This document shows positions 1 to 64,000 of a DNA stretch of 64,000 nt, piece by piece. The position numbers and the translations under genes are program-made. The notes beneath the pieces are model-generated. The model searched no databases, was not told the DNA's origin, and was given only the letters and a program-made list of their open reading frames with translations. Origin of the DNA: an uncultured bacterium (lineage in GTDB: Bacteria > Bacillota > Clostridia > Lachnospirales > Lachnospiraceae); assembly GCA_947383005.1 (NCBI GenBank), contig CANDBT010000007.1:62001-126000 (forward strand). The letters run 5' to 3'. Each line of letters opens with the position of its first letter. Position 1 is the stretch's first letter.

Positions 1-295
1 TACCTGCCAGTTCAATATTGGCAGGAAGAAAATCCACTCCCTCCTCATGGTGCAGAATCCCCTCATCAAGCTCCCACGGTTCATCATTGACCACCTTCTC
101 CATCAGATTCACCAAGGTAACATCCAGTTCATCCGGCTCTGCAATCCCCAGACACGCTGTCATACTGCCCTGGGCATCCGCGTCAATCAAAAGGACTCTT
201 TTTCCTTCCCTGGCCAGTCCAATACCCAGATTCACACAAGTTGTACTTTTTCCCACTCCGCCTTTCTGCGAAGCTACGGTTATGACCTTTGCCAT
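1..295 (-). CDS. ParA family ATPase (N-terminal part, runs off the window)
   Basis: The first 98 residues of a ParA/Soj/MinD-type ATPase are visible and the gene continues past the left edge. It has the deviant Walker A KGGVGKST at residues 11-18 and the DADAQGS motif at 38-44 that are typical of ParA proteins, which segregate plasmids, integrated elements or chromosomes together with a ParB partner. The ATG start at 295 is preceded by GGAGG. The upstream gene is a DUF6075 protein in the same direction, an association I would expect on an integrative element or plasmid-like region rather than at the chromosomal parAB locus. No ParB is visible, but it would lie off the window. Confidence 0.88.
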
Positions 296-322
296 CTTTT
301 TTCCTCCGTCAATCGTCTCTCT

Positions 323-733
323 TTAAGCTGCCCCGCAATACTCCGGATACCGAATCTTAACCGCCTGCCAGAAATAAGGCGCATAGCCACAGCAGAACAG
401 TTCCTCTACCGTATACCGCCCACATTCCGTCAACTGCTCCTCCGAATCCTCATAATCGAACACACTTGGGGTTCCATTGTTATATAAGTTGTAAGCCATT
501 CGGACAATTTTCCTACTCCCGGAAGTCTGCCACCCATCATGCAGGCACTCTGTCTTCACCAATCCAGTCTTGAAATCATAAATCTCATTTACATGATCCC
601 TTGTATCCCTGTCAATTCCCAGACAGTACACCAACGCAGCATGATAGACATCCTGATATCTGCACCGCTTCAATGACCGAACAAAAAAATCCTTATGCTC
701 CATACTTGAATAAATCATTTTCTCTTCATTCAT
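323..733 (-). CDS. DUF6075 family protein
   Basis: A 136-residue soluble protein with no signal peptide or membrane segment. It resembles the DUF6075 family, small proteins without assigned function found in Clostridia, often on mobile elements. It is rich in Tyr and Cys and has a central YCLGI/YDFKTG region. It lies 27 bp upstream of parA on the same strand and is probably co-transcribed with it. The ribosome binding site is weak (AAGGA, about 11 bp from ATG). Four TTGAGTA heptamers lie just upstream, suggesting an autoregulated operon. Family assignment is from memory of similar sequences and function is unknown. Confidence 0.7.
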   Translation of the reverse strand: MNEEKMIYSSMEHKDFFVRSLKRCRYQDVYHAALVYCLGIDRDTRDHVNEIYDFKTGLVKTECLHDGWQTSGSRKIVRMAYNLYNNGTPSVFDYEDSEEQLTECGRYTVEELFCCGYAPYFWQAVKIRYPEYCGAA

Positions 734-786
734 ATTCTTTATTTTCCTTTTCTTTTTTTGAAGGTAACGATGTGGTTTTTAATAAT

Positions 787-853
787 TTGAGTAAACTTCG
801 CTAAAGATTTAAGATACCCATTTTACTCAACAAGTAGTTTGAGTAATACTCAA
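787..853. promoter_or_regulatory. Cluster of four TTGAGTA heptamers (putative operator or partition site)
   Basis: TTGAGTA occurs at 787-793 and 839-845, and its reverse complement TACTCAA at 824-830 and 847-853. The last two copies form a perfect inverted repeat, TTGAGTA-A-TACTCAA, and 824-845 forms a second, wider one. The cluster sits directly upstream of the DUF6075-parA unit. A repressor operator or a ParB-type centromere is an inference from this position. Confidence 0.55.
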
Positions 854-910
854 GTTGAAGTGATTTCAGACGGTTTTATACGGTATTTTGCGGCTTTTTC
901 AAAAACACGC

Positions 911-976
911 AAAAGCCCCAAAACACCTTGCATTCTCCGATCAATCGGGAATTTACAAGGCTTTTGGGGCCTTTTT
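911..976. terminator. Rho-independent terminator after tsf
   Basis: GCCCCAAAA at 915 pairs with TTTTGGGGC ending at 970, extended by CCTTG/CAAGG and an inner CCGAT/ATCGG stem. T-runs flank both sides, so it can end tsf transcription (leftward) and act on the other strand too. It separates the translation operon from the element-like genes to the left. Confidence 0.8.
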
Positions 977-1007
977 CATATCATGTTAAATTTTCAGGGT
1001 TCAGGGC

Positions 1008-1946
1008 TTACATTCCCATCTGCTTCGCCACTTCTTCAGCAAAGTTCTCTTCCTTCTTCTCCAGGCCCTCACCTGTCTCGAACCGGACAAATTTCTTCAC
1101 CTTAATATTTGCCCCGTTTTCCTTAGCTACAGCCTTTACATACTGATCCACAGACTGCTTACCATCTTCAGCCTTCACGTAAACCTGATCCATCAAACAA
1201 ATCTCTTTAAGCTCCTTATTGATACGCCCTTGAACCATTCCTGCAATTACCTTTTCTGGTTTGGAAGCCTCCTTCGGATCATTTTGGATCTGAGCCATCA
1301 AAATCGCTTTCTCATGCTCAATAAATTCTTCGCTGATCTCGCTGCGGTCTGTATACATTGGCTTCAATGCTGCGGCCTGCATGGCTATATTTTTAGCCAT
1401 TTCTTTTATCGCATCGTTGATAACATCGGTTTCAACATCCACTAATACGCCAATTTTGCCGCCGCCATGAATATAAGAAGCAACAAAACCGTTTTCTTCG
1501 ACTACTTGCTCAAATCTACGGATATTCATATTTTCGCCAATGATAGAAATTTGAGAAGACAAAGCCTCTTTTACTGTCATAGACGGGTCTTTTGCCCAAG
1601 TTTCTTCCATAAAAGCATCAATATTTGCTGCAGTAGTTACCAATGCCTGAGCGGCAACATCAGCCACATAACTCTGGAATTTTTCATTCTTGGCAACAAA
1701 ATCCGTCTCTGCGTTTACTTCTACCGCAACAGCCTTCTTACTGTCCTCAGTAAGAGCAGTCACTACAATTCCCTCTGCCGCAATGCGGCCAGCCTTTTTA
1801 ACTGCGGCAGCAAGTCCTTTTTCTCTCAAATACTCAACTGCTTTATCCATATCCCCATCAGTCGCCGCAAGAGCTTTTTTACAATCCATCATGCCGGCTC
1901 CTGTCATTTCTCTTAATTCTTTCACCATCGCTGCTGTTACTGCCAT
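1008..1946 (-). CDS. tsf: Elongation factor Ts
   Basis: Guanine nucleotide exchange factor for EF-Tu, 312 residues. The N-terminal UBA-like helix region begins MAVTAAMVKELREMTGAG, and the TDFVAKN motif near residue 80 contacts EF-Tu. The start was set at the ATG at 1946, because GGAGG lies 7 bp upstream and the family begins here; a longer frame adds nine unsupported residues. It follows rpsB on the same strand, the usual bacterial pairing, with a hairpin between the two genes and a strong terminator behind. Confidence 0.97.
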   Translation of the reverse strand: MAVTAAMVKELREMTGAGMMDCKKALAATDGDMDKAVEYLREKGLAAAVKKAGRIAAEGIVVTALTEDSKKAVAVEVNAETDFVAKNEKFQSYVADVAAQALVTTAANIDAFMEETWAKDPSMTVKEALSSQISIIGENMNIRRFEQVVEENGFVASYIHGGGKIGVLVDVETDVINDAIKEMAKNIAMQAAALKPMYTDRSEISEEFIEHEKAILMAQIQNDPKEASKPEKVIAGMVQGRINKELKEICLMDQVYVKAEDGKQSVDQYVKAVAKENGANIKVKKFVRFETGEGLEKKEENFAEEVAKQMGM

Positions 1947-1980
1947 TGTCGTATACCTCCATAAATTTTTCATTATACTT

Positions 1981-2135
1981 AATCAAGTAGGGAGAAACTT
2001 TTCCCCCTTTTCGCCGCTTTAGCGGCATATTCCTCTGTGTGGGCCTGTGCAATCGAGTAGGGAGGGAATTTCCCCTGTTCGCCGTGCGGCCCCATGCTGC
2101 ATCAGCAGCAAACTTCCTTATGCGGGCCTGTGCAT
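1981..2135. repeat. Two degenerate copies of an intergenic repeat
   Basis: Two units begin AATC(A/G)AGTAGGGAG and end in GGGCCTGTGC, at about 1980-2048 and 2052-2133. A related copy lies at 29487-29580, sharing GAGTAGGGA, CGCTTTAGCGGCATATTCC and CCTGTGCATAAAAA. No coding potential is seen. It lies inside the rpsB-tsf operon, so it is transcribed. Confidence 0.6.
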
Positions 2136-2179
2136 AAAAAGTGCTTCAACCCGTAAAGCAACAAGTTAAAGCACCTTTT
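2136..2179 (-). terminator. Hairpin with U-tract between rpsB and tsf
   Basis: Read leftward, GTGCTTTAAC pairs with GTTGAAGCAC (2141-2174) and is followed by five Ts. It may attenuate read-through from rpsB to tsf, or process the message. Confidence 0.6.
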
Positions 2180-2216
2180 TCATTGACCAAGTATCACACA
2201 AAATGAAATCTTCGGA

Positions 2217-2960
2217 TTATTCCTCTGGATTCTCCTCACTTTGTTCCTCAAAGAGGTCAGAAAAATCCGCTTCTGCCTGACCCTGATTAGCTTCGATAAC
2301 CGCATCAGCCATTTTAGATACAATCAGCTTTACGGCTCGGATAGCATCATCATTACCCGGGATCACATAATCCAGTTCCTCCGGATCACAGTTGGTATCA
2401 GCGATACCAATTAACGGGATATTCAGGGCATGAGCCTCCTGAACGCAAATTCTTTCCTTCTTTGGATCAACAATAAAAATCGCATCAGGCAGCCTCTTCA
2501 TATCTTTGATGCCGCCTAAATTTTTCTCTAACTTTTCCCACTCTTTCTTTAAGGCAATTACTTCTTTTTTTGGCAATACGTCAAAAGTGCCATCTTCTGA
2601 CATGGTTTCAATAGCTTTCAACCGATCAATACGGCTCTGAATGGTCTTAAAATTAGTCAACATACCACCCAGCCATCTTTCATTAACATAAAACATTCCA
2701 CAACGTTCAGCTTCTGTTTTAATAGCATCCTGAGCTTGCTTCTTGGTTCCTACAAACAAAATGATACCGCCGTTAGCTACAATATCGGAAACCGCATTGT
2801 ATGCCTCGTCCACTTTACCAACAGATTTCTGTAGATCAATAATGTAGATGCCATTTCTTTCCGTATAAATATAGGGAGCCATCTTCGGGTTCCATCTTCT
2901 TGTCTGGTGCCCGAAATGCACGCCAGCTTCCAAAAGCTGCTTCATTGAAATAATGCTCAT
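2217..2960 (-). CDS. rpsB: 30S ribosomal protein S2
   Basis: Ribosomal protein S2 of the small subunit, 247 residues, full length. The N-terminus [20 protein letters not shown] and the later WLGGMLTN and FIVDPKKE motifs are family hallmarks. The C-terminal 25 residues are a Glu-rich tail, common in Bacillota. The ATG at 2960 is preceded by GGAGG at proper spacing. It is first in the rpsB-tsf operon, with a consensus-like promoter about 150 bp upstream and a long leader. Confidence 0.97.
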
Positions 2961-3106
2961 GAGTTTTTTCCTCCATTTGGTTTTTCTTCCACCGGCCTCT
3001 CATATTTCCGCAGGGACCTGTTTCGCAGGCACCGCCATTGGAATCAACCGGCGTGATTTTTGCAACAATGCAGAATAGAATTGTCCGAATTATTGCTGGT
3101 TTTCAA
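2961..3106 (-). ncRNA. rpsB mRNA leader, possible S2 autoregulatory RNA
   Basis: About 145 nt separate the predicted transcription start from the rpsB ATG. The leader contains a CCTG-CGAAA-CAGG hairpin and a G+C-rich stretch before the ribosome binding site. S2 leaders that bind the protein are known in several bacterial groups; whether this one belongs to a described class was not established. Confidence 0.35.
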
Positions 3107-3113
3107 CTTCTAC

Positions 3114-3142
3114 ATAATAACATAACTTCTAATACTTGACAA
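3114..3142 (-). promoter_or_regulatory. Promoter of rpsB-tsf
   Basis: On the minus strand, TTGTCA (3142-3137), a 17-bp spacer and TATTAT (3119-3114) form a near-consensus sigma-A promoter pointing to rpsB. Confidence 0.7.
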
Positions 3143-3181
3143 GTGGTTTTTATCTGAAATTAAAACAGATGTATTTTTCAG

Positions 3182-3853
3182 TCAATAACTGCCTATCAAC
3201 TGCTTCAATTTCTCTTCTGCCTGAAAGCGCCGTTTAAATCGGACAGTAAGAATCTCAATCTCTCCATTTTTTGCAAATGCCAGCAAAAACTTTCCTTTCG
3301 CGTCGATTACCCCGGCCACTTTCAGACAAACCCGCTGTTTTATTGTTATTTGTTCCGCTGTTTCTGTTTTTTCCGCTGCCAGCTCCATCTTCTCTCGCTC
3401 TTTTGCCGGATAAAAGCATATGGACTCTCCCTCGACCTCCAAACTGCCAAATAAAGCATCTGCCAATTCCGCACTCAGCACGCAGGCATCTTGCTGCCCT
3501 ATGGTATCATATACTCCAGATAAAATCCTCGCCGGAAAAGCCAATTTCATGTTACCGTAAACACCTATAATCTGAGCTGTCTCTTTTCTGCCTGTAGCAA
3601 CAGCCTGTATTTCCTCATATCCTCCTGTATTCCGTCCTGCTATATCGAGAATTCCTTGTGATTCTCTTTTTTCCTGTTCTTCCCAATACTTAAGCTGCTC
3701 TGTCCCTATGCCATACCCTTGGCAATCTAATTCCAGACAGCAAGGGATATCGAATAGATACCATCGCGCTCCCAAACCCACGATGATCATAAAAATTACG
3801 AAAATTAGCAGCGCAAATAATTTTCCTGATAATTTTTTTATCCAATTTTTCAT
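3182..3853 (-). CDS. Membrane-anchored extracytoplasmic protein, possible MacB-PCD-like domain
   Basis: A 223-residue protein with one N-terminal membrane segment (about residues 9-31) and an extracytoplasmic remainder. The part containing IIGVYGNMKLAFPARILSG and the later VAGVIDAKGKF resembles the extracytoplasmic core domain of MacB-type ABC permeases, here without the other membrane helices. This is a weak, by-eye similarity. It is the last gene of a leftward cassette holding an HlyD-like protein and two importer permeases. The ATG at 3853 was chosen because the upstream frame is repeat DNA; its ribosome binding site (GGCAGG) lies unusually close. A 166-bp palindrome begins 12 bp upstream. 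Confidence 0.6.
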   Translation of the reverse strand: MKNWIKKLSGKLFALLIFVIFMIIVGLGARWYLFDIPCCLELDCQGYGIGTEQLKYWEEQEKRESQGILDIAGRNTGGYEEIQAVATGRKETAQIIGVYGNMKLAFPARILSGVYDTIGQQDACVLSAELADALFGSLEVEGESICFYPAKEREKMELAAEKTETAEQITIKQRVCLKVAGVIDAKGKFLLAFAKNGEIEILTVRFKRRFQAEEKLKQLIGSY

Positions 3854-3864
3854 CCTGCCTATAT

Positions 3865-4030
3865 CTAGTATAACCCAATTTAAATACCTTGCTGTTTCGC
3901 TGAAAATGCTTTTTCGAGAGTGCACAGGAAAAAGCGGAAGCGTAGTGGTGCTACGCTGAGCATTTTTCCTGTGTGCTATCGGGAAAGCAGACCAGCGAAA
4001 TGTAAGGTTATTTAAATCGGGTTGTACTAG
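3865..4030. repeat. 166-bp near-complete palindrome (MITE-like)
   Basis: Imperfect inverted ends CTAGTATAACCCAATTTAAA (3865) and its counterpart ending at 4030 enclose a second stem (GCACAGGAAAAA with TTTTTCCTGTGTGC) and an apical AGCGTAG/CTACGCT hairpin. The whole element can fold as one long cruciform. It begins with CTAG and ends with CTAG. No coding sequence. Confidence 0.65.
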
Positions 4031-4122
4031 CTCCATTTTCTTCTATCCTATCCGGAAATAATTTTTTCTGCGTATCAAAAATCTTTTTCCTTGTTATATC
4101 AGTAAATCTTTCTTCCATATTA

Positions 4123-5820
4123 TCAAAAATCATCGGTCAAACGTACTCGGTTTCCCTCTTCAATAATTTGATTGCTGCGAATAATAATTTCATCCGTGGC
4201 CTGCAGCGGACCTTCTACCGCCGCTTCGACACTCCCCAGATATAAAAGCTGTAAATCTACCCGGCGGGCTGCAAATTCTTCCCCCAGGATAGCTCGCCTG
4301 GGACTTGCCACCAGGCAATAATAACCTTTCATATCCTTACGCAGCCCCTGTAAAGGAATAACCTGTCGGTAAATTGCTGACTGTTTCCGGCATTCATATT
4401 CCGTCACTGCTCCCAAAGGGATTTCCTGTTCAAGTCCCGCCCGGAATACCCCCATCGTGTCACCCAGCAAATTCATCTCTTCTATTTTTACCTCTTGTTT
4501 TTTTATCGTTCCTGGAATAGTTACCTGCAATACATCTCCGACAGTTAATTTCTGCCCTTCCTTTTCAAATTTGCCTTCCAGGCAAAAACTGCCGGTTGCC
4601 ATGGCCAACCGCTCTTCCCCGCTCGAAGTTTTTCCGGCTAAAAGTTCATTTTCCACAATTGTGCTGCTCCGATCCGCATAAACCTTTCCATCTGTAACGA
4701 AAAGTTTCTCCAGCTTCATTAATTCCTGTTCTTTTTGCGAGATATCCAGCAATATTTCCTGCCGGGCAAGCTGAGATAACTGACGATTTTGTTCATGACT
4801 CAGGCGGATATTCTCATCCTTCCTGATGGCAATCTGCCATTCCCATTGTGCTTGCTCCACAGCCTTTTCCAGTTCTTTTAATTTTTTTGCTTCCTCTTTC
4901 TGCTTTTGCTCTTGTTGCCTTATTGCTTCTTCATAGCTTTCCTGCAGGGCTGTCTGCGTGCTGGTATCTCCCTGCCGAATCCGGTCACTTTGATCATCAA
5001 GCAAATCGAGCGAATACTCTGCATCATTAATCCGGTCATCCCATTCATCTTCTAAATCGTCCAAATCTTCTTTAGCGCGTGCCAACTCCCGCTTTTTACG
5101 TGTGATTTCCTTATCTTCTTTATCCTCTGACTCCATTTCCGCCAATTCCTCTTCCAGATCCTCTGCCTTGCGCCTGGCCTCGCGCAAAGCGGAATTGCGG
5201 GAATTCTTTGCTGAATCAAGTGTTTGCCTGGCTGCTTCCTCCTCTCTTTCTTGTTGTTCCCACAATTCTTCCCTGGTCATCGCCCGTTTTCGCTCATATT
5301 CATACAAAAGTTTTTCTTTTTCCGCTTCATATTCCTCCATCTTCTCCTCGTATTCCTGTTGTCCCTCCGATAATTCTCTTTTTGCCAGATTCAGTTCCCA
5401 GACTGCCAGCTCTTGTTCCGTCACAGATTCTATCTCGCGGCTGGAAATGGTCTCTTTCTCAAGCGCCAACTGCAAACGGGAAATGTCCTCTTTCAGCTCA
5501 TTCCTTTTTTCTTCCATGGAATCCCGGCTAAAACAAAACAATTCATCCCCCTCATCTACCTGTTTCCCCGGCATGGCTGTAACCGATTCAACTCTCAATC
5601 CGGTAAAAACCGGACAGAAAAACACCTGCTGTTCTCTCACCGTGCCCGTACCTGCAACCACTGTTTCCACCGTTTTTTCTTTTGCTCGTGCTGTAGCCAC
5701 CTTAGGCACGGTGATACTGTCATAAATCCGAGACACAAACGTACATACAAGCATCAACAGGAAAAAAACAGCCGTTATCCTCCGACACGATAGAGCCCCT
5801 TTTCGCCGTTTTTGTTCCAT
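4123..5820 (-). CDS. HlyD-like membrane fusion protein with a long coiled coil
   Basis: A 565-residue protein anchored by one N-terminal membrane segment (about residues 15-32). A short barrel/lipoyl-like part (VVAGTGTVREQQ, ending near PGKQVDEGDELF) is followed by a Glu/Lys/Arg-rich coiled coil covering about residues 95-380, then a C-terminal beta-rich region. This is the architecture of HlyD/EmrA-type adaptors that link inner-membrane exporters to the exterior, but the coiled coil is longer and more charged than usual. The start at 5820 was preferred over an ATG 24 bp earlier because GAGGAG sits 6-7 bp upstream. It lies in a cassette with importer-type permeases, which is unusual company for an adaptor. 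Confidence 0.75.
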   Translation of the reverse strand: MEQKRRKGALSCRRITAVFFLLMLVCTFVSRIYDSITVPKVATARAKEKTVETVVAGTGTVREQQVFFCPVFTGLRVESVTAMPGKQVDEGDELFCFSRDSMEEKRNELKEDISRLQLALEKETISSREIESVTEQELAVWELNLAKRELSEGQQEYEEKMEEYEAEKEKLLYEYERKRAMTREELWEQQEREEEAARQTLDSAKNSRNSALREARRKAEDLEEELAEMESEDKEDKEITRKKRELARAKEDLDDLEDEWDDRINDAEYSLDLLDDQSDRIRQGDTSTQTALQESYEEAIRQQEQKQKEEAKKLKELEKAVEQAQWEWQIAIRKDENIRLSHEQNRQLSQLARQEILLDISQKEQELMKLEKLFVTDGKVYADRSSTIVENELLAGKTSSGEERLAMATGSFCLEGKFEKEGQKLTVGDVLQVTIPGTIKKQEVKIEEMNLLGDTMGVFRAGLEQEIPLGAVTEYECRKQSAIYRQVIPLQGLRKDMKGYYCLVASPRRAILGEEFAARRVDLQLLYLGSVEAAVEGPLQATDEIIIRSNQIIEEGNRVRLTDDF

Positions 5821-5865
5821 TGATTTCTCCTCTTCATCTTTCATGTACTCTCGTCTCCTTTATTA

Positions 5866-5967
5866 CCGCGGGCAACGAGCCAAGCTGACATGCTTGCATG
5901 TCCATTTGGCGACTGCCGCGAGGGGTGCTATGCGACAATAGCGCATGATCAGCACCGACCGAAGCGG
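5866..5967. repeat. 102-bp dispersed repeat, copy 1
   Basis: This sequence matches the reverse complement of 44527-44628 with only about six differences over 102 bp. It contains the near-palindrome GACATGCTTGCATGTC and a GCGC-rich hairpin. An adjacent 5985-6040 stretch has CCCCGCAGCTTGCTGCG and its inverse, giving more hairpins. The two copies are in opposite orientations. Confidence 0.75.
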
Positions 5968-6053
5968 AGTGTGGTTCAAATACCCCGCAGCTTGCTGCGC
6001 TACAAGTTTGATGCCCCATTAGCTTGCTGCGGGGTCTTTGCCTTCTGAATAAG

Positions 6054-6935
6054 CTACTCCTTCACCCCCGAAGAAGCTATTCCTTGCTCCAGTTTCCCTT
6101 CTCCGTTCAAATACAATAGTACCGGTGGTATCATCATCACTATCCCCGCAGCAAATGCTACTGCTGCCTTATCCTGCACAATATCCGGCAAATACAATGA
6201 CAGCGGCCATAGCTGCATATCCTTGAGATAGGCAATCGGCTGTTCCAATGTATTCCAGGCATCAATAAATCCCAGTACCAGAGCCGTTACTATTCCCGGG
6301 TATCCTGTGGGGATTCCCACAAGAAAAAAGGCGCGAACTTCCCCTGCCCCATCTAAGTAAGCTGCCTCCAAAAGCGCCTTTGGCGCCGCTTCAAACGACC
6401 GGGTCATAATAAAAACAGGAAAAGTAGACCAAATTCCCGGCAAAATCAATGACAAATGAGAATTAAGAAGATTCATCTGATCCAAAACCAAATAATTGGA
6501 TACCTGCGTTACCTGAAACGGCAATACCATTAAAAGGACATACAACCGGAACAGCCATTGCCTTCCGGGAAAATCTAATCGGGCAAAGGTCCAGGCAGCC
6601 GGTGTACCTACGAAGAGCTGCCCCAGCAGCATAGGAAAAACCTGGATACAGGAATTCCAAAACATAACAAAAAATCCGGGAGAACGCAACAGAAGCTCAA
6701 TAAATGCTTCGCAGGATGGGTAGGAAGGCAGCAATGATATCCGTACCGGTGCTTTGGCAATTCCCAAAGGTGACAAATACCGCCACAAAAGCTCATCTTC
6801 CGGCATCAGGGAAGCGGCAACCATCAAAAGCAACGGGAACCAAACTAAGAAAGCGGACACCATCAAAATAAATGTACCAACGGACAAAAATCTGTTTTTC
6901 CTCTGTTTATTTTTATATGGATAAAATTCTTTCAT
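6054..6935 (-). CDS. Sugar-type ABC importer permease (MalG/UgpE-like)
   Basis: A 293-residue inner-membrane permease with six predicted membrane segments. The binding-protein-dependent EAA loop (EAAYLDGAGEVRAFFLVGIP, about residues 200-219), which docks the ATPase, is well preserved. It pairs with the MalF-like permease and the lipoprotein encoded upstream, so together they form the membrane part of a CUT1-type carbohydrate importer. No ATPase gene is in the cassette; a shared MsmX-type ATPase elsewhere is the common solution. The ATG at 6935 has AGGAG 4-5 bp upstream; a longer frame to 6974 has no better signal. Confidence 0.88.
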   Translation of the reverse strand: MKEFYPYKNKQRKNRFLSVGTFILMVSAFLVWFPLLLMVAASLMPEDELLWRYLSPLGIAKAPVRISLLPSYPSCEAFIELLLRSPGFFVMFWNSCIQVFPMLLGQLFVGTPAAWTFARLDFPGRQWLFRLYVLLMVLPFQVTQVSNYLVLDQMNLLNSHLSLILPGIWSTFPVFIMTRSFEAAPKALLEAAYLDGAGEVRAFFLVGIPTGYPGIVTALVLGFIDAWNTLEQPIAYLKDMQLWPLSLYLPDIVQDKAAVAFAAGIVMMIPPVLLYLNGEGKLEQGIASSGVKE

Positions 6936-6974
6936 ACCTCTCCTTTTAATGATCATCTCAATTCCCAATTTCAC

Positions 6975-7143
6975 ATAATATAACTTATCAGAATTTGCAG
7001 AGCAAATTTTGATAAAAGGCGCGTCTTTTGCGCCGTAAATCCGATTATAGAAAGCAGCTTTTGCTTCCTATAATATAACTTATCAGAATTTGCAAAGCAA
7101 ATTATGATAAAAGGCACAGCTTTTCGTGCCGTAAATCCGATTA
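6975..7143. repeat. Two tandem copies of a hairpin repeat with compensatory changes
   Basis: Copies at 6975-7047 and 7070-7143 share ATAATATAACTTATCAGAAT, then AATTTGC/GCAAATT, then a hairpin, then GCCGTAAATCCGATTA. The hairpin is GGCGC/GCGCC in the first and GGCAC/GTGCC in the second, so both arms changed together. A further hairpin separates the copies. It lies between the two permease genes and is therefore probably transcribed. Confidence 0.7.
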
Positions 7144-7181
7144 CAAAGTTCGCGAAGCGGTTTTATACCAAAGTTCCAAAG

Positions 7182-8066
7182 TCAAAATGCCGAAAAGTGG
7201 CCATCTTTGTGCTTAATCCCGGCCACAATCGCGTAAAAAATTCCCATTGCTATTCCTGCGCCGACTACCAGCATCACCGCCGCTGTGCTCATTTTTTGAA
7301 CATCCAACGTTATAAACCAATGGCTAAATAGATGAGGAAGCATATAAATAGACAAATCCGGATAACTTCCGGCCAACAAATACGCTTCCCGGTATACACG
7401 AAAAGAATTAACCACGGATAACACCATTACCAGGCCCATCGTTCCCCGCAGGCACGGCAAAATAACATAACGGATCTGGGCCAGACTTCCTGCACCATCT
7501 ACTCGCGCCGCATCATACAAACTTTCTGGTATGGCGCTTAAACCTGCCAGCCACAACAACAGATCATAACCTGTATTTTTCCACAGATAGGTTACGGTCA
7601 GTACCAAAAAAGCAGTTTGTCCGTTGACCCAGTCCAAATCCCACTTTCTTTTACTGATAAAGGAAAGAACCTGATTGAAAAATCCATCTGTACAAAATAA
7701 AATTTTCCACACAAGTATTATAGCCGCAGCAGGGATTACTATGGGAAGAACCAGACTGATCCGAAACAACCGCTGGCCTTTTTTTGACTGAGCAATCAAT
7801 ATTGACAAATACAGCGAAAAAACAAACAATACAGGAATTACCGTTATCATAAACCGCAAGGTATTCGCTACGGCCAGACGGAATGCGCCATTCCCCCACA
7901 CGATACGGAAATTTTGCATTCCCACAAAAGCATATCCCCTGGCATCCAGAAAAGAACGGCGTACTACATCTCCAAAAGGCAACACGGAAAACAGACATAC
8001 CCCGCACAAGCTTGGCGCCAGGAATAAGCCCGCTGTTACATTTTTTCTTCTTTGACGGCGGTTCAT
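7182..8066 (-). CDS. Sugar-type ABC importer permease (MalF/UgpA-like)
   Basis: A 294-residue permease with an N-terminal basic stretch and six predicted membrane segments. The EAA-type loop appears as DAARVDGAGSLAQIRYVILP (about residues 195-214). It begins 4 bp after the binding-protein gene ends, so the two are translationally close. The start at 8066 has AGGAG 7 bp upstream; the longer frame overlaps the previous gene without a ribosome binding site. It forms a heterodimer with the MalG-like permease encoded next. Confidence 0.88.
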   Translation of the reverse strand: MNRRQRRKNVTAGLFLAPSLCGVCLFSVLPFGDVVRRSFLDARGYAFVGMQNFRIVWGNGAFRLAVANTLRFMITVIPVLFVFSLYLSILIAQSKKGQRLFRISLVLPIVIPAAAIILVWKILFCTDGFFNQVLSFISKRKWDLDWVNGQTAFLVLTVTYLWKNTGYDLLLWLAGLSAIPESLYDAARVDGAGSLAQIRYVILPCLRGTMGLVMVLSVVNSFRVYREAYLLAGSYPDLSIYMLPHLFSHWFITLDVQKMSTAAVMLVVGAGIAMGIFYAIVAGIKHKDGHFSAF

Positions 8067-8070
8067 CACT

Positions 8071-10392
8071 TTACTCCTGTTCCGCCTGGTACAGCGCAAG
8101 CTGCCTGCCGATAGCCGAAGCTGCCTGGGCAGAAGTAATCTTACCAGCGAAATAATCTTGTGAACCGGATATGATCATTTCCATTACCGTCTCATCCAAC
8201 ATAACCGGAAAGGAAACTTCTTTCAAAAGAGCATAAATTTTTTGGCGTTCCTCAAGGCTTGGCCATCCAGCAGAAATATCATATTCCCCATATCCTGTCC
8301 CTATATAAAGATCCCCGTTATCATAAGCGCAATTCTCCTGCTGGGCCTGTATATTTACCGGGAATCCGTCATGAAAATATTCCTTCTGCACATCCAGGGA
8401 AAATAACATAGCCACGAACTCCTGCGCCAATTCCGGCTGTTTTGTTGCCTGATTCACTCCCGCCAGAGTCGAAGGGAAATAAATATTGTTGATTGTTGAC
8501 AAAACTGCTTCCGGATGTTTCCTCCATACTGCCATAGGAATCATCGCGCTTTCCACTCCGTCAAATACCTCGTCGCCGCAATCGCAAAAACTTTGGTCAA
8601 AATTGGTTGCATTTCCCTTTATCCCGAAAGGAGCGATATAATTACTGATGCCAGGGTACTGTTCCATTTCTTCCTGCGTAAATACCGCCTTTGCGCCGCA
8701 TTTATCTCCCAGGGCTTTCACCGTTTCCAAATATTTTACCAGTTTCATTTCCGTAAGCCCTTCTTCCCTGCCAAACAGCTCCTGATATTGCAAGCAGGCA
8801 GCTCTCCTAAGAAAATTTTCGTAATTATCCATCCTGAATAAAGGATGCTCCCCTCCATAAGCTGCCATTTCATCTAATCCCGACAGAGCCTGGATAGCCG
8901 GATGCTCCCCGATTGCCACCGGCAGGGAAATCCTTGCCGGCATAGCATAAATTGCTCCGTCTTCCTGAGTAAAATCACCAATTACCTGCTCCATCAAAGG
9001 GCTTTCCTTTTGAATTTTTTCAAACACCTGGCGCAAATCCATGAGGATTTCCTTTTCCTGATAGGATTCAAAAGGCAATTCATCAAGAATCAGCACATCT
9101 GCGCCTTTCCCGCTTAAAAGTTCCGTATTCAATGCCCGTATGGTATCCTCAGAAACATCGCCGTTTTGATTTTCTCCATTCAAAACTTCTACCCGCACAT
9201 GGGGATAAGCCTGCTGGAACAGTGCAGCTGCCTGGCGGACAGTAGAATTATCTTTTAGGCTATATACGGTGATCGCCGTCGGCGGGACTGCTTCCATATC
9301 CGGGTCATAAATATATTGTACCATAAAAAAATCATGCCCCGTATTTTTCGTGAAAACGCCATAATACTCTTCATTGTCCCCCGCCAGAAATTCTGTCAGG
9401 AAACAGCTTTCCATCCCCATAGTATTCATGCTTCCGTCAATAATCAGTTCCCATAGGCTTCCGCCCGCATTCACATGAGCCAGTCCATTTCTATTTACGG
9501 CATATATTCCGCCTGTTCCATCATCGAAAAGGTGCAATCCTTCACCATACTGATTAAGGCCCTCATAAAAAATGGTTTCTATTTTTTGTCCGTTATCCAG
9601 GCTGTAGCGTGTCACGCCCTGGTCAGTCCTCGTGACAAATTCCCTATCCGTCAGATATCCCTCACTGTCTTCTGAAGAACCACCCCAGGCTTTTTCCATA
9701 GCAAACAGCTTTGTCCCGTCCGGCCGGTAATAAACCGCCTCTTCTGTTGAATAAAGCAAAATATTCCCTTCTGCTCCTACCTCTGTTTTCGGCGGTATCC
9801 ACCCATAACTGTTTCCCTGTTTCGGGTAAAAAAGATCTCCCAACAGCTCGCTGCTTCCAATAGCTGTTCCTGTTTCATCTTCTTTTATCTGATAAAGATG
9901 ATAAATGTAACTCCCGTCTGTTGTCATTCCACTGAAATAATACTTGCCGTCAAGCCCGAAAAACACCCGCCGGAGCGCTAAAGGGGGTTCCTCTGGTTTC
10001 ACCCGTTCCCACCAGCCCTCATCTTGCATCCATTCGTCCCCCTGCCATAAAAAGCGCCGGGCGCCCGTTTTTCCCTCTGGATTTTCCCGTATGGATGTAT
10101 ACAGCTCCAATATTCCGTCCTGGCCGCGAAAAAGAGAGAGGAAGGATTCCCCTTTGGCTTCTTCAGGTGCAGGAAGCTCTTTTTCCACGTATCGGCCTTT
10201 TGCCCTCTCTGTAATGCTTCCGCCCGTTCCGCTTTCTGCTTGTTCACGCCCCTCTTCCTGTTCAAATTGGCTTTCGCCAGGATTTGATTGATTTTTTTGA
10301 CATCCACCCAAAATTCCTGCCGTCAAACTTAATCCTACCAAAAGAGCCGCCAGCCTTTTCCTCAATTTCCCTTTTTGTAATTGTTTCTTCAT
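8071..10392 (-). CDS. Extracellular solute-binding lipoprotein with a large N-terminal extension
   Basis: A 773-residue lipoprotein. The lipobox ILGGC places the lipidated Cys at residue 31. Residues from about 370 to the end resemble a family 1 (sugar-type) solute-binding protein (TVRQAAALFQQAYPHVRVEV, then ADVLILDELPF and later AGVNQATKQPELAQEFVAML). The preceding 300 or so residues, rich in Tyr, Trp and Gly with repeating YYF/YGE patterns, look like a beta-propeller-like or other beta domain. Ordinary family members are about 400-450 residues. It is first of the cassette and would deliver substrate to the two permeases. The ATG at 10392 follows GGAGG by 5 bp. Confidence 0.85.
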   Translation of the reverse strand: MKKQLQKGKLRKRLAALLVGLSLTAGILGGCQKNQSNPGESQFEQEEGREQAESGTGGSITERAKGRYVEKELPAPEEAKGESFLSLFRGQDGILELYTSIRENPEGKTGARRFLWQGDEWMQDEGWWERVKPEEPPLALRRVFFGLDGKYYFSGMTTDGSYIYHLYQIKEDETGTAIGSSELLGDLFYPKQGNSYGWIPPKTEVGAEGNILLYSTEEAVYYRPDGTKLFAMEKAWGGSSEDSEGYLTDREFVTRTDQGVTRYSLDNGQKIETIFYEGLNQYGEGLHLFDDGTGGIYAVNRNGLAHVNAGGSLWELIIDGSMNTMGMESCFLTEFLAGDNEEYYGVFTKNTGHDFFMVQYIYDPDMEAVPPTAITVYSLKDNSTVRQAAALFQQAYPHVRVEVLNGENQNGDVSEDTIRALNTELLSGKGADVLILDELPFESYQEKEILMDLRQVFEKIQKESPLMEQVIGDFTQEDGAIYAMPARISLPVAIGEHPAIQALSGLDEMAAYGGEHPLFRMDNYENFLRRAACLQYQELFGREEGLTEMKLVKYLETVKALGDKCGAKAVFTQEEMEQYPGISNYIAPFGIKGNATNFDQSFCDCGDEVFDGVESAMIPMAVWRKHPEAVLSTINNIYFPSTLAGVNQATKQPELAQEFVAMLFSLDVQKEYFHDGFPVNIQAQQENCAYDNGDLYIGTGYGEYDISAGWPSLEERQKIYALLKEVSFPVMLDETVMEMIISGSQDYFAGKITSAQAASAIGRQLALYQAEQE

Positions 10393-10931
10393 CATATCCT
10401 CCATAATTATAATCATGATAACCATTCTGCATACGTCAATTCTCACAAAAACGCACTACAGGCTGGCTTTCGTCAGATAACCGTTCAGGCAATCCTCGAA
10501 GTATTATGCGTCTGAGAACAAAGAATCCTGCTTTGCAGGATTCTCCGCCTGCGGCGGGTCGCTTCAGCAACATAATTCTTCTCCGCCGCAGGCATTGGCT
10601 CACTTAGCGAATGCAATGAGCTTAGTGAACAAGCCCACACCGTGTTGCACTTTACGTTCCACTTCGGTCGTTGCTAAACGAGTGCCACTGGCACTCAGCA
10701 ACCTCGCGGAGCGTTTTTGTATCATAGGACGCACTTTCCTATGATACAATAAAAATTGCTTCGCAATTGGGCCGGATACCTGTTTCCTGTATTGTTTGCC
10801 TCAATGATAACAAATACTCCTCTAAAAAAACTGGAAAACCGTCCCCATATTTTTTAAAGATTTTTAGAGAATTCTGTGTTACACTATCTGCAAGGGAAAT
10901 TTTCTCATATTTAATTTTTTCGGAGGCTTAC
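10393..10931. repeat. 539-bp divergent intergenic region filled with hairpin repeats
   Basis: This gap separates the importer cassette from the regulator pair. It holds a perfect hairpin AGAATCCTGC-TTT-GCAGGATTCT at 10522-10544, GCCACTGGC-type palindromes near 10683, a unit at 10706-10748 ending in GTATCATAGGA-N7-TCCTATGATAC, and AATTGC-TTC-GCAATT just after. The 10706-10748 unit recurs at 14477-14520. No gene was found; promoters for both flanking units must lie here but none is clear. Confidence 0.65.
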
Positions 10932-11645
10932 ATGCGGATTCTCATGATTGAAGATGATAAAGACTTATGTAAAAACATTACCTTGTCACTTAAACAACAC
11001 GGTTATGAAACCGATTGCTGCCACACAGGCAGCGACGGGCTTTTTCTCGCCCGAGATACTCCTTATGATGCGATTATTCTGGATCGTATGCTTCCGGAAA
11101 TGGATGGAATGACGATACTACAGGCTTTGCGCCGCCAAAATATCGCTACTCCCATCATTCTCGCTACCGCCCTGGATGGTCTTCACGATCGTATCGACGG
11201 TCTGGACGCCGGCGCCGACGATTATCTGGTAAAACCCTTCGCCATAGAAGAGCTGATGGCCAGAATCAGAGCTGTTACCAGACGTACAGGAAAGCTGCGG
11301 CTTTCTCGCTGCCTGTCTTTATCCGGCCTTTCGCTGGATCCCGAACAGCATCTCTTGACCTACGGTACGACTGTCTTCACTTTATCCCGGCGGGAATCGG
11401 CTTTGTTGGAATTTTTCATGCGTAATCCGTGCAGGACTTTGCCCCGCGGCCACATTCTTTCTTATGTGTGGGGTTCATGCTCAGAAGTAGAAGAGGGAAA
11501 TCTGGATAATTATATCCATTTCCTTCGCCGACGCTTAAAAGCCTCCGGCGCCCCCGTCCGTCTGACCACCGTTCATGGCGTCGGCTATCGGCTGGAAAGC
11601 AGTGAGGAAAAGGTTACTGCTTGCCGGCAAACGAATGGACAATAA
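10932..11645 (+). CDS. OmpR-family response regulator
   Basis: A 237-residue two-component regulator. The receiver has the acidic pair EDD at residues 7-9, phosphoacceptor Asp51 in ILDRMLPEMDG and the conserved Lys in DDYLVKPF. The C-terminal winged helix ends HGVGYRLES, as in OmpR/PhoB proteins. The ATG at 10932 has GGAGG 5 bp upstream. The cognate kinase follows 20 bp downstream. Divergent from the importer cassette, which it may control; that is only positional inference. Confidence 0.92.
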   Translation: MRILMIEDDKDLCKNITLSLKQHGYETDCCHTGSDGLFLARDTPYDAIILDRMLPEMDGMTILQALRRQNIATPIILATALDGLHDRIDGLDAGADDYLVKPFAIEELMARIRAVTRRTGKLRLSRCLSLSGLSLDPEQHLLTYGTTVFTLSRRESALLEFFMRNPCRTLPRGHILSYVWGSCSEVEEGNLDNYIHFLRRRLKASGAPVRLTTVHGVGYRLESSEEKVTACRQTNGQ

Positions 11646-11665
11646 GAACAAAAAAGGAGCTGCCT

Positions 11666-13006
11666 ATGAAATCCCTCCACTGCCGTCTTACTTTTCTTTA
11701 TACCATTACCAGCAGTCTGGTTTTGGCTATTGCCATGACCGGTTTTCTTATGCTGCGAATCAGAGAAACACAGCAGGCACAGATAGATAATTTTTATGCT
11801 GTATGGAATGCTTTGTCTTTTCGCCTGCGGTCTGATACCCTGATTTCCCAGAGCTTTCTTGCCCAAACAGAAGCTTCCAGCCACTCTATTATCCACATTG
11901 AAGAAAATAATATTCCCCTCAAATATTCAGGCTCCTGGCAACCGCAAACAGATCGTCAGTTGCTTATCAGCCAAGCGAAATCATTAGCGGAAAATCAGGG
12001 AATTTCTTCCGCATTAACGCCCATTTCTGCCATTTCAAACGACAGCAGCCTGCTTTCCTTTGAGGGAAATCACCAAGATAAATATTATGCAATGGTCATG
12101 GTATATTCTCATAAAAAAACCACACGCAGTCTTTGCCTCATTTCCTATCGCCCTCCGGTTATTCTGACTCTTCAAAAATCCTTTGCGCTCCTCTGTGGAC
12201 TGGAACTGACAGGTACGTTATGCCTGGCTTTGATTAGCTGGCATTTTGTCGGTTGGTCTTTAAAACCGACAGAAGAAAGCCAAAAAAAGCAGGCAGAATT
12301 TATCGCTGCCGCATCTCATGAACTGCGCTCTCCTTTAGCTGTATTACGCTCAGGTATTGCCGCTGTTTTGGCCGCCCCCGATGAGAAAACTGCTTTGCTC
12401 CGCACTATGGATTCCGAATGTGCCCGCATGTCCCGCTTAATTGACGATCTGCTTATTTTAGCCTCAACAGATACAAAAACCTGGGGTATCCGTTTGCAAA
12501 AAACCGACATGGACACCTTACTGATAGAAACCTACGAAGCATTTTCCCCGGTTTGTCAGAAAAAACAAATCACACTTCACCTGGAACTTCCGGAACTGCC
12601 CCTGCCTCTTTTTACTGTTGATCCAGAACGTATCCGCCAGGTCCTTTCCATATTATTGGATAATGCCTTATCCCACGCAGGCAGCAATCAGGAAATCCGC
12701 ATCTGTGCCAAGTTGATACAGCCCAAAAGAAAAAGATATAATGACAAAACAGACAGAACCTTTCCATCATATTTGCTCCTTCAGGTTAAAGATCAAGGTC
12801 CGGGTATTCCTGACGATATAAAACCTCATGTTTTCGAGCGCTTCTATCGCGCCGATAAAGCTCGCAGCGGAAAGAATCACTTTGGGCTGGGCCTGAGTAT
12901 AGCCAGGGAATTGGTTCTTCTCCACAAGGGAAATATCACTGTTACAGACAATCCTGGTGGCGGAAGCTGTTTTTCTGTAATCCTGCCATTACATGAACTA
13001 CCCTGA
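11666..13006 (+). CDS. Sensor histidine kinase
   Basis: A 446-residue membrane kinase with helices at about residues 10-30 and 172-194 enclosing an extracytoplasmic sensor of about 140 residues. HisKA contains the phospho-acceptor His218 in SHELRSPLAV. The ATPase part has the N box LLDNALSHAG, the G1 box DQGPGIP and the G2 region FGLGLSIA. No HAMP domain is obvious. The start follows AAGGAG by 6 bp. It pairs with the preceding OmpR-type regulator; the ligand is unknown. Confidence 0.92.
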   Translation: MKSLHCRLTFLYTITSSLVLAIAMTGFLMLRIRETQQAQIDNFYAVWNALSFRLRSDTLISQSFLAQTEASSHSIIHIEENNIPLKYSGSWQPQTDRQLLISQAKSLAENQGISSALTPISAISNDSSLLSFEGNHQDKYYAMVMVYSHKKTTRSLCLISYRPPVILTLQKSFALLCGLELTGTLCLALISWHFVGWSLKPTEESQKKQAEFIAAASHELRSPLAVLRSGIAAVLAAPDEKTALLRTMDSECARMSRLIDDLLILASTDTKTWGIRLQKTDMDTLLIETYEAFSPVCQKKQITLHLELPELPLPLFTVDPERIRQVLSILLDNALSHAGSNQEIRICAKLIQPKRKRYNDKTDRTFPSYLLLQVKDQGPGIPDDIKPHVFERFYRADKARSGKNHFGLGLSIARELVLLHKGNITVTDNPGGGSCFSVILPLHELP

Positions 13007-13488
13007 AGAGGGCTTCCTGCTCTATCCGTGATCAAAATGAAGCAGCCCTTTTCAGAGCAGGGAAGTGGTTTTTAAGGTTTTGTATAAAGATTTATAAGTT
13101 TTGTTTCAATGGTCTTTAAGCAATTTTTGCCATTTCTTGTTGATATTCAAAATATTAATTCGTCATTTTTGTTATCTTATCTCTTTTGTATCACCATTGT
13201 CTGATTGTTTTATTGTATTGATTAACTAAAACACCCTTTACATTGACAGATATTTTTGTAATGTTTCACGTGACACATCGTACGCAAGGCATCATTTTGC
13301 ACAAACACACTTTGTGCTTCTTTTTTGCTGTTTTCATCATCTTTCCGGCTGAGAATTTTTATCTTAAGCGCCCACATCTGCTTGTTTCTTGTCCAGATTT
13401 TCACCTGTCATCAGACTTTTGTATGTAATCACCGTTGGAATTCGACTTTTTATTGCACGGGAAACGTCATCCCTTATATGGTAAAATA
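13007..13488. other. Intergenic stretch after the kinase gene
   Basis: A CCTGCTC/GAGCAGG hairpin around 13016-13060 could end the regulator-kinase transcript, although the T-run after it is weak. The rest is AT-rich with no convincing gene; short frames here lack ribosome binding sites. Confidence 0.4.
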
Positions 13489-13708
13489 CCTAGTACTACC
13501 TTGCGGAAATTTCAGTGAATTCGGCACTCGCTATTTCCGCCCTCTGCACGCCTGCAAAGCTAGACGTAGGCACCGCTACGTTGCTAAGCGCCAGTGGCGC
13601 TTGTTCAGCAAGGACCGGAACGGAGTGTAGAACGTCGCTTTGCAGACGCACAGATGACGAAAATATCAAGCACTGTATTCACTGTTATTTCCGCAATGCA
13701 GTACTAGG
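13489..13708. repeat. 220-bp element with long terminal inverted repeats (MITE-like)
   Basis: The left end (CCTAGTACT, then CTTGCGGAAAT and CAGTGAAT) and the right end (ATTCACTG, then ATTTCCGCAA and AGTACTAGG) are inverted copies of about 32 bp with few mismatches. The interior contains palindromes such as AGCGCCAGTGGCGCT. No transposase is inside. A partial relative (CCTTGCGGAAAT, CTCTAGTAATCAGCACTCGCT) lies near 29600-29650. Confidence 0.7.
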
Positions 13709-13863
13709 AGACGCGCATTGCATCCATAAGGAAAAATAATTGTTGCCGCAGTCTCGCTCCGACGCGAGAGTCCGGCAAAATGGGCTTTTGTCTTTTTAGA
13801 TATTTTGTATTTAAATATTTTTGTATTTATACAATATTTATTATTCAAATTTTCGCATTTTAA

Positions 13864-13892
13864 TTGACATACAATACTTTCTGTGCTATCCT
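13864..13892 (+). promoter_or_regulatory. Promoter of the XRE regulator gene
   Basis: TTGACA (13864-13869), a 17-bp spacer and TATCCT (13887-13892) lie just upstream of the ribosome binding site, leaving a very short leader. Confidence 0.65.
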
Positions 13893-13914
13893 ACTCCTAA
13901 AGGAGGGATGAATA

Positions 13915-14361
13915 TTGAAAAGCAGAATAAGAAAACTTCGTCTCGCCTGCGATCTTAGCCAGGAAGAATTCGGGCAAATATTGGGCGTAACCAAATCTAC
14001 AATCAGCAACATCGAAAACGGCCGGTTTAATATTACCGAAACAATGATTAAGCTTGCCTGTAATGAATTTAATGTCAATGAAGACTGGCTACGCCATGGC
14101 ACAGGCGGTGACGAATCGATGTTTCTCCGCGACCAAAAACGTATCCGTATCGAAAATGGGATAAAAACTTCCGATGAATTTCGCAGCTTTTTAATTCATA
14201 TGATGGAATCCCTTCCCGATGATTACTGCGAATTTCTTTACGGGGAATTTAAACGGTTTTCGGAAAAACATGAAAAGAAAAAGAAATTTATCGAGCGCGA
14301 AGTTGAGGAATACCGACGGGAACTTGAGGCCAGAATGTCCGAAAGCGGGTCTGATGATTAA
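13915..14361 (+). CDS. XRE-family helix-turn-helix regulator
   Basis: A 148-residue protein. Residues 4-60 form a Cro/CI-type helix-turn-helix (LSQEEFGQILGVTKSTISNIENGR). The C-terminal half is acidic and Lys-rich and is predicted helical (KHEKKKKFIEREVEEYRREL), likely for dimerisation. The TTG start at 13915 is supported by AAGGAGG 8 bp upstream; the ATG inside the ribosome binding site is out of frame. It stands alone between repeats and is followed by a strong terminator. Its target is unknown; domesticated phage-type regulators of this size are common in Clostridia. Confidence 0.85.
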   Translation: MKSRIRKLRLACDLSQEEFGQILGVTKSTISNIENGRFNITETMIKLACNEFNVNEDWLRHGTGGDESMFLRDQKRIRIENGIKTSDEFRSFLIHMMESLPDDYCEFLYGEFKRFSEKHEKKKKFIEREVEEYRRELEARMSESGSDD

Positions 14362-14521
14362 TTTGGAAGCCCTTTACTACTCCTCTAACATAAAAAAGTG
14401 TGCGTCAAGACGCACACTCGCGCCGGAGCGCGGCTGCGCCAACAGCCATCTTCCTTTGCGTGAAGTGCGCATCCACGCGGAGCGTTTTTGTATCATAGGA
14501 GGCACTTTCCTATGACACAAA
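14362..14521. repeat. Hairpin-rich dispersed repeat
   Basis: The stretch from about 14395 contains GTGCGTC-A-GACGCAC and other short palindromes. It ends in the 14477-14520 unit GCGGAGCGTTTTTGTATCAT..., which matches 10706-10748 in all but two positions. No gene. Confidence 0.6.
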
Positions 14522-14579
14522 AAAGGTTGTCACAAAATGAATTTTCCGCTTTACAAAAATTCACTTTATGACAACCTTT
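14522..14579. terminator. Strong bidirectional terminator between convergent genes
   Basis: AAAGGTTGTCA and TGACAACCTTT bracket a second pairing, TGAATTTT with AAAATTCA. A- and T-runs flank both sides. It serves the XRE gene (rightward) and the histidine kinase (leftward). Confidence 0.85.
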
Positions 14580-14667
14580 CTTTATAAAATTGCAGGATGA
14601 TAAAATTGTGAAATGATAAATTTATAAGAGTTTAGGTTACAGACAAGCCTAACATCCCTAACTTATG

Positions 14668-16026
14668 TTAAAATCCCTTATTGTCTGAAAAACTATCATT
14701 AAATTCTATCGTAATACCATGACCGCTTTCGTCTATGCAAATGCTTCCATTGTGTGCTTCTACAATCTGCTTTACAAGCTTAAGCCCCATCAGATGAATT
14801 TCCGAATCTGGAGTTTTTCCTGTATTGAGATATCGGCAAATATCCGGAGGAAGCCCGCGTCCGTTATCGCAAAATTGCATTCGTGGATATCCCTCACCTA
14901 TCCATGCTTTGACCCATATTTGACATCCGTTCTCATTGTGGCGCACACAATTTCCCAAAATATTTTCAAATGCACGGGAAAGAAGCTGCTCGTCAGCTTC
15001 CATCTCGTAAAATTCAATATCTGGCTCAATAATGAGCGAAAAATCATAGAGTCTTGGATGCTCCATTGTATTCAAAATTTCCGCAGCAGCCCGGCGCAAT
15101 ATAGCCGCCAGGATGACCGGTTTGAGCCGCAGTGGCTGCATATCATATTCCAATTTACAAGTCAAATTTAAATCCTCAATCAAGCTGCGGATACGAATAC
15201 TCTGCCAGCGGATAGATGCTGCTTTTTGACGCACATTTTCATCAATATCTTTGTCGCGCTCTATCATATCCGCATATCCCATAACCAAAGAAAGAGGGGT
15301 ACGGATATCATGGGATACTCCGCTGATCCATTGGTTTCTTGCCTCATCCCTTTGCACTAACTTATTCCGTTGGCTGGCAAGCAAATCAGATGTACGATTT
15401 AGCGTAACAGCGATTTCCCGCATGATTCCTGACTCCAAAAGCTGTATGCTTTCTCCGGAAGCCAAATGACCGACGGCATCGGCAATTACCTGCATTTTTC
15501 GGTAATATTGATATCCTAAAACCAAAAATACAAGAACTGCGGCAATTATTGTAAGGTAAAAACTCCAGACAATAAACGTCAGCAAGCTCTCGGTATCTTC
15601 CATACTTTGATAAATATTATACTTCCAAATACTCCTGCGGGGATATCCTATGACTAAAAGTCCCTGCTGCCCTCCCCAGACCGATACCGGATAATCGTTC
15701 AAATACCACCGGGTAAACGACGCTATTTGAGAAGTGGTATATGGATGGGCCAAATCGGATGGGAGCTGCCAGCTCCATGTCAAATTTCCCTGGTCATCAA
15801 GGATCATGGCAAAAGCGGCCCCTGACTGCTGTAAACCGGATATTGCCTGTTCTTTCGAATCCAACTGCTCGTATATCTGCCGGATGGAATATTTTTTATA
15901 CTCTGGCCGACCATAAAATCTATGCATTACTACAGTCAAAAGGATTATCTGCAAAAGAAAAAATCCCAAAATCATCCCCAATGTTATTACAATGTAATGA
16001 AAATAGATTCTCATTAAGCTTTTCAT
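14668..16026 (-). CDS. Sensor histidine kinase, probably of the lantibiotic-immunity system
   Basis: A 452-residue membrane kinase with helices at about residues 8-33 and 150-172 and an extracytoplasmic sensor of about 115 residues. HisKA contains His239 in SHDIRTPLSLVMGY. The N box is ILGNCVRHNENG, and the G1 box DNGRGLPPDI is followed by MGLKLVKQIVEAHNG. The start ATG overlaps the stop codon of the response regulator (ATGA), so the two are translationally coupled. The pair is divergent from a LanFEG-type transporter; similarly arranged kinases (SpaK/NisK/CprK type) sense lantibiotics or related peptides. The ligand is inferred from context. Confidence 0.9.
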   Translation of the reverse strand: MKSLMRIYFHYIVITLGMILGFFLLQIILLTVVMHRFYGRPEYKKYSIRQIYEQLDSKEQAISGLQQSGAAFAMILDDQGNLTWSWQLPSDLAHPYTTSQIASFTRWYLNDYPVSVWGGQQGLLVIGYPRRSIWKYNIYQSMEDTESLLTFIVWSFYLTIIAAVLVFLVLGYQYYRKMQVIADAVGHLASGESIQLLESGIMREIAVTLNRTSDLLASQRNKLVQRDEARNQWISGVSHDIRTPLSLVMGYADMIERDKDIDENVRQKAASIRWQSIRIRSLIEDLNLTCKLEYDMQPLRLKPVILAAILRRAAAEILNTMEHPRLYDFSLIIEPDIEFYEMEADEQLLSRAFENILGNCVRHNENGCQIWVKAWIGEGYPRMQFCDNGRGLPPDICRYLNTGKTPDSEIHLMGLKLVKQIVEAHNGSICIDESGHGITIEFNDSFSDNKGF

Positions 16027-16736
16027 CTGTCCATGCGATACCCCAACCCTTTCACGGTAATCAGCCATACCGGATCGGAGGGTTTCTCCTCGATTTTTTC
16101 CCTGAGCTTTCGGATATGAACCATCAAAGTATTCTCATAGCCATAGTAATTCTCTCCCCAAACAGATTCAGATAAAAAATCAAAAGTCAGAATCCTCCCG
16201 CGGTTTTCCAAAAACAGCCGCAATAATTGATATTCTTTATTGGTCAATGAAAGCGTTGTCTGCGAACCATCTAAAATTCGGATAACACCTGCCGATAAAT
16301 CCACTTCCCGTTTTCCCAAACGGAATCGCTCTCCAATCTGCTCATCCCACTGATACGTACGTTTTAATATTGCACGGACTCGCAGCATCAGCTCCCGGGG
16401 AAGAAACGGCTTCGTTAAATAATCATCCGCCCCCAAGCCTAATCCCTGCAGCCGGTCTTCATCTTGGTCCCTGGCAGACAGAAACAATACTGGTATCCGC
16501 TTCCTCTCCAGTATGGGCTTCATTCGCTGAAAAAAAGAGAATCCATCCTCGACAGGCATATTTACATCCAATATCAAAAAATCCGTTCCGCCCTTTTGCA
16601 AAACAGGTTCCGCCTCCTGACAAGAAAAAACCGAAAACACCTGATAAAACCCCTCCTGACTGCAAATGCCCTGAACCAGGCTGCACAAATCTTGGTTATC
16701 ATCTACTACCAAAATCCTGGCTTCCTCCATTTTCAT
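16023..16736 (-). CDS. OmpR-family response regulator, probably controlling the LanFEG-type transporter
   Basis: A 237-residue regulator with the receiver acidic pair at residues 12-13 (VVDDNQ), phosphoacceptor Asp57 in LILDVNMPVEDG, LTKPF near residue 109, and an OmpR winged helix ending in VKGLGYRMD. The ATG at 16736 has AGGTGG about 6 bp upstream. It overlaps the kinase gene by 4 bp. The divergent transporter promoter carries two TTAAGG half-sites spaced 11 bp apart, the typical geometry for this family, which supports a direct regulatory link. Confidence 0.92.
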   Translation of the reverse strand: MKMEEARILVVDDNQDLCSLVQGICSQEGFYQVFSVFSCQEAEPVLQKGGTDFLILDVNMPVEDGFSFFQRMKPILERKRIPVLFLSARDQDEDRLQGLGLGADDYLTKPFLPRELMLRVRAILKRTYQWDEQIGERFRLGKREVDLSAGVIRILDGSQTTLSLTNKEYQLLRLFLENRGRILTFDFLSESVWGENYYGYENTLMVHIRKLREKIEEKPSDPVWLITVKGLGYRMDR

Positions 16737-16796
16737 CTTTTCCCACCTTCTGATTCCTTTTATTATAACCGTTCAGATACCCTTTGAACGCTTACT

Positions 16797-16831
16797 CTTA
16801 TCGCTTATCACTTATCACTTATCACTTATCC
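16797..16831. repeat. Five tandem heptamers (CTTATCA)
   Basis: CTTATCG, CTTATCA three times, then CTTATCC run without gaps, ending about 180 bp before the transporter gene and about 60 bp upstream of the regulator gene. It could be a slippage-prone microsatellite or a protein-binding array. Confidence 0.6.
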
Positions 16832-16875
16832 ATTATACCGTATTTAACTGACAAAAAGAGCATTTGTGCTCCGAA

Positions 16876-16929
16876 TTAAGGAAGATTTAAGGTTGAGAAA
16901 AGGAGCGTCTAAGGATAAGGTAATATACT
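16876..16929 (+). promoter_or_regulatory. Response-regulator-type direct repeats and -10 box for the transporter operon
   Basis: TTAAGG at 16876-16881 and 16887-16892 start 11 bp apart, one helical turn, as in SpaR/OmpR-type boxes. About 40 bp downstream is TATACT (16924-16929) with no good -35 hexamer, the pattern of an activator-dependent promoter. The binding protein is presumably the adjacent response regulator. Confidence 0.5.
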
Positions 16930-17011
16930 TCCAATTATAGGAAGCAGTATTTGCTTCCTGATCATATCAATTTATCCGCATCAAGAAAATATAAAAGCAG
17001 GAGGAACAGAT

Positions 17012-17950
17012 ATGTCTCGGTCATGTATCATTGAAACAAAAGGACTGACTAAAACTTATCACGCAAAACCAGCAGTAGACCATATTGACCTTTGCATTCA
17101 GGAAAATTCCATTTATGGCTTCCTCGGTCCGAACGGCGCCGGAAAAAGCACCACCATGAAAATGCTTCTGGGATTGGTGCCAAAAGACAGTGGTGTCATT
17201 CATATAAATGGACAGGAAATGGAAAAACACAGCCGTGTGGAAATTTTGAAACAAGTAGGTTCACTTATTGAAAGCCCATCCTATTATGGAAATCTGACTG
17301 CCTATGAGAACTTACAGATCAGTTGTATGCTCCGGGGACTTCCTTATCGGGAGATTGACCAAGTGCTATCCATCGTCCGGCTGGACGGACAAAAACGAAA
17401 GAAAACTGCTCATTTCTCTCTTGGCATGAAACAACGTCTGGGATTAGCCAATGCGCTTTTAGGCTTTCCTAAACTGGTACTTTTAGACGAACCCACCAAT
17501 GGACTGGACCCATCCGGCATCCATGAAATGCGGGAATTAATTAAAAGTTTACCCCAACAATATGGCATAACCGTAATGATATCCAGCCATTTGCTCTCGG
17601 AAATGGAGCAGACCGCCAACTATATCGGTATCATCAGTCAAGGAAAACTGATTTTTCAAGACACCTTAACTCTGCTGAAGCTTCGAAGCCGCCGTGGTTT
17701 GCGGCTGCGCACATCTGACCCCCAAAAAACCGTTGCCTTATGTCAAACCTCTCCGTTGGCGGATTTTCTGCATTCGGCAACACTCAATAACCAAGACCAT
17801 CATGTTCTGCTGCCGCTTCTTTCCGATACCCAGCTTTCCCGCCTGCTGAGATACTTTTGGGAACAAAATATTGAAATTTATCGTGTTGAGGAGCAGTCGG
17901 AAAATCTGGAAAATCTATATCTGGATATGGTAAAGGAGACCGGACTATGA
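17012..17950 (+). CDS. Lantibiotic-immunity ABC transporter ATP-binding protein (LanF type)
   Basis: A 312-residue ATPase. Walker A GPNGAGKS is at residues 39-46, the signature FSLGMKQRLG near 134-143 and Walker B LVLLDEPTNGLDP near 153-165. The start of the protein and GSLIESPSYYGNLTAYENL match the bacitracin/lantibiotic export subfamily (BcrA, NisF, SpaF). It has a C-terminal extension of about 90 residues after the ATPase core. The start follows AGGAGG by 7 bp and the stop overlaps the next start (ATGA). With the two permeases it would expel lantibiotics or related cationic peptides from the membrane. No lantibiotic biosynthesis gene is nearby, so this is probably resistance, not producer self-immunity. 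Confidence 0.9.
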   Translation: MSRSCIIETKGLTKTYHAKPAVDHIDLCIQENSIYGFLGPNGAGKSTTMKMLLGLVPKDSGVIHINGQEMEKHSRVEILKQVGSLIESPSYYGNLTAYENLQISCMLRGLPYREIDQVLSIVRLDGQKRKKTAHFSLGMKQRLGLANALLGFPKLVLLDEPTNGLDPSGIHEMRELIKSLPQQYGITVMISSHLLSEMEQTANYIGIISQGKLIFQDTLTLLKLRSRRGLRLRTSDPQKTVALCQTSPLADFLHSATLNNQDHHVLLPLLSDTQLSRLLRYFWEQNIEIYRVEEQSENLENLYLDMVKETGL

Positions 17951-18720
17951 GCATAAAATACGCATCACTAAAAGCAATTTTATTGGAGTGGAAAAAGCTT
18001 CATCACCGCCGTCTTCCACTTCTCTTTTTTCTCGCCTTGATGGCAATTATCCTCTGGACAGTCTGGTGTTCGGAGGATCTAAACAGAAATACCACCAACG
18101 ATCCTTTTGTCTCACTTTATATCAATCTGTTACTGATGAATACTATTTTAATTCCGATAATATTGGCTGCTGCTGCCAGCCGAATGTGTGATATAGAACA
18201 ATTGGGAAATACTTACCCATGGATCTGTACCATCCAAGAGCCCAAACACATTTATTTTGGCAAAGCAGCTATTGGCACAATTTATCTGGCTGTTTTTTGT
18301 CTGCTTCAGGTATTATTTATAACGATGTTCATGTACAAAAAATTTGGCATTATCCCTCAACATAAATTAAATTTATATGCCAATCTCTTTTTAAGCTCTT
18401 TGTGTATTTTTTTGTTTCAATTGAATCTGTCTTTAGGTTCATCCAATCAACTGACGCCCGTTTTTATCAGTATTGGAGGTACTTTTACCGGCTTGTTTGC
18501 CTGGTTTTTAAATCAGTGGCCTCTCCGCTATCTGATTCCCTGGGGATATTACGCAGCGCTTTGCAACGCCGGCTTTTCTTATGACCGAGAAACCCGATAC
18601 ACTACTTGTTACTGGAATTCTTATCCCGTATTTTGGCTGTTTATTCTGATTATTGTAATTATATTTCTTTACCAGCAAGGATGCCGGAGCTTTCTCCGTT
18701 CCATTCGAAAAACAATGTGA
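17947..18720 (+). CDS. Lantibiotic-immunity ABC transporter permease (LanE/MutE type)
   Basis: A 257-residue membrane protein with six predicted helices. The N-terminal LLEWKKLHHRRLPLLF and a WCSED...NPFVSLY-like region are typical of ABC-2-type permeases from lantibiotic immunity operons (MutE/EpiE). It overlaps the ATPase gene by 4 bp. It is the first of two permeases that form the heteromeric membrane part. Confidence 0.85.
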   Translation: MSIKYASLKAILLEWKKLHHRRLPLLFFLALMAIILWTVWCSEDLNRNTTNDPFVSLYINLLLMNTILIPIILAAAASRMCDIEQLGNTYPWICTIQEPKHIYFGKAAIGTIYLAVFCLLQVLFITMFMYKKFGIIPQHKLNLYANLFLSSLCIFLFQLNLSLGSSNQLTPVFISIGGTFTGLFAWFLNQWPLRYLIPWGYYAALCNAGFSYDRETRYTTCYWNSYPVFWLFILIIVIIFLYQQGCRSFLRSIRKTM

Positions 18721-18735
18721 CAAGGAGGTTAATTT

Positions 18736-19467
18736 ATGTTAATTCTACTAGGAAAAGCTCTCTTCTGTGAACGCTTAAAATGCAAAGAAAGTTTAATCTG
18801 GCCAGCTTTTTTATTAATTCCTTTTATTCCGATTTTTATGGGAGCAGGAAATTATCTGAACAATCTGTCCATTCTCCAGTCAGAATGGTATTCCTACTGG
18901 ACGCAAGCCACATTATTTTATACCACCTTCTTTTTCGCTCCGCTAATCGGCGTCTACTGCGCATTTTTATGGCGTTATGAGAACTTTAACCGCTGCCGTA
19001 ACCTGCTATTTACTCATCCGGTACCTTATCCTGTCATCTATCTGTCGAAATTACTGCTTGTATGCCTGCTTTCCTTAATGACTCAGGCTTGGTTTGCCCT
19101 GCTTTTTTTCCTTTCCGGGAAACTTATCGGACTTGAAGGCTTGCCTCCCACAGACATCTGTATATGGATTTTACGCGGGACATTGGGCGCTATGGTTATT
19201 GCTTCCCTGCAGTTTTTCATTGCCTCGGAAACAGCCAGTTTCGCCACGCCCATCGCTTTAGGGCTTATCGGTGGGATCACCGGTTTGCTGGCCGCCAACT
19301 CTTCCTTGGGAATCTTTTGGCCTTATGCCCAGATGCTATTGGGAATGAATTCCAACAAATCGGAAGATATCCTTGGGCAAAAAGATATTCTTTTTCTTCT
19401 TCTCACGGTTTTTTATTCAATTGGGATATATCTTGTTGCTGTTCACAGAGAGGGGAAAAATGGGTGA
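18736..19467 (+). CDS. Lantibiotic-immunity ABC transporter permease (LanG/MutG type)
   Basis: A 243-residue membrane protein with six predicted helices, starting MLILLGKALFCERLKCKES, an opening shared with LanG/MutG permeases. AAGGAGG lies 7 bp before the ATG. It is the last gene of the transporter operon. No terminator is evident directly after it. Confidence 0.85.
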   Translation: MLILLGKALFCERLKCKESLIWPAFLLIPFIPIFMGAGNYLNNLSILQSEWYSYWTQATLFYTTFFFAPLIGVYCAFLWRYENFNRCRNLLFTHPVPYPVIYLSKLLLVCLLSLMTQAWFALLFFLSGKLIGLEGLPPTDICIWILRGTLGAMVIASLQFFIASETASFATPIALGLIGGITGLLAANSSLGIFWPYAQMLLGMNSNKSEDILGQKDILFLLLTVFYSIGIYLVAVHREGKNG

Positions 19468-19661
19468 AAACAGGCGCAATAAAAATCCGTATTCCATAAA
19501 CACCTGCAAGGACATTTTTGACACGGAATTCAAGCAGTTATGCAGCACATGCCGGATATGAGCGCACATTACAAGACACCCTATCCGCTGCAAGCAGACA
19601 TTTCTTCACGTGTATGCTTATAAATATGATTGTTTGAATCCGGATGGCACAGAGATAACCT

Positions 19662-20174
19662 ATGACAACAAAAAACGCAACTTTTCATCAAATCAATACC
19701 AAGCCCAGGCACAGTCCCGTAAAAAAACAACTCTTGATCCGGCAGGTTCAGGAATATTGGGAGGGGTTGGACAAAAAAACAATGCAGAATGTGGCAGAAG
19801 CTTTCGGGCTGTCGCCGCCCACCGCAAAAAAGTACATTCACATGACAGAGACAGAAATACATGGTCTGGATGCACCAGTCAACTACAAAAAGAGGGCTTC
19901 ATCCATGAATGACTGGTTGAATGCTATTTTTAAAATGATGCTTGACGGGCAGGAAAGTGAAACCATCTATTATTGCATTTTGTCACAGCCGGAATTCCGG
20001 GGGAAAGCGGGGCTGGTCGAAAAATACATATACCTGATCGGAAAAAATTTTCCGGACAGGCCAGCCTTCCATAACAACTATCTGACGCAATGTGAAAAAT
20101 CATACTCTTCCAAAAAGGATGCTATTGGCATCGGAATAGATGCCCACCAGTTTGGATGTTGGCAACCGCAGTAG
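19662..20174 (+). pseudogene. Remnant of an ISL3-like transposase (possible)
   Basis: A 170-codon open frame whose middle part (VAEAFGLSPPTAKKYIHM) is a helix-turn-helix resembling the segment inserted in the DDE domain of ISL3-family transposases, followed by NYKKRASSMNDWLNAIFKMM. There is no intact upstream DDE part, no convincing ribosome binding site and no terminal repeats, so this is most likely a decayed fragment. The 190 bp before it hold no recognisable gene. An alternative is a stand-alone DNA-binding protein of unknown role. Confidence 0.45.
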
Positions 20175-20254
20175 GCAACTTCATCGGAACAGCTCCGGTA
20201 TACCAGAAAGCCCCCACATACGCCTTCGCCATCGGCAGCTACATCATTGAATAG
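20156..20254 (+). pseudogene. C-terminal scrap of an unidentified membrane protein
   Basis: An open frame ends ...GTAPVYQKAPTYAFAIGSYIIE at a stop directly followed by a terminator, which suggests the end of a real gene. Its N-terminal part is missing and is in a different frame from the upstream remnant. The family is not recognised. Confidence 0.3.
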
Positions 20255-20279
20255 CCCTCCGAAACGGAAGGCTTATTTT
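20253..20279 (+). terminator. Rho-independent terminator
   Basis: AGCCCTCCG-AAA-CGGAAGGCT with one mismatch, followed by TATTTT. It ends whatever transcript crosses the remnants upstream. Confidence 0.7.
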
Positions 20280-20482
20280 GTATTAAAGTTTGTCCCTTTA
20301 GACAAAAGTAGAGTGCCTGAATCCCTGCCGGATTCGGAGAACGAAGCAGCCCATAAGGAAACCTGCATATGCGTGTTATATTTTGTTTTTCCATTTACCT
20401 GGCATTAGTCATAATTTTGTGAATGTTTCCTTATGGCTCTCCGCCTTTATGGTGGGATATTTGCCTGGAAATCAGCAACAAT

Positions 20483-20523
20483 GTGACTTCGTCACTGAAT
20501 CAAACATTTTCTCCTTGTATAAT
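20483..20523 (+). promoter_or_regulatory. Crp/Fnr-type palindrome and -10 box before the ferredoxin operon
   Basis: GTGAC-TTC-GTCAC occupies 20483-20495 and TATAAT 20518-20523. The palindrome centre lies about 41 bp before the expected transcription start, the class II activator position. A second copy, GTGAC-TAC-GTCAC, lies upstream of the thioredoxin gene, and a Crp/Fnr regulator gene ends this cluster. Confidence 0.6.
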
Positions 20524-20547
20524 AAAAAAAACAAAAGGAGTTTTACC

Positions 20548-20745
20548 ATGACAAAAAAGAAAGCGACTGTCAATATCCGGGAATGCGTTGCCTGCGGATG
20601 CTGCATAAAAGTCTGTCCACGAAACGCGATCACCATTCCCAACGGCATCCATGCGGTCATCAACAGGGAATTATGTGTCGGATGCGGAAAATGTGCAAAA
20701 GAATGCCCCGCAAGTATTATCTCATTGGAGGTGACAGAAAAATGA
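20548..20745 (+). CDS. Small 2[4Fe-4S] ferredoxin
   Basis: A 65-residue soluble electron carrier with two complete cluster motifs, CVACGCCIKVCP and CVGCGKCAKECP. The ATG at 20548 is preceded by AAAGGAG; a longer frame to 20383 is not supported. Its stop overlaps the start of the next gene (ATGA), which encodes a membrane protein of the NapH type, so the two probably form an electron-transfer unit. Confidence 0.9.
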   Translation: MTKKKATVNIRECVACGCCIKVCPRNAITIPNGIHAVINRELCVGCGKCAKECPASIISLEVTEK

Positions 20746-21335
20746 AAGGAAAAAAGAAATGGTATGATTACCTTTGGATTGCCTCACTGACCTACCTGAT
20801 CCTTGGATTTTTTAATATCCTTTTTGCATGGCTGGGGCTTTTCTGCTTTTTTATTCCCCTTGCCATAGCGGTTATAAAAGGCAATAAGGCATACTGTAAC
20901 AAATATTGCGGCAGAGGCCAGCTATTTTCCCTGGTCGGCGGCAGGTTCGGGCTGTCACGGAAAAAGGATATCCCCGGCTGGATGAGATCGGGTTATTTCC
21001 GATATGGATTTTTGATATTCTTCTTTGTAATGTTCTCCCTTATGCTGTGGAACACCTGGCTGGTCTTCGCCGGGGCAAAAAATCTTGGTGCCGTAATAAC
21101 ACTGCTGTGGACATTCAAGCTCCCATGGCATTGGGCTTACCATGGAACCCTGTTTTCTGACGGTGTCGCCCAGTTTGCTTTCGGCTTCTACAGCGTGATG
21201 CTCACCTCCACCGTACTGGGATTTTTGACCATGGCCTTATTCAAACCCCGCTCCTGGTGCGTATACTGCCCCATGGGAACAATGGCACAGCTTATATGCA
21301 AAGCAAAAAACGTGACTACGTCACAGAAACAGTAA
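20742..21335 (+). CDS. Membrane protein with NapH/YccM-like 4Fe-4S-type cysteines
   Basis: A 197-residue inner-membrane protein with about four or five helices. It has NKYCGRGQLFSL near residue 50 and a C-terminal KPRSWCVYCPMGTMAQ, the CxxC(P) arrangement seen in NapH/YccM/RdxA-like iron-sulfur membrane proteins. It lacks the full paired CxxCxxCxxxCP motifs, which may be supplied by the ferredoxin encoded just before. The start is set by the 4-bp overlap and GGAGG upstream. Probably passes electrons across or along the membrane; the acceptor is unknown. Confidence 0.7.
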   Translation: MKGKKKWYDYLWIASLTYLILGFFNILFAWLGLFCFFIPLAIAVIKGNKAYCNKYCGRGQLFSLVGGRFGLSRKKDIPGWMRSGYFRYGFLIFFFVMFSLMLWNTWLVFAGAKNLGAVITLLWTFKLPWHWAYHGTLFSDGVAQFAFGFYSVMLTSTVLGFLTMALFKPRSWCVYCPMGTMAQLICKAKNVTTSQKQ

Positions 21336-21347
21336 GCAGGATATGAT
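21312..21347 (+). promoter_or_regulatory. Second Crp/Fnr-type palindrome, before the thioredoxin gene
   Basis: GTGAC-TAC-GTCAC at 21312-21324 overlaps the end of the NapH-like gene. TATGAT at 21342-21347 is a possible -10 box, placing the palindrome about 35 bp upstream of the start point. Confidence 0.5.
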
Positions 21348-21437
21348 ACACTGCCAACAGATAAAAAGAAACATCCTTCGGGCAAGCACAGCACTTGGCT
21401 CATTGCTCGCGGAAATAAAGAAAGGAAGGTACTGATT

Positions 21438-21746
21438 ATGTCTGTAATTCATGTAAACAAAGACAACTTCGAATCTATAAGAACCAGCGAAAAGCCCGTA
21501 CTCCTGGATTTCTACGCTGATTGGTGCGGCCCCTGCCGCATGATATCCCCCATAGTGGAAGAAATCGCGGAGGAAAACCCGCAGTACCTGATAGGCAAGA
21601 TCAACGTAGACCAGGAACCGGAACTGGCACAGAAATTCCATGTTCTAAGCATCCCCACACTGGCCGTGCTCAAAGGCGGGAACGTCATAAGCCAGTCGGC
21701 AGGCACAAGGCCGAAAGCAGATATCCTCGCCATGTTAAAGGGCTAG
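21438..21746 (+). CDS. trxA: Thioredoxin
   Basis: A 102-residue thioredoxin with the WCGPC redox centre (about residues 30-34), the cis-Pro in SIPTL and the usual ending. It reduces protein disulfides in the cytoplasm. It follows the ferredoxin and NapH-like genes and overlaps tail-to-tail by 12 bp with the Crp/Fnr regulator gene. Whether it is the housekeeping thioredoxin or a dedicated partner of this cluster cannot be told from sequence; the shared palindrome upstream argues for a dedicated one. Confidence 0.93.
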   Translation: MSVIHVNKDNFESIRTSEKPVLLDFYADWCGPCRMISPIVEEIAEENPQYLIGKINVDQEPELAQKFHVLSIPTLAVLKGGNVISQSAGTRPKADILAMLKG

Positions 21747-22406
21747 ATCACGGAGGCGCTTTTTATCAAGGATCGTAACGCCGCCCCTGGAAACCTCCAC
21801 AATCCCTTCACTGGCAAAATATTTCAACATCCGGGATACCACTTCACGGGCAGAACCCATATACCGGGCAATCTGCCCGTGCGTCAACACAATGCTATCC
21901 GAACCAGTCCTGGCTGATTCATCCGAAAGGAAAATTGCCAGACGTTTATCCATACTCATAAACAATACCTGCTGCATCACCCACATCACATCCGAAAAAC
22001 GGCTGACTGCGGTTTCCAACGCAAAGATGCGGATGTCCGGATTCCGTTGCGATACTGCCGCAAAAGCAGACCCGCTGACCACGCAACACTGGCTGTCCTC
22101 CTCCGCATCTACGAATACATCAAATGTGATGGCATCCAGCACACAGGAGGCAGACAACATACACAAATCGCCCCTATGCAGACGATAAAGCGTGATTTCC
22201 TTTCCCTCATCCGACATCATATAAAGACGCAAGCTCCCGGAACGGACGAAAATCACGCCGGAACATTCTTCGCCGTTGTGGATATTCCTTCCCTTCGGAT
22301 AAGTAATCATATGAGAATTTCGGTAGATGTACTCTCTGTCTGCATCGGATATTTTCTCCCAAAAAGGGAAGTTTTCTTTATAAATATTTTCACATTTTGT
22401 TTCCAT
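21735..22406 (-). CDS. Crp/Fnr-family transcriptional regulator
   Basis: A 223-residue regulator: cyclic-nucleotide-binding-like fold at about residues 15-130 (HNGEECSGVIFVRSGSLRLY) and a C-terminal winged helix (LTHGQIARYMGSAREVVSRML). The N-terminus has only scattered Cys, not a clear Fnr four-Cys motif, so the signal is unknown. The recognition helix SAREVVSRML is the usual Crp/Fnr type. It converges on thioredoxin. Two GTGAC-N3-GTCAC palindromes in front of the neighbouring genes are its likely binding sites. Confidence 0.9.
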   Translation of the reverse strand: METKCENIYKENFPFWEKISDADREYIYRNSHMITYPKGRNIHNGEECSGVIFVRSGSLRLYMMSDEGKEITLYRLHRGDLCMLSASCVLDAITFDVFVDAEEDSQCCVVSGSAFAAVSQRNPDIRIFALETAVSRFSDVMWVMQQVLFMSMDKRLAIFLSDESARTGSDSIVLTHGQIARYMGSAREVVSRMLKYFASEGIVEVSRGGVTILDKKRLRDLAL

Positions 22407-22540
22407 TCTCTCATCTTCTTCCACACAGATTAACACATAATAGCATCATAAATCCTTTTGTCATAATCCTGAAACACATTATAAACCACTTTTTGTATAT
22501 TTGCATCTCCCAGACACTCCCGAACTGTATTATTCTGAAT

Positions 22541-23196
22541 TCATATCAAATTCCCCGCCGCCTGAACGGTTACGGATATATTAGACTTCAAGATAAAATG
22601 GTCAATAAACCCGTTTTTTTGATACCAAGCAAATTGGCTGTCTTCCGTCCCGCTCATTAAAACGATATGGATAGAAGGGTTTAGTTTTCGCACCAACTGG
22701 GCAAACTCCAAGCCATTCATCGATGGCATATCATAATCGGTTAGTACATAATCTGTATAGTCCAAGTCATTTTGAAGCTTGGCTAACGCTGCTGCCGCAT
22801 GGTCAAAGCATTCCGCTTTCCATCCATCTTTCTTAAACTTTTTTTCTAAAGCTTTCAGCATGTTCTTATCATCATCCACGATTAATATACGCCCCGGATT
22901 TGCTTTTTTATCACCGCCATTTGCTTTTTGCCCTTTATCCGAATATCCTATTGCCAGATCCTCCTTAAATTTCTGAGGTTCAATCAGCGGAAAATACAAA
23001 TAAAATGATGTCCCGCTTCCCACTTCACTTTCAACTTGTATTTCCCCTCCTGCCGACTTCATCATATTAAAAATTACGGAAAGGCCAAGCCCTGTTCCTT
23101 TTCCACTGCGTTTAGTCGTATAAAAAGGCTCAAAGATTTTGTCTATGGCCTCCTTGCTGATGCCGCATCCCGTATCTGATACAGACAGGCAAACTG
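22541..23196 (-). pseudogene. Hybrid histidine kinase, C-terminal fragment with receiver domain
   Basis: Only the end of a kinase ATPase domain remains (SDTGCGISKEA, FEPFYTTKRSGKGTGLGLSV), followed by a linker and a receiver domain (ILIVDDDKNM, phosphoacceptor in LTDYDMPSMNG). The N-terminal part is gone: at about 23196 the frame meets a truncated response regulator in another frame, as if a deletion joined the two genes. The receiver is cut too; its last codons run into a CCGCCTGAACGGTTAC repeat end, and the expected Lys motif after MSGTED is lost. Not functional as a kinase. Confidence 0.75.
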
Positions 23197-23514
23197 AAAC
23201 GGTTTTGTTAAATAGTCATCAGCTCCAAGACCAAGGCCAATCACTTGATCCATCTCCTCCTGCCGCCCACTAAGCATTAACACTGGTGTCAGAATTCTGT
23301 CTGCCCTGAGTTTTTGCAGAATCATATATCCGTCCATATCCTGCATCATAATATCCAAAATAATCAAGTCGAAATTTTGTTCGCTTATAATTCTTAATGC
23401 TTCCTGTCCGCCGGAAGCTTCCATAACAACCATCCCTTCCCTGACAAACGCAGTCCGCAGGGCCATACGTATGGAAAGTTCTTCATCCACCACCAGAATT
23501 TTTTCCTTTGCCAT
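23197..23514 (-). pseudogene. Truncated OmpR-type response regulator (receiver only)
   Basis: A good start (MAKEKILVVDEELSIR, GGGGAG upstream) leads into a receiver domain with phosphoacceptor LILDIMMQDMDG and a DDYLTKPF end, then breaks off; the frame continues a few codons into kinase DNA and stops at 23143. The DNA-binding domain is missing. With the kinase fragment it marks an internal deletion between a regulator and a hybrid kinase gene. It lies next to a CitMHS transporter gene, which such pairs often control. Confidence 0.75.
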
Positions 23515-23598
23515 ATTGCTGCTCCCCCATTTTTTGTATGGTACATTTGTCTTATGATAAAAACATGATAAGATCTTTTACCGCTTTTTATTAAAATT
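23515..23598. other. Short AT-rich gap
   Basis: Nothing recognisable before the repeat element; it presumably held the promoter of the broken regulator gene. Confidence 0.3.
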
Positions 23599-23748
23599 GT
23601 AACAGTTCAGACGGGTATCTTCTTGCCCGTCTATGCCGGACAAGAAGCGTTGGATGTCCATTCGATGGGGAAAAACAGATAAAAACAGTCTTACAAGCAA
23701 GCTTGACGCCTCTTTTTGTCTGTTTTTCCCCACCGTCTGAACTGTTAC
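23599..23748. repeat. 150-bp MITE-like element with perfect 16-bp inverted ends
   Basis: GTAACAGTTCAGACGG (23599-23614) and CCGTCTGAACTGTTAC (23733-23748) are perfect inverted repeats. Inside are CTTCTTGCCCGTC... /GACAAGAAG, a long AAAAACAGA/TCTGTTTTT-like stem and a core CTTACAAGCAAGCTTGACG. The open frame across it (minus strand, 63 codons) is repeat-derived. It is the best-preserved member of a family also found at 25254, 29382 and 33582. Confidence 0.75.
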
Positions 23749-23807
23749 TAAAAATTATATCGTTTTCCGTTTTTTTGCGCAATGGCTATTTCCCCCACAA
23801 AAAGACA

Positions 23808-23857
23808 ACAGCATCCCATCTTTGTCCATAAACGGTTTCCCGCAGACCGGATGCTGT
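23808..23857 (-). terminator. Terminator after the CitMHS transporter gene
   Basis: Read leftward, ACAGCATCC pairs with GGATGCTGT and is followed by TGTCTTTTTG. Confidence 0.7.
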
Positions 23858-23922
23858 CTATATATTCTTAAAAATCCATTCATGCCTAACACAGCGATTC
23901 AAAAAGGCATTTTAACATTCCT

Positions 23923-25221
23923 TTAAAGCGGAATCACTCCGATAATAACACCGATTACCAGCATGACCAAACTGCTGATCCAGTAAACAGGAATGCTAAA
24001 TTTCATATGATCCTTTAACTCCGTATTGGCAAGCCCAATAGCCAGATATGTAGCAGGAACCAAAGGGCTGACCATCAACGCCAGATTTTTTCCGATTACC
24101 ATGGTCAAAGCCGTATTCAGGGAAGCAACACCGTATGTTTCACCTACCTGCATAACCAGAGGCATGATGCCATAGAAATACGCGTCGGTACCGATACACA
24201 ATCCCAATGGCAAAGCAAGAATACCAAAGATAATATGGATAAAACGACCTAAAAATCCGGGAATAATACCCATAATCGCATTTGCCATAGCAGTCAGCAT
24301 TCCGGTTGCATCAAAAATGCCCACCATTGCGCCGGCACTGAATAATGTTGCCGAAATCATCAACGCCGCAGGAGCATGTTTCTTGATTAATTTATCCTGC
24401 AATTTTAAGTTCGGATAGTTTACCGCCAAAGCCAAACACAAAGCTGCCAAAAAAGCCACATAGCTAGTCACAACGCCTACAGAAAGAACGGCAATCAAAC
24501 AAATCGTCAAAGCCAGGTTGAAAATCAACAATTTAGGTCTGCGAAGTGCAGCTTCCTCGTCTTTTGTTTTCTGATCCGTCTCTACGGCTTCACCTTTTCC
24601 GGCGCCGGTGCCTTGCTTAATAGCCAACATTCCCAAAAAGACGGCAATCACGATGCTGAACACAAATCCGGCTATCTGAACAGGAATTAAAATGTGCCAC
24701 AACTCATTGGCATCCATAGCCAACACCGTTGCCGCCCTGGCTACCGGACCGCCCCACGGAAGCAGATTCATCACCCCCATACATGCCCCTGTCAAACACA
24801 GCAGGATTTTAGAATCGATTTTCATCGCCTTATATACCGGATACAAAGCGGGAATTGTGATCAAAACCGTTGTTGCGGTAGTTCCATCCAAATGAGCGAT
24901 TGTTGCGATTACCGCTGTTGCCACAGTCACGGCGATTACATTATTCCCTGCCTTTTTTACCAGGAAATTTACAATCACATCAAACATACCCGTATCCGAC
25001 ATGACTCCAAAGTAAATGACCGAAAAAATAAATAAGATACCGTTACTTGTAGTTGTCCCGATTCCCTCCTTAATAAAGCTAGCCACTTCTACAGGACCAT
25101 AACCTAAAAGGAGAGCCGCGATTGTCGGCACAATCGTCAATACTACAATTGGTGACATTTTACCTTTCAGAAGCAGAAGCACAATCAATACAATCATCCC
25201 AAATCCAACTAAAGCAATCAT
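23923..25221 (-). CDS. CitMHS-family (citrate-metal or related carboxylate) transporter
   Basis: A 432-residue membrane protein with about 11-12 helices. The stretches GIGTTTSNGILFIFSVIYFGVM, DGTTATTVLITIPALYPVY and MNLLPWGGPVARAA match CitMHS proteins, which import citrate complexed with divalent metal ions by proton symport. It stands alone with its own terminator. The ATG at 25221 follows GAGGGGG. The remains of a regulator and hybrid kinase lie downstream, so its original control may be lost. The substrate could be another carboxylate. Confidence 0.88.
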   Translation of the reverse strand: MIALVGFGMIVLIVLLLLKGKMSPIVVLTIVPTIAALLLGYGPVEVASFIKEGIGTTTSNGILFIFSVIYFGVMSDTGMFDVIVNFLVKKAGNNVIAVTVATAVIATIAHLDGTTATTVLITIPALYPVYKAMKIDSKILLCLTGACMGVMNLLPWGGPVARAATVLAMDANELWHILIPVQIAGFVFSIVIAVFLGMLAIKQGTGAGKGEAVETDQKTKDEEAALRRPKLLIFNLALTICLIAVLSVGVVTSYVAFLAALCLALAVNYPNLKLQDKLIKKHAPAALMISATLFSAGAMVGIFDATGMLTAMANAIMGIIPGFLGRFIHIIFGILALPLGLCIGTDAYFYGIMPLVMQVGETYGVASLNTALTMVIGKNLALMVSPLVPATYLAIGLANTELKDHMKFSIPVYWISSLVMLVIGVIIGVIPL

Positions 25222-25253
25222 TTTTTACCCCCTCTTTTTTTGTATAATTTTAT

Positions 25254-25344
25254 GTAACACTTCAGACGAGTATCTTCTTGCCCGTCTATGCCGGACAAGA
25301 AGCGTCGGATGTCCATCTGTTTTTCCCGCCATCTGAACGGTTAC
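25254..25344. repeat. Short member of the GTAAC...TTCAGACGG repeat family
   Basis: Starts GTAACACTTCAGACGAG and ends CCATCTGAACGGTTAC. The interior keeps the CTTCTTGCCCGTCTATGCCG and GGACAAGAAGCGTCGGATGT segments seen in the 23599 element but lacks its second half. Confidence 0.7.
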
Positions 25345-25486
25345 AATTTTATTATAAGCGTTTCAAATGAATGGATCCTGACTGCTTTCTTACAATCTGT
25401 TAAGATAAATTTATAAGTATCGATAAAGGAATAAGATCGTAGATAGGCAACTGTGCTATTAAGCAGCCTGAGCAATAAAAAACCAC

Positions 25487-25515
25487 TTGACAATTTTTTC
25501 CTTTCGCATTAAAAT
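25487..25515 (+). promoter_or_regulatory. Promoter of the MarR-MATE operon
   Basis: TTGACA (25487-25492), a 17-bp spacer and TAAAAT (25510-25515), near consensus. Confidence 0.75.
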
Positions 25516-25557
25516 GTTAGCATACTTACAATATTTGTGAAGGGACACTCTCAAACT

Positions 25558-25986
25558 ATGCCTGCTGAACATATCGGATTTAAAATTCGCACATTATCCA
25601 ATCTCATCAAACTTAGGATAAATCAGATGATATCTGAAGAGGAGAATACCTTGACCGCACACCAGATCTGGGTGCTGGATTATATTGCTTCGCATCCGGA
25701 TCAGGAAATTATCCAGCGGGATATCGAAGCCCACTTTTCCATCCGCCGCTCAACCGCCAGCCATATGCTGCAGCTTATGGAAAAAAACGGTTATCTTATC
25801 CGCCTTTCTGCCCCTGACGATGCCCGGATGAAGAATCTTGTGCTTACCGCAAAAGGCATAGAATCTCAAAAACGCATGAAAGAAAGGCTTTGCCGTTTTG
25901 AAACCCTTCTTTCCTCAGGCTTTTCTCCAGAAGAGCTTCAATATTTGGAAATTCTTCTCAAACGCCTGGGGGACAATATCAAATAA
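25558..25986 (+). CDS. MarR-family transcriptional regulator
   Basis: A 142-residue winged-helix repressor. The DNA-binding part includes IIQRDIEAHFSIRRSTASHMLQ and the wing region ENGYLIR...DDARMKN, the MarR arrangement. The ATG at 25558 is preceded by GAAGGGA at about 12 bp; an upstream GTG at 25537 has no ribosome binding site. It is followed by a MATE efflux gene in the same direction, a common local repressor-pump pair. The ligand is unknown. Confidence 0.88.
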   Translation: MPAEHIGFKIRTLSNLIKLRINQMISEEENTLTAHQIWVLDYIASHPDQEIIQRDIEAHFSIRRSTASHMLQLMEKNGYLIRLSAPDDARMKNLVLTAKGIESQKRMKERLCRFETLLSSGFSPEELQYLEILLKRLGDNIK

Positions 25987-26051
25987 CTGCAAATTTAAGA
26001 TACCCTGTCTGAACAGTTACCCATTTTTTTATAAGGAGGAATAACAAACTG

Positions 26052-27401
26052 ATGAATACAAACAAATATTTATTCGAAGATGCGCCTGTTCCCAAGGCCG
26101 TTGCCACTATGGCGGTTCCCACTATGGTTTCCATGCTGGTCGTCGTCATATACAACATGGCGGATACCTTTTTTATTGGCCAAACCGGTGATCCCATGCA
26201 GGTGGCGGCAGTATCTCTGGCCACCCCCGTATTTATGATTTTTATGGCTTTGGGCAACCTTTTTGGTATTGGCGGAAGTTCGGCTATCTCCCGGGCGCTG
26301 GGAGAAAAAAAGCCGGAGCGGGCACGCCAGATTTCATCCTTTTGCTGTTATGCTTCCCTGGGAACAGGCATCCTTATGGCAGCGGTTTTCCTCATCGGCA
26401 TGGATGTCATCCTGACCCTGATCGGCGCCAGTGAAAATACCGTTGGCTATGCCCGTCAATATCTGACTTATGTCGCTTTTGGCGGGCCTTTTATCATGTT
26501 TGGTACTGCTTTTGGCAATATCCTGCGGGGTGAAGGTGCTTCCAAGGAATCCATGATCGGCAATATGATCGGAACCATAACAAATATTATTCTTGATCCG
26601 GTGATGATTTTGATCTTTGGCTGGGGCGTTTCCGGCGCCGCTATCGCCACAGTAATCGGCAATATCGCAGCCAGCGCCTTTTATGTCGGATACTTCCTGA
26701 AAAAGAAATCCAGCCTGTCCATCCATTTTCGTGATTTTCATATGGGAGATCAGATTGCCACCAGTGTCACAGCCATCGGTATTCCCGCTTCCCTCAACAA
26801 TATCCTGATGAGCTGTGCTAACATTATTTTGAATTTGGCTCTGACCGGCTATGGCGACACGCCTGTGGCCGCTATGGGCGTCGCCATGAAATCCAACATG
26901 CTGGTCGTTCTTTTGCAAATCGGCCTGTGCGCCGGCATTCAGCCTCTCATTGGTTATAACTATGGCGCCCGCAACAAAAAACGTTTGCTGAAAATTTTCC
27001 GCTTTACCGGCTTGTGCGCTGTTATTATGGGGACGGCCCTGACCGCCATAATGGTCGTAGCGCGCCAATTCCTCATCCAGGCATTTATTGATGATCCGGA
27101 AGTCATTGCCTATGGCATACGGATGGTTATTGCCCTGCAGCTTTCCGGCCCGGTAATCGGCATCCTGTTTTTATGCATCAACACCATTCAAGGCATGGGC
27201 AAAGCCCTCCCCTCTCTGATTTTAACTATCTGCAGGCAAGGATTAATTTTTATTCCTTCCGTGTTCATCTTAAATCAGATATTTAAACTGGATGGCGTTA
27301 TCTATGCCCAGCCGTTTGCTGACTATGTTTCTATTGTGTTATCCGTATTCCTTTGCCTGGGACTTTTCAAGAAAATCGAACACCAGGAAAACCGGGGTTA
27401 A
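26052..27401 (+). CDS. MATE-family multidrug efflux transporter
   Basis: A 449-residue membrane protein with 12 predicted helices in two halves. VPTMVSMLVVVIYNMADTFFIGQ at the start and the loop GNLFGIGGSSAISRALGEK are classic MATE sequences. It exports drugs or metabolites using a sodium or proton gradient. It lies 65 bp downstream of the marR-type gene, whose repressor probably controls it. A remnant of the TTCAGA repeat (26004-26020) lies between the genes. AAGGAGG precedes the ATG by about 12 bp. Confidence 0.93.
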   Translation: MNTNKYLFEDAPVPKAVATMAVPTMVSMLVVVIYNMADTFFIGQTGDPMQVAAVSLATPVFMIFMALGNLFGIGGSSAISRALGEKKPERARQISSFCCYASLGTGILMAAVFLIGMDVILTLIGASENTVGYARQYLTYVAFGGPFIMFGTAFGNILRGEGASKESMIGNMIGTITNIILDPVMILIFGWGVSGAAIATVIGNIAASAFYVGYFLKKKSSLSIHFRDFHMGDQIATSVTAIGIPASLNNILMSCANIILNLALTGYGDTPVAAMGVAMKSNMLVVLLQIGLCAGIQPLIGYNYGARNKKRLLKIFRFTGLCAVIMGTALTAIMVVARQFLIQAFIDDPEVIAYGIRMVIALQLSGPVIGILFLCINTIQGMGKALPSLILTICRQGLIFIPSVFILNQIFKLDGVIYAQPFADYVSIVLSVFLCLGLFKKIEHQENRG

Positions 27402-27410
27402 ATCCCAAAT

Positions 27411-27438
27411 CGGGCAGGGGCAATTTTTCTCCTGCCCG
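27411..27438. terminator. Possible hairpin between convergent genes
   Basis: CGGGCAGG pairs with CCTGCCCG. There is no T-run after it, so termination is uncertain. Confidence 0.35.
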
Positions 27439-27490
27439 CCGCGCATCCCACATGCTGCGCCGGCAGCCAACTTTCCTTCCTCTGCAAAAG

Positions 27491-28102
27491 TTAAAATTGA
27501 TACAAATTTTTTATATGCTTTTCCACCTTTTCCCACTGTCTGTCCCGAATGTACTCTGCCGGCACCAGATTATTACCGATTCCCGCGCCGATATATCCTG
27601 CCTCAAGATATTTTCCCACGTTTTGCAAAGAAACGCCCCCCACAGCTACATATTCCGTATGATCAAACGGCCCCTTCAGATTCTTTATGTAGGTAAAGGG
27701 AAAAGCCCCTGCCGGAAACAGTTTTAAAACATGATACCCATATTCCAGGCAAGACGCTACATCTGATGGGGTCATCACGCCAGGAAGGAGCAATATATGG
27801 TTCTCCCTGCAGAACTCCAGTGTGTATTTACTTACCGAGGGTGTGAGAAAAAACTGTGCGCCTGCTTCCCTTGCCATAAGGCACCGTTCTTTTGTGGTCA
27901 CGGTTCCCGCCCCTACCCATGCACGATCACCAAATTTCCTGCGGAGCATGTGAATCTGCTCCCTGGCTGATTCCGAGTTTAAGGCCACTTCAAACAGCCG
28001 GATGCCTCCTTGGTACAATGCCTCTCCGTAATCCGGGAGCTGGTCTGAAGGGATATTTCTGAGAATGGCACAAATTCTGTACTGCTTAAATAATTCTTTC
28101 AT
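27491..28102 (-). CDS. KDPG/KHG aldolase family protein (Eda-like)
   Basis: A 203-residue class I aldolase that would cleave a 2-keto-3-deoxy sugar acid or hydroxy-oxo acid to pyruvate and an aldehyde. Schiff-base Lys127 is in HVLKLFPA, and FEVALNS (Glu38) and VGAGTVTT are family motifs. The position of Arg49 in E. coli Eda (LEVTLRTE) is Asn42 here, which may mean a substrate other than phosphorylated KDPG. The start at 28102 has AGGAGG 4 bp upstream; the much longer frame crosses the neighbouring gene. It is last in the leftward catabolic block. Confidence 0.88.
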   Translation of the reverse strand: MKELFKQYRICAILRNIPSDQLPDYGEALYQGGIRLFEVALNSESAREQIHMLRRKFGDRAWVGAGTVTTKERCLMAREAGAQFFLTPSVSKYTLEFCRENHILLLPGVMTPSDVASCLEYGYHVLKLFPAGAFPFTYIKNLKGPFDHTEYVAVGGVSLQNVGKYLEAGYIGAGIGNNLVPAEYIRDRQWEKVEKHIKNLYQF

Positions 28103-28172
28103 GACTCCTCCTGCCTTTCCTTTTTTGCGCGAATTGTCGAGATTATCTGAATTGTCCGGATTTCCCCGATTC

Positions 28173-29354
28173 TCATTGAATACCTTCATGCAAAAATTCC
28201 CATGCCATATTCGCATAAATCTCCGCAGCCTTTTGATATTGTTCCAAATCAATCCACTCTTCAGGAGAATGGGCGCAGGCAATATCGCCCGGGCCGAACA
28301 CAACTGTGGGAATTCCCCCTTCATTGGTCATGATAGAAGCATCACACCAGAAAGGCACCATACCTGTCTTAAGCTCGCTTCCTCCCACCATTCTGCCTGC
28401 CCTAATCAAGGTTTTTATTACCTTTGACTCTGATTCAATCTCCATGGGAAGCCGCCGCTTTCCGGGACGTTTTTGAATCTCGCTTTCCGATATGGACACC
28501 TGACAGTTTTCATCAATCACCGATGCCGCCGCAGCCCGAATTTCTTCAACTATCTGTTCCAGAGTTTCCCCCGGCAAATCCCGACGCAACAACGTGACAC
28601 GGCAATGTTCCGCCACCACATTTGGTTTCTCTCCGCCTTGGATCAAACCCACATTAAAAATCGGTGTTCCTAAAAGCGGATGCTTTCTCCTTTCGTACTG
28701 CTTCGTAATATCCTCTTCCATAACCCTCAGTACACGCCCCATTTGAAGGATGGCATTTCCCTTGTGATTCTGGCCTGAAGTATGGCCGGGATATCCTGTC
28801 ACCATAATATCAATATGGGAAACACCTCGCATAGCTCTCCCGATCTGCAGCCCGGTAGGTTCCCCTACAATACCTGCATCTGCCTGAATTCCTTGTCCTT
28901 TCAGATACGTGATCAGGCAAGTAGTCCCTCTGCTTAAAAATTCCTCATCCGGAACTGCCGCCACAATCAGGGTTCCGGCTTCCAGCCCTTGGTCTGCCAG
29001 ACGTCTTGCCCCGCAGAGCATCGCCGACAGGCCACCCTTCATATCCACAGAACCCCTTCCAAAAAGCTTGCCCTCCCGAATGGAAGCAGAATAAGGATCT
29101 CCTCGATAATTCTCGACCGGATGTGTATCGGTATGGCCGTTAAAAACCAAAACCGGCCCTTTCTTTTTCCCTTGCAGAATACCAAGAATCAGAGGCTGCC
29201 CTTCTTCTGTCATAACCCTCTTAACCTGCATCCCCACCTGTCTGAATTCCTCTTCCAAGAAATCGGCAATCTGATGTTCACTCCCACTTACGCTGGGAAT
29301 CCGTACCATCTCCTGCAGCAGACGAATCTCCTTTTTTTCCCGATCTATTTCCAT
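28173..29354 (-). CDS. M20-family metallopeptidase/deacylase (ArgE/DapE-like)
   Basis: A 393-residue di-metal hydrolase. Metal ligands are visible: GHTDTH, then GRGSVDMKGG, the catalytic and ligand pair in VPDEEFL, GEPT, and a final His in DIACAHSPEEW. The central part (VTGYPGHTS) is the dimerisation lid. Such enzymes remove acyl groups from N-acyl amino acids or split short peptides. The ATG at 29354 has GGAGG about 10 bp upstream. A second paralogue begins at 38525; both share the VGEPT and LLRRDLPGET segments. Two M20 enzymes in one locus suggest two successive amide cleavages. Confidence 0.9.
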   Translation of the reverse strand: MEIDREKKEIRLLQEMVRIPSVSGSEHQIADFLEEEFRQVGMQVKRVMTEEGQPLILGILQGKKKGPVLVFNGHTDTHPVENYRGDPYSASIREGKLFGRGSVDMKGGLSAMLCGARRLADQGLEAGTLIVAAVPDEEFLSRGTTCLITYLKGQGIQADAGIVGEPTGLQIGRAMRGVSHIDIMVTGYPGHTSGQNHKGNAILQMGRVLRVMEEDITKQYERRKHPLLGTPIFNVGLIQGGEKPNVVAEHCRVTLLRRDLPGETLEQIVEEIRAAAASVIDENCQVSISESEIQKRPGKRRLPMEIESESKVIKTLIRAGRMVGGSELKTGMVPFWCDASIMTNEGGIPTVVFGPGDIACAHSPEEWIDLEQYQKAAEIYANMAWEFLHEGIQ

Positions 29355-29823
29355 TTTCTTTTTGCCTCCTGCCAATTTTGGGTAACAATTCAGATTGCGG
29401 AGCGCCTGACCTGAGGTTGGAACACCAAAGAAGATGCCCCATCCGAACTGTTACGATTTCTTCCCTGTAAATGCGAAATCTGCCTTGATCGAGTAGGGAA
29501 GAGCCATCTTCCCCTACTCGCCGCGCGGCCCGCGCGCCGCTTTAGCGGCATATTCCTCTGTGCGGACCTGTGCATAAAAATCGCGCTTACATCTGTTATC
29601 GCCTTGCGGAAATCCTCTAGTAATCAGCACTCGCTGTTTCTGCAAGGCAGTAACAGTGAATGGATCGTTACTGTTCACACCATGGCTAATCACTCCGCTG
29701 ATTAGCCATGGGCAGATATCATTATGGGAGCAAAGCATATGCCCCATTGCCGAAGGCAATTTATTATGGGCATATGCGGTTACGTTCACAGGGTACCTCT
29801 GAACAGTAACAATGGATCTTCTT
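29355..29823. repeat. 469-bp region of stacked repeats and hairpins
   Basis: It holds a 73-bp TTCAGA-family element (29382-29454), a copy of the GAGTAGGGA repeat (29487-29580), a CCTTGCGGAAAT...TTTCTGCAAGG hairpin near 29605-29647, a perfect hairpin CCATGGCTAATCA-N6-TGATTAGCCATGG (29680-29711), a perfect GCATATGCCC/GGGCATATGC stem with inner ATTGCC-GAA-GGCAAT (29735-29777), and a CTCTGAACAGTAAC end at 29797-29810. No gene. Confidence 0.75.
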
Positions 29824-30987
29824 CTACACATCCGGCAAGCCTTCCACCTGAAAATATCCCAAAATTTCATGGGCAGCGTCCAGAGCCGACGGCGCACATC
29901 CCTGTATAAATTTCCTGCCCTTTCCCTGCTTTCCGGCACAATTCCCCATAAAAATAAGATCGTCGCCAAACAAATCCTCAGGTATCTTCGTTCCTATGAC
30001 AATTTCGATCTTCCGTCGGGGATCCTTTGCAAAAAATCCCATATCTTCCAAACGGCTGATTGTGATAGCCGCACAGCCCATACAGCCGCTGCATGCCTGG
30101 AAATTGCGGATCACAGCCTGTCCGTTGGAAGGCATGGATGGAATGGCTCTCTGAAAATTTCGTTTTACCGCTTGAATCGTCTCTCCAAGGATTTCGATTT
30201 TTTCCATTCCATCCGGGCCGATTCCGTCCTCCATGGCAAATTTAATGTGCTCTATTTTCTTCGGATCAAACCCCATTATAGCAGCCGCTGCCATATCTGC
30301 GGCCAACACATTTTCCCCTGCCAGCACCACACCGAACCCCACCGGTTTTCCTTCTTTGGGTCCAAGCCCTTCTGAAGCGACGGTTCCGTCAATCACAGTC
30401 AAAGAGGTCTTGAATACCCGGTTTAAATCCGCCACGGCCTGATTGACCCCCACATCATGAAATCTTCTCTTTTCTGATGGAGGAATACATCCCTTGAGGT
30501 TTTTCATACCCAGGCTGACCTCCGTTATAAAATGAGTTTTCAGTACCGGAATATTGATGATAACATCGTATTCCAGACACGCCTGATTGATCTTTACCTT
30601 TTCCAGTATTCTGCCGTTTGCTATAGGAATCAGGCGCGTGGGGCCTGAATTCAAGTCAATTATTCCTGCCCCTGTTTTCTCTGCCACCCTTTGGATTCCA
30701 CACCGCTCCATGACCTTATAAGTGCCAATGTGAAGCGAACCTGTCCCATCTCCAACATCTATGATTGAAGCCCCCGCCTCCCAAGCCAGCTCAATCAGTG
30801 CTTCCAGAAGAAAAGGATTTGTAGTCACCCCTTTCTCATAAGAAGCCGGACCTGTCAGGTTTGGTTTCATCAGAACCTTTTGGCCTGGTCTTACAAACCG
30901 TTGCATTCCGCCCAAAAGCTCCAAAGCCTTTGTGACTTGTGCTCGGATATCATTATCCCTAACTACTGCCACTTGATATTTTTCCAT
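29824..30987 (-). CDS. DUF362 domain protein with an iron-sulfur cysteine motif
   Basis: A 387-residue protein of the DUF362 family. Motifs include VLMKPNLTGP near residue 40, VGDGTGSL, NIPVLKTHFITEVSLGMKN, and a C-terminal Cys cluster FQACSGCMGCAA typical of a bound 4Fe-4S centre, plus a later GNCAGKQ. The family's chemistry is not established; members often sit beside catabolic or redox genes. Start set at 30987 because GAGGG lies about 8 bp upstream; an ATG 36 bp earlier is possible. It follows the class V PLP gene in the same direction. Confidence 0.82.
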   Translation of the reverse strand: MEKYQVAVVRDNDIRAQVTKALELLGGMQRFVRPGQKVLMKPNLTGPASYEKGVTTNPFLLEALIELAWEAGASIIDVGDGTGSLHIGTYKVMERCGIQRVAEKTGAGIIDLNSGPTRLIPIANGRILEKVKINQACLEYDVIINIPVLKTHFITEVSLGMKNLKGCIPPSEKRRFHDVGVNQAVADLNRVFKTSLTVIDGTVASEGLGPKEGKPVGFGVVLAGENVLAADMAAAAIMGFDPKKIEHIKFAMEDGIGPDGMEKIEILGETIQAVKRNFQRAIPSMPSNGQAVIRNFQACSGCMGCAAITISRLEDMGFFAKDPRRKIEIVIGTKIPEDLFGDDLIFMGNCAGKQGKGRKFIQGCAPSALDAAHEILGYFQVEGLPDV

Positions 30988-31066
30988 ATTTTCATCCCTC
31001 AAGAATTTTCTGTAATCATCCATCGGATTCTTCTTATCCGACGCAGCCGGGCAAGAAAATTCTATT

Positions 31067-32287
31067 CTAAACCGTTATGACTCTTTTGATAAAAGCTGCC
31101 AGACGGTCGATTTCTTCCTCTCGGATAAACCAATTTAAAGAAATCCGAAGCCCTTCCTCCTTTGTCTCCAAATTCACGACCCTCCATTGGATGATAATCC
31201 GTTCTTCTTCCCAGGCTCGCCTTACCAGTTCTCTATGGTCTTTTCCTGGAATTCTCAGTGCAAAAATGGCGGTCCACAGCCGCTCATCAGAAGGAGAAAG
31301 AATTTTCACCGCCTCTCCCAAGGCTTCCATACGATTCCTGCAATAGCGGTGAAGATGTCTTGTCCTCTCCGTAATGTTATCCATGCCAATGGCATCTGCC
31401 AGCCGTATACACTCCTGGAAAGCGGCATACATCGGTGTATGGCGCCCGCCATATTCAAACCGTCTGGCTCCTGGCTGAAACGAGATTTTATGATCCCTGA
31501 CATCAAAATCCGTCTGCATACCCACTCCGCCAAAAGGTACCCGAACCTTTGGTATCAGGTCTTTGCGGATATAGACTGCCCCGATTCCTTCCGGTCCGCA
31601 CAGCCATTTGTGACAGGACAAAAGATAAAAATCACAAGAAAGTTCTTTTACGTCAATCGGAATATTTCCTGCTGCCTGAGCGCCATCCAATACGGTGATA
31701 ACATTATTCTCTGCCGCCTTTTTACACATTTCCTTTGCCGGGATTGCCGTCCCGTTTGTGTGAAACACATGGCTCACCACTGCCATTTTTGTCTCTGATT
31801 TCAGTTTTTTGCAAAAGTGTTCCAGAATTTCCTCTTTATCTCCCAAACCGCAAAAAGTATCGGTATTAAGCTTTAAAATCGGTTCCGCTGCATAAAAAGG
31901 AAGAATGGAAGCCGGATTTTCCTGATCACTGATTAACACGCTTTCCCCCGGCTGCCACTCAAACATTCGCACGATCGTATTCAGCCCTTCTGCAATGCAA
32001 CGAACAAAAAAGATTTCCTCCGGCTCTGCATGGATGAAAAATGCCACCGATTTTCGGACTTCCTCCAGAAGGTCTTTCAGCCATCCATGGATCTTTACAT
32101 TCACCTGGCCTTCTTCCACCATCTGTTCAAACACACTTTCCATAGATCGGTGAACCGATAACGGCATGGGGCCGCAGCCTGCCGAATTCATATAGATATA
32201 CTTTTCAGCCGCAGGCATTTGCCTGCGGCACAAATCAAAACGCTTTTCCGGCGGCAGCTTTTTCAGTTCTTCTTTTGAAAAAGACAA
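31067..32287 (-). CDS. PLP-dependent class V aminotransferase/lyase
   Basis: A 406-residue fold-type I PLP enzyme. PLP-binding Lys227 is in SCHKWLCGPEG, with Asp201 and Gln204 in LDGAQAAG contacting the cofactor. The whole resembles the isopenicillin N epimerase/cysteine desulfurase-like branch, so it could be a racemase, epimerase, lyase or aminotransferase. The start is a TTG at 32287, with GAGGTG about 7 bp upstream; it overlaps the amidohydrolase gene by 25 bp, a sign of coupling. In context it would act on an amino acid released by the locus's hydrolases. Confidence 0.88.
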   Translation of the reverse strand: MSFSKEELKKLPPEKRFDLCRRQMPAAEKYIYMNSAGCGPMPLSVHRSMESVFEQMVEEGQVNVKIHGWLKDLLEEVRKSVAFFIHAEPEEIFFVRCIAEGLNTIVRMFEWQPGESVLISDQENPASILPFYAAEPILKLNTDTFCGLGDKEEILEHFCKKLKSETKMAVVSHVFHTNGTAIPAKEMCKKAAENNVITVLDGAQAAGNIPIDVKELSCDFYLLSCHKWLCGPEGIGAVYIRKDLIPKVRVPFGGVGMQTDFDVRDHKISFQPGARRFEYGGRHTPMYAAFQECIRLADAIGMDNITERTRHLHRYCRNRMEALGEAVKILSPSDERLWTAIFALRIPGKDHRELVRRAWEEERIIIQWRVVNLETKEEGLRISLNWFIREEEIDRLAAFIKRVITV

Positions 32288-33504
32288 ACTCTCTCACCTC
32301 TTTTCATCACAAAAACAACTTCTCCCAAATTCAACATGGAATCCAAAGGGTTTTTCTTTACTGCCAGAATATCTGCCTGTTTGCCCGCCTCCAAAGAACC
32401 TGCCCATGAATCGATTCCTAATACTTTTGCCGCTTTCCAGGTAGCGCCAGCCAGTACATCTTCCTTTTTCATGTTCATTTTGCCACACATCATGTCAAGG
32501 GTAAGATAAAATTCATCAAAGTGCGTATTTTTACAACCTGCATCTGTGCCTGCTACGATCTGCACCCCGGACTCGGCCATCCGTCTTGTCGTGCTAAAAC
32601 GGCTTTGTTGAAATTCTCCCCACATGGCAATCTTATCCGGCAATGGCGCCGCCTCTTCCGGAGGAAGGATATATGCCTTGCCAACAGCCGGGTTGACAGC
32701 AATTCCTTTTTTTACCATCTCATCCACCAAAGCCTGTTGGTAATCCTCTCCGCCCGGAGATTTAAAACTGCAGTGATCCAACACATCAAACCCAGCTCTC
32801 ACAGCCCGCCGGATACTTTCCGTGCTGTGTACATGGCCAGATACTTTTTTCCCTCTGGCATGAGCCTCTTGTACAATTGCTATCAGGGTATCTTCCGGAT
32901 ACTGATCAATCAGAGAATCACTCCCCGGAGTCATATTCCCTCCGGAAACCATGACCTTGATATAATCCACCCCCTGTTTGCACAACCATCGAACCGCCTT
33001 GATAACATCATCCCGGGAATCACATTCCAAACCGCAAAAATTGCAATGGCCGCCGGTGATCGTCAAAGGCATTCCCGCCGTAATGATATCCGGCCCTTGC
33101 ATTTCTCCCTTTTGGATAAAATCCCTGAGCTTCAAAATGGACATTCCCCTGGCGCCGCTGTCACGCACCGTAGTCACTCCGCTCCTCAGCTCTATTCCGG
33201 CAGCCTGAACCATCCGAAGCAGACAGGTTTCATCACTGTCGCCATACAATTCATTTAAAGGCTGACTGCTGGAACTGAAGGAAAGATGGAGATGGCCGTC
33301 AATCAGCCCTGGCAATACATAATATCCTCTCATATCAAAAACTTCCGCTTCGTTTCTTCTGATTATTTCGGCAAAAAAATCCCTGTCTTCAATCCGGACG
33401 ATCTTCCCTTCCTGAACCAGAATCCCCTGCTCTTTTCCCGATTCCTGGATCCGCTCTCCTGCGCAGGAAATCAGATGATCTGTCAATATCAATTTTTTAT
33501 CCAC
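32263..33504 (-). CDS. Amidohydrolase (imidazolonepropionase/prolidase-like)
   Basis: A 413-residue metal-dependent amidohydrolase. The metal site is complete: HLH at residues 71-73 in GLIDGHLHL, a Lys in YIKVMVSGG likely to be carboxylated, His in VSGHVHS, His in DVLDHCSFK, and Asp in GTDAGC. The subgroup with VMVSGGNMTPGS includes Xaa-Arg/Lys dipeptidases and similar secondary-amide hydrolases. It starts at GTG 33504 with GAGGTGG upstream. It overlaps the class V PLP gene, supporting a shared pathway. Confidence 0.88.
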   Translation of the reverse strand: MDKKLILTDHLISCAGERIQESGKEQGILVQEGKIVRIEDRDFFAEIIRRNEAEVFDMRGYYVLPGLIDGHLHLSFSSSSQPLNELYGDSDETCLLRMVQAAGIELRSGVTTVRDSGARGMSILKLRDFIQKGEMQGPDIITAGMPLTITGGHCNFCGLECDSRDDVIKAVRWLCKQGVDYIKVMVSGGNMTPGSDSLIDQYPEDTLIAIVQEAHARGKKVSGHVHSTESIRRAVRAGFDVLDHCSFKSPGGEDYQQALVDEMVKKGIAVNPAVGKAYILPPEEAAPLPDKIAMWGEFQQSRFSTTRRMAESGVQIVAGTDAGCKNTHFDEFYLTLDMMCGKMNMKKEDVLAGATWKAAKVLGIDSWAGSLEAGKQADILAVKKNPLDSMLNLGEVVFVMKRGERVCLFQKKN

Positions 33505-33581
33505 TTTCTATCCACCTCTTCCTCTCATCGGATATGATATACTTTTGGAGCTTCTCCTGCATCTCAACAATTTTTTCGTCA
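33505..33581. other. Short gap before repeat
   Basis: Holds the ribosome binding site of the amidohydrolase gene; no other feature seen. Confidence 0.3.
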
Positions 33582-33930
33582 TTCAGACAGCGGGAAATTG
33601 ACAGGAATGCTGGCTTACAAGCAAGCTTGACGCCCGCATTTATGTCAAATCCTCCGCCGTTCAGACGGTATCTTCTTGACCGCCTGCGGCGGCCAAGAAG
33701 CATCGGATGTTCATCCGATGGGGAAATTGACAGGAATGCTGGCTTACAAGCAAGCTTGACGCCCGCATTTATGTCAAATCCTCCGCCGTTCAGACGGTAT
33801 CTTCTTGACCGCCTGCGGCGGCCAAGAAGCATCGGATGTTCATCCGATGGGGAAATTGACAGGAATGCTGGCTTACAAGCAAGCTTGACGCCCGCATTCA
33901 TGTCAATTTCCCCGCCGTCTGAATGGTTAC
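33582..33930. repeat. TTCAGA-family element expanded by a perfect 129-bp tandem repeat
   Basis: Units start at 33595, 33724 and 33853 (period 129); the first two are identical and the third is partial. Each contains AAATTGACAGGAATGCTGG, the core CTTACAAGCAAGCTTGACG, and a TTCAGACGG/CTTCTTGACCGCC...CCAAGAAG hairpin. The element ends CCCCGCCGTCTGAATGGTTAC. The period equals 43 codons, so an open frame of 134 codons runs through it by chance. Confidence 0.8.
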
Positions 33931-33931
33931 G

Positions 33932-34678
33932 TTACATCATCGGCGGTAGCGATGAGTAGCTGAGCAGCTCAATAGCTTTATCTACATGTTTTTGGCCATC
34001 GGTCATAATCAGTCGGTAATGAGAGGGAATCAGGGCATCAATCCCTCTTCCTGCTAACTTATGGATATTATTCCGATAGCCTTCCATGGTAGAGCCGTAA
34101 CAGTTAATCAAACTTAATACCCCGTTTAAGTAAATGCTGTCACCGCTGAACAAATACCGTTTTTCTCCCTTATCCAACAGATATAGCGCCGATTCCACAC
34201 TGTGTCCCGGCACCAGCACAACGGTAATCTTGCCGTCTGCCGCAAAAAAACATTGCTCATCCTCTGCTGTCAGGTCCACCCGGCAGTGAGGATATACGTA
34301 GTCTTTCGGGTAGGCCCCTTTTTTCTTTGCTGCCACAAGTCCCAGTTCTTCCTCACTTCCTTGTTCCAAAAGCCTTTTTTCACCGGAAGATGCTACTATA
34401 GTGATCCATGGCATAGCCGCCTTTAAGTCTTTGACGCCGCCTCCGTGGTCTCCATGGGCATGGGTCAAAAAAAGATAACGGATTTTTTTCTGATCACATC
34501 CTGTCTCTAAAATATTTTGCAAAATCCACCCCGTATCCAGACCGCTTCCCCCATCAATCAAAAAAGCATCCTTCTCCCCTTCAACCAGGTATACATTGCA
34601 GTCTTTATAATTGGAAATTCCCGGGCCACCCGCCCCGCCTCCTACCATATAAATTCCCTTATCCAGACGAATATACAT
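33932..34678 (-). CDS. MBL-fold metallo-hydrolase
   Basis: A 248-residue metallo-beta-lactamase-fold enzyme. The zinc motif THAHGDH (His73, His75, Asp77, His78) is followed by His in VPGHSVESALYL, Asp in LFSGDSIY and His in IPSHYR. The branch is of general thioester, lactone or phosphodiester hydrolases. The ATG at 34678 has AGGAGG 7 bp upstream. Transcribed with ridA and the TRAP genes. A lactonase or thioesterase step is possible but not shown. Confidence 0.88.
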   Translation of the reverse strand: MYIRLDKGIYMVGGGAGGPGISNYKDCNVYLVEGEKDAFLIDGGSGLDTGWILQNILETGCDQKKIRYLFLTHAHGDHGGGVKDLKAAMPWITIVASSGEKRLLEQGSEEELGLVAAKKKGAYPKDYVYPHCRVDLTAEDEQCFFAADGKITVVLVPGHSVESALYLLDKGEKRYLFSGDSIYLNGVLSLINCYGSTMEGYRNNIHKLAGRGIDALIPSHYRLIMTDGQKHVDKAIELLSYSSLPPMM

Positions 34679-34695
34679 CACATTACCTCCTATTT

Positions 34696-34785
34696 GCCCT
34701 GCTCTTTGGGCATCCAGGTACACCCGAAGGGTGTTTCCTCTTTACTCGCCCTGCTCTTTGGGCATCCAGGTACACCCGAAGGGTG
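34696..34785. repeat. Perfect 38-bp direct repeat forming two hairpins each
   Basis: Copies at 34696-34733 and 34748-34785 (period 52) each contain GCCC...GGGC and the perfect hairpin CACCC-GAA-GGGTG. It lies between ridA and the MBL gene inside the operon, so it would appear in the message as four small hairpins. Confidence 0.75.
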
Positions 34786-34786
34786 C

Positions 34787-35257
34787 TTACTCTTTCTTTA
34801 ACTCCACAATCATTTCAATCTCCACCGGTGTTCCGAAAGGAAGCTCATTAGTCCCCAAGGCCGCTCTGGCATGCTTTCCGTTTTCCCCAAAAAGTGAAAT
34901 CAGCAGTTCGGAAGCCCCGTCTATCACAAAGGGCTGCTCGCCAAATCCAGGCGCGCTTGCCACAAATCCCAGCACCTTCACAATTCGTTTTACCTGATCC
35001 AGATCGCCGATACTGTATTTTAAAGCCGCCAGACAGTTGCACATGGCCTGTCTTGCACATTCCTTCCCTTGCTCCACAGTCACTTCGCTCCCTAATTTGC
35101 CTTTATAAAGAAGCTTTCCATCCTTTTTGCAATCCTGCCCGGACACGTAAACCAAACTCTCCGCAAACCTTACGGAAGGCTGATAAGCGGCAACCGGCCT
35201 GGGCGCCTCCGGAAGTATAATTCCCAATTCCTCCAGTCTTTTTTCTGTCTTTGTCAT
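34787..35257 (-). CDS. RidA family protein (enamine/imine deaminase)
   Basis: A 156-residue YjgF/YER057c/UK114-type protein, similar in length to the longer YjgF-like subgroup. It contains VRFAESLVYVSGQD, the substrate-contact region ARAALGTNELPFGTPVEIEM and a central CNCLAALK helix. RidA proteins hydrolyse reactive enamine/imine intermediates made by PLP-dependent dehydratases and lyases, releasing ammonia. The conserved Arg in the usual R(A/S)xVGV position appears as ARAALGT. Two PLP enzymes in this locus could make its substrate. Confidence 0.9.
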   Translation of the reverse strand: MTKTEKRLEELGIILPEAPRPVAAYQPSVRFAESLVYVSGQDCKKDGKLLYKGKLGSEVTVEQGKECARQAMCNCLAALKYSIGDLDQVKRIVKVLGFVASAPGFGEQPFVIDGASELLISLFGENGKHARAALGTNELPFGTPVEIEMIVELKKE

Positions 35258-35281
35258 ATTTTCTCGTCCCCTTTTCTCTCC

Positions 35282-36565
35282 TTATACCATTCCCAAAAGT
35301 TTAGGCAGCCACAGCACGATATCCGGCACATAAGTAGCCAAAAGCAATACCACAATTTCCACCACGCAGAATGGCAGCACGGCCTTCATCGTTCTGGAAA
35401 GCGGTATTTTAGCAATACTGCTACCGATAAACAAACAGACCCCATAAGGCGGAGTGGCAAGCCCGATAGTAATGTTCAATACAAACAGCACGGCAAAATG
35501 AATTGGATGCACGCCTAACGATACGGCAAGCGGCGCTAAAATCGGCGCAAAAATCAGCAAACTGACATTAGCATCAATTCCACATCCTAAAATCAACAAG
35601 AAAACATTAATCAGAAGCATCACTACATATTTGTTGGTAGTAACCGATGTGATAAAACCCGCCAGCAGCACAGGCACCTGCCCCATAGCCACCAGCCAGC
35701 CCACAGGACATGCTACCGCCGCAATCAAAAGTACTGCCCCAGACTGAATCATGGCTTTCACCATACAATCAAGCAATATTTTCCAATCCAAACTGTGATA
35801 ATAAAATACACCTACCAAAATAGAATACAGAATGGCGATGGAAGCCGCCTCTGTAGGTGAACATACTCCTGTCATGATCCCGCCCAGAATAATCACCGGC
35901 ATCAACAGGGCCGGAACCGCCCTTAAGACAGCATGGACAATCTGCTTTATCGAGTATTTTTCTGTGTTGCGCGGATATTTTCTCTTAATACTTAAATAGG
36001 TCGCCGGAATCATCAGACCTACTCCCAAAAGAATCCCCGGCAGCACGCCGCCCATAAACATTGCCGATATGGATGTGCCAAGGGTAGCGCCATATAAAAC
36101 CATGCCGATACTGGGCGGGATGATTGGGCCGATGACAGAAGAACTGGCCGTTACTGCCACAGAAAAATCATCATCATATCCTTCCTTTACCATAGCCGGG
36201 ATCAAGGCTCCTCCTATGGCAGAGGTATCTGCTACTGCTGAGCCTGACACACCGGCAAAAAACATAGACGCCACAATGTTGGCATTGGCAAGGCTCCCCG
36301 GCACCCATCCTACCAGGACACGGCATAAAAGCAGAATATCGTCAATGATCCCCACCCGCGACATCAGCTCTCCTGCCAAAATAAACATAGGCACGGCAAT
36401 AAAAGTAAAACTGTTCACACCCTGAAATATCTGCTGGAACAGCATACTGAAGGAAATTCCGCCCCAGCACTGGATCGTTGCCACCAGACCCATGGCCATG
36501 GCAAAAGCAATCGGAATTCCCATAGCCATAAAAAAGAACAAAAACACAAACAAATAAACTCCCAC
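35282..36565 (-). CDS. dctM: TRAP transporter large permease subunit
   Basis: A 427-residue membrane protein with about 12 helices, the ion-coupled channel part of a tripartite ATP-independent periplasmic transporter. MGIPIAFAMAMGLV at the start, SAVADTSAIGGALIPAM and the PPSIGMVLYG motif are family hallmarks. The GTG start at 36565 overlaps the stop codon of the small subunit by one base and has GGGAGG upstream; a longer in-frame start would intrude into that gene. It works with the membrane-anchored binding protein encoded first in the operon. Confidence 0.93.
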   Translation of the reverse strand: MGVYLFVFLFFFMAMGIPIAFAMAMGLVATIQCWGGISFSMLFQQIFQGVNSFTFIAVPMFILAGELMSRVGIIDDILLLCRVLVGWVPGSLANANIVASMFFAGVSGSAVADTSAIGGALIPAMVKEGYDDDFSVAVTASSSVIGPIIPPSIGMVLYGATLGTSISAMFMGGVLPGILLGVGLMIPATYLSIKRKYPRNTEKYSIKQIVHAVLRAVPALLMPVIILGGIMTGVCSPTEAASIAILYSILVGVFYYHSLDWKILLDCMVKAMIQSGAVLLIAAVACPVGWLVAMGQVPVLLAGFITSVTTNKYVVMLLINVFLLILGCGIDANVSLLIFAPILAPLAVSLGVHPIHFAVLFVLNITIGLATPPYGVCLFIGSSIAKIPLSRTMKAVLPFCVVEIVVLLLATYVPDIVLWLPKLLGMV

Positions 36566-37104
36566 TAAGCAGCGCCTCCCTTCATCACCTGACCCCAACC
36601 CCGAATATGGTCTATCAGAAATTTAACCGTGTGTACGGCCATCAGGACGAATCCGATATACAGTCCCAGCGCCCACCAGAAATAAGAAATCCTGGTAGCC
36701 GCAGCCTTTACCCTCATTTTCAGCAGCAGCATCTCATAACCATACTTTAAGAGAATAATCAGCACAATAGCAATACAGATATAACTGACAAATTCCATGA
36801 TATATCTCAGCTTTTCAGGAAACATATCTACCAACAGGTTAAATTTCACCAGTTCAATCCGTTTATATGCCACGCTGGCGCCATTGGCAGTCAGCCACAA
36901 CATGCACATCCTGGCAATTTCTTCTGACCAGATAGCCGATGTCATAAATGGCAGCCACCTGGTCGTCACTCCTACAAGAAGCGAAAACAACATAATAAAA
37001 CCAGACCCGGCGGCCAGTACAATCCCGATTCGCTCCGACCAAAAACTGCATCCGTCAATTGCCTTCAAAATCCATAGTTTTTTTGCTTCTTTTTTCTCTT
37101 CCAC
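36565..37104 (-). CDS. dctQ: TRAP transporter small permease subunit
   Basis: A 179-residue membrane protein with four helices. TRWLPFMTSAIWSEEIARMCMLWLTANGAS is the DctQ signature region. It connects the binding protein to the large permease. The start is a GTG, at 37104 or 37110; the former has GGAG at a better distance. It lies between the binding-protein and large-permease genes, the standard order P-Q-M. Confidence 0.9.
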   Translation of the reverse strand: MEEKKEAKKLWILKAIDGCSFWSERIGIVLAAGSGFIMLFSLLVGVTTRWLPFMTSAIWSEEIARMCMLWLTANGASVAYKRIELVKFNLLVDMFPEKLRYIMEFVSYICIAIVLIILLKYGYEMLLLKMRVKAAATRISYFWWALGLYIGFVLMAVHTVKFLIDHIRGWGQVMKGGAA

Positions 37105-37172
37105 CAGCACTCACTCCTTTTATTCTGAAACAGCAGGGGACAACAAAAACGCTGCCCCCTATATCCTTTTCC

Positions 37173-38285
37173 TTATTTTCCAATAGCCTGAACCCGATCA
37201 TATAATTCCGTGGAGATGGTTTTTCCGTCGCCAATAAACTTGGGAACAATCTGGCCGGCTGCTTCCAGCCACAACTTCTGATCCTCCGCGGTAGGCTCGT
37301 ACACCGTCACTCCCTGCTCTCTCATCTGGTCGGCTACTCCGTCCACATCTTTTTCATTCAACTCTCTCTTAATCTTTTCCGACTCTTTCGACGCTTTGAT
37401 TACTGCCTGGAAAAGTTCTCCGTCCACGCCGCCCAAGGCGTCCACGGCTCCGGAACTGATCACCCTCACCGACGGTCCGAAGGACAGGGTCAATATGGTG
37501 GCATATTTTGCCACTTCAGTAAAGTTGTTGGTATAAGCCGGCACCGGGCCTGCATATACACCGTCTACCGTTCCCTGCTCCAGGCCGGTATAAAGCTCTT
37601 GCCAGGCCATAGGCGTAGCGCCAATCCCGCAGGCTTCATATAAAGCCATCTCTATTTCCGAACCCGTGGTGCGAATCTTTAAATTATAGGCATCCTGGGG
37701 AACCTTCACTTCCCGTTTGGTATTAAACAGCCATCTTGCCGCTCCTCCATCCACATCAAAAGTCACCGGATAACAGCCAATCTCTTCATAAACTTGTGCC
37801 GCAAGCTCATCTCTCAGATCGGAAGCCAGCACCTCATACACATGGTCCGTATCCCTGAACATTCCCGGAAAATCGCAAAAATCCAACACATGGCAAAATT
37901 CAGAAAGATTAGCTGTAGAACATTTTGCCATCTCCAAAGTATTCGCCATACAAGCCTGCACCACATCTCCATCTGATCCCAACTGACCAGCCGGATAATA
38001 TTCGATCTTCACCTGGCCATTGGTATAAGTATTTACCAACTCAATAAACTTTTGGTTTGCCTCATACTCGGCTGTCCCGTCAACCGCCGCATCACCCCAT
38101 TTTAACACGATAACATCCTTCGGCTCCTCTGCTTTCTCCGACGCTGCCGGTTCTGCCGCCTGTGTGCCCGAATCACCCTGTGCCGGAGCTGCCGTCTCTT
38201 TGGGAGCCTCCTTCCCGGAAGCACATCCCGTCAATCCTGTCACTACCATAGCCGCCGCCAGCAATAATGCAATCTGCTTCTTCAT
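37173..38285 (-). CDS. dctP: TRAP transporter substrate-binding lipoprotein (DctP family)
   Basis: A 370-residue lipoprotein with lipobox LTGC (Cys21), an Ala/Glu/Pro-rich linker to about residue 55, and a DctP-type binding fold. Typical motifs are YYPAGQLGSDGDVVQA, LKIRTTGSEIEMALYEA and the long hinge helix near the end. The Arg in LKIRTTGS is the residue that usually binds the ligand's carboxylate, so an organic or amino acid-like anion is expected. It is first in the leftward operon and has its own promoter with an overlapping inverted repeat. Confidence 0.92.
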   Translation of the reverse strand: MKKQIALLLAAAMVVTGLTGCASGKEAPKETAAPAQGDSGTQAAEPAASEKAEEPKDVIVLKWGDAAVDGTAEYEANQKFIELVNTYTNGQVKIEYYPAGQLGSDGDVVQACMANTLEMAKCSTANLSEFCHVLDFCDFPGMFRDTDHVYEVLASDLRDELAAQVYEEIGCYPVTFDVDGGAARWLFNTKREVKVPQDAYNLKIRTTGSEIEMALYEACGIGATPMAWQELYTGLEQGTVDGVYAGPVPAYTNNFTEVAKYATILTLSFGPSVRVISSGAVDALGGVDGELFQAVIKASKESEKIKRELNEKDVDGVADQMREQGVTVYEPTAEDQKLWLEAAGQIVPKFIGDGKTISTELYDRVQAIGK

Positions 38286-38338
38286 TTTTACTCCTCCTTG
38301 AATGTAAATAAGAACTATCATCTATGTTTCCTAATTCA

Positions 38339-38385
38339 AGGATAATTCAAACATGACTTTTTGTCAATATTAAACTGACAAAAAA
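38339..38385 (-). promoter_or_regulatory. Promoter of the leftward TRAP operon with overlapping operator
   Basis: On the minus strand TTGACA (38367-38362), a 17-bp spacer and TATCCT (38344-38339). The inverted repeat TTTTTGTCA-N9-TGACAAAAA (38358-38384) covers the -35 hexamer, the usual position of a repressor site. A further TTTGTCAA half-site lies at 38498-38505 just after the divergent promoter. Confidence 0.7.
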
Positions 38386-38448
38386 TCTTATATTTTTTCT
38401 CTTTTCAACAATTATTTTTCGATTTAAAAAGATTTTTTTACTTTTCTG

Positions 38449-38477
38449 TTGATTTTTATGTTTCAATACATTATAAT
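38449..38477 (+). promoter_or_regulatory. Promoter of the rightward peptidase operon
   Basis: TTGATT (38449-38454), a 17-bp spacer and TATAAT (38472-38477). The start point would fall near 38484, about 40 bp before the first ATG, with a TTTGTCAA half-site in the leader. Confidence 0.7.
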
Positions 38478-38524
38478 TCGTTTATGAAACAAGATAATTT
38501 GTCAATTTTGAAAGGAGATTGCCC

Positions 38525-39721
38525 ATGCACCTTACACAGGAACAGAAAAATTTTGTCTCCGCAGAAGAAACCATACACTTATTGCAGAAACTGGTTCGGA
38601 TTCCCAGCATAAATGGACAAGAAGAAGCCATCGGCCAGTATCTCCATCAATATTTTCAAAACCTGGGCTGGGAAAGCGCCCTCTACGAAGTAGAACCTCA
38701 CCGTCCTGCTGTAGTTGCCCTTCTCCATGGGAAGCGCCCGGGTAAAACGTTAATGTTCACCACCCATTACGACACTCATGTTGTCGACAATATGGAAATC
38801 CCTCCCTTTACGCCGGAAATCCGCAATTCTTTCCTATACGGAAGAGGAAGCTGCGATGCAAAGGGTTCTATTGCCGCCATGATTATGGGAGCGATGGTCT
38901 TATCCCGCATGGAAAAAAACTTTTCCGGCGACTTGATGCTTGCCTTTGTTCCGGATGAAGAATATCTGAACAAAGGGACTACCTGGCTTATGGAACATGG
39001 CATCACAGCCGACATGGCCGTTGTGGGAGAGCCTACCAGAATGGCCGTAGGCTTCGGCCACCGGGGCTGTACTCACCTGGATATTATTACCAAAGGAAAA
39101 GCTTATCACAGCGCTTATCCGGAAAAAGGAATCAATGCCATTGAAAAAATGGCTATGGTCATCACCCATTTACGCAGGGATTTCTTCCCTTCTTACGAAA
39201 AGAAGACCCATCCCTTCCTGGGTCATCCGGTAATCAACCTGGGAGTAATCACCGGCGGAACCAGAATCCACACCGTTGCCGATTCCTGTGTAGCATCTTA
39301 TTTAAGACGGGATCTTCCGGGAGAGACTACGGAACAGATTTTAGAAGAGATACAGGAATATCTGGATACGTTGAAAGAACTGGATTCACAGCTTCTGGCA
39401 GAAGTCAGGCTCAGCACCATCCAGCAAAGAATCCGTCTGCCTTATTTTATCGATCCGGATCATCCCCTGGTTCTTGCCATGGCAGACAGCTATCTTTCTA
39501 TAACGGGAAAAGAAGCGAAAAAGTCCGTGATGAACTATTATTGTGACGCCAGTATTCTCTGCACTGAACATGGCATACCCACCATTATTTTCGGCCCTGG
39601 CGATATTCATGTGGCTCATTCTTCCCTGGAATATATTGGGATTAAAGATCTTTGTGATGCCGCTTATATTTATGCCGACTTTGCCCTTTCCCTTTTAGGA
39701 GAAAACGGAGACCATTTATGA
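38525..39721 (+). CDS. M20-family metallopeptidase/deacylase, second paralogue
   Basis: A 398-residue di-metal hydrolase. Metal ligands appear in TTHYDTH, GRGSCDAKGS, VPDEEYL, VGEPT and DIHVAHSSLEY. It is related to, but clearly diverged from, the M20 enzyme encoded at 28173-29354. The ATG at 38525 follows AAAGGAG by 7 bp. Its stop overlaps the next start by 4 bp. Probably cleaves an N-acyl or peptide bond after TRAP import. Confidence 0.9.
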   Translation: MHLTQEQKNFVSAEETIHLLQKLVRIPSINGQEEAIGQYLHQYFQNLGWESALYEVEPHRPAVVALLHGKRPGKTLMFTTHYDTHVVDNMEIPPFTPEIRNSFLYGRGSCDAKGSIAAMIMGAMVLSRMEKNFSGDLMLAFVPDEEYLNKGTTWLMEHGITADMAVVGEPTRMAVGFGHRGCTHLDIITKGKAYHSAYPEKGINAIEKMAMVITHLRRDFFPSYEKKTHPFLGHPVINLGVITGGTRIHTVADSCVASYLRRDLPGETTEQILEEIQEYLDTLKELDSQLLAEVRLSTIQQRIRLPYFIDPDHPLVLAMADSYLSITGKEAKKSVMNYYCDASILCTEHGIPTIIFGPGDIHVAHSSLEYIGIKDLCDAAYIYADFALSLLGENGDHL

Positions 39722-40824
39722 CAGAAGAACGACTGAAAAAGACAGAACTTTTCATGGCTGCCTGCGGAATCAATGTCCTGCTGGCCTGCCATCCCAAAAA
39801 TGTTTATTACTTATCCGGCTTTGCCACCTCTGCCCGCCCCTATTGGCAGATCAAGCAGACCTGCTGCCTGATCTTTCCCGATGGGTCCCGGTTTTTAATT
39901 CTTCCTGCCCCATGGGCACAGGAAAACATTGCGGTAGGTCCCGGCTTTGAAGTGATGGAATATTCGGGAGAAACGGAAGACTGCGCCCGGACTGTCGCTT
40001 CTCTGCTTTCCCGTCAGTCCGGAGCAAAGGTAGGCGCGGATCTTACCTGGATGAGCACTCCTTTTTTCCGTGCCCTGGCAAAGGAACTGCCCCACACGCT
40101 CCTTCTGGATGAACATCCTGTCCTGGCATGGTGCCGGATGATTAAAGACCCCCTGGAGATAGAAGCTTTGTATGCAGCCGGAAAAATCAGTGATTGCGCA
40201 TTGAAGAAAGCCCGCGATCTGATCACCTGCGGCAAGGAAGAACAGGACATCCAGTCCGCCTTGAACAGTCTGATGATTGCTAAAGGTTCTATGGGCCAGG
40301 GATTTACCACTAAAGTCATTTCCGGTATTAACGGAAGCCTTCCCCACCATATGTCCGGCTCCTGGCAAATTCGGGAAAAAACGGCTACCATTGTAGATTT
40401 GAGCGCTACAGTACGTTTTTACGAGTCTGACAGCGCCAGAACGTACCTGACTGGAGGCCCTATACCGGAGCTTTCCGACATTCATCAGGGAATTTGCGAA
40501 ATTTTAGAAAAATTGCCGCAAAAGCTATATCCCGGAGTTCCCATTAAAGAAATCGACAGCTTTATCCGAAAAGAACTGTCACAAATCCGTCCTGATGCCA
40601 TGCAGGCAGGAACTATCGGCCACGGAGTGGGCCTTCAAGCCCATGAGTATCCGGATATTTCTCCTGACAGCCCGGAACTTCTTCAGGAAAATATGGTCCT
40701 CGCAATAGAACCGGCCCTTTATCTGCCGGGACACTGGGGAGTCAGAATTGAAAATATGTTCCATATCCGCAGCTCTCATGCAGATATCATGAACGGATTG
40801 GAGGCATCCTATGGAAATCGATAA
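39718..40824 (+). CDS. M24-family Xaa-Pro aminopeptidase-like hydrolase
   Basis: A 368-residue pita-bread metallopeptidase with an N-terminal creatinase-like domain. All five metal ligands can be placed: Asp in TIVDLSATV, Asp in YESDSART, His in GHGVGLQAHEYP, Glu in LAIEPALY and Glu in RIENMFH. The family includes prolidases, Xaa-Pro aminopeptidases and creatinases. It starts by ATGA overlap with the M20 gene and overlaps the next gene by 14 bp. In context it would hydrolyse an imino-peptide or guanidino-like bond in the imported compound. Confidence 0.9.
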   Translation: MTEERLKKTELFMAACGINVLLACHPKNVYYLSGFATSARPYWQIKQTCCLIFPDGSRFLILPAPWAQENIAVGPGFEVMEYSGETEDCARTVASLLSRQSGAKVGADLTWMSTPFFRALAKELPHTLLLDEHPVLAWCRMIKDPLEIEALYAAGKISDCALKKARDLITCGKEEQDIQSALNSLMIAKGSMGQGFTTKVISGINGSLPHHMSGSWQIREKTATIVDLSATVRFYESDSARTYLTGGPIPELSDIHQGICEILEKLPQKLYPGVPIKEIDSFIRKELSQIRPDAMQAGTIGHGVGLQAHEYPDISPDSPELLQENMVLAIEPALYLPGHWGVRIENMFHIRSSHADIMNGLEASYGNR

Positions 40825-41950
40825 AAAACCAGGAATTTATGAAGAACTGGGAGTTCCCCGTGTCATCAACGCCATGGGAACCTACACGATCTATGGCGGC
40901 TCAAAAATGAGCCGCCAGACGATACAGGATATGAATGATGCTGCCTCATCTTTTGTTGACCTGAACCTGCTTCAAAAAAGGGCTGGGGAAGCCATCGCCA
41001 GGCTGACAAAGAATGAAGCTGCCTATATCTGTAACGGAGCCGCCGCAGGCATCTATCTGGGGCTTTTAGCTGCCGTCGCCCTGCATCGCGGAAAAAAAAT
41101 ACGTTATCTGGCCAGACAGGATTTCCATGACAGCGAAATCGTTGTCTTCCGCTCCCACCGCAGCCCTTATGACATTATCCTCGACCAATTGGGAGTTTCC
41201 ATCGTAGAACTGGCCTATTCCAATCACACACTTGTCTCTCCAAAAGAAGATATCGAAGCCGTAATCTCTGAGCGAACGGCTGCCATCTATTTTCTGGAAT
41301 CCGGCTGGGTCGCTCCCGGCGCCCCTTCTCTGGAACTGACGGCATCTGTGGCGAAAAAACACCAACTGCCGGTTATCCTGGATGCCGCCGCCATGCTGCC
41401 TCCTGCTGACAATCTGTGGAATTTTACAAAAGCAGGGGCGTCCCTTGCTGTCTTCAGCGGTGGAAAAGATCTGTGCGGCCCCCAGGCCAGCGGCCTGATT
41501 GTCGGGCGAAAAGACCTGATTGACCTTCTGCTGGAATCCGCTTTCCCGAAACATGGTTATGGAAGGTTCCTGAAAGTCGGAAAAGAAGAGATAGCCGGAC
41601 TTTATTCCGCCCTTTGCCAGTATCTTTCCGCCGACATGGGCAGCCGGATTCAAGATGCGGAAGACCAGGTAGAATCTGCCTGTCGGCTCCTCAATGATCA
41701 TCCTTATTATCTGGCTGCAAGAAGCTATCCCAACGAAGCCGGACAACCAATCCCCCGGGTACTGGTTAAAATCCGCAACGCTCAGACCGATGAACAACAG
41801 GTTCTAAACTATTTATCTGCATTGACACCGCCGGTAATCGCTGCTGCTGCGGGAAAACAGAGCTTTTATTTAAATCCCATGACTTTGACAAAAGCAGAAA
41901 TGGAATGGATCTGCCATCAGCTTCTTAAATTTCCCTTTGTCCAACATTAA
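40811..41950 (+). CDS. SelA-like PLP-dependent enzyme (DgaE-type lyase family)
   Basis: A 379-residue fold-type I PLP enzyme of the SelA-like group, which includes D-glucosaminate-6-phosphate ammonia-lyase and other beta-eliminating enzymes. Cofactor Lys219 is in VFSGGKDLCGPQASG, Asp191 in VILDAAAMLPP, and the N-terminal VINAMGTYTIYGGSKM is typical. The ATG at 40811 lies inside the M24 gene and has GGAGG 6 bp upstream. Ammonia elimination from a polar amino acid would yield an enamine suited to the RidA encoded in the divergent block. Confidence 0.85.
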   Translation: MEIDKKPGIYEELGVPRVINAMGTYTIYGGSKMSRQTIQDMNDAASSFVDLNLLQKRAGEAIARLTKNEAAYICNGAAAGIYLGLLAAVALHRGKKIRYLARQDFHDSEIVVFRSHRSPYDIILDQLGVSIVELAYSNHTLVSPKEDIEAVISERTAAIYFLESGWVAPGAPSLELTASVAKKHQLPVILDAAAMLPPADNLWNFTKAGASLAVFSGGKDLCGPQASGLIVGRKDLIDLLLESAFPKHGYGRFLKVGKEEIAGLYSALCQYLSADMGSRIQDAEDQVESACRLLNDHPYYLAARSYPNEAGQPIPRVLVKIRNAQTDEQQVLNYLSALTPPVIAAAAGKQSFYLNPMTLTKAEMEWICHQLLKFPFVQH

Positions 41951-41984
41951 CAGCAAAATCCCAATAGAAAGGAGTCCTCAGTCT

Positions 41985-42824
41985 ATGTACAAAATTGGTT
42001 GCATCGGCCATGCCGGACGTCATGGCGAATTTTTTTCCCGGCTTTTCAACCGGGAACAATTGTTTGACGGTTATCGGTTTTCTTATGTCTTCGGAGAAGA
42101 TGAAGAATTATCCGCAGAAGAAAAAAATCAGCGTTTTTATCATGTAGATGCCTATTGTTCCACGGCAGACGAACTGATTGAAAAATCGGATGCCGTGATG
42201 ATTCTGACCATTGCAGGAGAAAGCCATCTTCCCTATGCCCTGAAAGCTATCAAAGCCGGCAAGCCGGTATTTGTGGACAAACCCTTTGCCGCTGCCTATG
42301 ATGATGCAAAGGCCATCACGGAAGCCGCACGCGCTTATCGTGTTCCGCTTTTTGGCGGTTCCACCCTGCGGCATCTGAAAAAGCTGGATGAAATCCGACA
42401 GCTCATGAAAGAAGAATACTTCCCTTTCGTTTCCATTGCCTACCGGGCTGACCCGGAGAGCCCTCTGGGGCTTTATCACTACTACGCCAGCCATATCGCC
42501 GAAATTTGTATGTCCCTGTGCGGAACCGACTACCGGGATATCACGGTCAGCCGAAATGAAAAGAACGTTTGCACAGTAGTAAAATATCCCCACTGCAGCG
42601 CAGTACTGATGACCACCTTGGATACGGAGCTGGTCAATATCCATCTTATAGGTAAAAAATCATATTCCTTTGACTTAAATCAGGATGGATGCTATATTGA
42701 TGGTGCTACCAAATTTATCCAAATGCTCAAAACCGGCCAGCCGCCAGTGCCATATGAAGAATATTGTCAATCTGTCCGGCTTATTCAGGATATCACCCGC
42801 AAGATGGGCGCCCTGGCCTGGTAA
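41985..42824 (+). CDS. Gfo/Idh/MocA-family oxidoreductase
   Basis: A 279-residue NAD(P)-dependent dehydrogenase-like protein. The Rossmann start is IGCIGHAGRHGEFF, less regular than the usual GxGxxG, and the catalytic EKP tripeptide is DKP here (FVDKPFAA). Residues 120-279 form the substrate domain. It is shorter than typical members (about 330-350). The ATG at 41985 has GGAG upstream. Possibly oxidises an alcohol or amine group in the pathway. Confidence 0.8.
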   Translation: MYKIGCIGHAGRHGEFFSRLFNREQLFDGYRFSYVFGEDEELSAEEKNQRFYHVDAYCSTADELIEKSDAVMILTIAGESHLPYALKAIKAGKPVFVDKPFAAAYDDAKAITEAARAYRVPLFGGSTLRHLKKLDEIRQLMKEEYFPFVSIAYRADPESPLGLYHYYASHIAEICMSLCGTDYRDITVSRNEKNVCTVVKYPHCSAVLMTTLDTELVNIHLIGKKSYSFDLNQDGCYIDGATKFIQMLKTGQPPVPYEEYCQSVRLIQDITRKMGALAW

Positions 42825-42867
42825 TGACATGCAAAAATAATGTGCGAAAGAAAATGAGGAGGAACCC

Positions 42868-43620
42868 ATGAACCTGATCTATGACAACTGGGCTATATGG
42901 CAGAAACTGCTTACCATGCTCGAAAACCAGTTTGGAACAAAAAGTGAATTTATCCTTCATGATCTGACAAAGGATTATAACCATACCATTGTTGATATCC
43001 GGAACGGCTATATCACCAACCGAAAAATTGGCGACTGCGGTTCCAACCTGGGACTGGAGGTTTTACGAGGCACGGTCAAAGACGGAGACCGATACAACTA
43101 TATCGTAAATACCCGGGACGGAAAGCTACTGCGTTCCTCTACCATGTTTATCTACGACGACCAGGGAAAAGCCATCGGCAGTCTCTGCATAAATACAGAC
43201 ATTACGGAAACGGTTCACTTTGAAGAATATCTGCGTCAATATAACCAATATAACCTGCCTACTACTGCCAATCCCATAACACCGGCCGCCACTTTGGCTT
43301 CATCGCAGGAAAGACAGACCCCCGGAACCCAATCCGGCCCGGAAATCTTTGCCAATGATGTATCCCAAGTTCTGGATTTCTTAATTACAGAAGCCGGAAA
43401 ACTGGTGGGAAAACCGGTAAGCCGGATGAATCGGGAAGACAAAATCAAATTTGTCCGTTATCTGGATCAGAAAGGCGCTTTTTTAATCACCAAAGCATCA
43501 GAAAAAGTCTACGAACATTTAAATATTTCCCGATATACCTTATATAATTATCTGGATTTAATTCACAAAGAAGCAAATGGGACAAATTCATCACCTGAAC
43601 AGGAGGAAGAAAAATCATGA
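42868..43620 (+). CDS. YheO/DauR-like regulator (PAS_6 plus helix-turn-helix)
   Basis: A 250-residue regulator. Residues 1-115 form a YheO-like PAS domain (SEFILHDLTKDYNHTIVDIRNG, then GSLCINTDIT). A Pro/Thr/Gln-rich linker leads to a C-terminal helix-turn-helix (EKVYEHLNISRYTLYNYLDL). DauR, a repressor of D-arginine use in Pseudomonas, has the same architecture. It is the only regulator gene in the catabolic locus and is the best candidate for the TTTTTGTCA-N9-TGACAAAAA site. AGGAGG lies 5 bp before the ATG; the stop overlaps the next start. Confidence 0.85.
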   Translation: MNLIYDNWAIWQKLLTMLENQFGTKSEFILHDLTKDYNHTIVDIRNGYITNRKIGDCGSNLGLEVLRGTVKDGDRYNYIVNTRDGKLLRSSTMFIYDDQGKAIGSLCINTDITETVHFEEYLRQYNQYNLPTTANPITPAATLASSQERQTPGTQSGPEIFANDVSQVLDFLITEAGKLVGKPVSRMNREDKIKFVRYLDQKGAFLITKASEKVYEHLNISRYTLYNYLDLIHKEANGTNSSPEQEEEKS

Positions 43621-44429
43621 ATATGGCTTATATAGAAAAAATCTTTTCTCTGGACGGGCGCAAAGCCGTGGTCACGGGCGCCAGCTCAGGAATCGGACGT
43701 GCTATCGCCATATCACTGGCAAATTTCGGCGCCGAGGTTGCCTTGCTAGGGCGTTCTGCCGACGGCCTTCGCATCACCCATGAAGCCATCGCCGCAAATG
43801 GCGGTGTCTGTGAAGATTATATCGTTGATATATCAGACACAGATAGCCAGGATCGGTTTTTCCATGCTTACATGGAAAAACATGGACGGATGGACATCTT
43901 TATTGCCAATGCCGGCATCAACCGCCGTGCGGAACTGCCGGATGTAGCTTTGGAAGATATCCATGCTCTTTTGAAAACCAACTATGTGGGAACCCTTTTT
44001 GGCATGATCCAGGCATCCAATATCATGAAACGGCAGCATTCCGGCAACATCGTAGTTATCACATCCATTAACGGATTGAGTCCCTTGATCAATCAGGCCA
44101 TATATTCCAGCATCAAATCCGGCCTGGAAAGCGCCATGCGCAGTATGGCCGGAAGTATGGCCGAATATGGCGTCCGGGTTAATAGTTGCGCCCCTGGCTG
44201 TGTCCATTCCGCCGGCAATCAGCATATTTTCTCCATAGAGGAATTTCGTAAAGCCAAAGAAGCCAGCATACCACTGGGAAAAATCGGCAATCCGGAAGAT
44301 ATCGGAAACGTCGTGGCTACCATGGTAAGCGATGCTTACTGCTTCATGACCGGCTCTACCATTTTAGTAGACGGCGGAGAATTGCTGCGCCCAAAACAAA
44401 AGCAGCCTCAAACAGAGACAGTAAAATAA
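43617..44429 (+). CDS. SDR-family oxidoreductase
   Basis: A 270-residue short-chain dehydrogenase/reductase. The nucleotide motif TGASSGIG is at residues 20-27, NAG at about 95-97, the catalytic Ser in ITSINGLSP and Tyr/Lys in IYSSIKSG. The family's C-terminal PLGKIGNPEDIGN is present. It reduces or oxidises a carbonyl/alcohol with NAD(P)(H). It overlaps the regulator gene by 4 bp and is the last gene of the rightward operon. Confidence 0.92.
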   Translation: MNMAYIEKIFSLDGRKAVVTGASSGIGRAIAISLANFGAEVALLGRSADGLRITHEAIAANGGVCEDYIVDISDTDSQDRFFHAYMEKHGRMDIFIANAGINRRAELPDVALEDIHALLKTNYVGTLFGMIQASNIMKRQHSGNIVVITSINGLSPLINQAIYSSIKSGLESAMRSMAGSMAEYGVRVNSCAPGCVHSAGNQHIFSIEEFRKAKEASIPLGKIGNPEDIGNVVATMVSDAYCFMTGSTILVDGGELLRPKQKQPQTETVK

Positions 44430-44487
44430 AAAATTTTCCGTTCCAAACAAGCGCCACTGGCGCTTAGAACCATTGCTCGCGAAAGTC

Positions 44488-44516
44488 AAAGACCCCGCGC
44501 AAGCTACGGGGTCTTT
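44488..44516. terminator. Terminator between convergent genes
   Basis: AAAGACCCCG pairs with CGGGGTCTTT around a 9-bp loop. T- and A-runs are short on both sides, so it may act in both directions. Confidence 0.6.
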
Positions 44517-44526
44517 GGTCTACGCT

Positions 44527-44628
44527 CCGCTTCGGTCGGTGCTGACCATGCGCCACTGGCGCATAGCACCCCTCGCGGCAGTCGCCAAATGGACATGCAA
44601 GCATGTCCGCTTGGCTCGTTACCCGCGG
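44527..44628. repeat. 102-bp dispersed repeat, copy 2 (inverted)
   Basis: This is the reverse complement of 5866-5967 with about six differences. It contains GCGCCACTGGCGC and GGACATGCAAGCATGTCC palindromes and ends in CCCGCGGAAATAAA. Confidence 0.75.
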
Positions 44629-44641
44629 AAATAAACGGCGC

Positions 44642-45535
44642 CTACTTCGTCTTAAGTTTTCTCATCCGCCAGCTACGGCAGCAAAAAACAAAATATCCGC
44701 TTTTTGTAGTATACAACAAGTTGCAGGGATAATTTTTCATAAACTCCATACGGAATCCATCCCTGGTCAATAGGCTGTCTTTGCTGAGTGGATATTCCGT
44801 CTCAATCTTAAACAGTTTGCTCAATTTCTGGAATAGCTGATCAAATATCTGCATGACCGTTCTCTCATCCAACTCTTCTTCCTGCATTTGTATTCCCGGC
44901 ATCCGTTCCACGCTCCGAAAAAACAAAGTCTCTTCCAGCCCCAAAAGGAACTGCACCCGAACATCTCCCTCTGTATCAAAATAATGGCAGGCATAAAAAC
45001 CCTTTCCGATATCCTGCCCCTTATAATTCGCACTTGCAAGCTTTGCTTCTGCTTGGAACACATCCAGGACGGCTCGGTTTACTGCCTTGGATATAATCGG
45101 GATCTGTGCTGACACATCATAGTTTTTTCGGGTGCCGGCCTTTCCTACAATTGCCTGATCTTCTCCCATAATATGTTCTGCCAGCCAGTTGTTCATCACT
45201 CCTGCAAAATGTTGGACGGCCATCTGGGAGTAAGAAGACGATTCCAAATCCCTTTTAAGGGAAATCAGGATCTTGTCCCTGAAATTATCATGTATCCGCT
45301 TATGACGAGTATATCCATTATACCGAATAGAACGCATATACTCTTCTTCTTCTGAAAAATGCGTCATAGTATAAGCTTCCAGATACTTGAGCCCTTCCTT
45401 ATATGTATTGGGATTAGTCTCCCCGGCCTTTGCCATGTCAATGATTTTCTTCACAATCCGAAACAGCTTCGCGTGAGCCTTATCCACCACTTCTACACCG
45501 ATATTGAACTTATCACTCCACACTATTTCTTCCAT
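44642..45535 (-). CDS. Hemerythrin-domain protein with a CheX-like C-terminal region
   Basis: A 297-residue protein. Residues 1-132 are a bacteriohemerythrin with a complete di-iron ligand set: His21, His59, Glu63, His78, His82, His121 and Asp126. It would bind oxygen or nitric oxide. Residues 170-297 (FYACHYFDTEGDVRVQFLLGLEE, ending CCRSW) resemble CheX-type phosphatase domains, but this is a weak by-eye match. AGGAGG lies 11 bp before the ATG at 45535. It stands alone. A sensor of oxygen or NO linked to taxis is plausible. Confidence 0.8.
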   Translation of the reverse strand: MEEIVWSDKFNIGVEVVDKAHAKLFRIVKKIIDMAKAGETNPNTYKEGLKYLEAYTMTHFSEEEEYMRSIRYNGYTRHKRIHDNFRDKILISLKRDLESSSYSQMAVQHFAGVMNNWLAEHIMGEDQAIVGKAGTRKNYDVSAQIPIISKAVNRAVLDVFQAEAKLASANYKGQDIGKGFYACHYFDTEGDVRVQFLLGLEETLFFRSVERMPGIQMQEEELDERTVMQIFDQLFQKLSKLFKIETEYPLSKDSLLTRDGFRMEFMKNYPCNLLYTTKSGYFVFCCRSWRMRKLKTK

Positions 45536-45575
45536 GAAAATCCCCGCCTCCTGAATTTGTCTTAAATAAATGGCC

Positions 45576-47282
45576 TTATTCCCCAATCAATACTTTTTTC
45601 CCAAGGAAAGCAAATGCATATTTTCTTATTTTTGTTTCCGGGATTCCTTTTGCCGTCAAAGCATCTGCATAGTGCTTCTCCTCAATCTGCTTTAATCCCC
45701 TTTCCACACATTCCTCCAGAGTCTTTTCCTTCTTTGGCTGAAATACCTTAAACTCCAGGATAATCCCGTCATCCTCCGGCCGCAAAGGTTCCAGCATCAC
45801 ATCATATCTTCCAAAACCGCTTTCCCGATTTGAAGTCAATACATACCTCCCCGCCAGATCTACCATTAAGCCCAGAACAAAACCGTGATAAAAACGCTCT
45901 GGCTCTGTTTTGGATGGGTTTTTCCCGGTGTCAAATGAACTAAAGGTTGATTCGCTGACCCGGTTCATGTAATCATTCATGGCATCCACATCCCCCAGAA
46001 GGAGGGCTTTAACAAAATCATTATAATTTGCCCTGTCCTGGCCAAACCACCCCCTGACCATGCTGCGGAACATCAGCATTACCTCAAGATTTGTTAAAAC
46101 CAGTTCATAGGCTGGTTCCTTTAATCCGCCAAACACATCCATGTCTTCGGGATATTCTTCATACCGGATCACTTTTAGATATCCGCTGGCTAAAAGCAGG
46201 CTCCAGACAGCAGCATCGTTTTCATCCAGCTGGCTGTACACAATCTGTTCATCAATTTCTGTAATCAGGCTCTTTCCCAAAAGCAGGTTTTCCATGTCCC
46301 TCTTCGTTTCCCGGCTTCCCTCACGGATCAGCTTCCCCACCAGGCTGTTTGAACTGGAATTTGCCCAATATGTCCCTTTCTGCCTTTTATCCAGATAATT
46401 AAGGATTGACCAAGGATTATAAATATCCTTCCTTTTTCCAAAAATGAACCCGTCATACCAGGTCTTTACTTCCTGCTTTTTCCCGGACAAACCATATTCA
46501 CCTAGAGCCGTGAATACTTCTTCTTCAGTAAACCCAAAACAATCCGCATATTTTTCCGATGTTGTTGTAACTACTTCAAGGTTATTCAAGTCGGAGAATA
46601 TCGATTCTTTACTCACCCTGGTGATGCCCGTCATCACCGCCCGCTCCAGATAAGGATTCGTTTTAAATACAGCATTAAACATGCTCCGGGTAAAGGAAAC
46701 CAGCTCATCCCAATAGCCATGGACGTAAGCTTCCTGCATCGGCGTGTCATACTCATCCAGAAGAATAATAACCTTTTTCCCATAATAGCGCGACAGATAG
46801 AGGGAAAGCTGGTGAAGCGCCATAGTTGCCGTCATATCATCCATATCCGCCGATACGGATTGGAAGAACAATTTCTCTTTATCATCCAACCCCCCATAAT
46901 CCATCAGAAAACGGTTTTTTGAATAAAGATTGGTTAAAATCTGGCTGATTTTCCTGCGTGCCTGAAAAAATCCCCCCTCCTTGACATTCGCAAAAGAAAA
47001 GCTGATCACCGGGTAGGTTCCCTGAAGATCCCGGTATTTTTCATTTTCCCATATAGAAAGCCCCTGGAATAAATCGGTTCGTTTTGCATACTGGACAGAA
47101 AAAAATTTTTCCAGCATACTCATATTCAATGTTTTTCCAAACCGCCTTGGGCGGGTAATCAAGGTCACACTATCTCCGTTTTCCCACCATTCCCGGATAA
47201 AATCCGTTTTATCAATATAAAAATATCCTTCTTTCCGGATTACTTCAAAATCCTGATGCCCTATCCCTACTGTTCTCCGCAT
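45576..47282 (-). CDS. AAA-ATPase-like/PD-(D/E)XK nuclease-like protein (DUF1703)
   Basis: A 568-residue protein with an N-terminal AAA-ATPase-like region (Walker A RPRRFGKT with Lys50, Walker B IILLDEYD near residue 175) and a C-terminal PD-(D/E)XK-like region (GFGRYDVMLEP, then ILEFKVF). This is the AAA-ATPase_like plus PDDEXK_9 architecture, often present in many copies in gut anaerobes; its role is not established. A run of nine Gs lies 7 bp before the ATG, where the ribosome binding site should be. No AGGAGG is present. Confidence 0.9.
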   Translation of the reverse strand: MRRTVGIGHQDFEVIRKEGYFYIDKTDFIREWWENGDSVTLITRPRRFGKTLNMSMLEKFFSVQYAKRTDLFQGLSIWENEKYRDLQGTYPVISFSFANVKEGGFFQARRKISQILTNLYSKNRFLMDYGGLDDKEKLFFQSVSADMDDMTATMALHQLSLYLSRYYGKKVIILLDEYDTPMQEAYVHGYWDELVSFTRSMFNAVFKTNPYLERAVMTGITRVSKESIFSDLNNLEVVTTTSEKYADCFGFTEEEVFTALGEYGLSGKKQEVKTWYDGFIFGKRKDIYNPWSILNYLDKRQKGTYWANSSSNSLVGKLIREGSRETKRDMENLLLGKSLITEIDEQIVYSQLDENDAAVWSLLLASGYLKVIRYEEYPEDMDVFGGLKEPAYELVLTNLEVMLMFRSMVRGWFGQDRANYNDFVKALLLGDVDAMNDYMNRVSESTFSSFDTGKNPSKTEPERFYHGFVLGLMVDLAGRYVLTSNRESGFGRYDVMLEPLRPEDDGIILEFKVFQPKKEKTLEECVERGLKQIEEKHYADALTAKGIPETKIRKYAFAFLGKKVLIGE

Positions 47283-47289
47283 GGAACCG

Positions 47290-47298
47290 CCCCCCCCC
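47290..47298 (-). promoter_or_regulatory. G9 homopolymer at the ribosome binding site of the DUF1703 gene
   Basis: Nine Gs on the coding strand, spacer CGGTTCC, then ATG. It occupies the Shine-Dalgarno position and would change spacing or strength if it slips in length. Confidence 0.6.
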
Positions 47299-47343
47299 GC
47301 ATGCTTATGGTTTCCCTGGTTGGGTTGTGCTATACAATCTTCA

Positions 47344-47446
47344 GGGGAAAGAAGTAGCCGCCAACTACTCCCAATAGTCGACGGCTGATGCTGTAAAGCA
47401 TTAAGCTTGTTATTTTTGAGAGTAGGCCGCTTCTCTGACTTTTCCC
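47344..47446. repeat. Imperfect 103-bp stem-loop upstream of the DUF1703 gene
   Basis: GGGGAAA/TTTTCCC, GAAG/CTTC, GCCGCC/GGCCGC and ACTACTCCC/GAGAGTAG pair in order from outside in. It could be a structured leader, a transposon relic or a small RNA. No known family is recognised. Confidence 0.45.
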
Positions 47447-47511
47447 TTCTATTCTCAATATACCATATCCGGAATTAGGTTTCAAGTGGTTATTCATAAC
47501 AATAAAAGAAC

Positions 47512-47754
47512 TTATCGAATCTCTTGTTCTAAAGATTCAAAAATGGAATGGCTAAAAAACTCCCCTAATGTCATTTCCAGCCCATCGCATATTTTCTTTA
47601 CCGTAGAAAGGGAAATACACCTTCGCTTTGGATCAAAGATACTGTAGACCGTCGATGGCGTCAAACCGCAAATATTCGACAAGCTATTATAAGTAATCCC
47701 TCTTTCCTTGCATAAAAGTTCGATTCTTTTCGCTGTTGCATCTTTTACGTTCAT
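47512..47754 (-). CDS. XRE-family regulator (small)
   Basis: An 80-residue protein that is almost entirely a Cro/CI helix-turn-helix (ITYNSLSNICGLTPSTVYSIF), followed by the typical ending KKICDGLEMTLGEFF. The ATG at 47754 has AAAGGA upstream; another in-frame ATG seven codons earlier lacks a site. It faces a secreted-protein gene across two abutting 14-bp palindromes that overlap the latter's promoter, so it is very probably a local repressor. Confidence 0.9.
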   Translation of the reverse strand: MNVKDATAKRIELLCKERGITYNSLSNICGLTPSTVYSIFDPKRRCISLSTVKKICDGLEMTLGEFFSHSIFESLEQEIR

Positions 47755-47809
47755 GGCAATATATCCTTTCCCCATTACAATGTGGTATTGAGAAAAGGAT
47801 ATATTCTTT

Positions 47810-47859
47810 TACGCAATAGCGTATACGCAATTGCGTATATTGATGAAATGTGATAAAAT
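47810..47859 (+). promoter_or_regulatory. Two abutting 14-bp palindromes overlapping a promoter
   Basis: TACGCAATAGCGTA (47810-47823) and TACGCAATTGCGTA (47824-47837) touch without a gap; the second extends to a perfect 16-bp palindrome. TTGCGT (47831-47836), 17 bp and TAAAAT (47854-47859) form the promoter for the secreted-protein gene, so bound regulator would cover its -35 box. Confidence 0.75.
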
Positions 47860-47904
47860 AGGCAATACAAAACATTATATTCCATAATAAGGAGGAACCC
47901 ACAA

Positions 47905-48690
47905 ATGAAACTGATGAAAAAAGTTCTTGCAGCAACATTATCAACAGTTCTTACGGTTGGTGTAGCATCAACTGCCTATGCGGAGCCGCCGGTAATGCAC
48001 ACCCTGTTTGGTACAGAAAAGAAATATGGTGAAAATAATCTCCCGCTTGGACATCTGCATGTAGGAACAGATGATGAGGAACTCGTCCAGTATGGCGATG
48101 CGTATTACATCGTACCGAAAAACGATACAATCTGTTTTGACAGTGACCCTTCCCACAATGTTGAAGCGAAATGGTGGCTAAGTGGCGTCCATATTTATGA
48201 AATGGAAGATGGATCAATTGGACTGAACTACGAAGATTCCCCTGATAAGACAGAAAAAATAATAGCAGGGAAAGACTATCCTGTTTTTCCAGCAGAATTA
48301 CAAGAGGCAGTCACAAAGAAGATTAATTCTGACTCACAGGATTACTATGATGAAGAATATAGAAATACACAGATGAAATACTCTAATGAACCGTTTATTA
48401 TTCTTGAAATAACCGACTATGATTTGGGCTGGGAATGGCATTTAGTTTATCAGGTTGTTGATAATTGGCCAGGCCCTAATGGCACAGGCAACGGCCAAAT
48501 CGCTACATGGGTAAATGATGATAATGGTTGGCGGATCCAGAACACGGATGGAACCTATTTAACAAATGCATGGTATCAATCTCCGGCCTCTGGTTTGTGG
48601 TATTACATGGGCGCAGATGGCTATATGCTTACCAATACCACTACACCAGATGGATACAAGGTCAATGCAGACGGAGTTTGGGTACAATAA
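47905..48690 (+). CDS. Secreted protein with C-terminal cell-wall-binding-like repeats
   Basis: A 261-residue exported protein. Residues 1-26 are a signal peptide ending STAYA. Residues 27-190 are acidic and Tyr/Trp-rich with no recognised domain. Residues about 205-261 contain GW...NTDGTYLTNAWYQ, LWYYMGADGYMLTN and YKVNADGVWVQ, the pattern of choline/cell-wall-binding repeats. AAGGAGG precedes the ATG. Likely attached to the cell surface and switched by the adjacent XRE regulator. Function of the central region is unknown. Confidence 0.8.
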   Translation: MKLMKKVLAATLSTVLTVGVASTAYAEPPVMHTLFGTEKKYGENNLPLGHLHVGTDDEELVQYGDAYYIVPKNDTICFDSDPSHNVEAKWWLSGVHIYEMEDGSIGLNYEDSPDKTEKIIAGKDYPVFPAELQEAVTKKINSDSQDYYDEEYRNTQMKYSNEPFIILEITDYDLGWEWHLVYQVVDNWPGPNGTGNGQIATWVNDDNGWRIQNTDGTYLTNAWYQSPASGLWYYMGADGYMLTNTTTPDGYKVNADGVWVQ

Positions 48691-48770
48691 CCCCTATGCC
48701 TGCCATCAGGAGCCGCTATTTTGGCCATTGCCAAACGAGTGTCGTTGGTGCCTGGCAGCTTAACCACAAA

Positions 48771-48825
48771 CAAAAAGGAGTGCGCTGCCCGATCATCAGC
48801 TTTTGATGATTGGGCAGCTCACTCC
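48771..48825 (-). terminator. Strong terminator after the cytidylate-kinase-like gene
   Basis: GGAGTG, CTGCCC and ATCATCA pair with their inverse copies (48777-48825). Read leftward it is followed by five Ts. It lies between convergent genes and could also stop the secreted-protein transcript. Confidence 0.8.
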
Positions 48826-48862
48826 AAATCATATCACAATTCAAATAAACGGAATCTTAAAC

Positions 48863-49507
48863 TTACTTTTTCCCCTGTTCCAACCAAATTTTCTTAACCC
48901 GGGTCAACTCAACAATCATATCCACAGCGCCATCCATCCCCACAGAACTCCTGTTAATGCACAAATCATAACTGCGGGAATCTCCCCATTTCTTGCTGGA
49001 ATAATAGTTATAATAACTAGCCCGCTTTTTATCTGTCTTTACCATAATATCTTTTGCCTTTGCACTGTCTACCTTATAAATCTCCTGCAGATAAGCAATC
49101 TTATCTTCATTGCTGGCCGTGATAAATACAGTAGAAACATTCGGATATTCTGCCAGCGCATAATCTGCGCAGCGTCCTACGATCACACACGATTCCTCAT
49201 TTGCCAATTTCTTAATCGTATCAAACTGCGCCAAAAAAATCTTATGGTTCAACGGCATATCCATATAAGCCGAACTGGTATACGCTTTAGAATAGGTGTC
49301 CATCACCAGCGAATAGAGAAAACTGCTGGTAGGTTTTTCATCGTGAGTTTCAAATAATTCCTCACACAGGCCACTGTTCTTGGCGGCCAAAGCCAGAAGC
49401 TCCTTATCGTAACACTTAACCCCTAACCGCTCAGCAAGCTTCTCACCAATCCGTTTACCACCGCTTCCGCACTGTCTCCCGATTGTAACAACTAGATTTC
49501 CATTCAT
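48863..49507 (-). CDS. Cytidylate kinase-like family protein
   Basis: A 214-residue P-loop protein. It begins with the motif IGRQCGSGGKRIGEKLAERLG, where the usual GxxxxGK(S/T) is replaced by GRQCGSGGKRIG, as in the cytidylate-kinase-like family of Clostridia. VGRCADYAL and a helical NHKIFLAQFDTIKKLA segment follow. Function is not established. The ATG at 49507 follows AAAGGAG at about 9 bp; the longer frame upstream is repeat-derived. Single gene with its own terminator. Confidence 0.85.
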   Translation of the reverse strand: MNGNLVVTIGRQCGSGGKRIGEKLAERLGVKCYDKELLALAAKNSGLCEELFETHDEKPTSSFLYSLVMDTYSKAYTSSAYMDMPLNHKIFLAQFDTIKKLANEESCVIVGRCADYALAEYPNVSTVFITASNEDKIAYLQEIYKVDSAKAKDIMVKTDKKRASYYNYYSSKKWGDSRSYDLCINRSSVGMDGAVDMIVELTRVKKIWLEQGKK

Positions 49508-49832
49508 CGATATCCCTTCTCCTTTCAGTAACTCTTGATGTGAATTGTGCTTCCGGTTGTCTATATCTCTATTATATGATACCAGGGTCAAAAGGTCAAA
49601 GAATCCGATGCAAGCTTGCTTGCAAGAGGATTTTTGAACTTGGGACTCGCAAAAACACCGAAAAGTAGCCATCTTTCATAGAAAAATGAGTGAATTTGAG
49701 GTGTTTTAGGATTGCGTGAGCATGAAATGCGGAGCAATCCGTAGTATCATAGGGGTCAAAATACCTTTTGACCTCAACATCATTATATCTCAAAATTTCT
49801 GAAAAGTACATAAATAATAATAAAAATTTCTT
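49508..49832. repeat. 325-bp gap with an inverted-end dispersed repeat
   Basis: From 49570 to about 49797 the ends TATATGATACCAGGGTCAAA and the inverse of CTTTTGACCTC...CATCATTATA form imperfect inverted repeats sharing AGGTCAAAAGG. Inside is GATGCAAGCTTGCTTGCAAG, related to the core hairpin of the TTCAGA family. Frames translated from it are repeat-derived. Confidence 0.6.
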
Positions 49833-50741
49833 TCATTTTAGCTTTTTCAGCAATTCTTCGAAATACTGTGGCAACGGAGCATGGACTTCCAGATATTCAT
49901 GAGTGCGAGGATGATTAATGCCAATAATCTTGGCATGAAGAGTTTGTCCCTCCAATCCGGAAATCGGGCATTTTGCCGGACCATATACCACATCGCCCAA
50001 TAAAGGATGCCCAATAGAAGCCATGTGTACCCGAATTTGATGAGTACGTCCGGTTTCCAAACGGCATTCAATATAAGTAAAACGCTGAAAACGACGAATC
50101 ACATGAAAATGTGTGACCGCCGCTTTCCCGTTTTTTTCATTAATGCTCATTTTTTTTCGATCGACGGGATGACGCCCAATAGGCGCATCCACCGTCCCAT
50201 TGTCTTCCAAAATACGTCCGTGAACAATAGCGCAATAAACTCTGGTAATGGAATGTATCTTTAATTGTTCGGCAATGTCTCTGTGGGCCTGATCATTTTT
50301 ACATACAATCAGCGCGCCTGTCGTATCTTTATCAATCCGATGTACAATCCCCGGCCTCAAAACTCCATTTATTCCGGACAGCTCCTCACGGCAATGAGCC
50401 ATCAAACCATTGACCAAAGTCCCGCTAAAATGTCCCGCCGCCGGATGAACCACCATACCCTTAGGCTTATTGACAATCAAAATATCCTTGTCTTCATAAA
50501 GCACATCCAGATTTAATTCTTCCGGAAGGATTTCCGGCTTCTGAGGTTCCGGCAAAGTTAAGAAAATAGTCTGGCCGGAAGTAACTTTATAGCTGCTTTT
50601 TACAGCATGGCCGTCTATCAGCACACATCCGTCCTTTAATAATTTCTGAAGATAGGAACGGGAAAAATCCTCACAGCATCGGCTCAAATACAGGTCTATG
50701 CGAATTCCCTCCGCGTCATTTACCAAAATCTCCTGTGTCAC
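49833..50741 (-). CDS. RluA/RluD-family pseudouridine synthase
   Basis: A 302-residue enzyme making pseudouridine in 23S rRNA. Residues 1-70 are an S4 RNA-binding domain (YLQKLLKDGCVLIDG). The catalytic motif GIVHRIDKDTTGAL with its Asp, and GRTHQIRVHMASIGHPLLGD, are diagnostic. A GTG start at 50741 with GGAGG 8 bp upstream was preferred to a GTG 15 bp earlier. It overlaps the lspA gene by 26 bp, the standard lspA-rluD pairing in Bacillota. Confidence 0.93.
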   Translation of the reverse strand: MTQEILVNDAEGIRIDLYLSRCCEDFSRSYLQKLLKDGCVLIDGHAVKSSYKVTSGQTIFLTLPEPQKPEILPEELNLDVLYEDKDILIVNKPKGMVVHPAAGHFSGTLVNGLMAHCREELSGINGVLRPGIVHRIDKDTTGALIVCKNDQAHRDIAEQLKIHSITRVYCAIVHGRILEDNGTVDAPIGRHPVDRKKMSINEKNGKAAVTHFHVIRRFQRFTYIECRLETGRTHQIRVHMASIGHPLLGDVVYGPAKCPISGLEGQTLHAKIIGINHPRTHEYLEVHAPLPQYFEELLKKLK

Positions 50742-51294
50742 AGCCTTTTCCTCCACACAACCGGAATATCTCCAGATCTTTTTCCGTATAAAAAAACATC
50801 AGCAGCATCAGCAAAATAGCCGTCGCTGTTGTTACATAAATATCCGCAACATTAAATACAGGAAAATCGATCAATTTAAAATACAAAAAATCAACTACAA
50901 ATCCCTGACTCATCCGATCAACCATATTTCCCAGAGCACCTGCAGTAATCAGAATAACGCACAAACGTAAACCGTGATAATGAGAATTCTTGCAGGAGGG
51001 AAGCTGCCACATCACATATATTGCGGCGATAAGTACTAAAATACCAATTACGAAAAAGAAACCCTGCCGTCCCTGCAGCATTCCAAAGGCAGCGCCACGG
51101 TTCTCGGAATAAATAAGTTCGAACACGCCCTCCCATATCACTATGGGATTTTGTCCCTTTAAGTGCCAGACCGCCAGCTTTTTTGTATACTGATCCGCCT
51201 GCACTAAAAATCCGGACAACAAAAACCAGAGAACCAGGTTGCCTGTTTTGGTTCCGATGGCTAAAGTATTCTTGAAGCTGTCCTGCTCTTTCAT
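50716..51294 (-). CDS. lspA: Signal peptidase II (prolipoprotein)
   Basis: A 192-residue inner-membrane aspartic protease that cleaves signal peptides of lipoproteins such as the binding proteins at 8071 and 37173. Four membrane segments; the catalytic Asp residues are in GNMVDRM and FNVADIYVT, and ENRGAAFG is the third motif. The C-terminal tail (CGGKGCDTGD) is longer than usual. It overlaps aroB by 4 bp. Confidence 0.95.
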   Translation of the reverse strand: MKEQDSFKNTLAIGTKTGNLVLWFLLSGFLVQADQYTKKLAVWHLKGQNPIVIWEGVFELIYSENRGAAFGMLQGRQGFFFVIGILVLIAAIYVMWQLPSCKNSHYHGLRLCVILITAGALGNMVDRMSQGFVVDFLYFKLIDFPVFNVADIYVTTATAILLMLLMFFYTEKDLEIFRLCGGKGCDTGDFGK

Positions 51295-52394
51295 GCCTGT
51301 CCTCCGCCCAGCCAGATCAACGCGTCTTTCATTTCCTCATCTGTCACTGTACGATCAACAAAAGCATTTCCTACCTCACGTAAAAGGACAAACTTAATCG
51401 TCCCCGAATCCATCTTTTTATCACTCTTTGTCGCAGCGATAATCTTGTTAATGTCAAGATTCAGCCCCTTTAGACTCACCGGCAACCCAAACTGTTTAAA
51501 TGTCTGGCAAAGTTCTTCTACATCACCCATGGAAATAAAACCGCGTTTTGCCGATAAATAAGCCGCAGCAGCACTCCCTAATGCGACGCACTGTCCATGA
51601 AGCAGCTTAAAGCCGGTCAGCTTTTCAACAGCATGTCCCAAAGTATGCCCGAAGTTCAATAATGCCCGCTCTCCCTTTTCTGTCGGGTCCTCTTCAACTA
51701 CATTCCTCTTAATCTTGTCGCTTTCCCAAATCATCGTCTGACAAGCGCCTTTCTCCCTTCGGGAAATTTCTTCAGCATGCTCTTTTATCCAGTTATAGTA
51801 CAAGCGGTTTTTAATCAAACCATGCTTAATAATTTCTCCCATACCGGAACTATACTGTTCTTCTTCCAAAGTCAGAAGCGTTTCGATATTGGTATAAACC
51901 AAAATCGGCATGTGAAATGCGCCTACCATATTTTTATAAGCATCGAAATCCACACCTGTCTTGCCGCCGATACTGCTGTCCACCTGGGATAGCAAGGTGG
52001 TCGGCAACTGGATAAAACGAATTCCCCGCAGATAAGTAGCCGCGGCGTATCCGCAAAGATCCCCTACAACCCCTCCCCCAAGAGCTACCAGGATGTCATT
52101 ACGGTCATAATAACGGACAATTAAATATCGGTATAACTCTTGTACCGTATCCAAATTCTTTTGTGCCTCTCCTGCCTGGAAGATAAAAGAATGGCATTCT
52201 TTGCAATAGGGAATGAGCTGCTCTTGCACTTGTTCCTGATATAAATACGCCACATTACTATCGGTAACGATACATAGCTTTCTGTCCTTTGTATCAAACC
52301 GGGCAACTTCTTCACCTAAATGCCCGAAAGAAGCTTCCAGCACAATGTCATAAATATCCTTTCCGTCCCTATGAACCGTCATTCTGTCATTCAT
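51291..52394 (-). CDS. aroB: 3-dehydroquinate synthase
   Basis: A 367-residue NAD- and metal-dependent enzyme of the shikimate pathway. GGGVVGDLCGYAAATYLRGI is the NAD-binding signature, and LNFGHTLGHAVE holds the metal-binding His. The ATG at 52394 has AGGAAGAG upstream. It overlaps lspA, giving an unusual but common-in-family aroB-lspA-rluD string. Confidence 0.95.
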   Translation of the reverse strand: MNDRMTVHRDGKDIYDIVLEASFGHLGEEVARFDTKDRKLCIVTDSNVAYLYQEQVQEQLIPYCKECHSFIFQAGEAQKNLDTVQELYRYLIVRYYDRNDILVALGGGVVGDLCGYAAATYLRGIRFIQLPTTLLSQVDSSIGGKTGVDFDAYKNMVGAFHMPILVYTNIETLLTLEEEQYSSGMGEIIKHGLIKNRLYYNWIKEHAEEISRREKGACQTMIWESDKIKRNVVEEDPTEKGERALLNFGHTLGHAVEKLTGFKLLHGQCVALGSAAAAYLSAKRGFISMGDVEELCQTFKQFGLPVSLKGLNLDINKIIAATKSDKKMDSGTIKFVLLREVGNAFVDRTVTDEEMKDALIWLGGGQA

Positions 52395-52409
52395 AACCCA
52401 TCTCTCTTC

Positions 52410-52910
52410 CTACATACGAAGGCTCTTCCTGCCACCATCCAGGGATTCATCCGACAGCAGCCCCTGGAAATCACCGGACAGCTCTACAGATTCCGGAGTG
52501 GCAATAAAAATCGAATTGGAAATCTTTTGCAAATTACCATTCATTGAATACGTAGCTCCGCTGGTAAAATCAATAATCCGCTGGCCAATCTCCGGATAGA
52601 TACCCTCCATATTTAATACCACAGCTTTTCCATCCAATAAATGATCACAAACCAACTTGGCATCTTCAAACGAAGTAGGCCTCACCACAGAAACCTCCAT
52701 TGGCTTCCGCATCGGTACCACCTTCGAAGAGCGGGAAAAAAAACGTGGTCTGGGTTCTTCTTCCTCTTCTTCTATTTCATCACGAGAATTCCCAAAAAGT
52801 GTTCTTCTGGCGGGCCTGTCCAGCTCGTAATCATCTTCCGGTCCGAAATAATCGTCATCTTCTTCATCGTTTAACCGTGTCATTTCCATTATTCTGCTAA
52901 TCAGGCTCAT
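52410..52910 (-). CDS. sepF: Cell division protein SepF
   Basis: A 166-residue FtsZ-associated protein. The N-terminal membrane-binding helix (MSLISRIMEMTRL) is followed by an acidic linker and, from about residue 70, the SepF fold (KAVVLNMEGIYPEIGQRIIDFTSGATY). It aligns FtsZ filaments at the division site. It lies 20 bp downstream of the yggS gene, as in other Bacillota. Confidence 0.95.
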   Translation of the reverse strand: MSLISRIMEMTRLNDEEDDDYFGPEDDYELDRPARRTLFGNSRDEIEEEEEEPRPRFFSRSSKVVPMRKPMEVSVVRPTSFEDAKLVCDHLLDGKAVVLNMEGIYPEIGQRIIDFTSGATYSMNGNLQKISNSIFIATPESVELSGDFQGLLSDESLDGGRKSLRM

Positions 52911-52930
52911 AATAATCTTCTCTCCATTCC

Positions 52931-53626
52931 TTATCTGGCTCCAAAAATACCCGTGCCTACCCTCACCATAGTCGCTCCCTCTTCTACTGCTACTTCATAA
53001 TCGCCGGTCATTCCCATAGAAAGGACAGTCATGATGTTACTATTATCATAGTTTTTTGGTTTCATGTCAACATATAATTGAAATAATTTTTTAAAAATTG
53101 GCCGATTTTCTTCTGAATTCTCGACAAAAGGAGCAATTGTCATCAAGCCGCGTACATGGACATGGGGAAAACTGCAGATCTGTTCCATTGCTTCTGATAT
53201 TTCATCCGGGGAAAATCCGAATTTACTTTCCTCACCAGCAACATTCACTTCCAAAAGAATGTCGATCATCCGGTTTTCTTTTTCGGCGGCCAGTTCAATC
53301 TCCTGAGCCAGCCGAACGGAATCTACCGAATGAATCATCACTACATGAGGAAGTACCTGGCGTACTTTATTTCTCTGTAAATGGCCAATCATATGGAAAC
53401 GGGTATCTGGTGGCATTTCCGGCGCCTTTTTTATAATCTCCTGAACCTTATTTTCACCAAAATCCCGTACGCCACATCGATACGCCTCTTGCATCGCTTC
53501 CAATGGCTTTGTCTTGCTGACAGCAATCAATGTGACTTCCCGGGGATTTCGGCTGCTGCGGACACATGCCGCGGCAATATTCTTTTGTACCTGGGTTAAA
53601 TTTTCTGTAATCGTTATGTTCATCAT
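52931..53626 (-). CDS. yggS: YggS-family PLP homeostasis protein
   Basis: A 231-residue PLP-binding protein. The cofactor Lys is in LIAVSKTKP, and FGENKVQEI, HMIGHLQRNK and LSMGMTGDYEVAV are diagnostic. It maintains vitamin B6 balance and has no known catalytic activity. The first of two adjacent ATGs at 53626 directly abuts GGGAGG; the second (53623) is equally possible. Confidence 0.95.
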   Translation of the reverse strand: MMNITITENLTQVQKNIAAACVRSSRNPREVTLIAVSKTKPLEAMQEAYRCGVRDFGENKVQEIIKKAPEMPPDTRFHMIGHLQRNKVRQVLPHVVMIHSVDSVRLAQEIELAAEKENRMIDILLEVNVAGEESKFGFSPDEISEAMEQICSFPHVHVRGLMTIAPFVENSEENRPIFKKLFQLYVDMKPKNYDNSNIMTVLSMGMTGDYEVAVEEGATMVRVGTGIFGAR

Positions 53627-53763
53627 CCTCCCATCAGTAATTTACCATACCAAAAGCTGCATGAATATTTCGCATCAATTGGATGAGCGGGTGCTTGTTG
53701 TCTGACACAGGCGGCAAGAAAACGCCCGTGGAAACTATTGCGTAATTTATGCAGACCCCAGCT

Positions 53764-55227
53764 TTATTGGTAAATCAACTGCCCTTCATACACGGTATTT
53801 GCATCCAACACAATATGATCATATACCGACAGGCCATAATTCATCCCTTTTCGGATGGTATAATACTCATCATTGAAATTAAGAATCTCAATCAGCTTAA
53901 AAATAGTATAACCCTTATTAATATTATATACACCTTGGAGCGTATCACTGGGGCCAATCTGATATCGTTCGCCCGAATCCGGCTTAATGATATAATCTCC
54001 TGCAGAAAACGGGCTGTTTTCTCCCATATCAATATAATAATATTCATCTGTTGAGTTATAAATGCTAACTGGAGTAAATTCTGCCGAAGTTCCATTCTCC
54101 GAATAAACTTCTTTCAAAAATCCGGTATCGCTGCTGTCTCCTCCCTGTGTTATGTAATCAACAGGCACTAAAAAGAAATCTTTCGTTGTAACGGAAGTCA
54201 CGGGAATCTTCAACCCATCGTTTTTCTCTGCTTTCACTTCAAAATGAATAAACCGGTCATTGATAAACTGCACCATATATTGATTAAAATCCAACCTCCC
54301 ATATGTTTCTCCATCCGAACCGGTTATCAGAGAAAACGCTCCTTCCGTCTCCAGATTTCTGGATTTAAATATAACATGGAGCCTCGTACGGTCAGCAAAC
54401 TCCTCCTTCTGATCTTCCCCGATAGGAAAGAAAATACTCCAATCGTCGGATGTCACTAATTTATATACGGGATCAGCCGCTTCAATCCACTGCCCTGCCT
54501 TTGTAATCGCCCTGCTGTAACCGGAAGTATCAAAATCAGCCGCGCTGGGCTGAGAAAAATCCCGGCCTTCATACCCGTCAATCCCATAAGATACAACGCC
54601 GGAAACAGGAGCAAATACATGCTGAAGAGTGACCCCGGCCTGTTCCATCATACTATCCAGACTCTCTAATGTATTGAAATTTACGTATTCCAGTACCGCT
54701 GCATCCAAAGACGTCTGCAGACCATAAACTTCATCGAAAGCCATATCCGAATAAGTCAAGGCAAAAGAAGATAAACGCCGCTTAATCTCTGACAAATTTT
54801 CATTGGTAAAAATAGTATTTGATTCTGTTTTATCCTCCAAAAAAGAGGACAAACTTCCAATCTGATCAATAGAATATATAGGGGATCCCACAGCCGCCCT
54901 TTTCCCGTCTCTGACATAATAATGAATAAATCCCGGCTGATCGGCAAATTGCACTACTTCCTGACGCAAAATAATTCCGTCATATCGGTAGTCATTGACA
55001 ATATCTCCTTCGACCACCTCATAAAATTGTATTTTGTCTTTTTTTATGTAGGTATAAACGCTAAATGACATATAAACAAAAATAATCGCAAATATAATCA
55101 CCCCTACGTTTATATTTAAAGGGCGACGATAACGGACAATTTTATTATTCTTTTTTCTTTTAGATGGCGCCCTTTTTGACGTTGTTTTCTTAGGCAATCC
55201 CGCCTCCTCCAGACAATTCTTTTCCAT
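53764..55227 (-). CDS. HlyD-like membrane-anchored protein near the division cluster
   Basis: A 487-residue protein with a basic N-terminus, one membrane segment (about residues 45-63), then a lipoyl/barrel-like extracytoplasmic part (YVRDGKRAAVGSPIY, HVFAPVSGVVSYGIDGYEG). Similar genes stand upstream of yggS-sepF in Lachnospiraceae; the exact role is unknown, but the fold is that of secretion adaptor proteins. Unlike the HlyD-like protein at 4123 it has no long coiled coil. Start chosen at 55227 (AGGA 5 bp upstream) rather than at 55233. Confidence 0.8.
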   Translation of the reverse strand: MEKNCLEEAGLPKKTTSKRAPSKRKKNNKIVRYRRPLNINVGVIIFAIIFVYMSFSVYTYIKKDKIQFYEVVEGDIVNDYRYDGIILRQEVVQFADQPGFIHYYVRDGKRAAVGSPIYSIDQIGSLSSFLEDKTESNTIFTNENLSEIKRRLSSFALTYSDMAFDEVYGLQTSLDAAVLEYVNFNTLESLDSMMEQAGVTLQHVFAPVSGVVSYGIDGYEGRDFSQPSAADFDTSGYSRAITKAGQWIEAADPVYKLVTSDDWSIFFPIGEDQKEEFADRTRLHVIFKSRNLETEGAFSLITGSDGETYGRLDFNQYMVQFINDRFIHFEVKAEKNDGLKIPVTSVTTKDFFLVPVDYITQGGDSSDTGFLKEVYSENGTSAEFTPVSIYNSTDEYYYIDMGENSPFSAGDYIIKPDSGERYQIGPSDTLQGVYNINKGYTIFKLIEILNFNDEYYTIRKGMNYGLSVYDHIVLDANTVYEGQLIYQ

Positions 55228-55271
55228 ACTCATCCTACATTATAAGAGCAAATGGGAAAAAGTGCAAGAAG

Positions 55272-55302
55272 AAAAAGGGGACCTGCCCACAAGTCCCCTT
55301 TT
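55272..55302 (-). terminator. Terminator after the P-loop gene
   Basis: Read leftward AAAAGGGGAC pairs with GTCCCCTTTT, followed by more Ts. Confidence 0.8.
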
Positions 55303-55312
55303 ATCATTTATA

Positions 55313-55732
55313 TTACAGAGAAACGATCACGTCTTTCTGAATCAATTCCGGCATCTCTACCGCATCCAGGGAAATACTCAACACAAAATTCACGCCGTAT
55401 TTATCACTGAGTTTTTTCAAAACCGCAATAGTCTCGCTGATATCTTCTCCTTCTAAACAGGCAAGCTTCAAAAAGCTATCCAAATACATAAACTCGATGT
55501 CATGATCCTGAGATATAATTCCGCTGACAAAGCCGATAAATCCCTGGCTGTTGCCAATGGGGAATTCATTTACATTAATCAGCCGAATCCGGTTATTCAA
55601 CTCATACATATGTTTGGAGCTTTTATCCAGGTAGACAATTGATCCGTTGGCAGTCTTGATTGCGCCATTGGCCATCTCCAACAGATGTTTTGTCTTTCCT
55701 TTTCCCTTTTTGCCTGCGATAATCTGCACCAT
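55313..55732 (-). CDS. Small P-loop protein
   Basis: A 139-residue soluble protein starting MVQIIAGKKGKGKTKHLLEMAN, with Walker A GKKGKGKT at about residues 7-14. Related sequences in Lachnospiraceae are labelled twitching-motility PilT-like, but there is no PilT domain; the role is unknown. AAGGAGG lies 9 bp before the ATG. It lies between an HlyD-like gene and dacF, and ends in a strong terminator. Confidence 0.7.
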   Translation of the reverse strand: MVQIIAGKKGKGKTKHLLEMANGAIKTANGSIVYLDKSSKHMYELNNRIRLINVNEFPIGNSQGFIGFVSGIISQDHDIEFMYLDSFLKLACLEGEDISETIAVLKKLSDKYGVNFVLSISLDAVEMPELIQKDVIVSL

Positions 55733-55822
55733 AATAATCTCCTCCTTGGGCTTATAAGATTTGTATATAAAGTCTGATCATCATATCATAATTATAGTAT
55801 AAATATGGGGAATACGCAATCA

Positions 55823-56800
55823 CTAATTGACAACTTTCCGAATTATATTTGTCATATCTTCATAAAGCTTCGTACGGTTTTCTGCTTTCAGTATTACCGA
55901 CACATATTCATCTCCCTGGCTGTCCTGGCTTCCGATAATCAGACAAGAGCCTGCGGCTCTGGTGGTTCCTGTCTTGCCGCCGATGATCGATAAGCCTTCC
56001 GGCATGGATTGATTCCCGGTAATATACTGATTGCTGTTATTCCAGGTCTGAGTTTTGACTTGCCCCTGTGCGTCGGTATATTCTGCCGTATAAGATGCCG
56101 TACCGATAATTTTCCTAAACAAGGGCTCTTTCAGCGCCTCCTGAAAAATCAAATACAAATCGTATGCTGTTGTATAATGCTGTTCGTCATGAAGCCCGTG
56201 GGAATTCACAAAATGAGTATCCGTGGCGCCAAGCGCCCTGGCCTCCTGATTCATCAAATCAGCAAACCCTTCCATGCTGCCCGCTATATGTACGGCTATA
56301 ACCGCCCCGGCATCATTGCCGGACGGTATCATCAACCCGTACAGCAGTTGCTCCAAAGTCAATGTGTCCCCCGGATTAATATGGCACAGGGTTGCCCCGG
56401 CTTCAGTGATAACGGCCTCCTGGCCGACAGTTACTTTTTCCTGTAAATCACCATGACGAATAGCAATTAATGCCGTCATTACCTTTGTAATACTGGCCGG
56501 ATAAAGCCGCTCAAACGTATGTTTCTGTAAAATCACCCGATGATCTTCCAAAGAAAACACAGCAGCAGCTTCTGCACTTACCGCCTCGTCCGGCAGTGGT
56601 TCATCACCGGTCAAAACACAGAGTCCCGATGCAAAAGTCTCCGCCCTCCGATCCTGCTCCGGAAGCAGCCAAATCAAAGATTCCGCTGCGCTCTCTTCTT
56701 CAGGAAAACCCGTTTGTTCCGGCTCATTTTGTGAACACCCAGCTAAAAGCAGACCAAATGACAGCCATCCTATTCCAAGCATTCTGTAAAATCGTTTCAA
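55823..56800 (-). CDS. dacF: D-alanyl-D-alanine carboxypeptidase (S11, lipoprotein)
   Basis: A 325-residue penicillin-binding enzyme that trims peptidoglycan pentapeptides. The active-site motifs are complete: Ser103-x-x-Lys106 in PASITK, Ser160-Gly-Asn and KTGT near residue 275. The N-terminus has a lipobox LLLAGC (Cys22), so it is membrane-bound as a lipoprotein instead of by the usual C-terminal helix. The TTG start at 56800 has GGGAG 7-8 bp upstream. It is the last of a leftward cell-envelope run. The gene symbol is by family only. Confidence 0.88.
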   Translation of the reverse strand: MKRFYRMLGIGWLSFGLLLAGCSQNEPEQTGFPEEESAAESLIWLLPEQDRRAETFASGLCVLTGDEPLPDEAVSAEAAAVFSLEDHRVILQKHTFERLYPASITKVMTALIAIRHGDLQEKVTVGQEAVITEAGATLCHINPGDTLTLEQLLYGLMIPSGNDAGAVIAVHIAGSMEGFADLMNQEARALGATDTHFVNSHGLHDEQHYTTAYDLYLIFQEALKEPLFRKIIGTASYTAEYTDAQGQVKTQTWNNSNQYITGNQSMPEGLSIIGGKTGTTRAAGSCLIIGSQDSQGDEYVSVILKAENRTKLYEDMTNIIRKVVN

Positions 56801-56812
56801 AACCGTTCTCCC

Positions 56813-57208
56813 TTATCGGTAAATCTCGCGCCATTCCAGATCGCCACGATCCAAAGCCTTAATCAAAAGCTCCGCTGTAGCCAGATTAGTAGCCAGTGGA
56901 ATATTGTAAGTATCACACAATTTGACCAGGTTATTAACATCCGGCTCATGAGATTTAGAGGTGAGAGGATCGCGCAGAAAAACTACCAGGTCCATTTCAT
57001 TATGTTCAATCTGAGCAGCAATTTGCTGCTGTCCTCCCAAGTGTCCGGCCAAATATTTGTGTATATTTAAATTCGTTACCTCTTCCACCAGCCGTCCTGT
57101 AGTCCCCGTAGCATAAAGTTCATGTTTATTCAGTATTCCTCGATAAGCAATACAAAAATTCTGCATCAATTTCTTTTTAGCGTCATGTGCGATCAATCCG
57201 ATATTCAT
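56813..57208 (-). CDS. mgsA: Methylglyoxal synthase
   Basis: A 131-residue enzyme converting dihydroxyacetone phosphate to methylglyoxal. ATGTTG, GGQQQIAAQI and FLRDPLTSKSHEPDV are family motifs, with the catalytic Asp in RDPL. AAAGGAGGGGG precedes the ATG. It is the usual gene between rodA and dacF in this group. Confidence 0.95.
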   Translation of the reverse strand: MNIGLIAHDAKKKLMQNFCIAYRGILNKHELYATGTTGRLVEEVTNLNIHKYLAGHLGGQQQIAAQIEHNEMDLVVFLRDPLTSKSHEPDVNNLVKLCDTYNIPLATNLATAELLIKALDRGDLEWREIYR

Positions 57209-57225
57209 AAGTATAACCCCCTCCT

Positions 57226-58341
57226 TTAATAATTAGTGTTTTTTCTTTGAAGTCCGACGTTGAGAGTTAATCCAATTCCTATATACATACTCATCAGAGA
57301 ACTGACCCCGTAACTGACAAAGGGAAGCGGCAAACCTGTATTAGGAAAAAGGCCGGTAGCCACAGCAATATTGGAAAAGCTCTGAAATGCCAGCAGCGCC
57401 GCCATCCCTACACACATCAACCGTCCCATCATATCTTTGCACCGTCCGGCCATAGCCAGACATTCATAGACAATCAAAGCAATTACAAGGATAACTATTG
57501 TACATCCGATAAACCCCAATTCTTCTCCTATAACAGCAAAAATGAAATCTGTCTGTTCTTCCGATAAAAAATTACCGTTTTTAACCGAATTGGCCGTGTA
57601 ATTGAGTCCTTTGCCATGAAGCATTCCCGAACCGATAGCCATAATGGAATTATCCTGCTGAAGATTTGCCTCGGCATATTTTTCCCTGTCAATAAAAGCT
57701 AAAATCCGGCGTGCCTGATAGCCTTTCAAAAAAGGGACTTTATCCTGAAGCAGCAAATAGATAAAAACGAGCCCTCCAGGAACCAACACGGCCATCCCTC
57801 GTAAAATCCAGCGATAACTTAATCCCGCCGCAAACAGAACACAAATAAAAACAAAAACGATCACTAACCCGGTGGAAAGATCCGGTTCTTCATAAATCAG
57901 CCCAAACACCACCAGCAATAAAGCTGCGGACAATAACAATGTGGAAAGAAAATTAATCTTTTCCTGATACTTGCTAAAAAACCAGGAAAAAAATATAATC
58001 AAACCGATTTTAACAAACTCTGACGGCTGAATTTGCCCAATCCCCGGCAATTTCAGCCATCGCGTAGCATTATTTGCCTCTTCACCCAAAAACAATACAG
58101 CCAAAAGCCCCGCCACACAGCCAAAATAAATTAAAACGGACAGTGAAGAAAGCTTGTGATAGTCCACAAAAGAAAGAACGATTGCTATACACACACCGAT
58201 ACCGATTCCCATAAGCTGCTTACTGACCTGGGCAGTATCCTGAGTTGCGCTTCTGATTACCAGCACACCAAGAAAATTCAAGGCCAGTATATAAAGAACT
58301 AATCTGTAATTATAATACTTAATTGGATAACCTAAAAACAT
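57226..58341 (-). CDS. rodA: Rod-shape peptidoglycan polymerase (RodA/FtsW family)
   Basis: A 371-residue SEDS-family glycosyltransferase with ten predicted helices. WLKLPGIGQIQPSEFVKIG, YEEPDLSTGLVI, the essential FLSEEQTDFIFAVIGEE loop and NTGLPLPFVSYGVSS are diagnostic. It polymerises glycan strands with the PBP2 encoded a few kb upstream. Its start overlaps the last base of minE. It belongs to an mre-PBP2-min-rodA operon. Confidence 0.95.
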   Translation of the reverse strand: MFLGYPIKYYNYRLVLYILALNFLGVLVIRSATQDTAQVSKQLMGIGIGVCIAIVLSFVDYHKLSSLSVLIYFGCVAGLLAVLFLGEEANNATRWLKLPGIGQIQPSEFVKIGLIIFFSWFFSKYQEKINFLSTLLLSAALLLVVFGLIYEEPDLSTGLVIVFVFICVLFAAGLSYRWILRGMAVLVPGGLVFIYLLLQDKVPFLKGYQARRILAFIDREKYAEANLQQDNSIMAIGSGMLHGKGLNYTANSVKNGNFLSEEQTDFIFAVIGEELGFIGCTIVILVIALIVYECLAMAGRCKDMMGRLMCVGMAALLAFQSFSNIAVATGLFPNTGLPLPFVSYGVSSLMSMYIGIGLTLNVGLQRKNTNY

Positions 58342-58619
58342 TATTCATTCCTCATATTGGTAAACTGGCGGATGGGAACCTTTGCCAAAAGCGTCGGCAT
58401 CGACTCGCCGATTCCCGCACATTCCGCCCGCGTCAGGCAGATATCCACCTTACTGGAATCAAATTCTGCATACCGGGACAACACGCCAATGATATCGTCC
58501 CGGAAACCTTCAATAAGACTTGGACAGCATCCTGCCTGATCGGATATCAGCACCAGCTTCAGACGGCTCCTGGCTATTTCACCAGAGTTGCTTTTGTGGA
58601 AACAGAATATCCGTTTCAT
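58341..58619 (-). CDS. minE: Cell division topological specificity factor MinE
   Basis: A 92-residue protein. The segment AKSRLKLVLISDQAG of other MinE proteins appears as ARSRLKLVLISDQAG. It drives MinD off the membrane to position MinC. The ATG at 58619 has AGGAGG 8-10 bp upstream; a longer frame is unsupported. It follows minD by 13 bp. Confidence 0.93.
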   Translation of the reverse strand: MKRIFCFHKSNSGEIARSRLKLVLISDQAGCCPSLIEGFRDDIIGVLSRYAEFDSSKVDICLTRAECAGIGESMPTLLAKVPIRQFTNMRNE

Positions 58620-58632
58620 CGCATCCGCCCTC

Positions 58633-59424
58633 CTATGCCCGTTTAAGAAAATCGGAAAGCCTGAGTAGTAATCCACGCTGCGGATGCAGATCCAAAAGCG
58701 GAACCGTCTCTCCGGAAATCCGTTTGCAGATATTCAGAAAAGCTTGTCCGGCCATGGAATCTGTATCGACTAACGGCTCTCCCTGGTTAGTAGACACAAC
58801 AATATCCTCGTCGTCCGGTACCGCACCGATAATGTTAATTGCCAAAATTTCGGCGACATCCTCAATGGACATCATATCTCCCCGGCGTACCATATCCATA
58901 CGTATCCGATTGACAATCAAATCCATCTCCTGTATATCCGCCGCTTCTAAAAGGCCAATAATCCGATCGGCGTCTCTGATAGCAGAAACTTCCGGCGTAG
59001 TCACCACTAATGCACGGTCAGCGCCGGCAATTGCATTTTGAAATCCCCGCTCGATACCAGCAGGGCAATCCAGCAGTATATAATCAAAATCTTCTCTTAA
59101 ATCTTCTGTCAATTTCTGCATCTGTCCTGGATTAACCGCGGTTTTATCCCGGGTCTGTGCCGACGGAAGCAAGTATAGATTCGGATATCTTTTGTCTTTT
59201 ATCAGGGCTTGTTTAATTCGGCAGTTTCCTTCTACCACATCGACCAGATTATAAATAATCCTGTTTTCCAGTCCCATAACCACATCCAGGTTTCTCAATC
59301 CGATATCCGTATCAATCAACACCGTATGGAAACCTAAAAGCGCCAGGCCTGTGCCAATGTTGGCAGTCGTCGTTGTCTTGCCGACCCCGCCTTTTCCAGA
59401 AGTAATCACAATGACTTCGCTCAT
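58633..59424 (-). CDS. minD: Septum site-determining ATPase MinD
   Basis: A 263-residue ParA-like ATPase. The deviant Walker A GKGGVGKTTT is at residues 9-18; LIDTDIGLRNLD and LDCPAGIERGFQNA follow, with a C-terminal amphipathic helix (LLRLSDFLKRA) for membrane binding. AGGAGG is 6 bp before the ATG at 59424. Recruits MinC to block division near the poles. Confidence 0.96.
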   Translation of the reverse strand: MSEVIVITSGKGGVGKTTTTANIGTGLALLGFHTVLIDTDIGLRNLDVVMGLENRIIYNLVDVVEGNCRIKQALIKDKRYPNLYLLPSAQTRDKTAVNPGQMQKLTEDLREDFDYILLDCPAGIERGFQNAIAGADRALVVTTPEVSAIRDADRIIGLLEAADIQEMDLIVNRIRMDMVRRGDMMSIEDVAEILAINIIGAVPDDEDIVVSTNQGEPLVDTDSMAGQAFLNICKRISGETVPLLDLHPQRGLLLRLSDFLKRA

Positions 59425-59497
59425 AGAATACCTCCTGAAAAAAGATACCAATACTGCACATATACATTCTACCTTAAATTCTGGATTTTTTCCAGTA

Positions 59498-60163
59498 TTA
59501 ATTAAAATTTATCATACTTAAAAAGGGTTTTTTTATTGGTTTCGTACAAATACTACAATTTTCAACATAGGCCATCACCGGCCCGCGGCCAAGTTTGCGC
59601 CCTTTATCCCCGTATTGTTGACTGTAGGAACCAATTTTTATCTGTAAAGGCGCCATTTCCATAGCCACCACCACGGCCTCATCATTACCGGAAATCCCGG
59701 CATGGGCTGTTCCTTTAAGCGTTCCCAGAATGATGATATTTCCTTTGGCCGTTACCCGGGCGCCGTGAAGCACATCGCCGATGACCACAATGCTGGCTTC
59801 CGAATCCAATGCTTCTCCCCGATGCAAATCACCCCGGCAAAACTGCCCCGTGCGATAAGAAAGCTCCATTAATTTCTGATTGAGCGCCTTCTCGCACCGC
59901 TCAATTCTTTGGGCATCGTGATCGATCAGGCATAATACTTCCACACTGGAATTTTCCGTAATCGTATTAACAATTTTAAATTCCTCTTCAGCAGTTAATT
60001 CTCTCCCTTCCAGGCTCAGCGCAATCTGGACACTCCCCCAGAATCTGGCGCTTTCCCTGAATTTAACCGCAATGCTGGCCAAAATCTCCTCAAAGGGACA
60101 GTCCGGATCAAGAAACACGCTCATTCCTGCTTTGCTGCTTTTGATCACCACTCTGCTTTTCAA
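59498..60163 (-). CDS. minC: Septum site-determining protein MinC
   Basis: A 221-residue inhibitor of FtsZ assembly. The N-terminal half is the MinC-N domain; the C-terminal half has the beta-helix repeats (GDVLHGARVTAKGNIIILGTLKG, then AHAG). The TTG start at 60163 has GGGGAG 4 bp upstream. It precedes minD. Confidence 0.93.
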   Translation of the reverse strand: MKSRVVIKSSKAGMSVFLDPDCPFEEILASIAVKFRESARFWGSVQIALSLEGRELTAEEEFKIVNTITENSSVEVLCLIDHDAQRIERCEKALNQKLMELSYRTGQFCRGDLHRGEALDSEASIVVIGDVLHGARVTAKGNIIILGTLKGTAHAGISGNDEAVVVAMEMAPLQIKIGSYSQQYGDKGRKLGRGPVMAYVENCSICTKPIKKPFLSMINFN

Positions 60164-60225
60164 CTTGCTCCCCTCTTTTCCTGTTTAGCTTGTTCTTTTA
60201 GGAAAACGCAGATTCAAGCGCTCCC

Positions 60226-63105
60226 TTAATCACCGATGGTGACATTGGAAGCTGCCAATGCTTTGCTTTCCATAATATCCTCCAAATCCATATAACCGTA
60301 ATAAAACCGGTATACGCTTTTTGCCACCGCTGCCGCATTAGCCGACGAATATCCATAAGGGATATTGACCGTCACACAAATTTCCGGATTGGTATATGGG
60401 CCATATGAAATAAAGAACGCGTGATTTCCTCTGGTTTTATCCTCCTGCGCCGTACCCGTCTTGCCGGCAATTTCCACCTCCAAATCCCCAAATATCCGTT
60501 TTGAAGAACTTTCGTATATTACGTTGTGCATACCCTGCTGTACGGCATCCCAGGTACTTTCCTGGATGTCAATATGCCCAATTGCCTTCGGTGCAAAATC
60601 TTTAATCAAATTTCCTTCCGAATCGGTCATTTTTTGCAGTAAACTCAAATCAAACACCGTACCCCGATTGGCCAAAGCCGCCACATAGCGGGAAAGCTGA
60701 ATATTGGAATAGCGGTTGCTCCCTTGTCCCATAGCAGAACGTTCCGGATCTTCCGTGGACATTTCCGGAGGCATTTCCGATATCTCCACCCCTGACGGGC
60801 GGTCCAGCCCAAACATCGTAGCGTACTTTTGAAGCGTATTCAATCCTCGTTCTGTAGAGTACATTCCGTTTTCATCAGTAGATAGCCGATGGGCTACCTC
60901 CGAAAAATAGTAGTTACAGGAATTCTGAATCCCCCCTACCAAATTCAAAGCGCCATGATAGCCGGGATATGTCCAACATTTAATATCCGGAGTTACCTCC
61001 ACATAATCGCCTGTACATTCTATCAACTCATCCAGTCCGACCACTCCTTCCTCCAGCCCCGCCACAGCCGCAATCGGTTTAAATGTGGAACCGGGCGCTT
61101 TTCTTGCCTGAGTTGCATTATTGTACATCGGCAGGGACATATCTTCCTGTAGCTGATTATAATAAACCGCATCTACCGTACCGGAGAGGCGATTATTATC
61201 ATAACTGGGATACGTAACCAACGCCCGTGCTTTCCCGATATTGACATCCGTAATCACTACGCTTCCCGTACATGGGTCAAGCGCCAATTGTGCCGGCGTA
61301 ATCTCAATATTGGAGATGCGGTCAATCATAAAGGTAAAAGCATAGTCTTCCCCTCCGGACATCAAAAGCTGCACCTGCTGTTCATCATATGCTAAAATTT
61401 CCTGTGCATATAAGGCAAGGCACAACTGCCTCCCCGTAATAATCCCATCATTGATCAAATAACGGCAGATTCTTTTGTCAAATTTTGTATCTGTCCGCAA
61501 ATCCTCCAATATCGTATCTACCAGCACCTCATAAATCGTGTCGGCGCTGGAATATTTATTTTCAATATCCAGCCGGGTCGTGTCTATCCAATTATCGGCA
61601 ATCCCGGAATAAATATAATCCCGCAGACTGATTTCATCACTCTTCCACGCCAGATAGGCTTCACTGCCAATGTCGATATTTTCCCTTTTAATGATGCCTA
61701 CTGTATCTCCTGACAGGTAATTATAAATATACACCATATAAGACATCATGTCTTTAGGAAGATCTTTCATCATAGTAGCATGCCCGCTCATCAGTTCCCA
61801 GCGCAGCTGTTCAAGAATCCGCTCTTTGCTGGAAGAAAAACGGCTGTAAATCTCACGCTCTATTTCCGAAGCGTCATCTGCCGCCATGGCATTCAGGGAA
61901 AGGACATTATTATTAATCAACTGATAATAGACATCTTTTATAGGAATCTGAATTTTAGATGCGTCCGTGGAACTGGTGATTTCCACATCTTCATTTACGA
62001 TCTGCTTGACCAAAATACCTGCCAAGTGCCGCTCAATCAAATGATAAATGCCGATTTGCAAATCCCGGTCTATCGTCAAGTATATGTCGTTGCCTGTAGA
62101 TGGCTCTGTCTCGGAAACCACCTCCATAATCCGGCCGACATTATTAACAATCAGATTTCTATAGCCTTTCCCTCCCTGTAATTCCGTTTCCATATATTCC
62201 TCGATACCAATTCGGCCCACAATATCATTTAACTCGTACTGAGGATTTTTTTTCTGCAGGGCTTCCAGTTGTTCTTCCTGCATCCTGCCTGTATAACCGA
62301 TAATCGGAGCAAAATAAATACTGTCATTATATTTTCGGATGGTGGATTCCTCAATATCCACGCCCCGGAGGACATCTGTATGCTCCATAATCTCCGTCAT
62401 CGTCTCTTCATCCACATAGGGGGTGATCGTAATCGCCTCATAGCGTTTGTAAGCACTTAAAGACATGGTATAACGGATATTGACAATATCCAGCGCTTCT
62501 TCGTCCGATAAAATCAATGGATTGCCCCGCTCATCCTTCATCTCATCCAACTTATATTTTTTTCGAAGCTGATCAAACAAATCATATGCACTGACCGCTG
62601 TCGGATACTTCCCATCCTCGTCATTCAATTCGTCTACGGAACGACGCCCGTAATAATCCCGCAAGAATCTTTTTCTGGCAGTTTCAGAGCTGCTGGTATA
62701 AACCATATGCCCGTTCTCATCCATACCAATTTCGAGTTTCCCCTGAACCGGACATTCATGTTTTTTCAAAATACGCACCAACCGTAAAAGCATAGCATTC
62801 ATGGAAGCATAATTGGGATACGCACCGATATCCTGAATGGTCACGGAATATGCCGGTTCATTGTAGGCCAATAAGTTACCGTTGCAATCATAAATATCTC
62901 CCCGGGTCCCGGGAATTGACACCTCTTTCTTGGTCAGCTTTACGTAATCTTCCATATACTTCTCGCCGGACACAATCTGTAAGTTGAATAACTTAAAAAT
63001 CAAGACAGCAAACATAGTGGTAAAGATAAGCGCCAGCATAAACAGACGGGAATTGATGAGTTTTTGCAGCAATTCCCGCAAAATATCTTTTAAATCTCCG
63101 AACAT
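60226..63105 (-). CDS. mrdA: Class B penicillin-binding transpeptidase (PBP2/MrdA type)
   Basis: A 959-residue peptidoglycan crosslinking enzyme, much longer than typical PBP2 (about 600-700). One N-terminal membrane segment (about 20-42), then RGDIYDCNGNLLA and the dimerisation region, with an added helical region around residues 370-620 that includes several DDA/ERE-rich helices. The catalytic Ser is in KAPGSTFKP (about 671), SCN near 727 and KTGTAQ near 881. Partner of RodA in side-wall elongation. The start ATG follows a GGAAATG-like weak site, 6 bp after mreD. Confidence 0.92.
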   Translation of the reverse strand: MFGDLKDILRELLQKLINSRLFMLALIFTTMFAVLIFKLFNLQIVSGEKYMEDYVKLTKKEVSIPGTRGDIYDCNGNLLAYNEPAYSVTIQDIGAYPNYASMNAMLLRLVRILKKHECPVQGKLEIGMDENGHMVYTSSSETARKRFLRDYYGRRSVDELNDEDGKYPTAVSAYDLFDQLRKKYKLDEMKDERGNPLILSDEEALDIVNIRYTMSLSAYKRYEAITITPYVDEETMTEIMEHTDVLRGVDIEESTIRKYNDSIYFAPIIGYTGRMQEEQLEALQKKNPQYELNDIVGRIGIEEYMETELQGGKGYRNLIVNNVGRIMEVVSETEPSTGNDIYLTIDRDLQIGIYHLIERHLAGILVKQIVNEDVEITSSTDASKIQIPIKDVYYQLINNNVLSLNAMAADDASEIEREIYSRFSSSKERILEQLRWELMSGHATMMKDLPKDMMSYMVYIYNYLSGDTVGIIKRENIDIGSEAYLAWKSDEISLRDYIYSGIADNWIDTTRLDIENKYSSADTIYEVLVDTILEDLRTDTKFDKRICRYLINDGIITGRQLCLALYAQEILAYDEQQVQLLMSGGEDYAFTFMIDRISNIEITPAQLALDPCTGSVVITDVNIGKARALVTYPSYDNNRLSGTVDAVYYNQLQEDMSLPMYNNATQARKAPGSTFKPIAAVAGLEEGVVGLDELIECTGDYVEVTPDIKCWTYPGYHGALNLVGGIQNSCNYYFSEVAHRLSTDENGMYSTERGLNTLQKYATMFGLDRPSGVEISEMPPEMSTEDPERSAMGQGSNRYSNIQLSRYVAALANRGTVFDLSLLQKMTDSEGNLIKDFAPKAIGHIDIQESTWDAVQQGMHNVIYESSSKRIFGDLEVEIAGKTGTAQEDKTRGNHAFFISYGPYTNPEICVTVNIPYGYSSANAAAVAKSVYRFYYGYMDLEDIMESKALAASNVTIGD

Positions 63106-63111
63106 TTCCTG

Positions 63112-63618
63112 TCAATCTCTCCTTTTTTCCATTTCTTCCAGCCTCCGGTTCGTAAATAAAAAAGACCGATACAGAAAAAGCGTCGCCACTGTCGTAAAAA
63201 TCATTTCCGGCAGAATAATTTCCCGGAAATAATAAAGAAAGTCCAGTCGGTTCCTAATCAAAAAACGCAGCACATAAATATAACAATTATAAGCCACTTC
63301 ATTAACCAAACTTAAAATCAGCGGGAGCGTAATGTAATCCTCATAATAATATTTTGTACAAATCCCGTTAAAATAGCCGATATTAATAAACAGCAAAGTA
63401 TAAAAACCAAAGGGCCCGCTATAAAACAAATCCAGCAGAATCCCCGCCAGCAGCCCATACCACAACCCCGCTTCTTTTCCATAAATAAAACCAAAGGAAA
63501 AGGTAAGAATAAGCAGCAGATTGGGCGTAGCGGCCAAAAACGGCAGCAGCGGAAACACCCCGTTCTGAATGGTAAAAGCCAAAAGCATCAGCAATATATT
63601 CAAACCTATCCTTCTCAT
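63112..63618 (-). CDS. mreD: Rod-shape determining protein MreD
   Basis: A 168-residue membrane protein with five or six helices, small and hydrophobic as usual for MreD (ATPNLLLILTFSFGFIYGKEAG, GPFGFYTLLF). It links the elongation complex in the membrane. It overlaps mreC by 4 bp. Confidence 0.9.
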   Translation of the reverse strand: MRRIGLNILLMLLAFTIQNGVFPLLPFLAATPNLLLILTFSFGFIYGKEAGLWYGLLAGILLDLFYSGPFGFYTLLFINIGYFNGICTKYYYEDYITLPLILSLVNEVAYNCYIYVLRFLIRNRLDFLYYFREIILPEMIFTTVATLFLYRSFLFTNRRLEEMEKRRD

Positions 63619-64000
63619 TCCTGCACTCCCTGTTCCACTGGCGCCTCCTGCACCTGATCCGCTTTCAATTCCAAAATCACCAATACTTCCTGTAAATTAT
63701 TAAATTCCGCAGCCGGAACAAGATAACCCGACTTTGTAAGACGGGTATCATCCGTCGTAATGTCCGTTGCATAACCGATGAGAATTCCTGGCAAATATTT
63801 GGAACTGGTATGGGAAGTTACAATCCGATCCCCATTCTTTACATCTCCGTCTTTGGTAATATTGGTAATCCGCAGCCGTTTTTCCGAAAACAGCATCAAA
63901 TCCCCGGCAACCATACAGCTATCCCCCGACTGCTGGGCGGCGCCGGCTACCCGGCTTAAATCGTCGATAATCGAGCGCACGGTTGCATAGTTTGCTCCCA
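63615..64000 (-). CDS. mreC: Rod-shape determining protein MreC (C-terminal part, runs off the window)
   Basis: The last 128 codons are visible; the start lies beyond the right edge. The reading frame continues from NYATVRSIIDDLSRVAGAA, in which RSIIDD is a typical MreC motif, through GDRIVTSHTSSKYLPGILIGY to an acidic C-terminus. MreC is an extracytoplasmic scaffold of the elongation complex. It precedes mreD by overlap. Confidence 0.93.
   Translation of the reverse strand, partial: GANYATVRSIIDDLSRVAGAAQQSGDSCMVAGDLMLFSEKRLRITNITKDGDVKNGDRIVTSHTSSKYLPGILIGYATDITTDDTRLTKSGYLVPAAEFNNLQEVLVILELKADQVQEAPVEQGVQE

Follow-up and report, generated by a model that had tools for sequence, protein, structure and literature searches.

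A conserved divergent gene cassette as a candidate oxidative pathway for N-acylated amino sugar acids in a Lachnospiraceae bacterium

A cassette of sixteen genes, lying between positions 27491 and 44429 of the window (the whole stretch of 64,000 nucleotides analyzed here, from an uncultured member of the Lachnospiraceae), is a real unit beyond chance. With a probability of about 0.48, we read it as encoding a regulated, oxidative, Entner-Doudoroff-like catabolism, with an N-acylated 2-amino-2-deoxy sugar acid of the aldonate type as the candidate substrate. We infer the substrate and every catalytic step from protein families and gene context.

Extent of the unit and its smaller core

The ORF listing of the window confirmed all 16 named genes as open frames. 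Together with family profile searches, these frames bore out the gene positions and families given in a preliminary description of this DNA, as well as its two divergent blocks sharing one control region, the separator at 38322 to 38518. The extent of the unit was delimited with a contig of the same genus, G585, which is a match to the bacterium D16-56. DNA similarity found by blastn spans 27503 to 44428, and all 16 genes occur there in unchanged order, with 65 to 93% protein identity. When both sequences were compared entire, the rest of the 46,137-base contig gave no further blastn match to the window; at the left edge this comparison rests on 0.9 kb, as the cluster in G585 begins 925 bases from the contig end. 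It is because the matches are confined to this interval and all 16 genes are collinear that we regard the cassette as a unit beyond chance.

The whole cassette was found in two related bacteria, those of the window and G585, and a reduced core at six further loci, giving the eight loci compared below. Present at all eight are the YheO-type regulator, the amidohydrolase, the TRAP transporter, the metallo-beta-lactamase-fold (MBL) hydrolase, the DUF362 protein, and the class V pyridoxal phosphate (PLP) enzyme. RidA and the Eda aldolase occur at seven, and a KDG-kinase-like PfkB kinase at four that do not include the window; at the G586 locus, RidA, kinase, and Eda were all unmatched near the core. 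Orthologues of the two M20 hydrolases, M24, the SelA-like enzyme, the Gfo/Idh protein, and the short-chain dehydrogenase (SDR) are limited to the window and G585, M20a being unmatched at all six of the smaller loci. The pairing of the two blocks is not obligate, since what recurs as the core is the left block minus M20a, plus the YheO gene. The idea that the genes are kept together holds for the full set in the window and G585, but the other six loci hold the core only. The two M20 proteins and the SelA-like protein, earlier proposed as search anchors, turned out to be accessory, with orthologues at two of the eight loci.

The absence of right-block enzyme orthologues from the six smaller core loci is what would be expected if two unrelated pathways merely adjoin, with one substrate served by the core left block and another by the right block (M20b, M24, SelA-like, Gfo, SDR), under a common regulator. 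We consider this quite improbable, for the window and G585 hold both blocks as one unit with nonmatching flanks and a single control region, and the core YheO gene itself sits within the right block.

The YheO-type protein, with PAS and HTH_22 domains (42868 to 43620, plus strand; PF08348, E 8.3e-31; PF13309, E 3.4e-20), is likely the regulator, and it is 65 to 85% identical at the other seven loci. A candidate regulatory motif, A[CT]AAAAAAT[CT]TTA, lies at 38378 to 38390; the pattern, composed after inspection of the control-region sequences, occurs as a single copy in each of the eight control regions and matches once across the 64-kb window. A 10-mer is common to seven of the eight control regions, which none of 500 shuffles equaled. 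Outside the pathway, a 129-bp tandem repeat of 2.5 copies (33592 to 33918) lies between the amidohydrolase and MBL genes, where G585 has only a short gap.

Import, hydrolysis, deamination, and aldol cleavage

Import of the acid would fall to a complete TRAP set, encoded together on the minus strand as are all left-block genes: the solute receptor DctP (37173 to 38321; NF037995, E 5.6e-47, over the cut-off), in which R217 is invariant at all eight loci, the small permease DctQ (36565 to 37110; PF04290, E 2.9e-23), and the large permease DctM (35282 to 36598; TIGR00786, E 1.4e-117). From PDB relatives of DctP no ligand was assigned. The MBL-fold hydrolase, a candidate lactonase (33932 to 34723; PF00753, E 1.5e-21), may open a lactone or ester form; its residues H88, H90, D92, H93, H174, D195, and H235 are invariant (8/8). 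Removal of the N-acyl or N-aminoacyl group would be the task of the amidohydrolase AmdH (32263 to 33504; NF051886, E 1.8e-64, below the cut-off), a candidate de-N-acylase with H71, H73, K183, H224, H244, and D321 invariant in all eight proteins. In the window this step could be shared with M20a (28173 to 29375, minus strand; TIGR01910, E 1.1e-67) and M20b (38519 to 39721, plus strand; TIGR01910, E 8.5e-74), both ArgE/DapE-type amide hydrolases scoring over the cut-off, and with M24, of the Xaa-Pro peptidase/creatinase type (39718 to 40824, plus strand; PF00557, E 3.5e-38; PF01321, E 1.7e-15).

The nearest relatives of AmdH are dipeptidases and carboxypeptidases and not sugar deacetylases, which counts against the proposed pathway. 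AmdH counts Xaa-Pro dipeptidase and arginine carboxypeptidases among its best relatives in the PDB, and these, along with the three further amide or peptide hydrolases of the window, favor the scavenging of dipeptides or N-acyl amino acids. Under that explanation AmdH, M20, and M24 would cleave imported conjugates, the class V enzyme would beta-eliminate a Cys- or Ser-linked group in the manner of a cysteine-S-conjugate beta-lyase, RidA would clear the resulting 2-aminoacrylate, and Eda and the kinase would handle the released part. The alignment of the class V protein along its length to L-cysteine/cystine C-S lyase agrees with such a role, but the KDG-kinase-like gene at four loci and the KDPG-type aldolase at seven are sugar-acid functions, and the DgaE-like enzyme indicates 2-amino sugar acids, so that we hold scavenging to be possible but somewhat unlikely.

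In the amino-sugar-acid pathway, a PLP enzyme would eliminate the C-3 hydroxyl of the freed 2-amino acid, a role for the class V enzyme in the core, to which the SelA-like enzyme may be added in the window. The class V protein, of fold type I and a candidate beta-eliminating ammonia-lyase (31067 to 32287, minus strand; PF00266, E 2.2e-53), was aligned by the cystine lyases 1elq and 1n2t across almost its full profile; 8ztp, a named cysteine desulfurase, also aligns across almost the whole profile and is a counterexample. A cysteine desulfurase of the SufS/NifS type was nevertheless ruled out by the missing catalytic Cys loop, which is absent from the window protein and its seven orthologues, whereas all 12 aligned relatives of the desulfurase type have it (14 were taken, and L056 and L078, having no frame, were left out). 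The AlphaFold model of this protein (pLDDT, 63.3) was too low in confidence for a fold search.

The SelA/DgaE-like protein (40811 to 41950, plus strand; TIGR01437, E 1.7e-54) may be an ammonia-lyase, with an unphosphorylated 2-amino acid as its candidate substrate. Its SGGK motif aligns with K213 of 7lc0. It is not DgaE proper, given that it scores below the cut-offs (185.1 bits against 385.3 for TIGR01437 and 151.6 against 600 for NF047797) and lacks the His162/163 pair and two of the three phosphate-site arginines, R332 (now Ala) and R346 (now Met), with R301 alone kept. Four relatives that keep the Arg and His sites (L018 to L021) have PTS or PRD-regulator genes nearby, and five without these sites have TRAP or ABC genes nearby. 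The residue losses are what one would expect of an enzyme acting on an unphosphorylated substrate with RidA as its partner. Such a partner would fit because DgaE lacking His163 releases the enamine form, according to the accessible part of PMC9529869. The residue pattern offers a direct sequence test of phosphorylated versus unphosphorylated substrates.

RidA (34787 to 35257, minus strand; PF14588, E 1.8e-22; PF01042, E 2.6e-13), whose HARAA arginine is invariant at the seven loci bearing the gene, would hydrolyze the released enamine or imine to a 2-keto-3-deoxy acid, and the KDPG-type aldolase Eda (27491 to 28108, minus strand; TIGR01182, E 1.1e-50, over the cut-off) would cleave the latter to pyruvate and an aldehyde. 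The KLFPA motif of Eda is retained at all seven loci with the gene. A start near 28108 is more likely than one at 28324, since the latter would run into M20a. At the position that we take to be the phosphate-binding Ser, the window has Asn and the orthologues vary; this variation does not track kinase presence, and the site was rejected as an indicator that the substrate is phosphorylated.

Phosphorylation before the Eda step may occur at the four of eight loci where a PfkB kinase sits between the class V and Eda genes. All four kinases score best against KDG/KDGal kinase models, each below the cut-offs. No orthologue was found elsewhere in G000, G585, G586, or G601, which hold only PfkB relatives of 24 to 27% identity, so a phosphorylated end is not general. 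The four loci without a kinase, the inclusion of KHG aldolases in the Eda family, and the prolidase-like AmdH and M24 would suit a route in which hydroxy-amino acids, supplied for example by peptides containing hydroxyproline or hydroxyglutamate, end as 4-hydroxy-2-oxoglutarate or another short keto acid of this sort, which Eda would cleave by its KHG activity with no need of phosphorylation. The KDG/KDGal-type kinase at the other four loci argues against this route, as does the lack of an assigned proline or pyrroline dehydrogenase family among the 16 genes, and we judge it very unlikely.

The preliminary description had proposed import of an N-acyl or peptide-linked amino acid or amino sugar acid. 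Its conserved catabolic unit with importer, amide hydrolases, ammonia-lyase-type PLP enzymes with RidA, and pyruvate-forming aldolase is supported, and between its options we favor the amino sugar acid as the putative substrate because of the KDG-kinase-like gene at four of eight loci, the relationship to DgaE, and the analogy of slots with the ong cluster. The Gfo/Idh/MocA-type protein, in which the NAD domain alone was recognized (41937 to 42824, plus strand; PF01408, E 8.2e-12), and the SDR (43617 to 44429, plus strand; PF13561, E 5.4e-51) may widen the substrate range by redox or epimerization.

The DUF362 protein and the LarA superfamily

The DUF362 protein (29824 to 31023, minus strand; PF04015, E 1.7e-50) might act on a chain hydroxyl through epimerase or hydride chemistry; the proposed route otherwise leaves its role unaccounted for, which counts against that route. 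Its fold is predicted to be LarA-like: the model (pLDDT, 81.9) had members of the LarA superfamily as all of its top 19 PDB fold matches in Foldseek (best E 6.8e-8; probability, 1.00), but with TM scores of 0.35 to 0.43 and rmsd of 10 to 17. H164, K174, and H189 are conserved with spacing nearly identical to that of LarA His174, Lys184, and His200, of which Lys184 tethers the nickel-pincer nucleotide (NPN), His200 is a Ni ligand, and His174 is catalytic. An hhalign alignment with LarA placed H164 and K174 in register, but with P of 0.05 to 0.12 it was not significant. H108, nearest the first catalytic His of LarA, is His in all eight module proteins and in 1 of 35 other DUF362 proteins. The protein was previously called an iron-sulfur protein. 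The family holds, and there are a CxxC pair and two more conserved cysteines (the pairing of the first cysteines being alignment dependent), but Pfam called no ferredoxin domain, and an iron-sulfur cluster is thus only presumed.

Genome G000 has larB, larC, and larE adjacent. LarC was present in five of five carriers but also in 20 of 24 genomes of the genus and was discarded as uninformative support for NPN. DUF362 without a long insert, the type of the module, showed no genome-level association with LarC (6/16 versus 3/12), and 8 of 32 LarA-positive genomes had no LarC match, which speaks against a simple LarC reading; when DUF362 proteins of every type were counted in genomes lacking LarA, the comparison was 11/18 versus 2/11 (p 0.052). 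Seven homologues outside the module (L013, L014, and L116 to L120) had no common pathway neighbors apart from weak SDR matches in two of them (L116 and L117), the latter also having an MBL match. Four records in a plasmid collection carried DUF362 at 27 to 35% identity.

We regard as unlikely the combined proposal that the module protein is an NPN enzyme with an added iron-sulfur-type Cys motif, epimerizing or redox-isomerizing the amino sugar acid in a new oxidative amino-sugar pathway, and that the DUF362 family is a second NPN branch explaining LarC-positive, LarA-negative genomes. If it holds, the link to LarA would supply a testable cofactor for this widespread family, whose function is unknown.

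Comparison with known systems

DUF362 resembles the LarA superfamily, which comprises NPN-dependent hydroxyacid racemases and epimerases, in predicted fold, in the His-Lys-His motif, and in sharing clan CL0471 with LarA, as given in the accessible part of PMC11770544, which treats DUF362 as an outgroup; it differs in the extra conserved cysteines of the module protein. In the open literature searched, PMC11770544 alone brought DUF362 and nickel-pincer together, and the term DUF362 was absent from PMC11796402.

The SelA-like enzyme, itself in the DgaE neighborhood, and the KDPG-type aldolase recall the DgaE system, from which the cassette differs in that its 16 genes include no PTS, RidA and amide hydrolases are added, and His162/163, Arg332, and Arg346 are not kept. 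A locus in G149 (L015) has similar slots filled by other families: a SelA-like enzyme, an SDR, two RidA proteins, a seven-bladed lactonase, a deacetylase-type amidohydrolase, an RraA-like aldolase, a GlcNAc-2-epimerase family protein, and an ABC transporter.

The closest system is the ong cluster for oxidative chitin (GlcNAc1A) catabolism in Gammaproteobacteria, which, in the accessible account (PMC9537276), acts on N-acetylglucosaminate through a deacetylase, a PLP deaminase, an essential RidA-family protein, and a KDG kinase. As far as that account goes, both systems have slots for a transporter, an amidohydrolase-superfamily deacetylase, a PLP deaminase, a RidA-family protein, a KDG kinase, an aldolase end, and a dedicated regulator, and in both, deacylation and deamination would precede phosphorylation. 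The deaminase, RidA, kinase, and deacetylase slots are filled, by other families, at four of the eight loci; the KDG kinase is missing from the window. Within the same account, the transporter is of the SSS type in ong and TRAP here, the regulator is MurR/RpiR there and YheO here, and no ong counterpart was seen for MBL, DUF362, M20, M24, Gfo, or SDR. OngB, a subtype V amidohydrolase of the D-aminoacylase type with a Cys/His/His site (PMC12017989, accessible part), differs from AmdH in the invariant residues and best relatives. The view that this gene set matches no recognized pathway therefore needs qualification, as ong has the same order of functions, but the enzyme families differ. No paper in the open literature searched combined 2-keto-3-deoxygluconate, a TRAP transporter, and RidA. 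Oxidized amino-sugar breakdown has so far been worked out in chitin-degrading Gammaproteobacteria; if our reading is true, a Lachnospiraceae-type genus would have reached an independent solution with different enzymes in its slots, which would show the worth of such acids to this genus and extend the chemistry to another phylum.

Gene content and boundaries of the cassette

Open frames for all 16 genes named in the preliminary description were present at positions 27491 to 44429 of the window, which is part of contig G000:C7 of a 4.99-Mb genome, and the family assignments were upheld. Ten genes lie on the minus strand, from dctP (starting at 38321) down to eda, and six lie on the plus strand, beginning with one of the two M20 hydrolase genes (M20b) at 38519, with a gap of 197 bp between the blocks. 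Residues that we take to be catalytic or metal binding for the respective folds are in place in the amidohydrolase (H71, H73, K183, H224, H244, and D321), the MBL hydrolase (HxHxDH plus H174, D195, and H235), Eda (the KLFPA motif), RidA (the arginine of HARAA), and the class V pyridoxal phosphate (PLP) enzyme (K227).

A search with the class V enzyme found carriers in 5 of 24 same-genus genomes, that of the window included. In one of these, G585, the complete set of 16 genes recurs with order and orientation unchanged, at protein identities of 65 to 93%. DNA similarity between the window and the G585 contig spans 27503 to 44428, with gaps, and comparison of the window with the entire 46,137-base G585 contig gave no nucleotide match outside those limits. 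Among the 23 other frames on that contig, one had a protein match in the window, at 17072 to 17641, with 28% identity. Because the flanks do not match, the two genomes probably carry the cassette at different locations, the left edge being weakly tested where the G585 contig ends 0.9 kb beyond the cassette. The cassette is a real, discrete unit. Two gaps in its left block are longer in the window than in G585. That between the amidohydrolase and MBL genes, short in G585, holds a tandem repeat of 129 bp (2.5 copies, 97% match) at 33592 to 33918; that between the other M20 gene (M20a) and the DUF362 gene (29376 to 29823) measures 448 bp, compared with about 30 bases, and contains a 13-nt perfect inverted repeat at 29680 to 29711. 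A Clostridiales-1 small RNA (RF01699; 110.1 bits) lies at 49577 to 49749.

A conserved core and its control region

A five-sequence class V alignment was scanned against a contig collection described as covering 84,980 species by a single genome each, yielding 64 loci, 6 of them at 57 to 81% identity and the other 58 at no more than 35%. Fourteen of the latter were tried, and all 12 relatives that could be framed kept the desulfurase cysteine loop. The six high-identity loci, together with the window and the genome G599, make eight distinct core loci; their sources include uncultured Lachnospiraceae (L035 and L036), an uncultured Clostridium sp. (L037), and two bacteria that are unclassified at NCBI, D16-56 and 1XD21-70. 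All eight carry the YheO-like regulator, the amidohydrolase, DctP, DctQ, DctM, the MBL hydrolase, the DUF362 protein, and the class V enzyme. RidA and Eda are each present in seven, the locus of G586 giving no match to either. Orthologues of both M20 hydrolases, the M24 peptidase, and the SelA-like, Gfo, and SDR proteins were found in two, the window and G585. Both M20 genes and the SelA-like gene, earlier proposed as search anchors, are accessory across the eight loci. In G599, a single partial SDR match (32%) lies about 11 kb away from the core, and L035 (13253 to 15397) and L037 (14757 to 16737) each have two consecutive Gfo/Idh/MocA genes downstream of Eda, too divergent for the window's Gfo to match. 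SelA-like matches at an E value of 1e-30 were found in 7 of 200 family genomes; the window's own match aside, none exceeded 42% identity. For DUF362 at 1e-50, a single-sequence query detected relatives in 3 of 391 class genomes and a profile query in 6 of 392 order genomes, G000 being counted in both.

In four core loci (G599, L035, L036, and L037), a gene for a PfkB kinase lies between those for the class V enzyme and Eda, and each of these kinases scores best against 2-keto-3-deoxygluconate (KDG)/KDGal kinase models, below those models' cutoffs. No kinase orthologue was found elsewhere in G000, G585, G586, or G601, where the search gave only PfkB relatives at 24 to 27% identity.

Each of the eight divergent control regions contains one copy of A[CT]AAAAAAT[CT]TTA, and its copy at 38378 to 38390 is the sole match in the entire window; none of 500 shuffles produced a 10-mer common to at least seven of the eight regions. 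Relative to dctP, the motif is oriented differently in the window and G585 than in the core loci. Given the relatedness of the loci and a pattern drawn up after inspection of the sequences, the motif is only a candidate regulatory element.

Residue patterns of the PLP enzymes and the DUF362 protein

Although the class V enzyme can be aligned with SufS, the window's protein and all seven orthologues lack the catalytic cysteine loop. The cystine lyases 1elq and 1n2t cover nearly the whole class V profile, whereas the top six SufS hits end at positions 320 to 352; 8ztp, a chain named cysteine desulfurase, also reaches position 384. The enzyme is likely a beta-eliminating lyase or an epimerase.

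The SelA-like enzyme falls in the neighborhood of DgaE, scoring below the cutoffs. The His pair, Arg332, and Arg346 of DgaE are missing in the window, in G585, and in loci L015, L016, and L017. Docking reported for DgaE put the phosphate close to these arginines, and the H163A variant is described as releasing an enamine, not an imine (PMC9529869); given both, the residue pattern predicts an unphosphorylated substrate and would explain the RidA partner. TRAP genes neighbor the SelA-like gene in the window and G585, and ABC permeases lie near it in L015, L016, and L017, on the other strand in L017. Among the four relatives that retain these residues, L021 has sorbose/mannose-type PTS genes nearby; L018, L019, and L020 have PRD-domain regulators, L020 also having HPr and enzyme I. 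The DgaE-type genes of L018, L019, and L020 adjoin a transporter-like set of small membrane proteins. At 9000 to 11945 of L017 (G046), a YheO-type regulator 62% identical to that of the window directly precedes a SelA-like gene of the non-DgaE type and a gene for an EF_0837-type amidohydrolase, another regulator-lyase pairing.

DUF362 and LarA are assigned to one Pfam clan (PMC11770544). The top 19 PDB hits of the DUF362 AlphaFold model (pLDDT, 81.9) were all LarA-superfamily chains, with E values of 6.8e-8 to 6.5e-5 but TM scores of 0.35 to 0.43 and large root mean square deviations. LarA residues H108, H174, K184, and H200, reported to act in nickel-pincer nucleotide (NPN) binding or catalysis (PMC7583248), are invariant in seven LarA-like proteins of the genus. 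DUF362 H164, K174, and H189 are spaced by 10 and 15 positions, compared with 10 and 16 in LarA, and a profile alignment, itself not significant, puts H164 and K174 in register. In a further 35 DUF362 proteins (from 28 of 30 fetched PF04015 loci, plus seven homologues), H189 was kept in all 35, and H164 and K174 in 34 each, the lone exception (L154) resembling a wrong-frame pick. H98, the position nearest LarA H108, is histidine in all eight module proteins and in 1 of the 35 others.

In G000, larB, larC, and larE are adjacent, yet LarC occurs in 20 of 24 genus genomes. Across 61 phylum genomes, LarC was found in 34 of 49 with DUF362 and 3 of 12 without, a co-occurrence due to the long-insert DUF362 type (28 of 33 with and 9 of 28 without; among LarA-negative genomes, 10 of 11 and 3 of 18). 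Genomes having only other types, the window's kind, showed no association (6 of 16 versus 3 of 12). An NPN role for the window's protein is thus possible. In one genome, at locus L183 (G945:C7), genes for DUF362, LarC, and a LarB-like AIRC-domain protein are consecutive on one strand (5753 to 6856, 7107 to 8369, and 8411 to 9160); this DUF362 protein, encoded directly before larC, has an inserted pair of 4Fe-4S motifs.

Comparison with the ong pathway

No description of the cassette was found in the literature searched. The ong cluster is reported to convert 2-acetamido-2-deoxygluconate to KDG-6-phosphate via a deacetylase, a PLP deaminase, and a KDG kinase, with an essential RidA-family protein (PMC9537276), and the presumed order of functions in the cassette is alike. 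The enzymes differ: OngB is described as belonging to the subtype V amidohydrolases, with a Cys/His/His site (PMC12017989), and the cassette amidohydrolase is not of that type. With its enzyme families differing, the cassette does not qualify as an ong cluster. Locus L015 of G149 fills similar slots with other families, namely, SelA-like, SDR, two RidA, a seven-bladed lactonase, a deacetylase-type amidohydrolase, an RraA-like aldolase, a GlcNAc-2-epimerase family protein, and an ABC permease. By analogy, it is reasonable to suppose that the cassette works like the ong pathway, and the favored interpretation is a new form of oxidative catabolism of amino-sugar acids.
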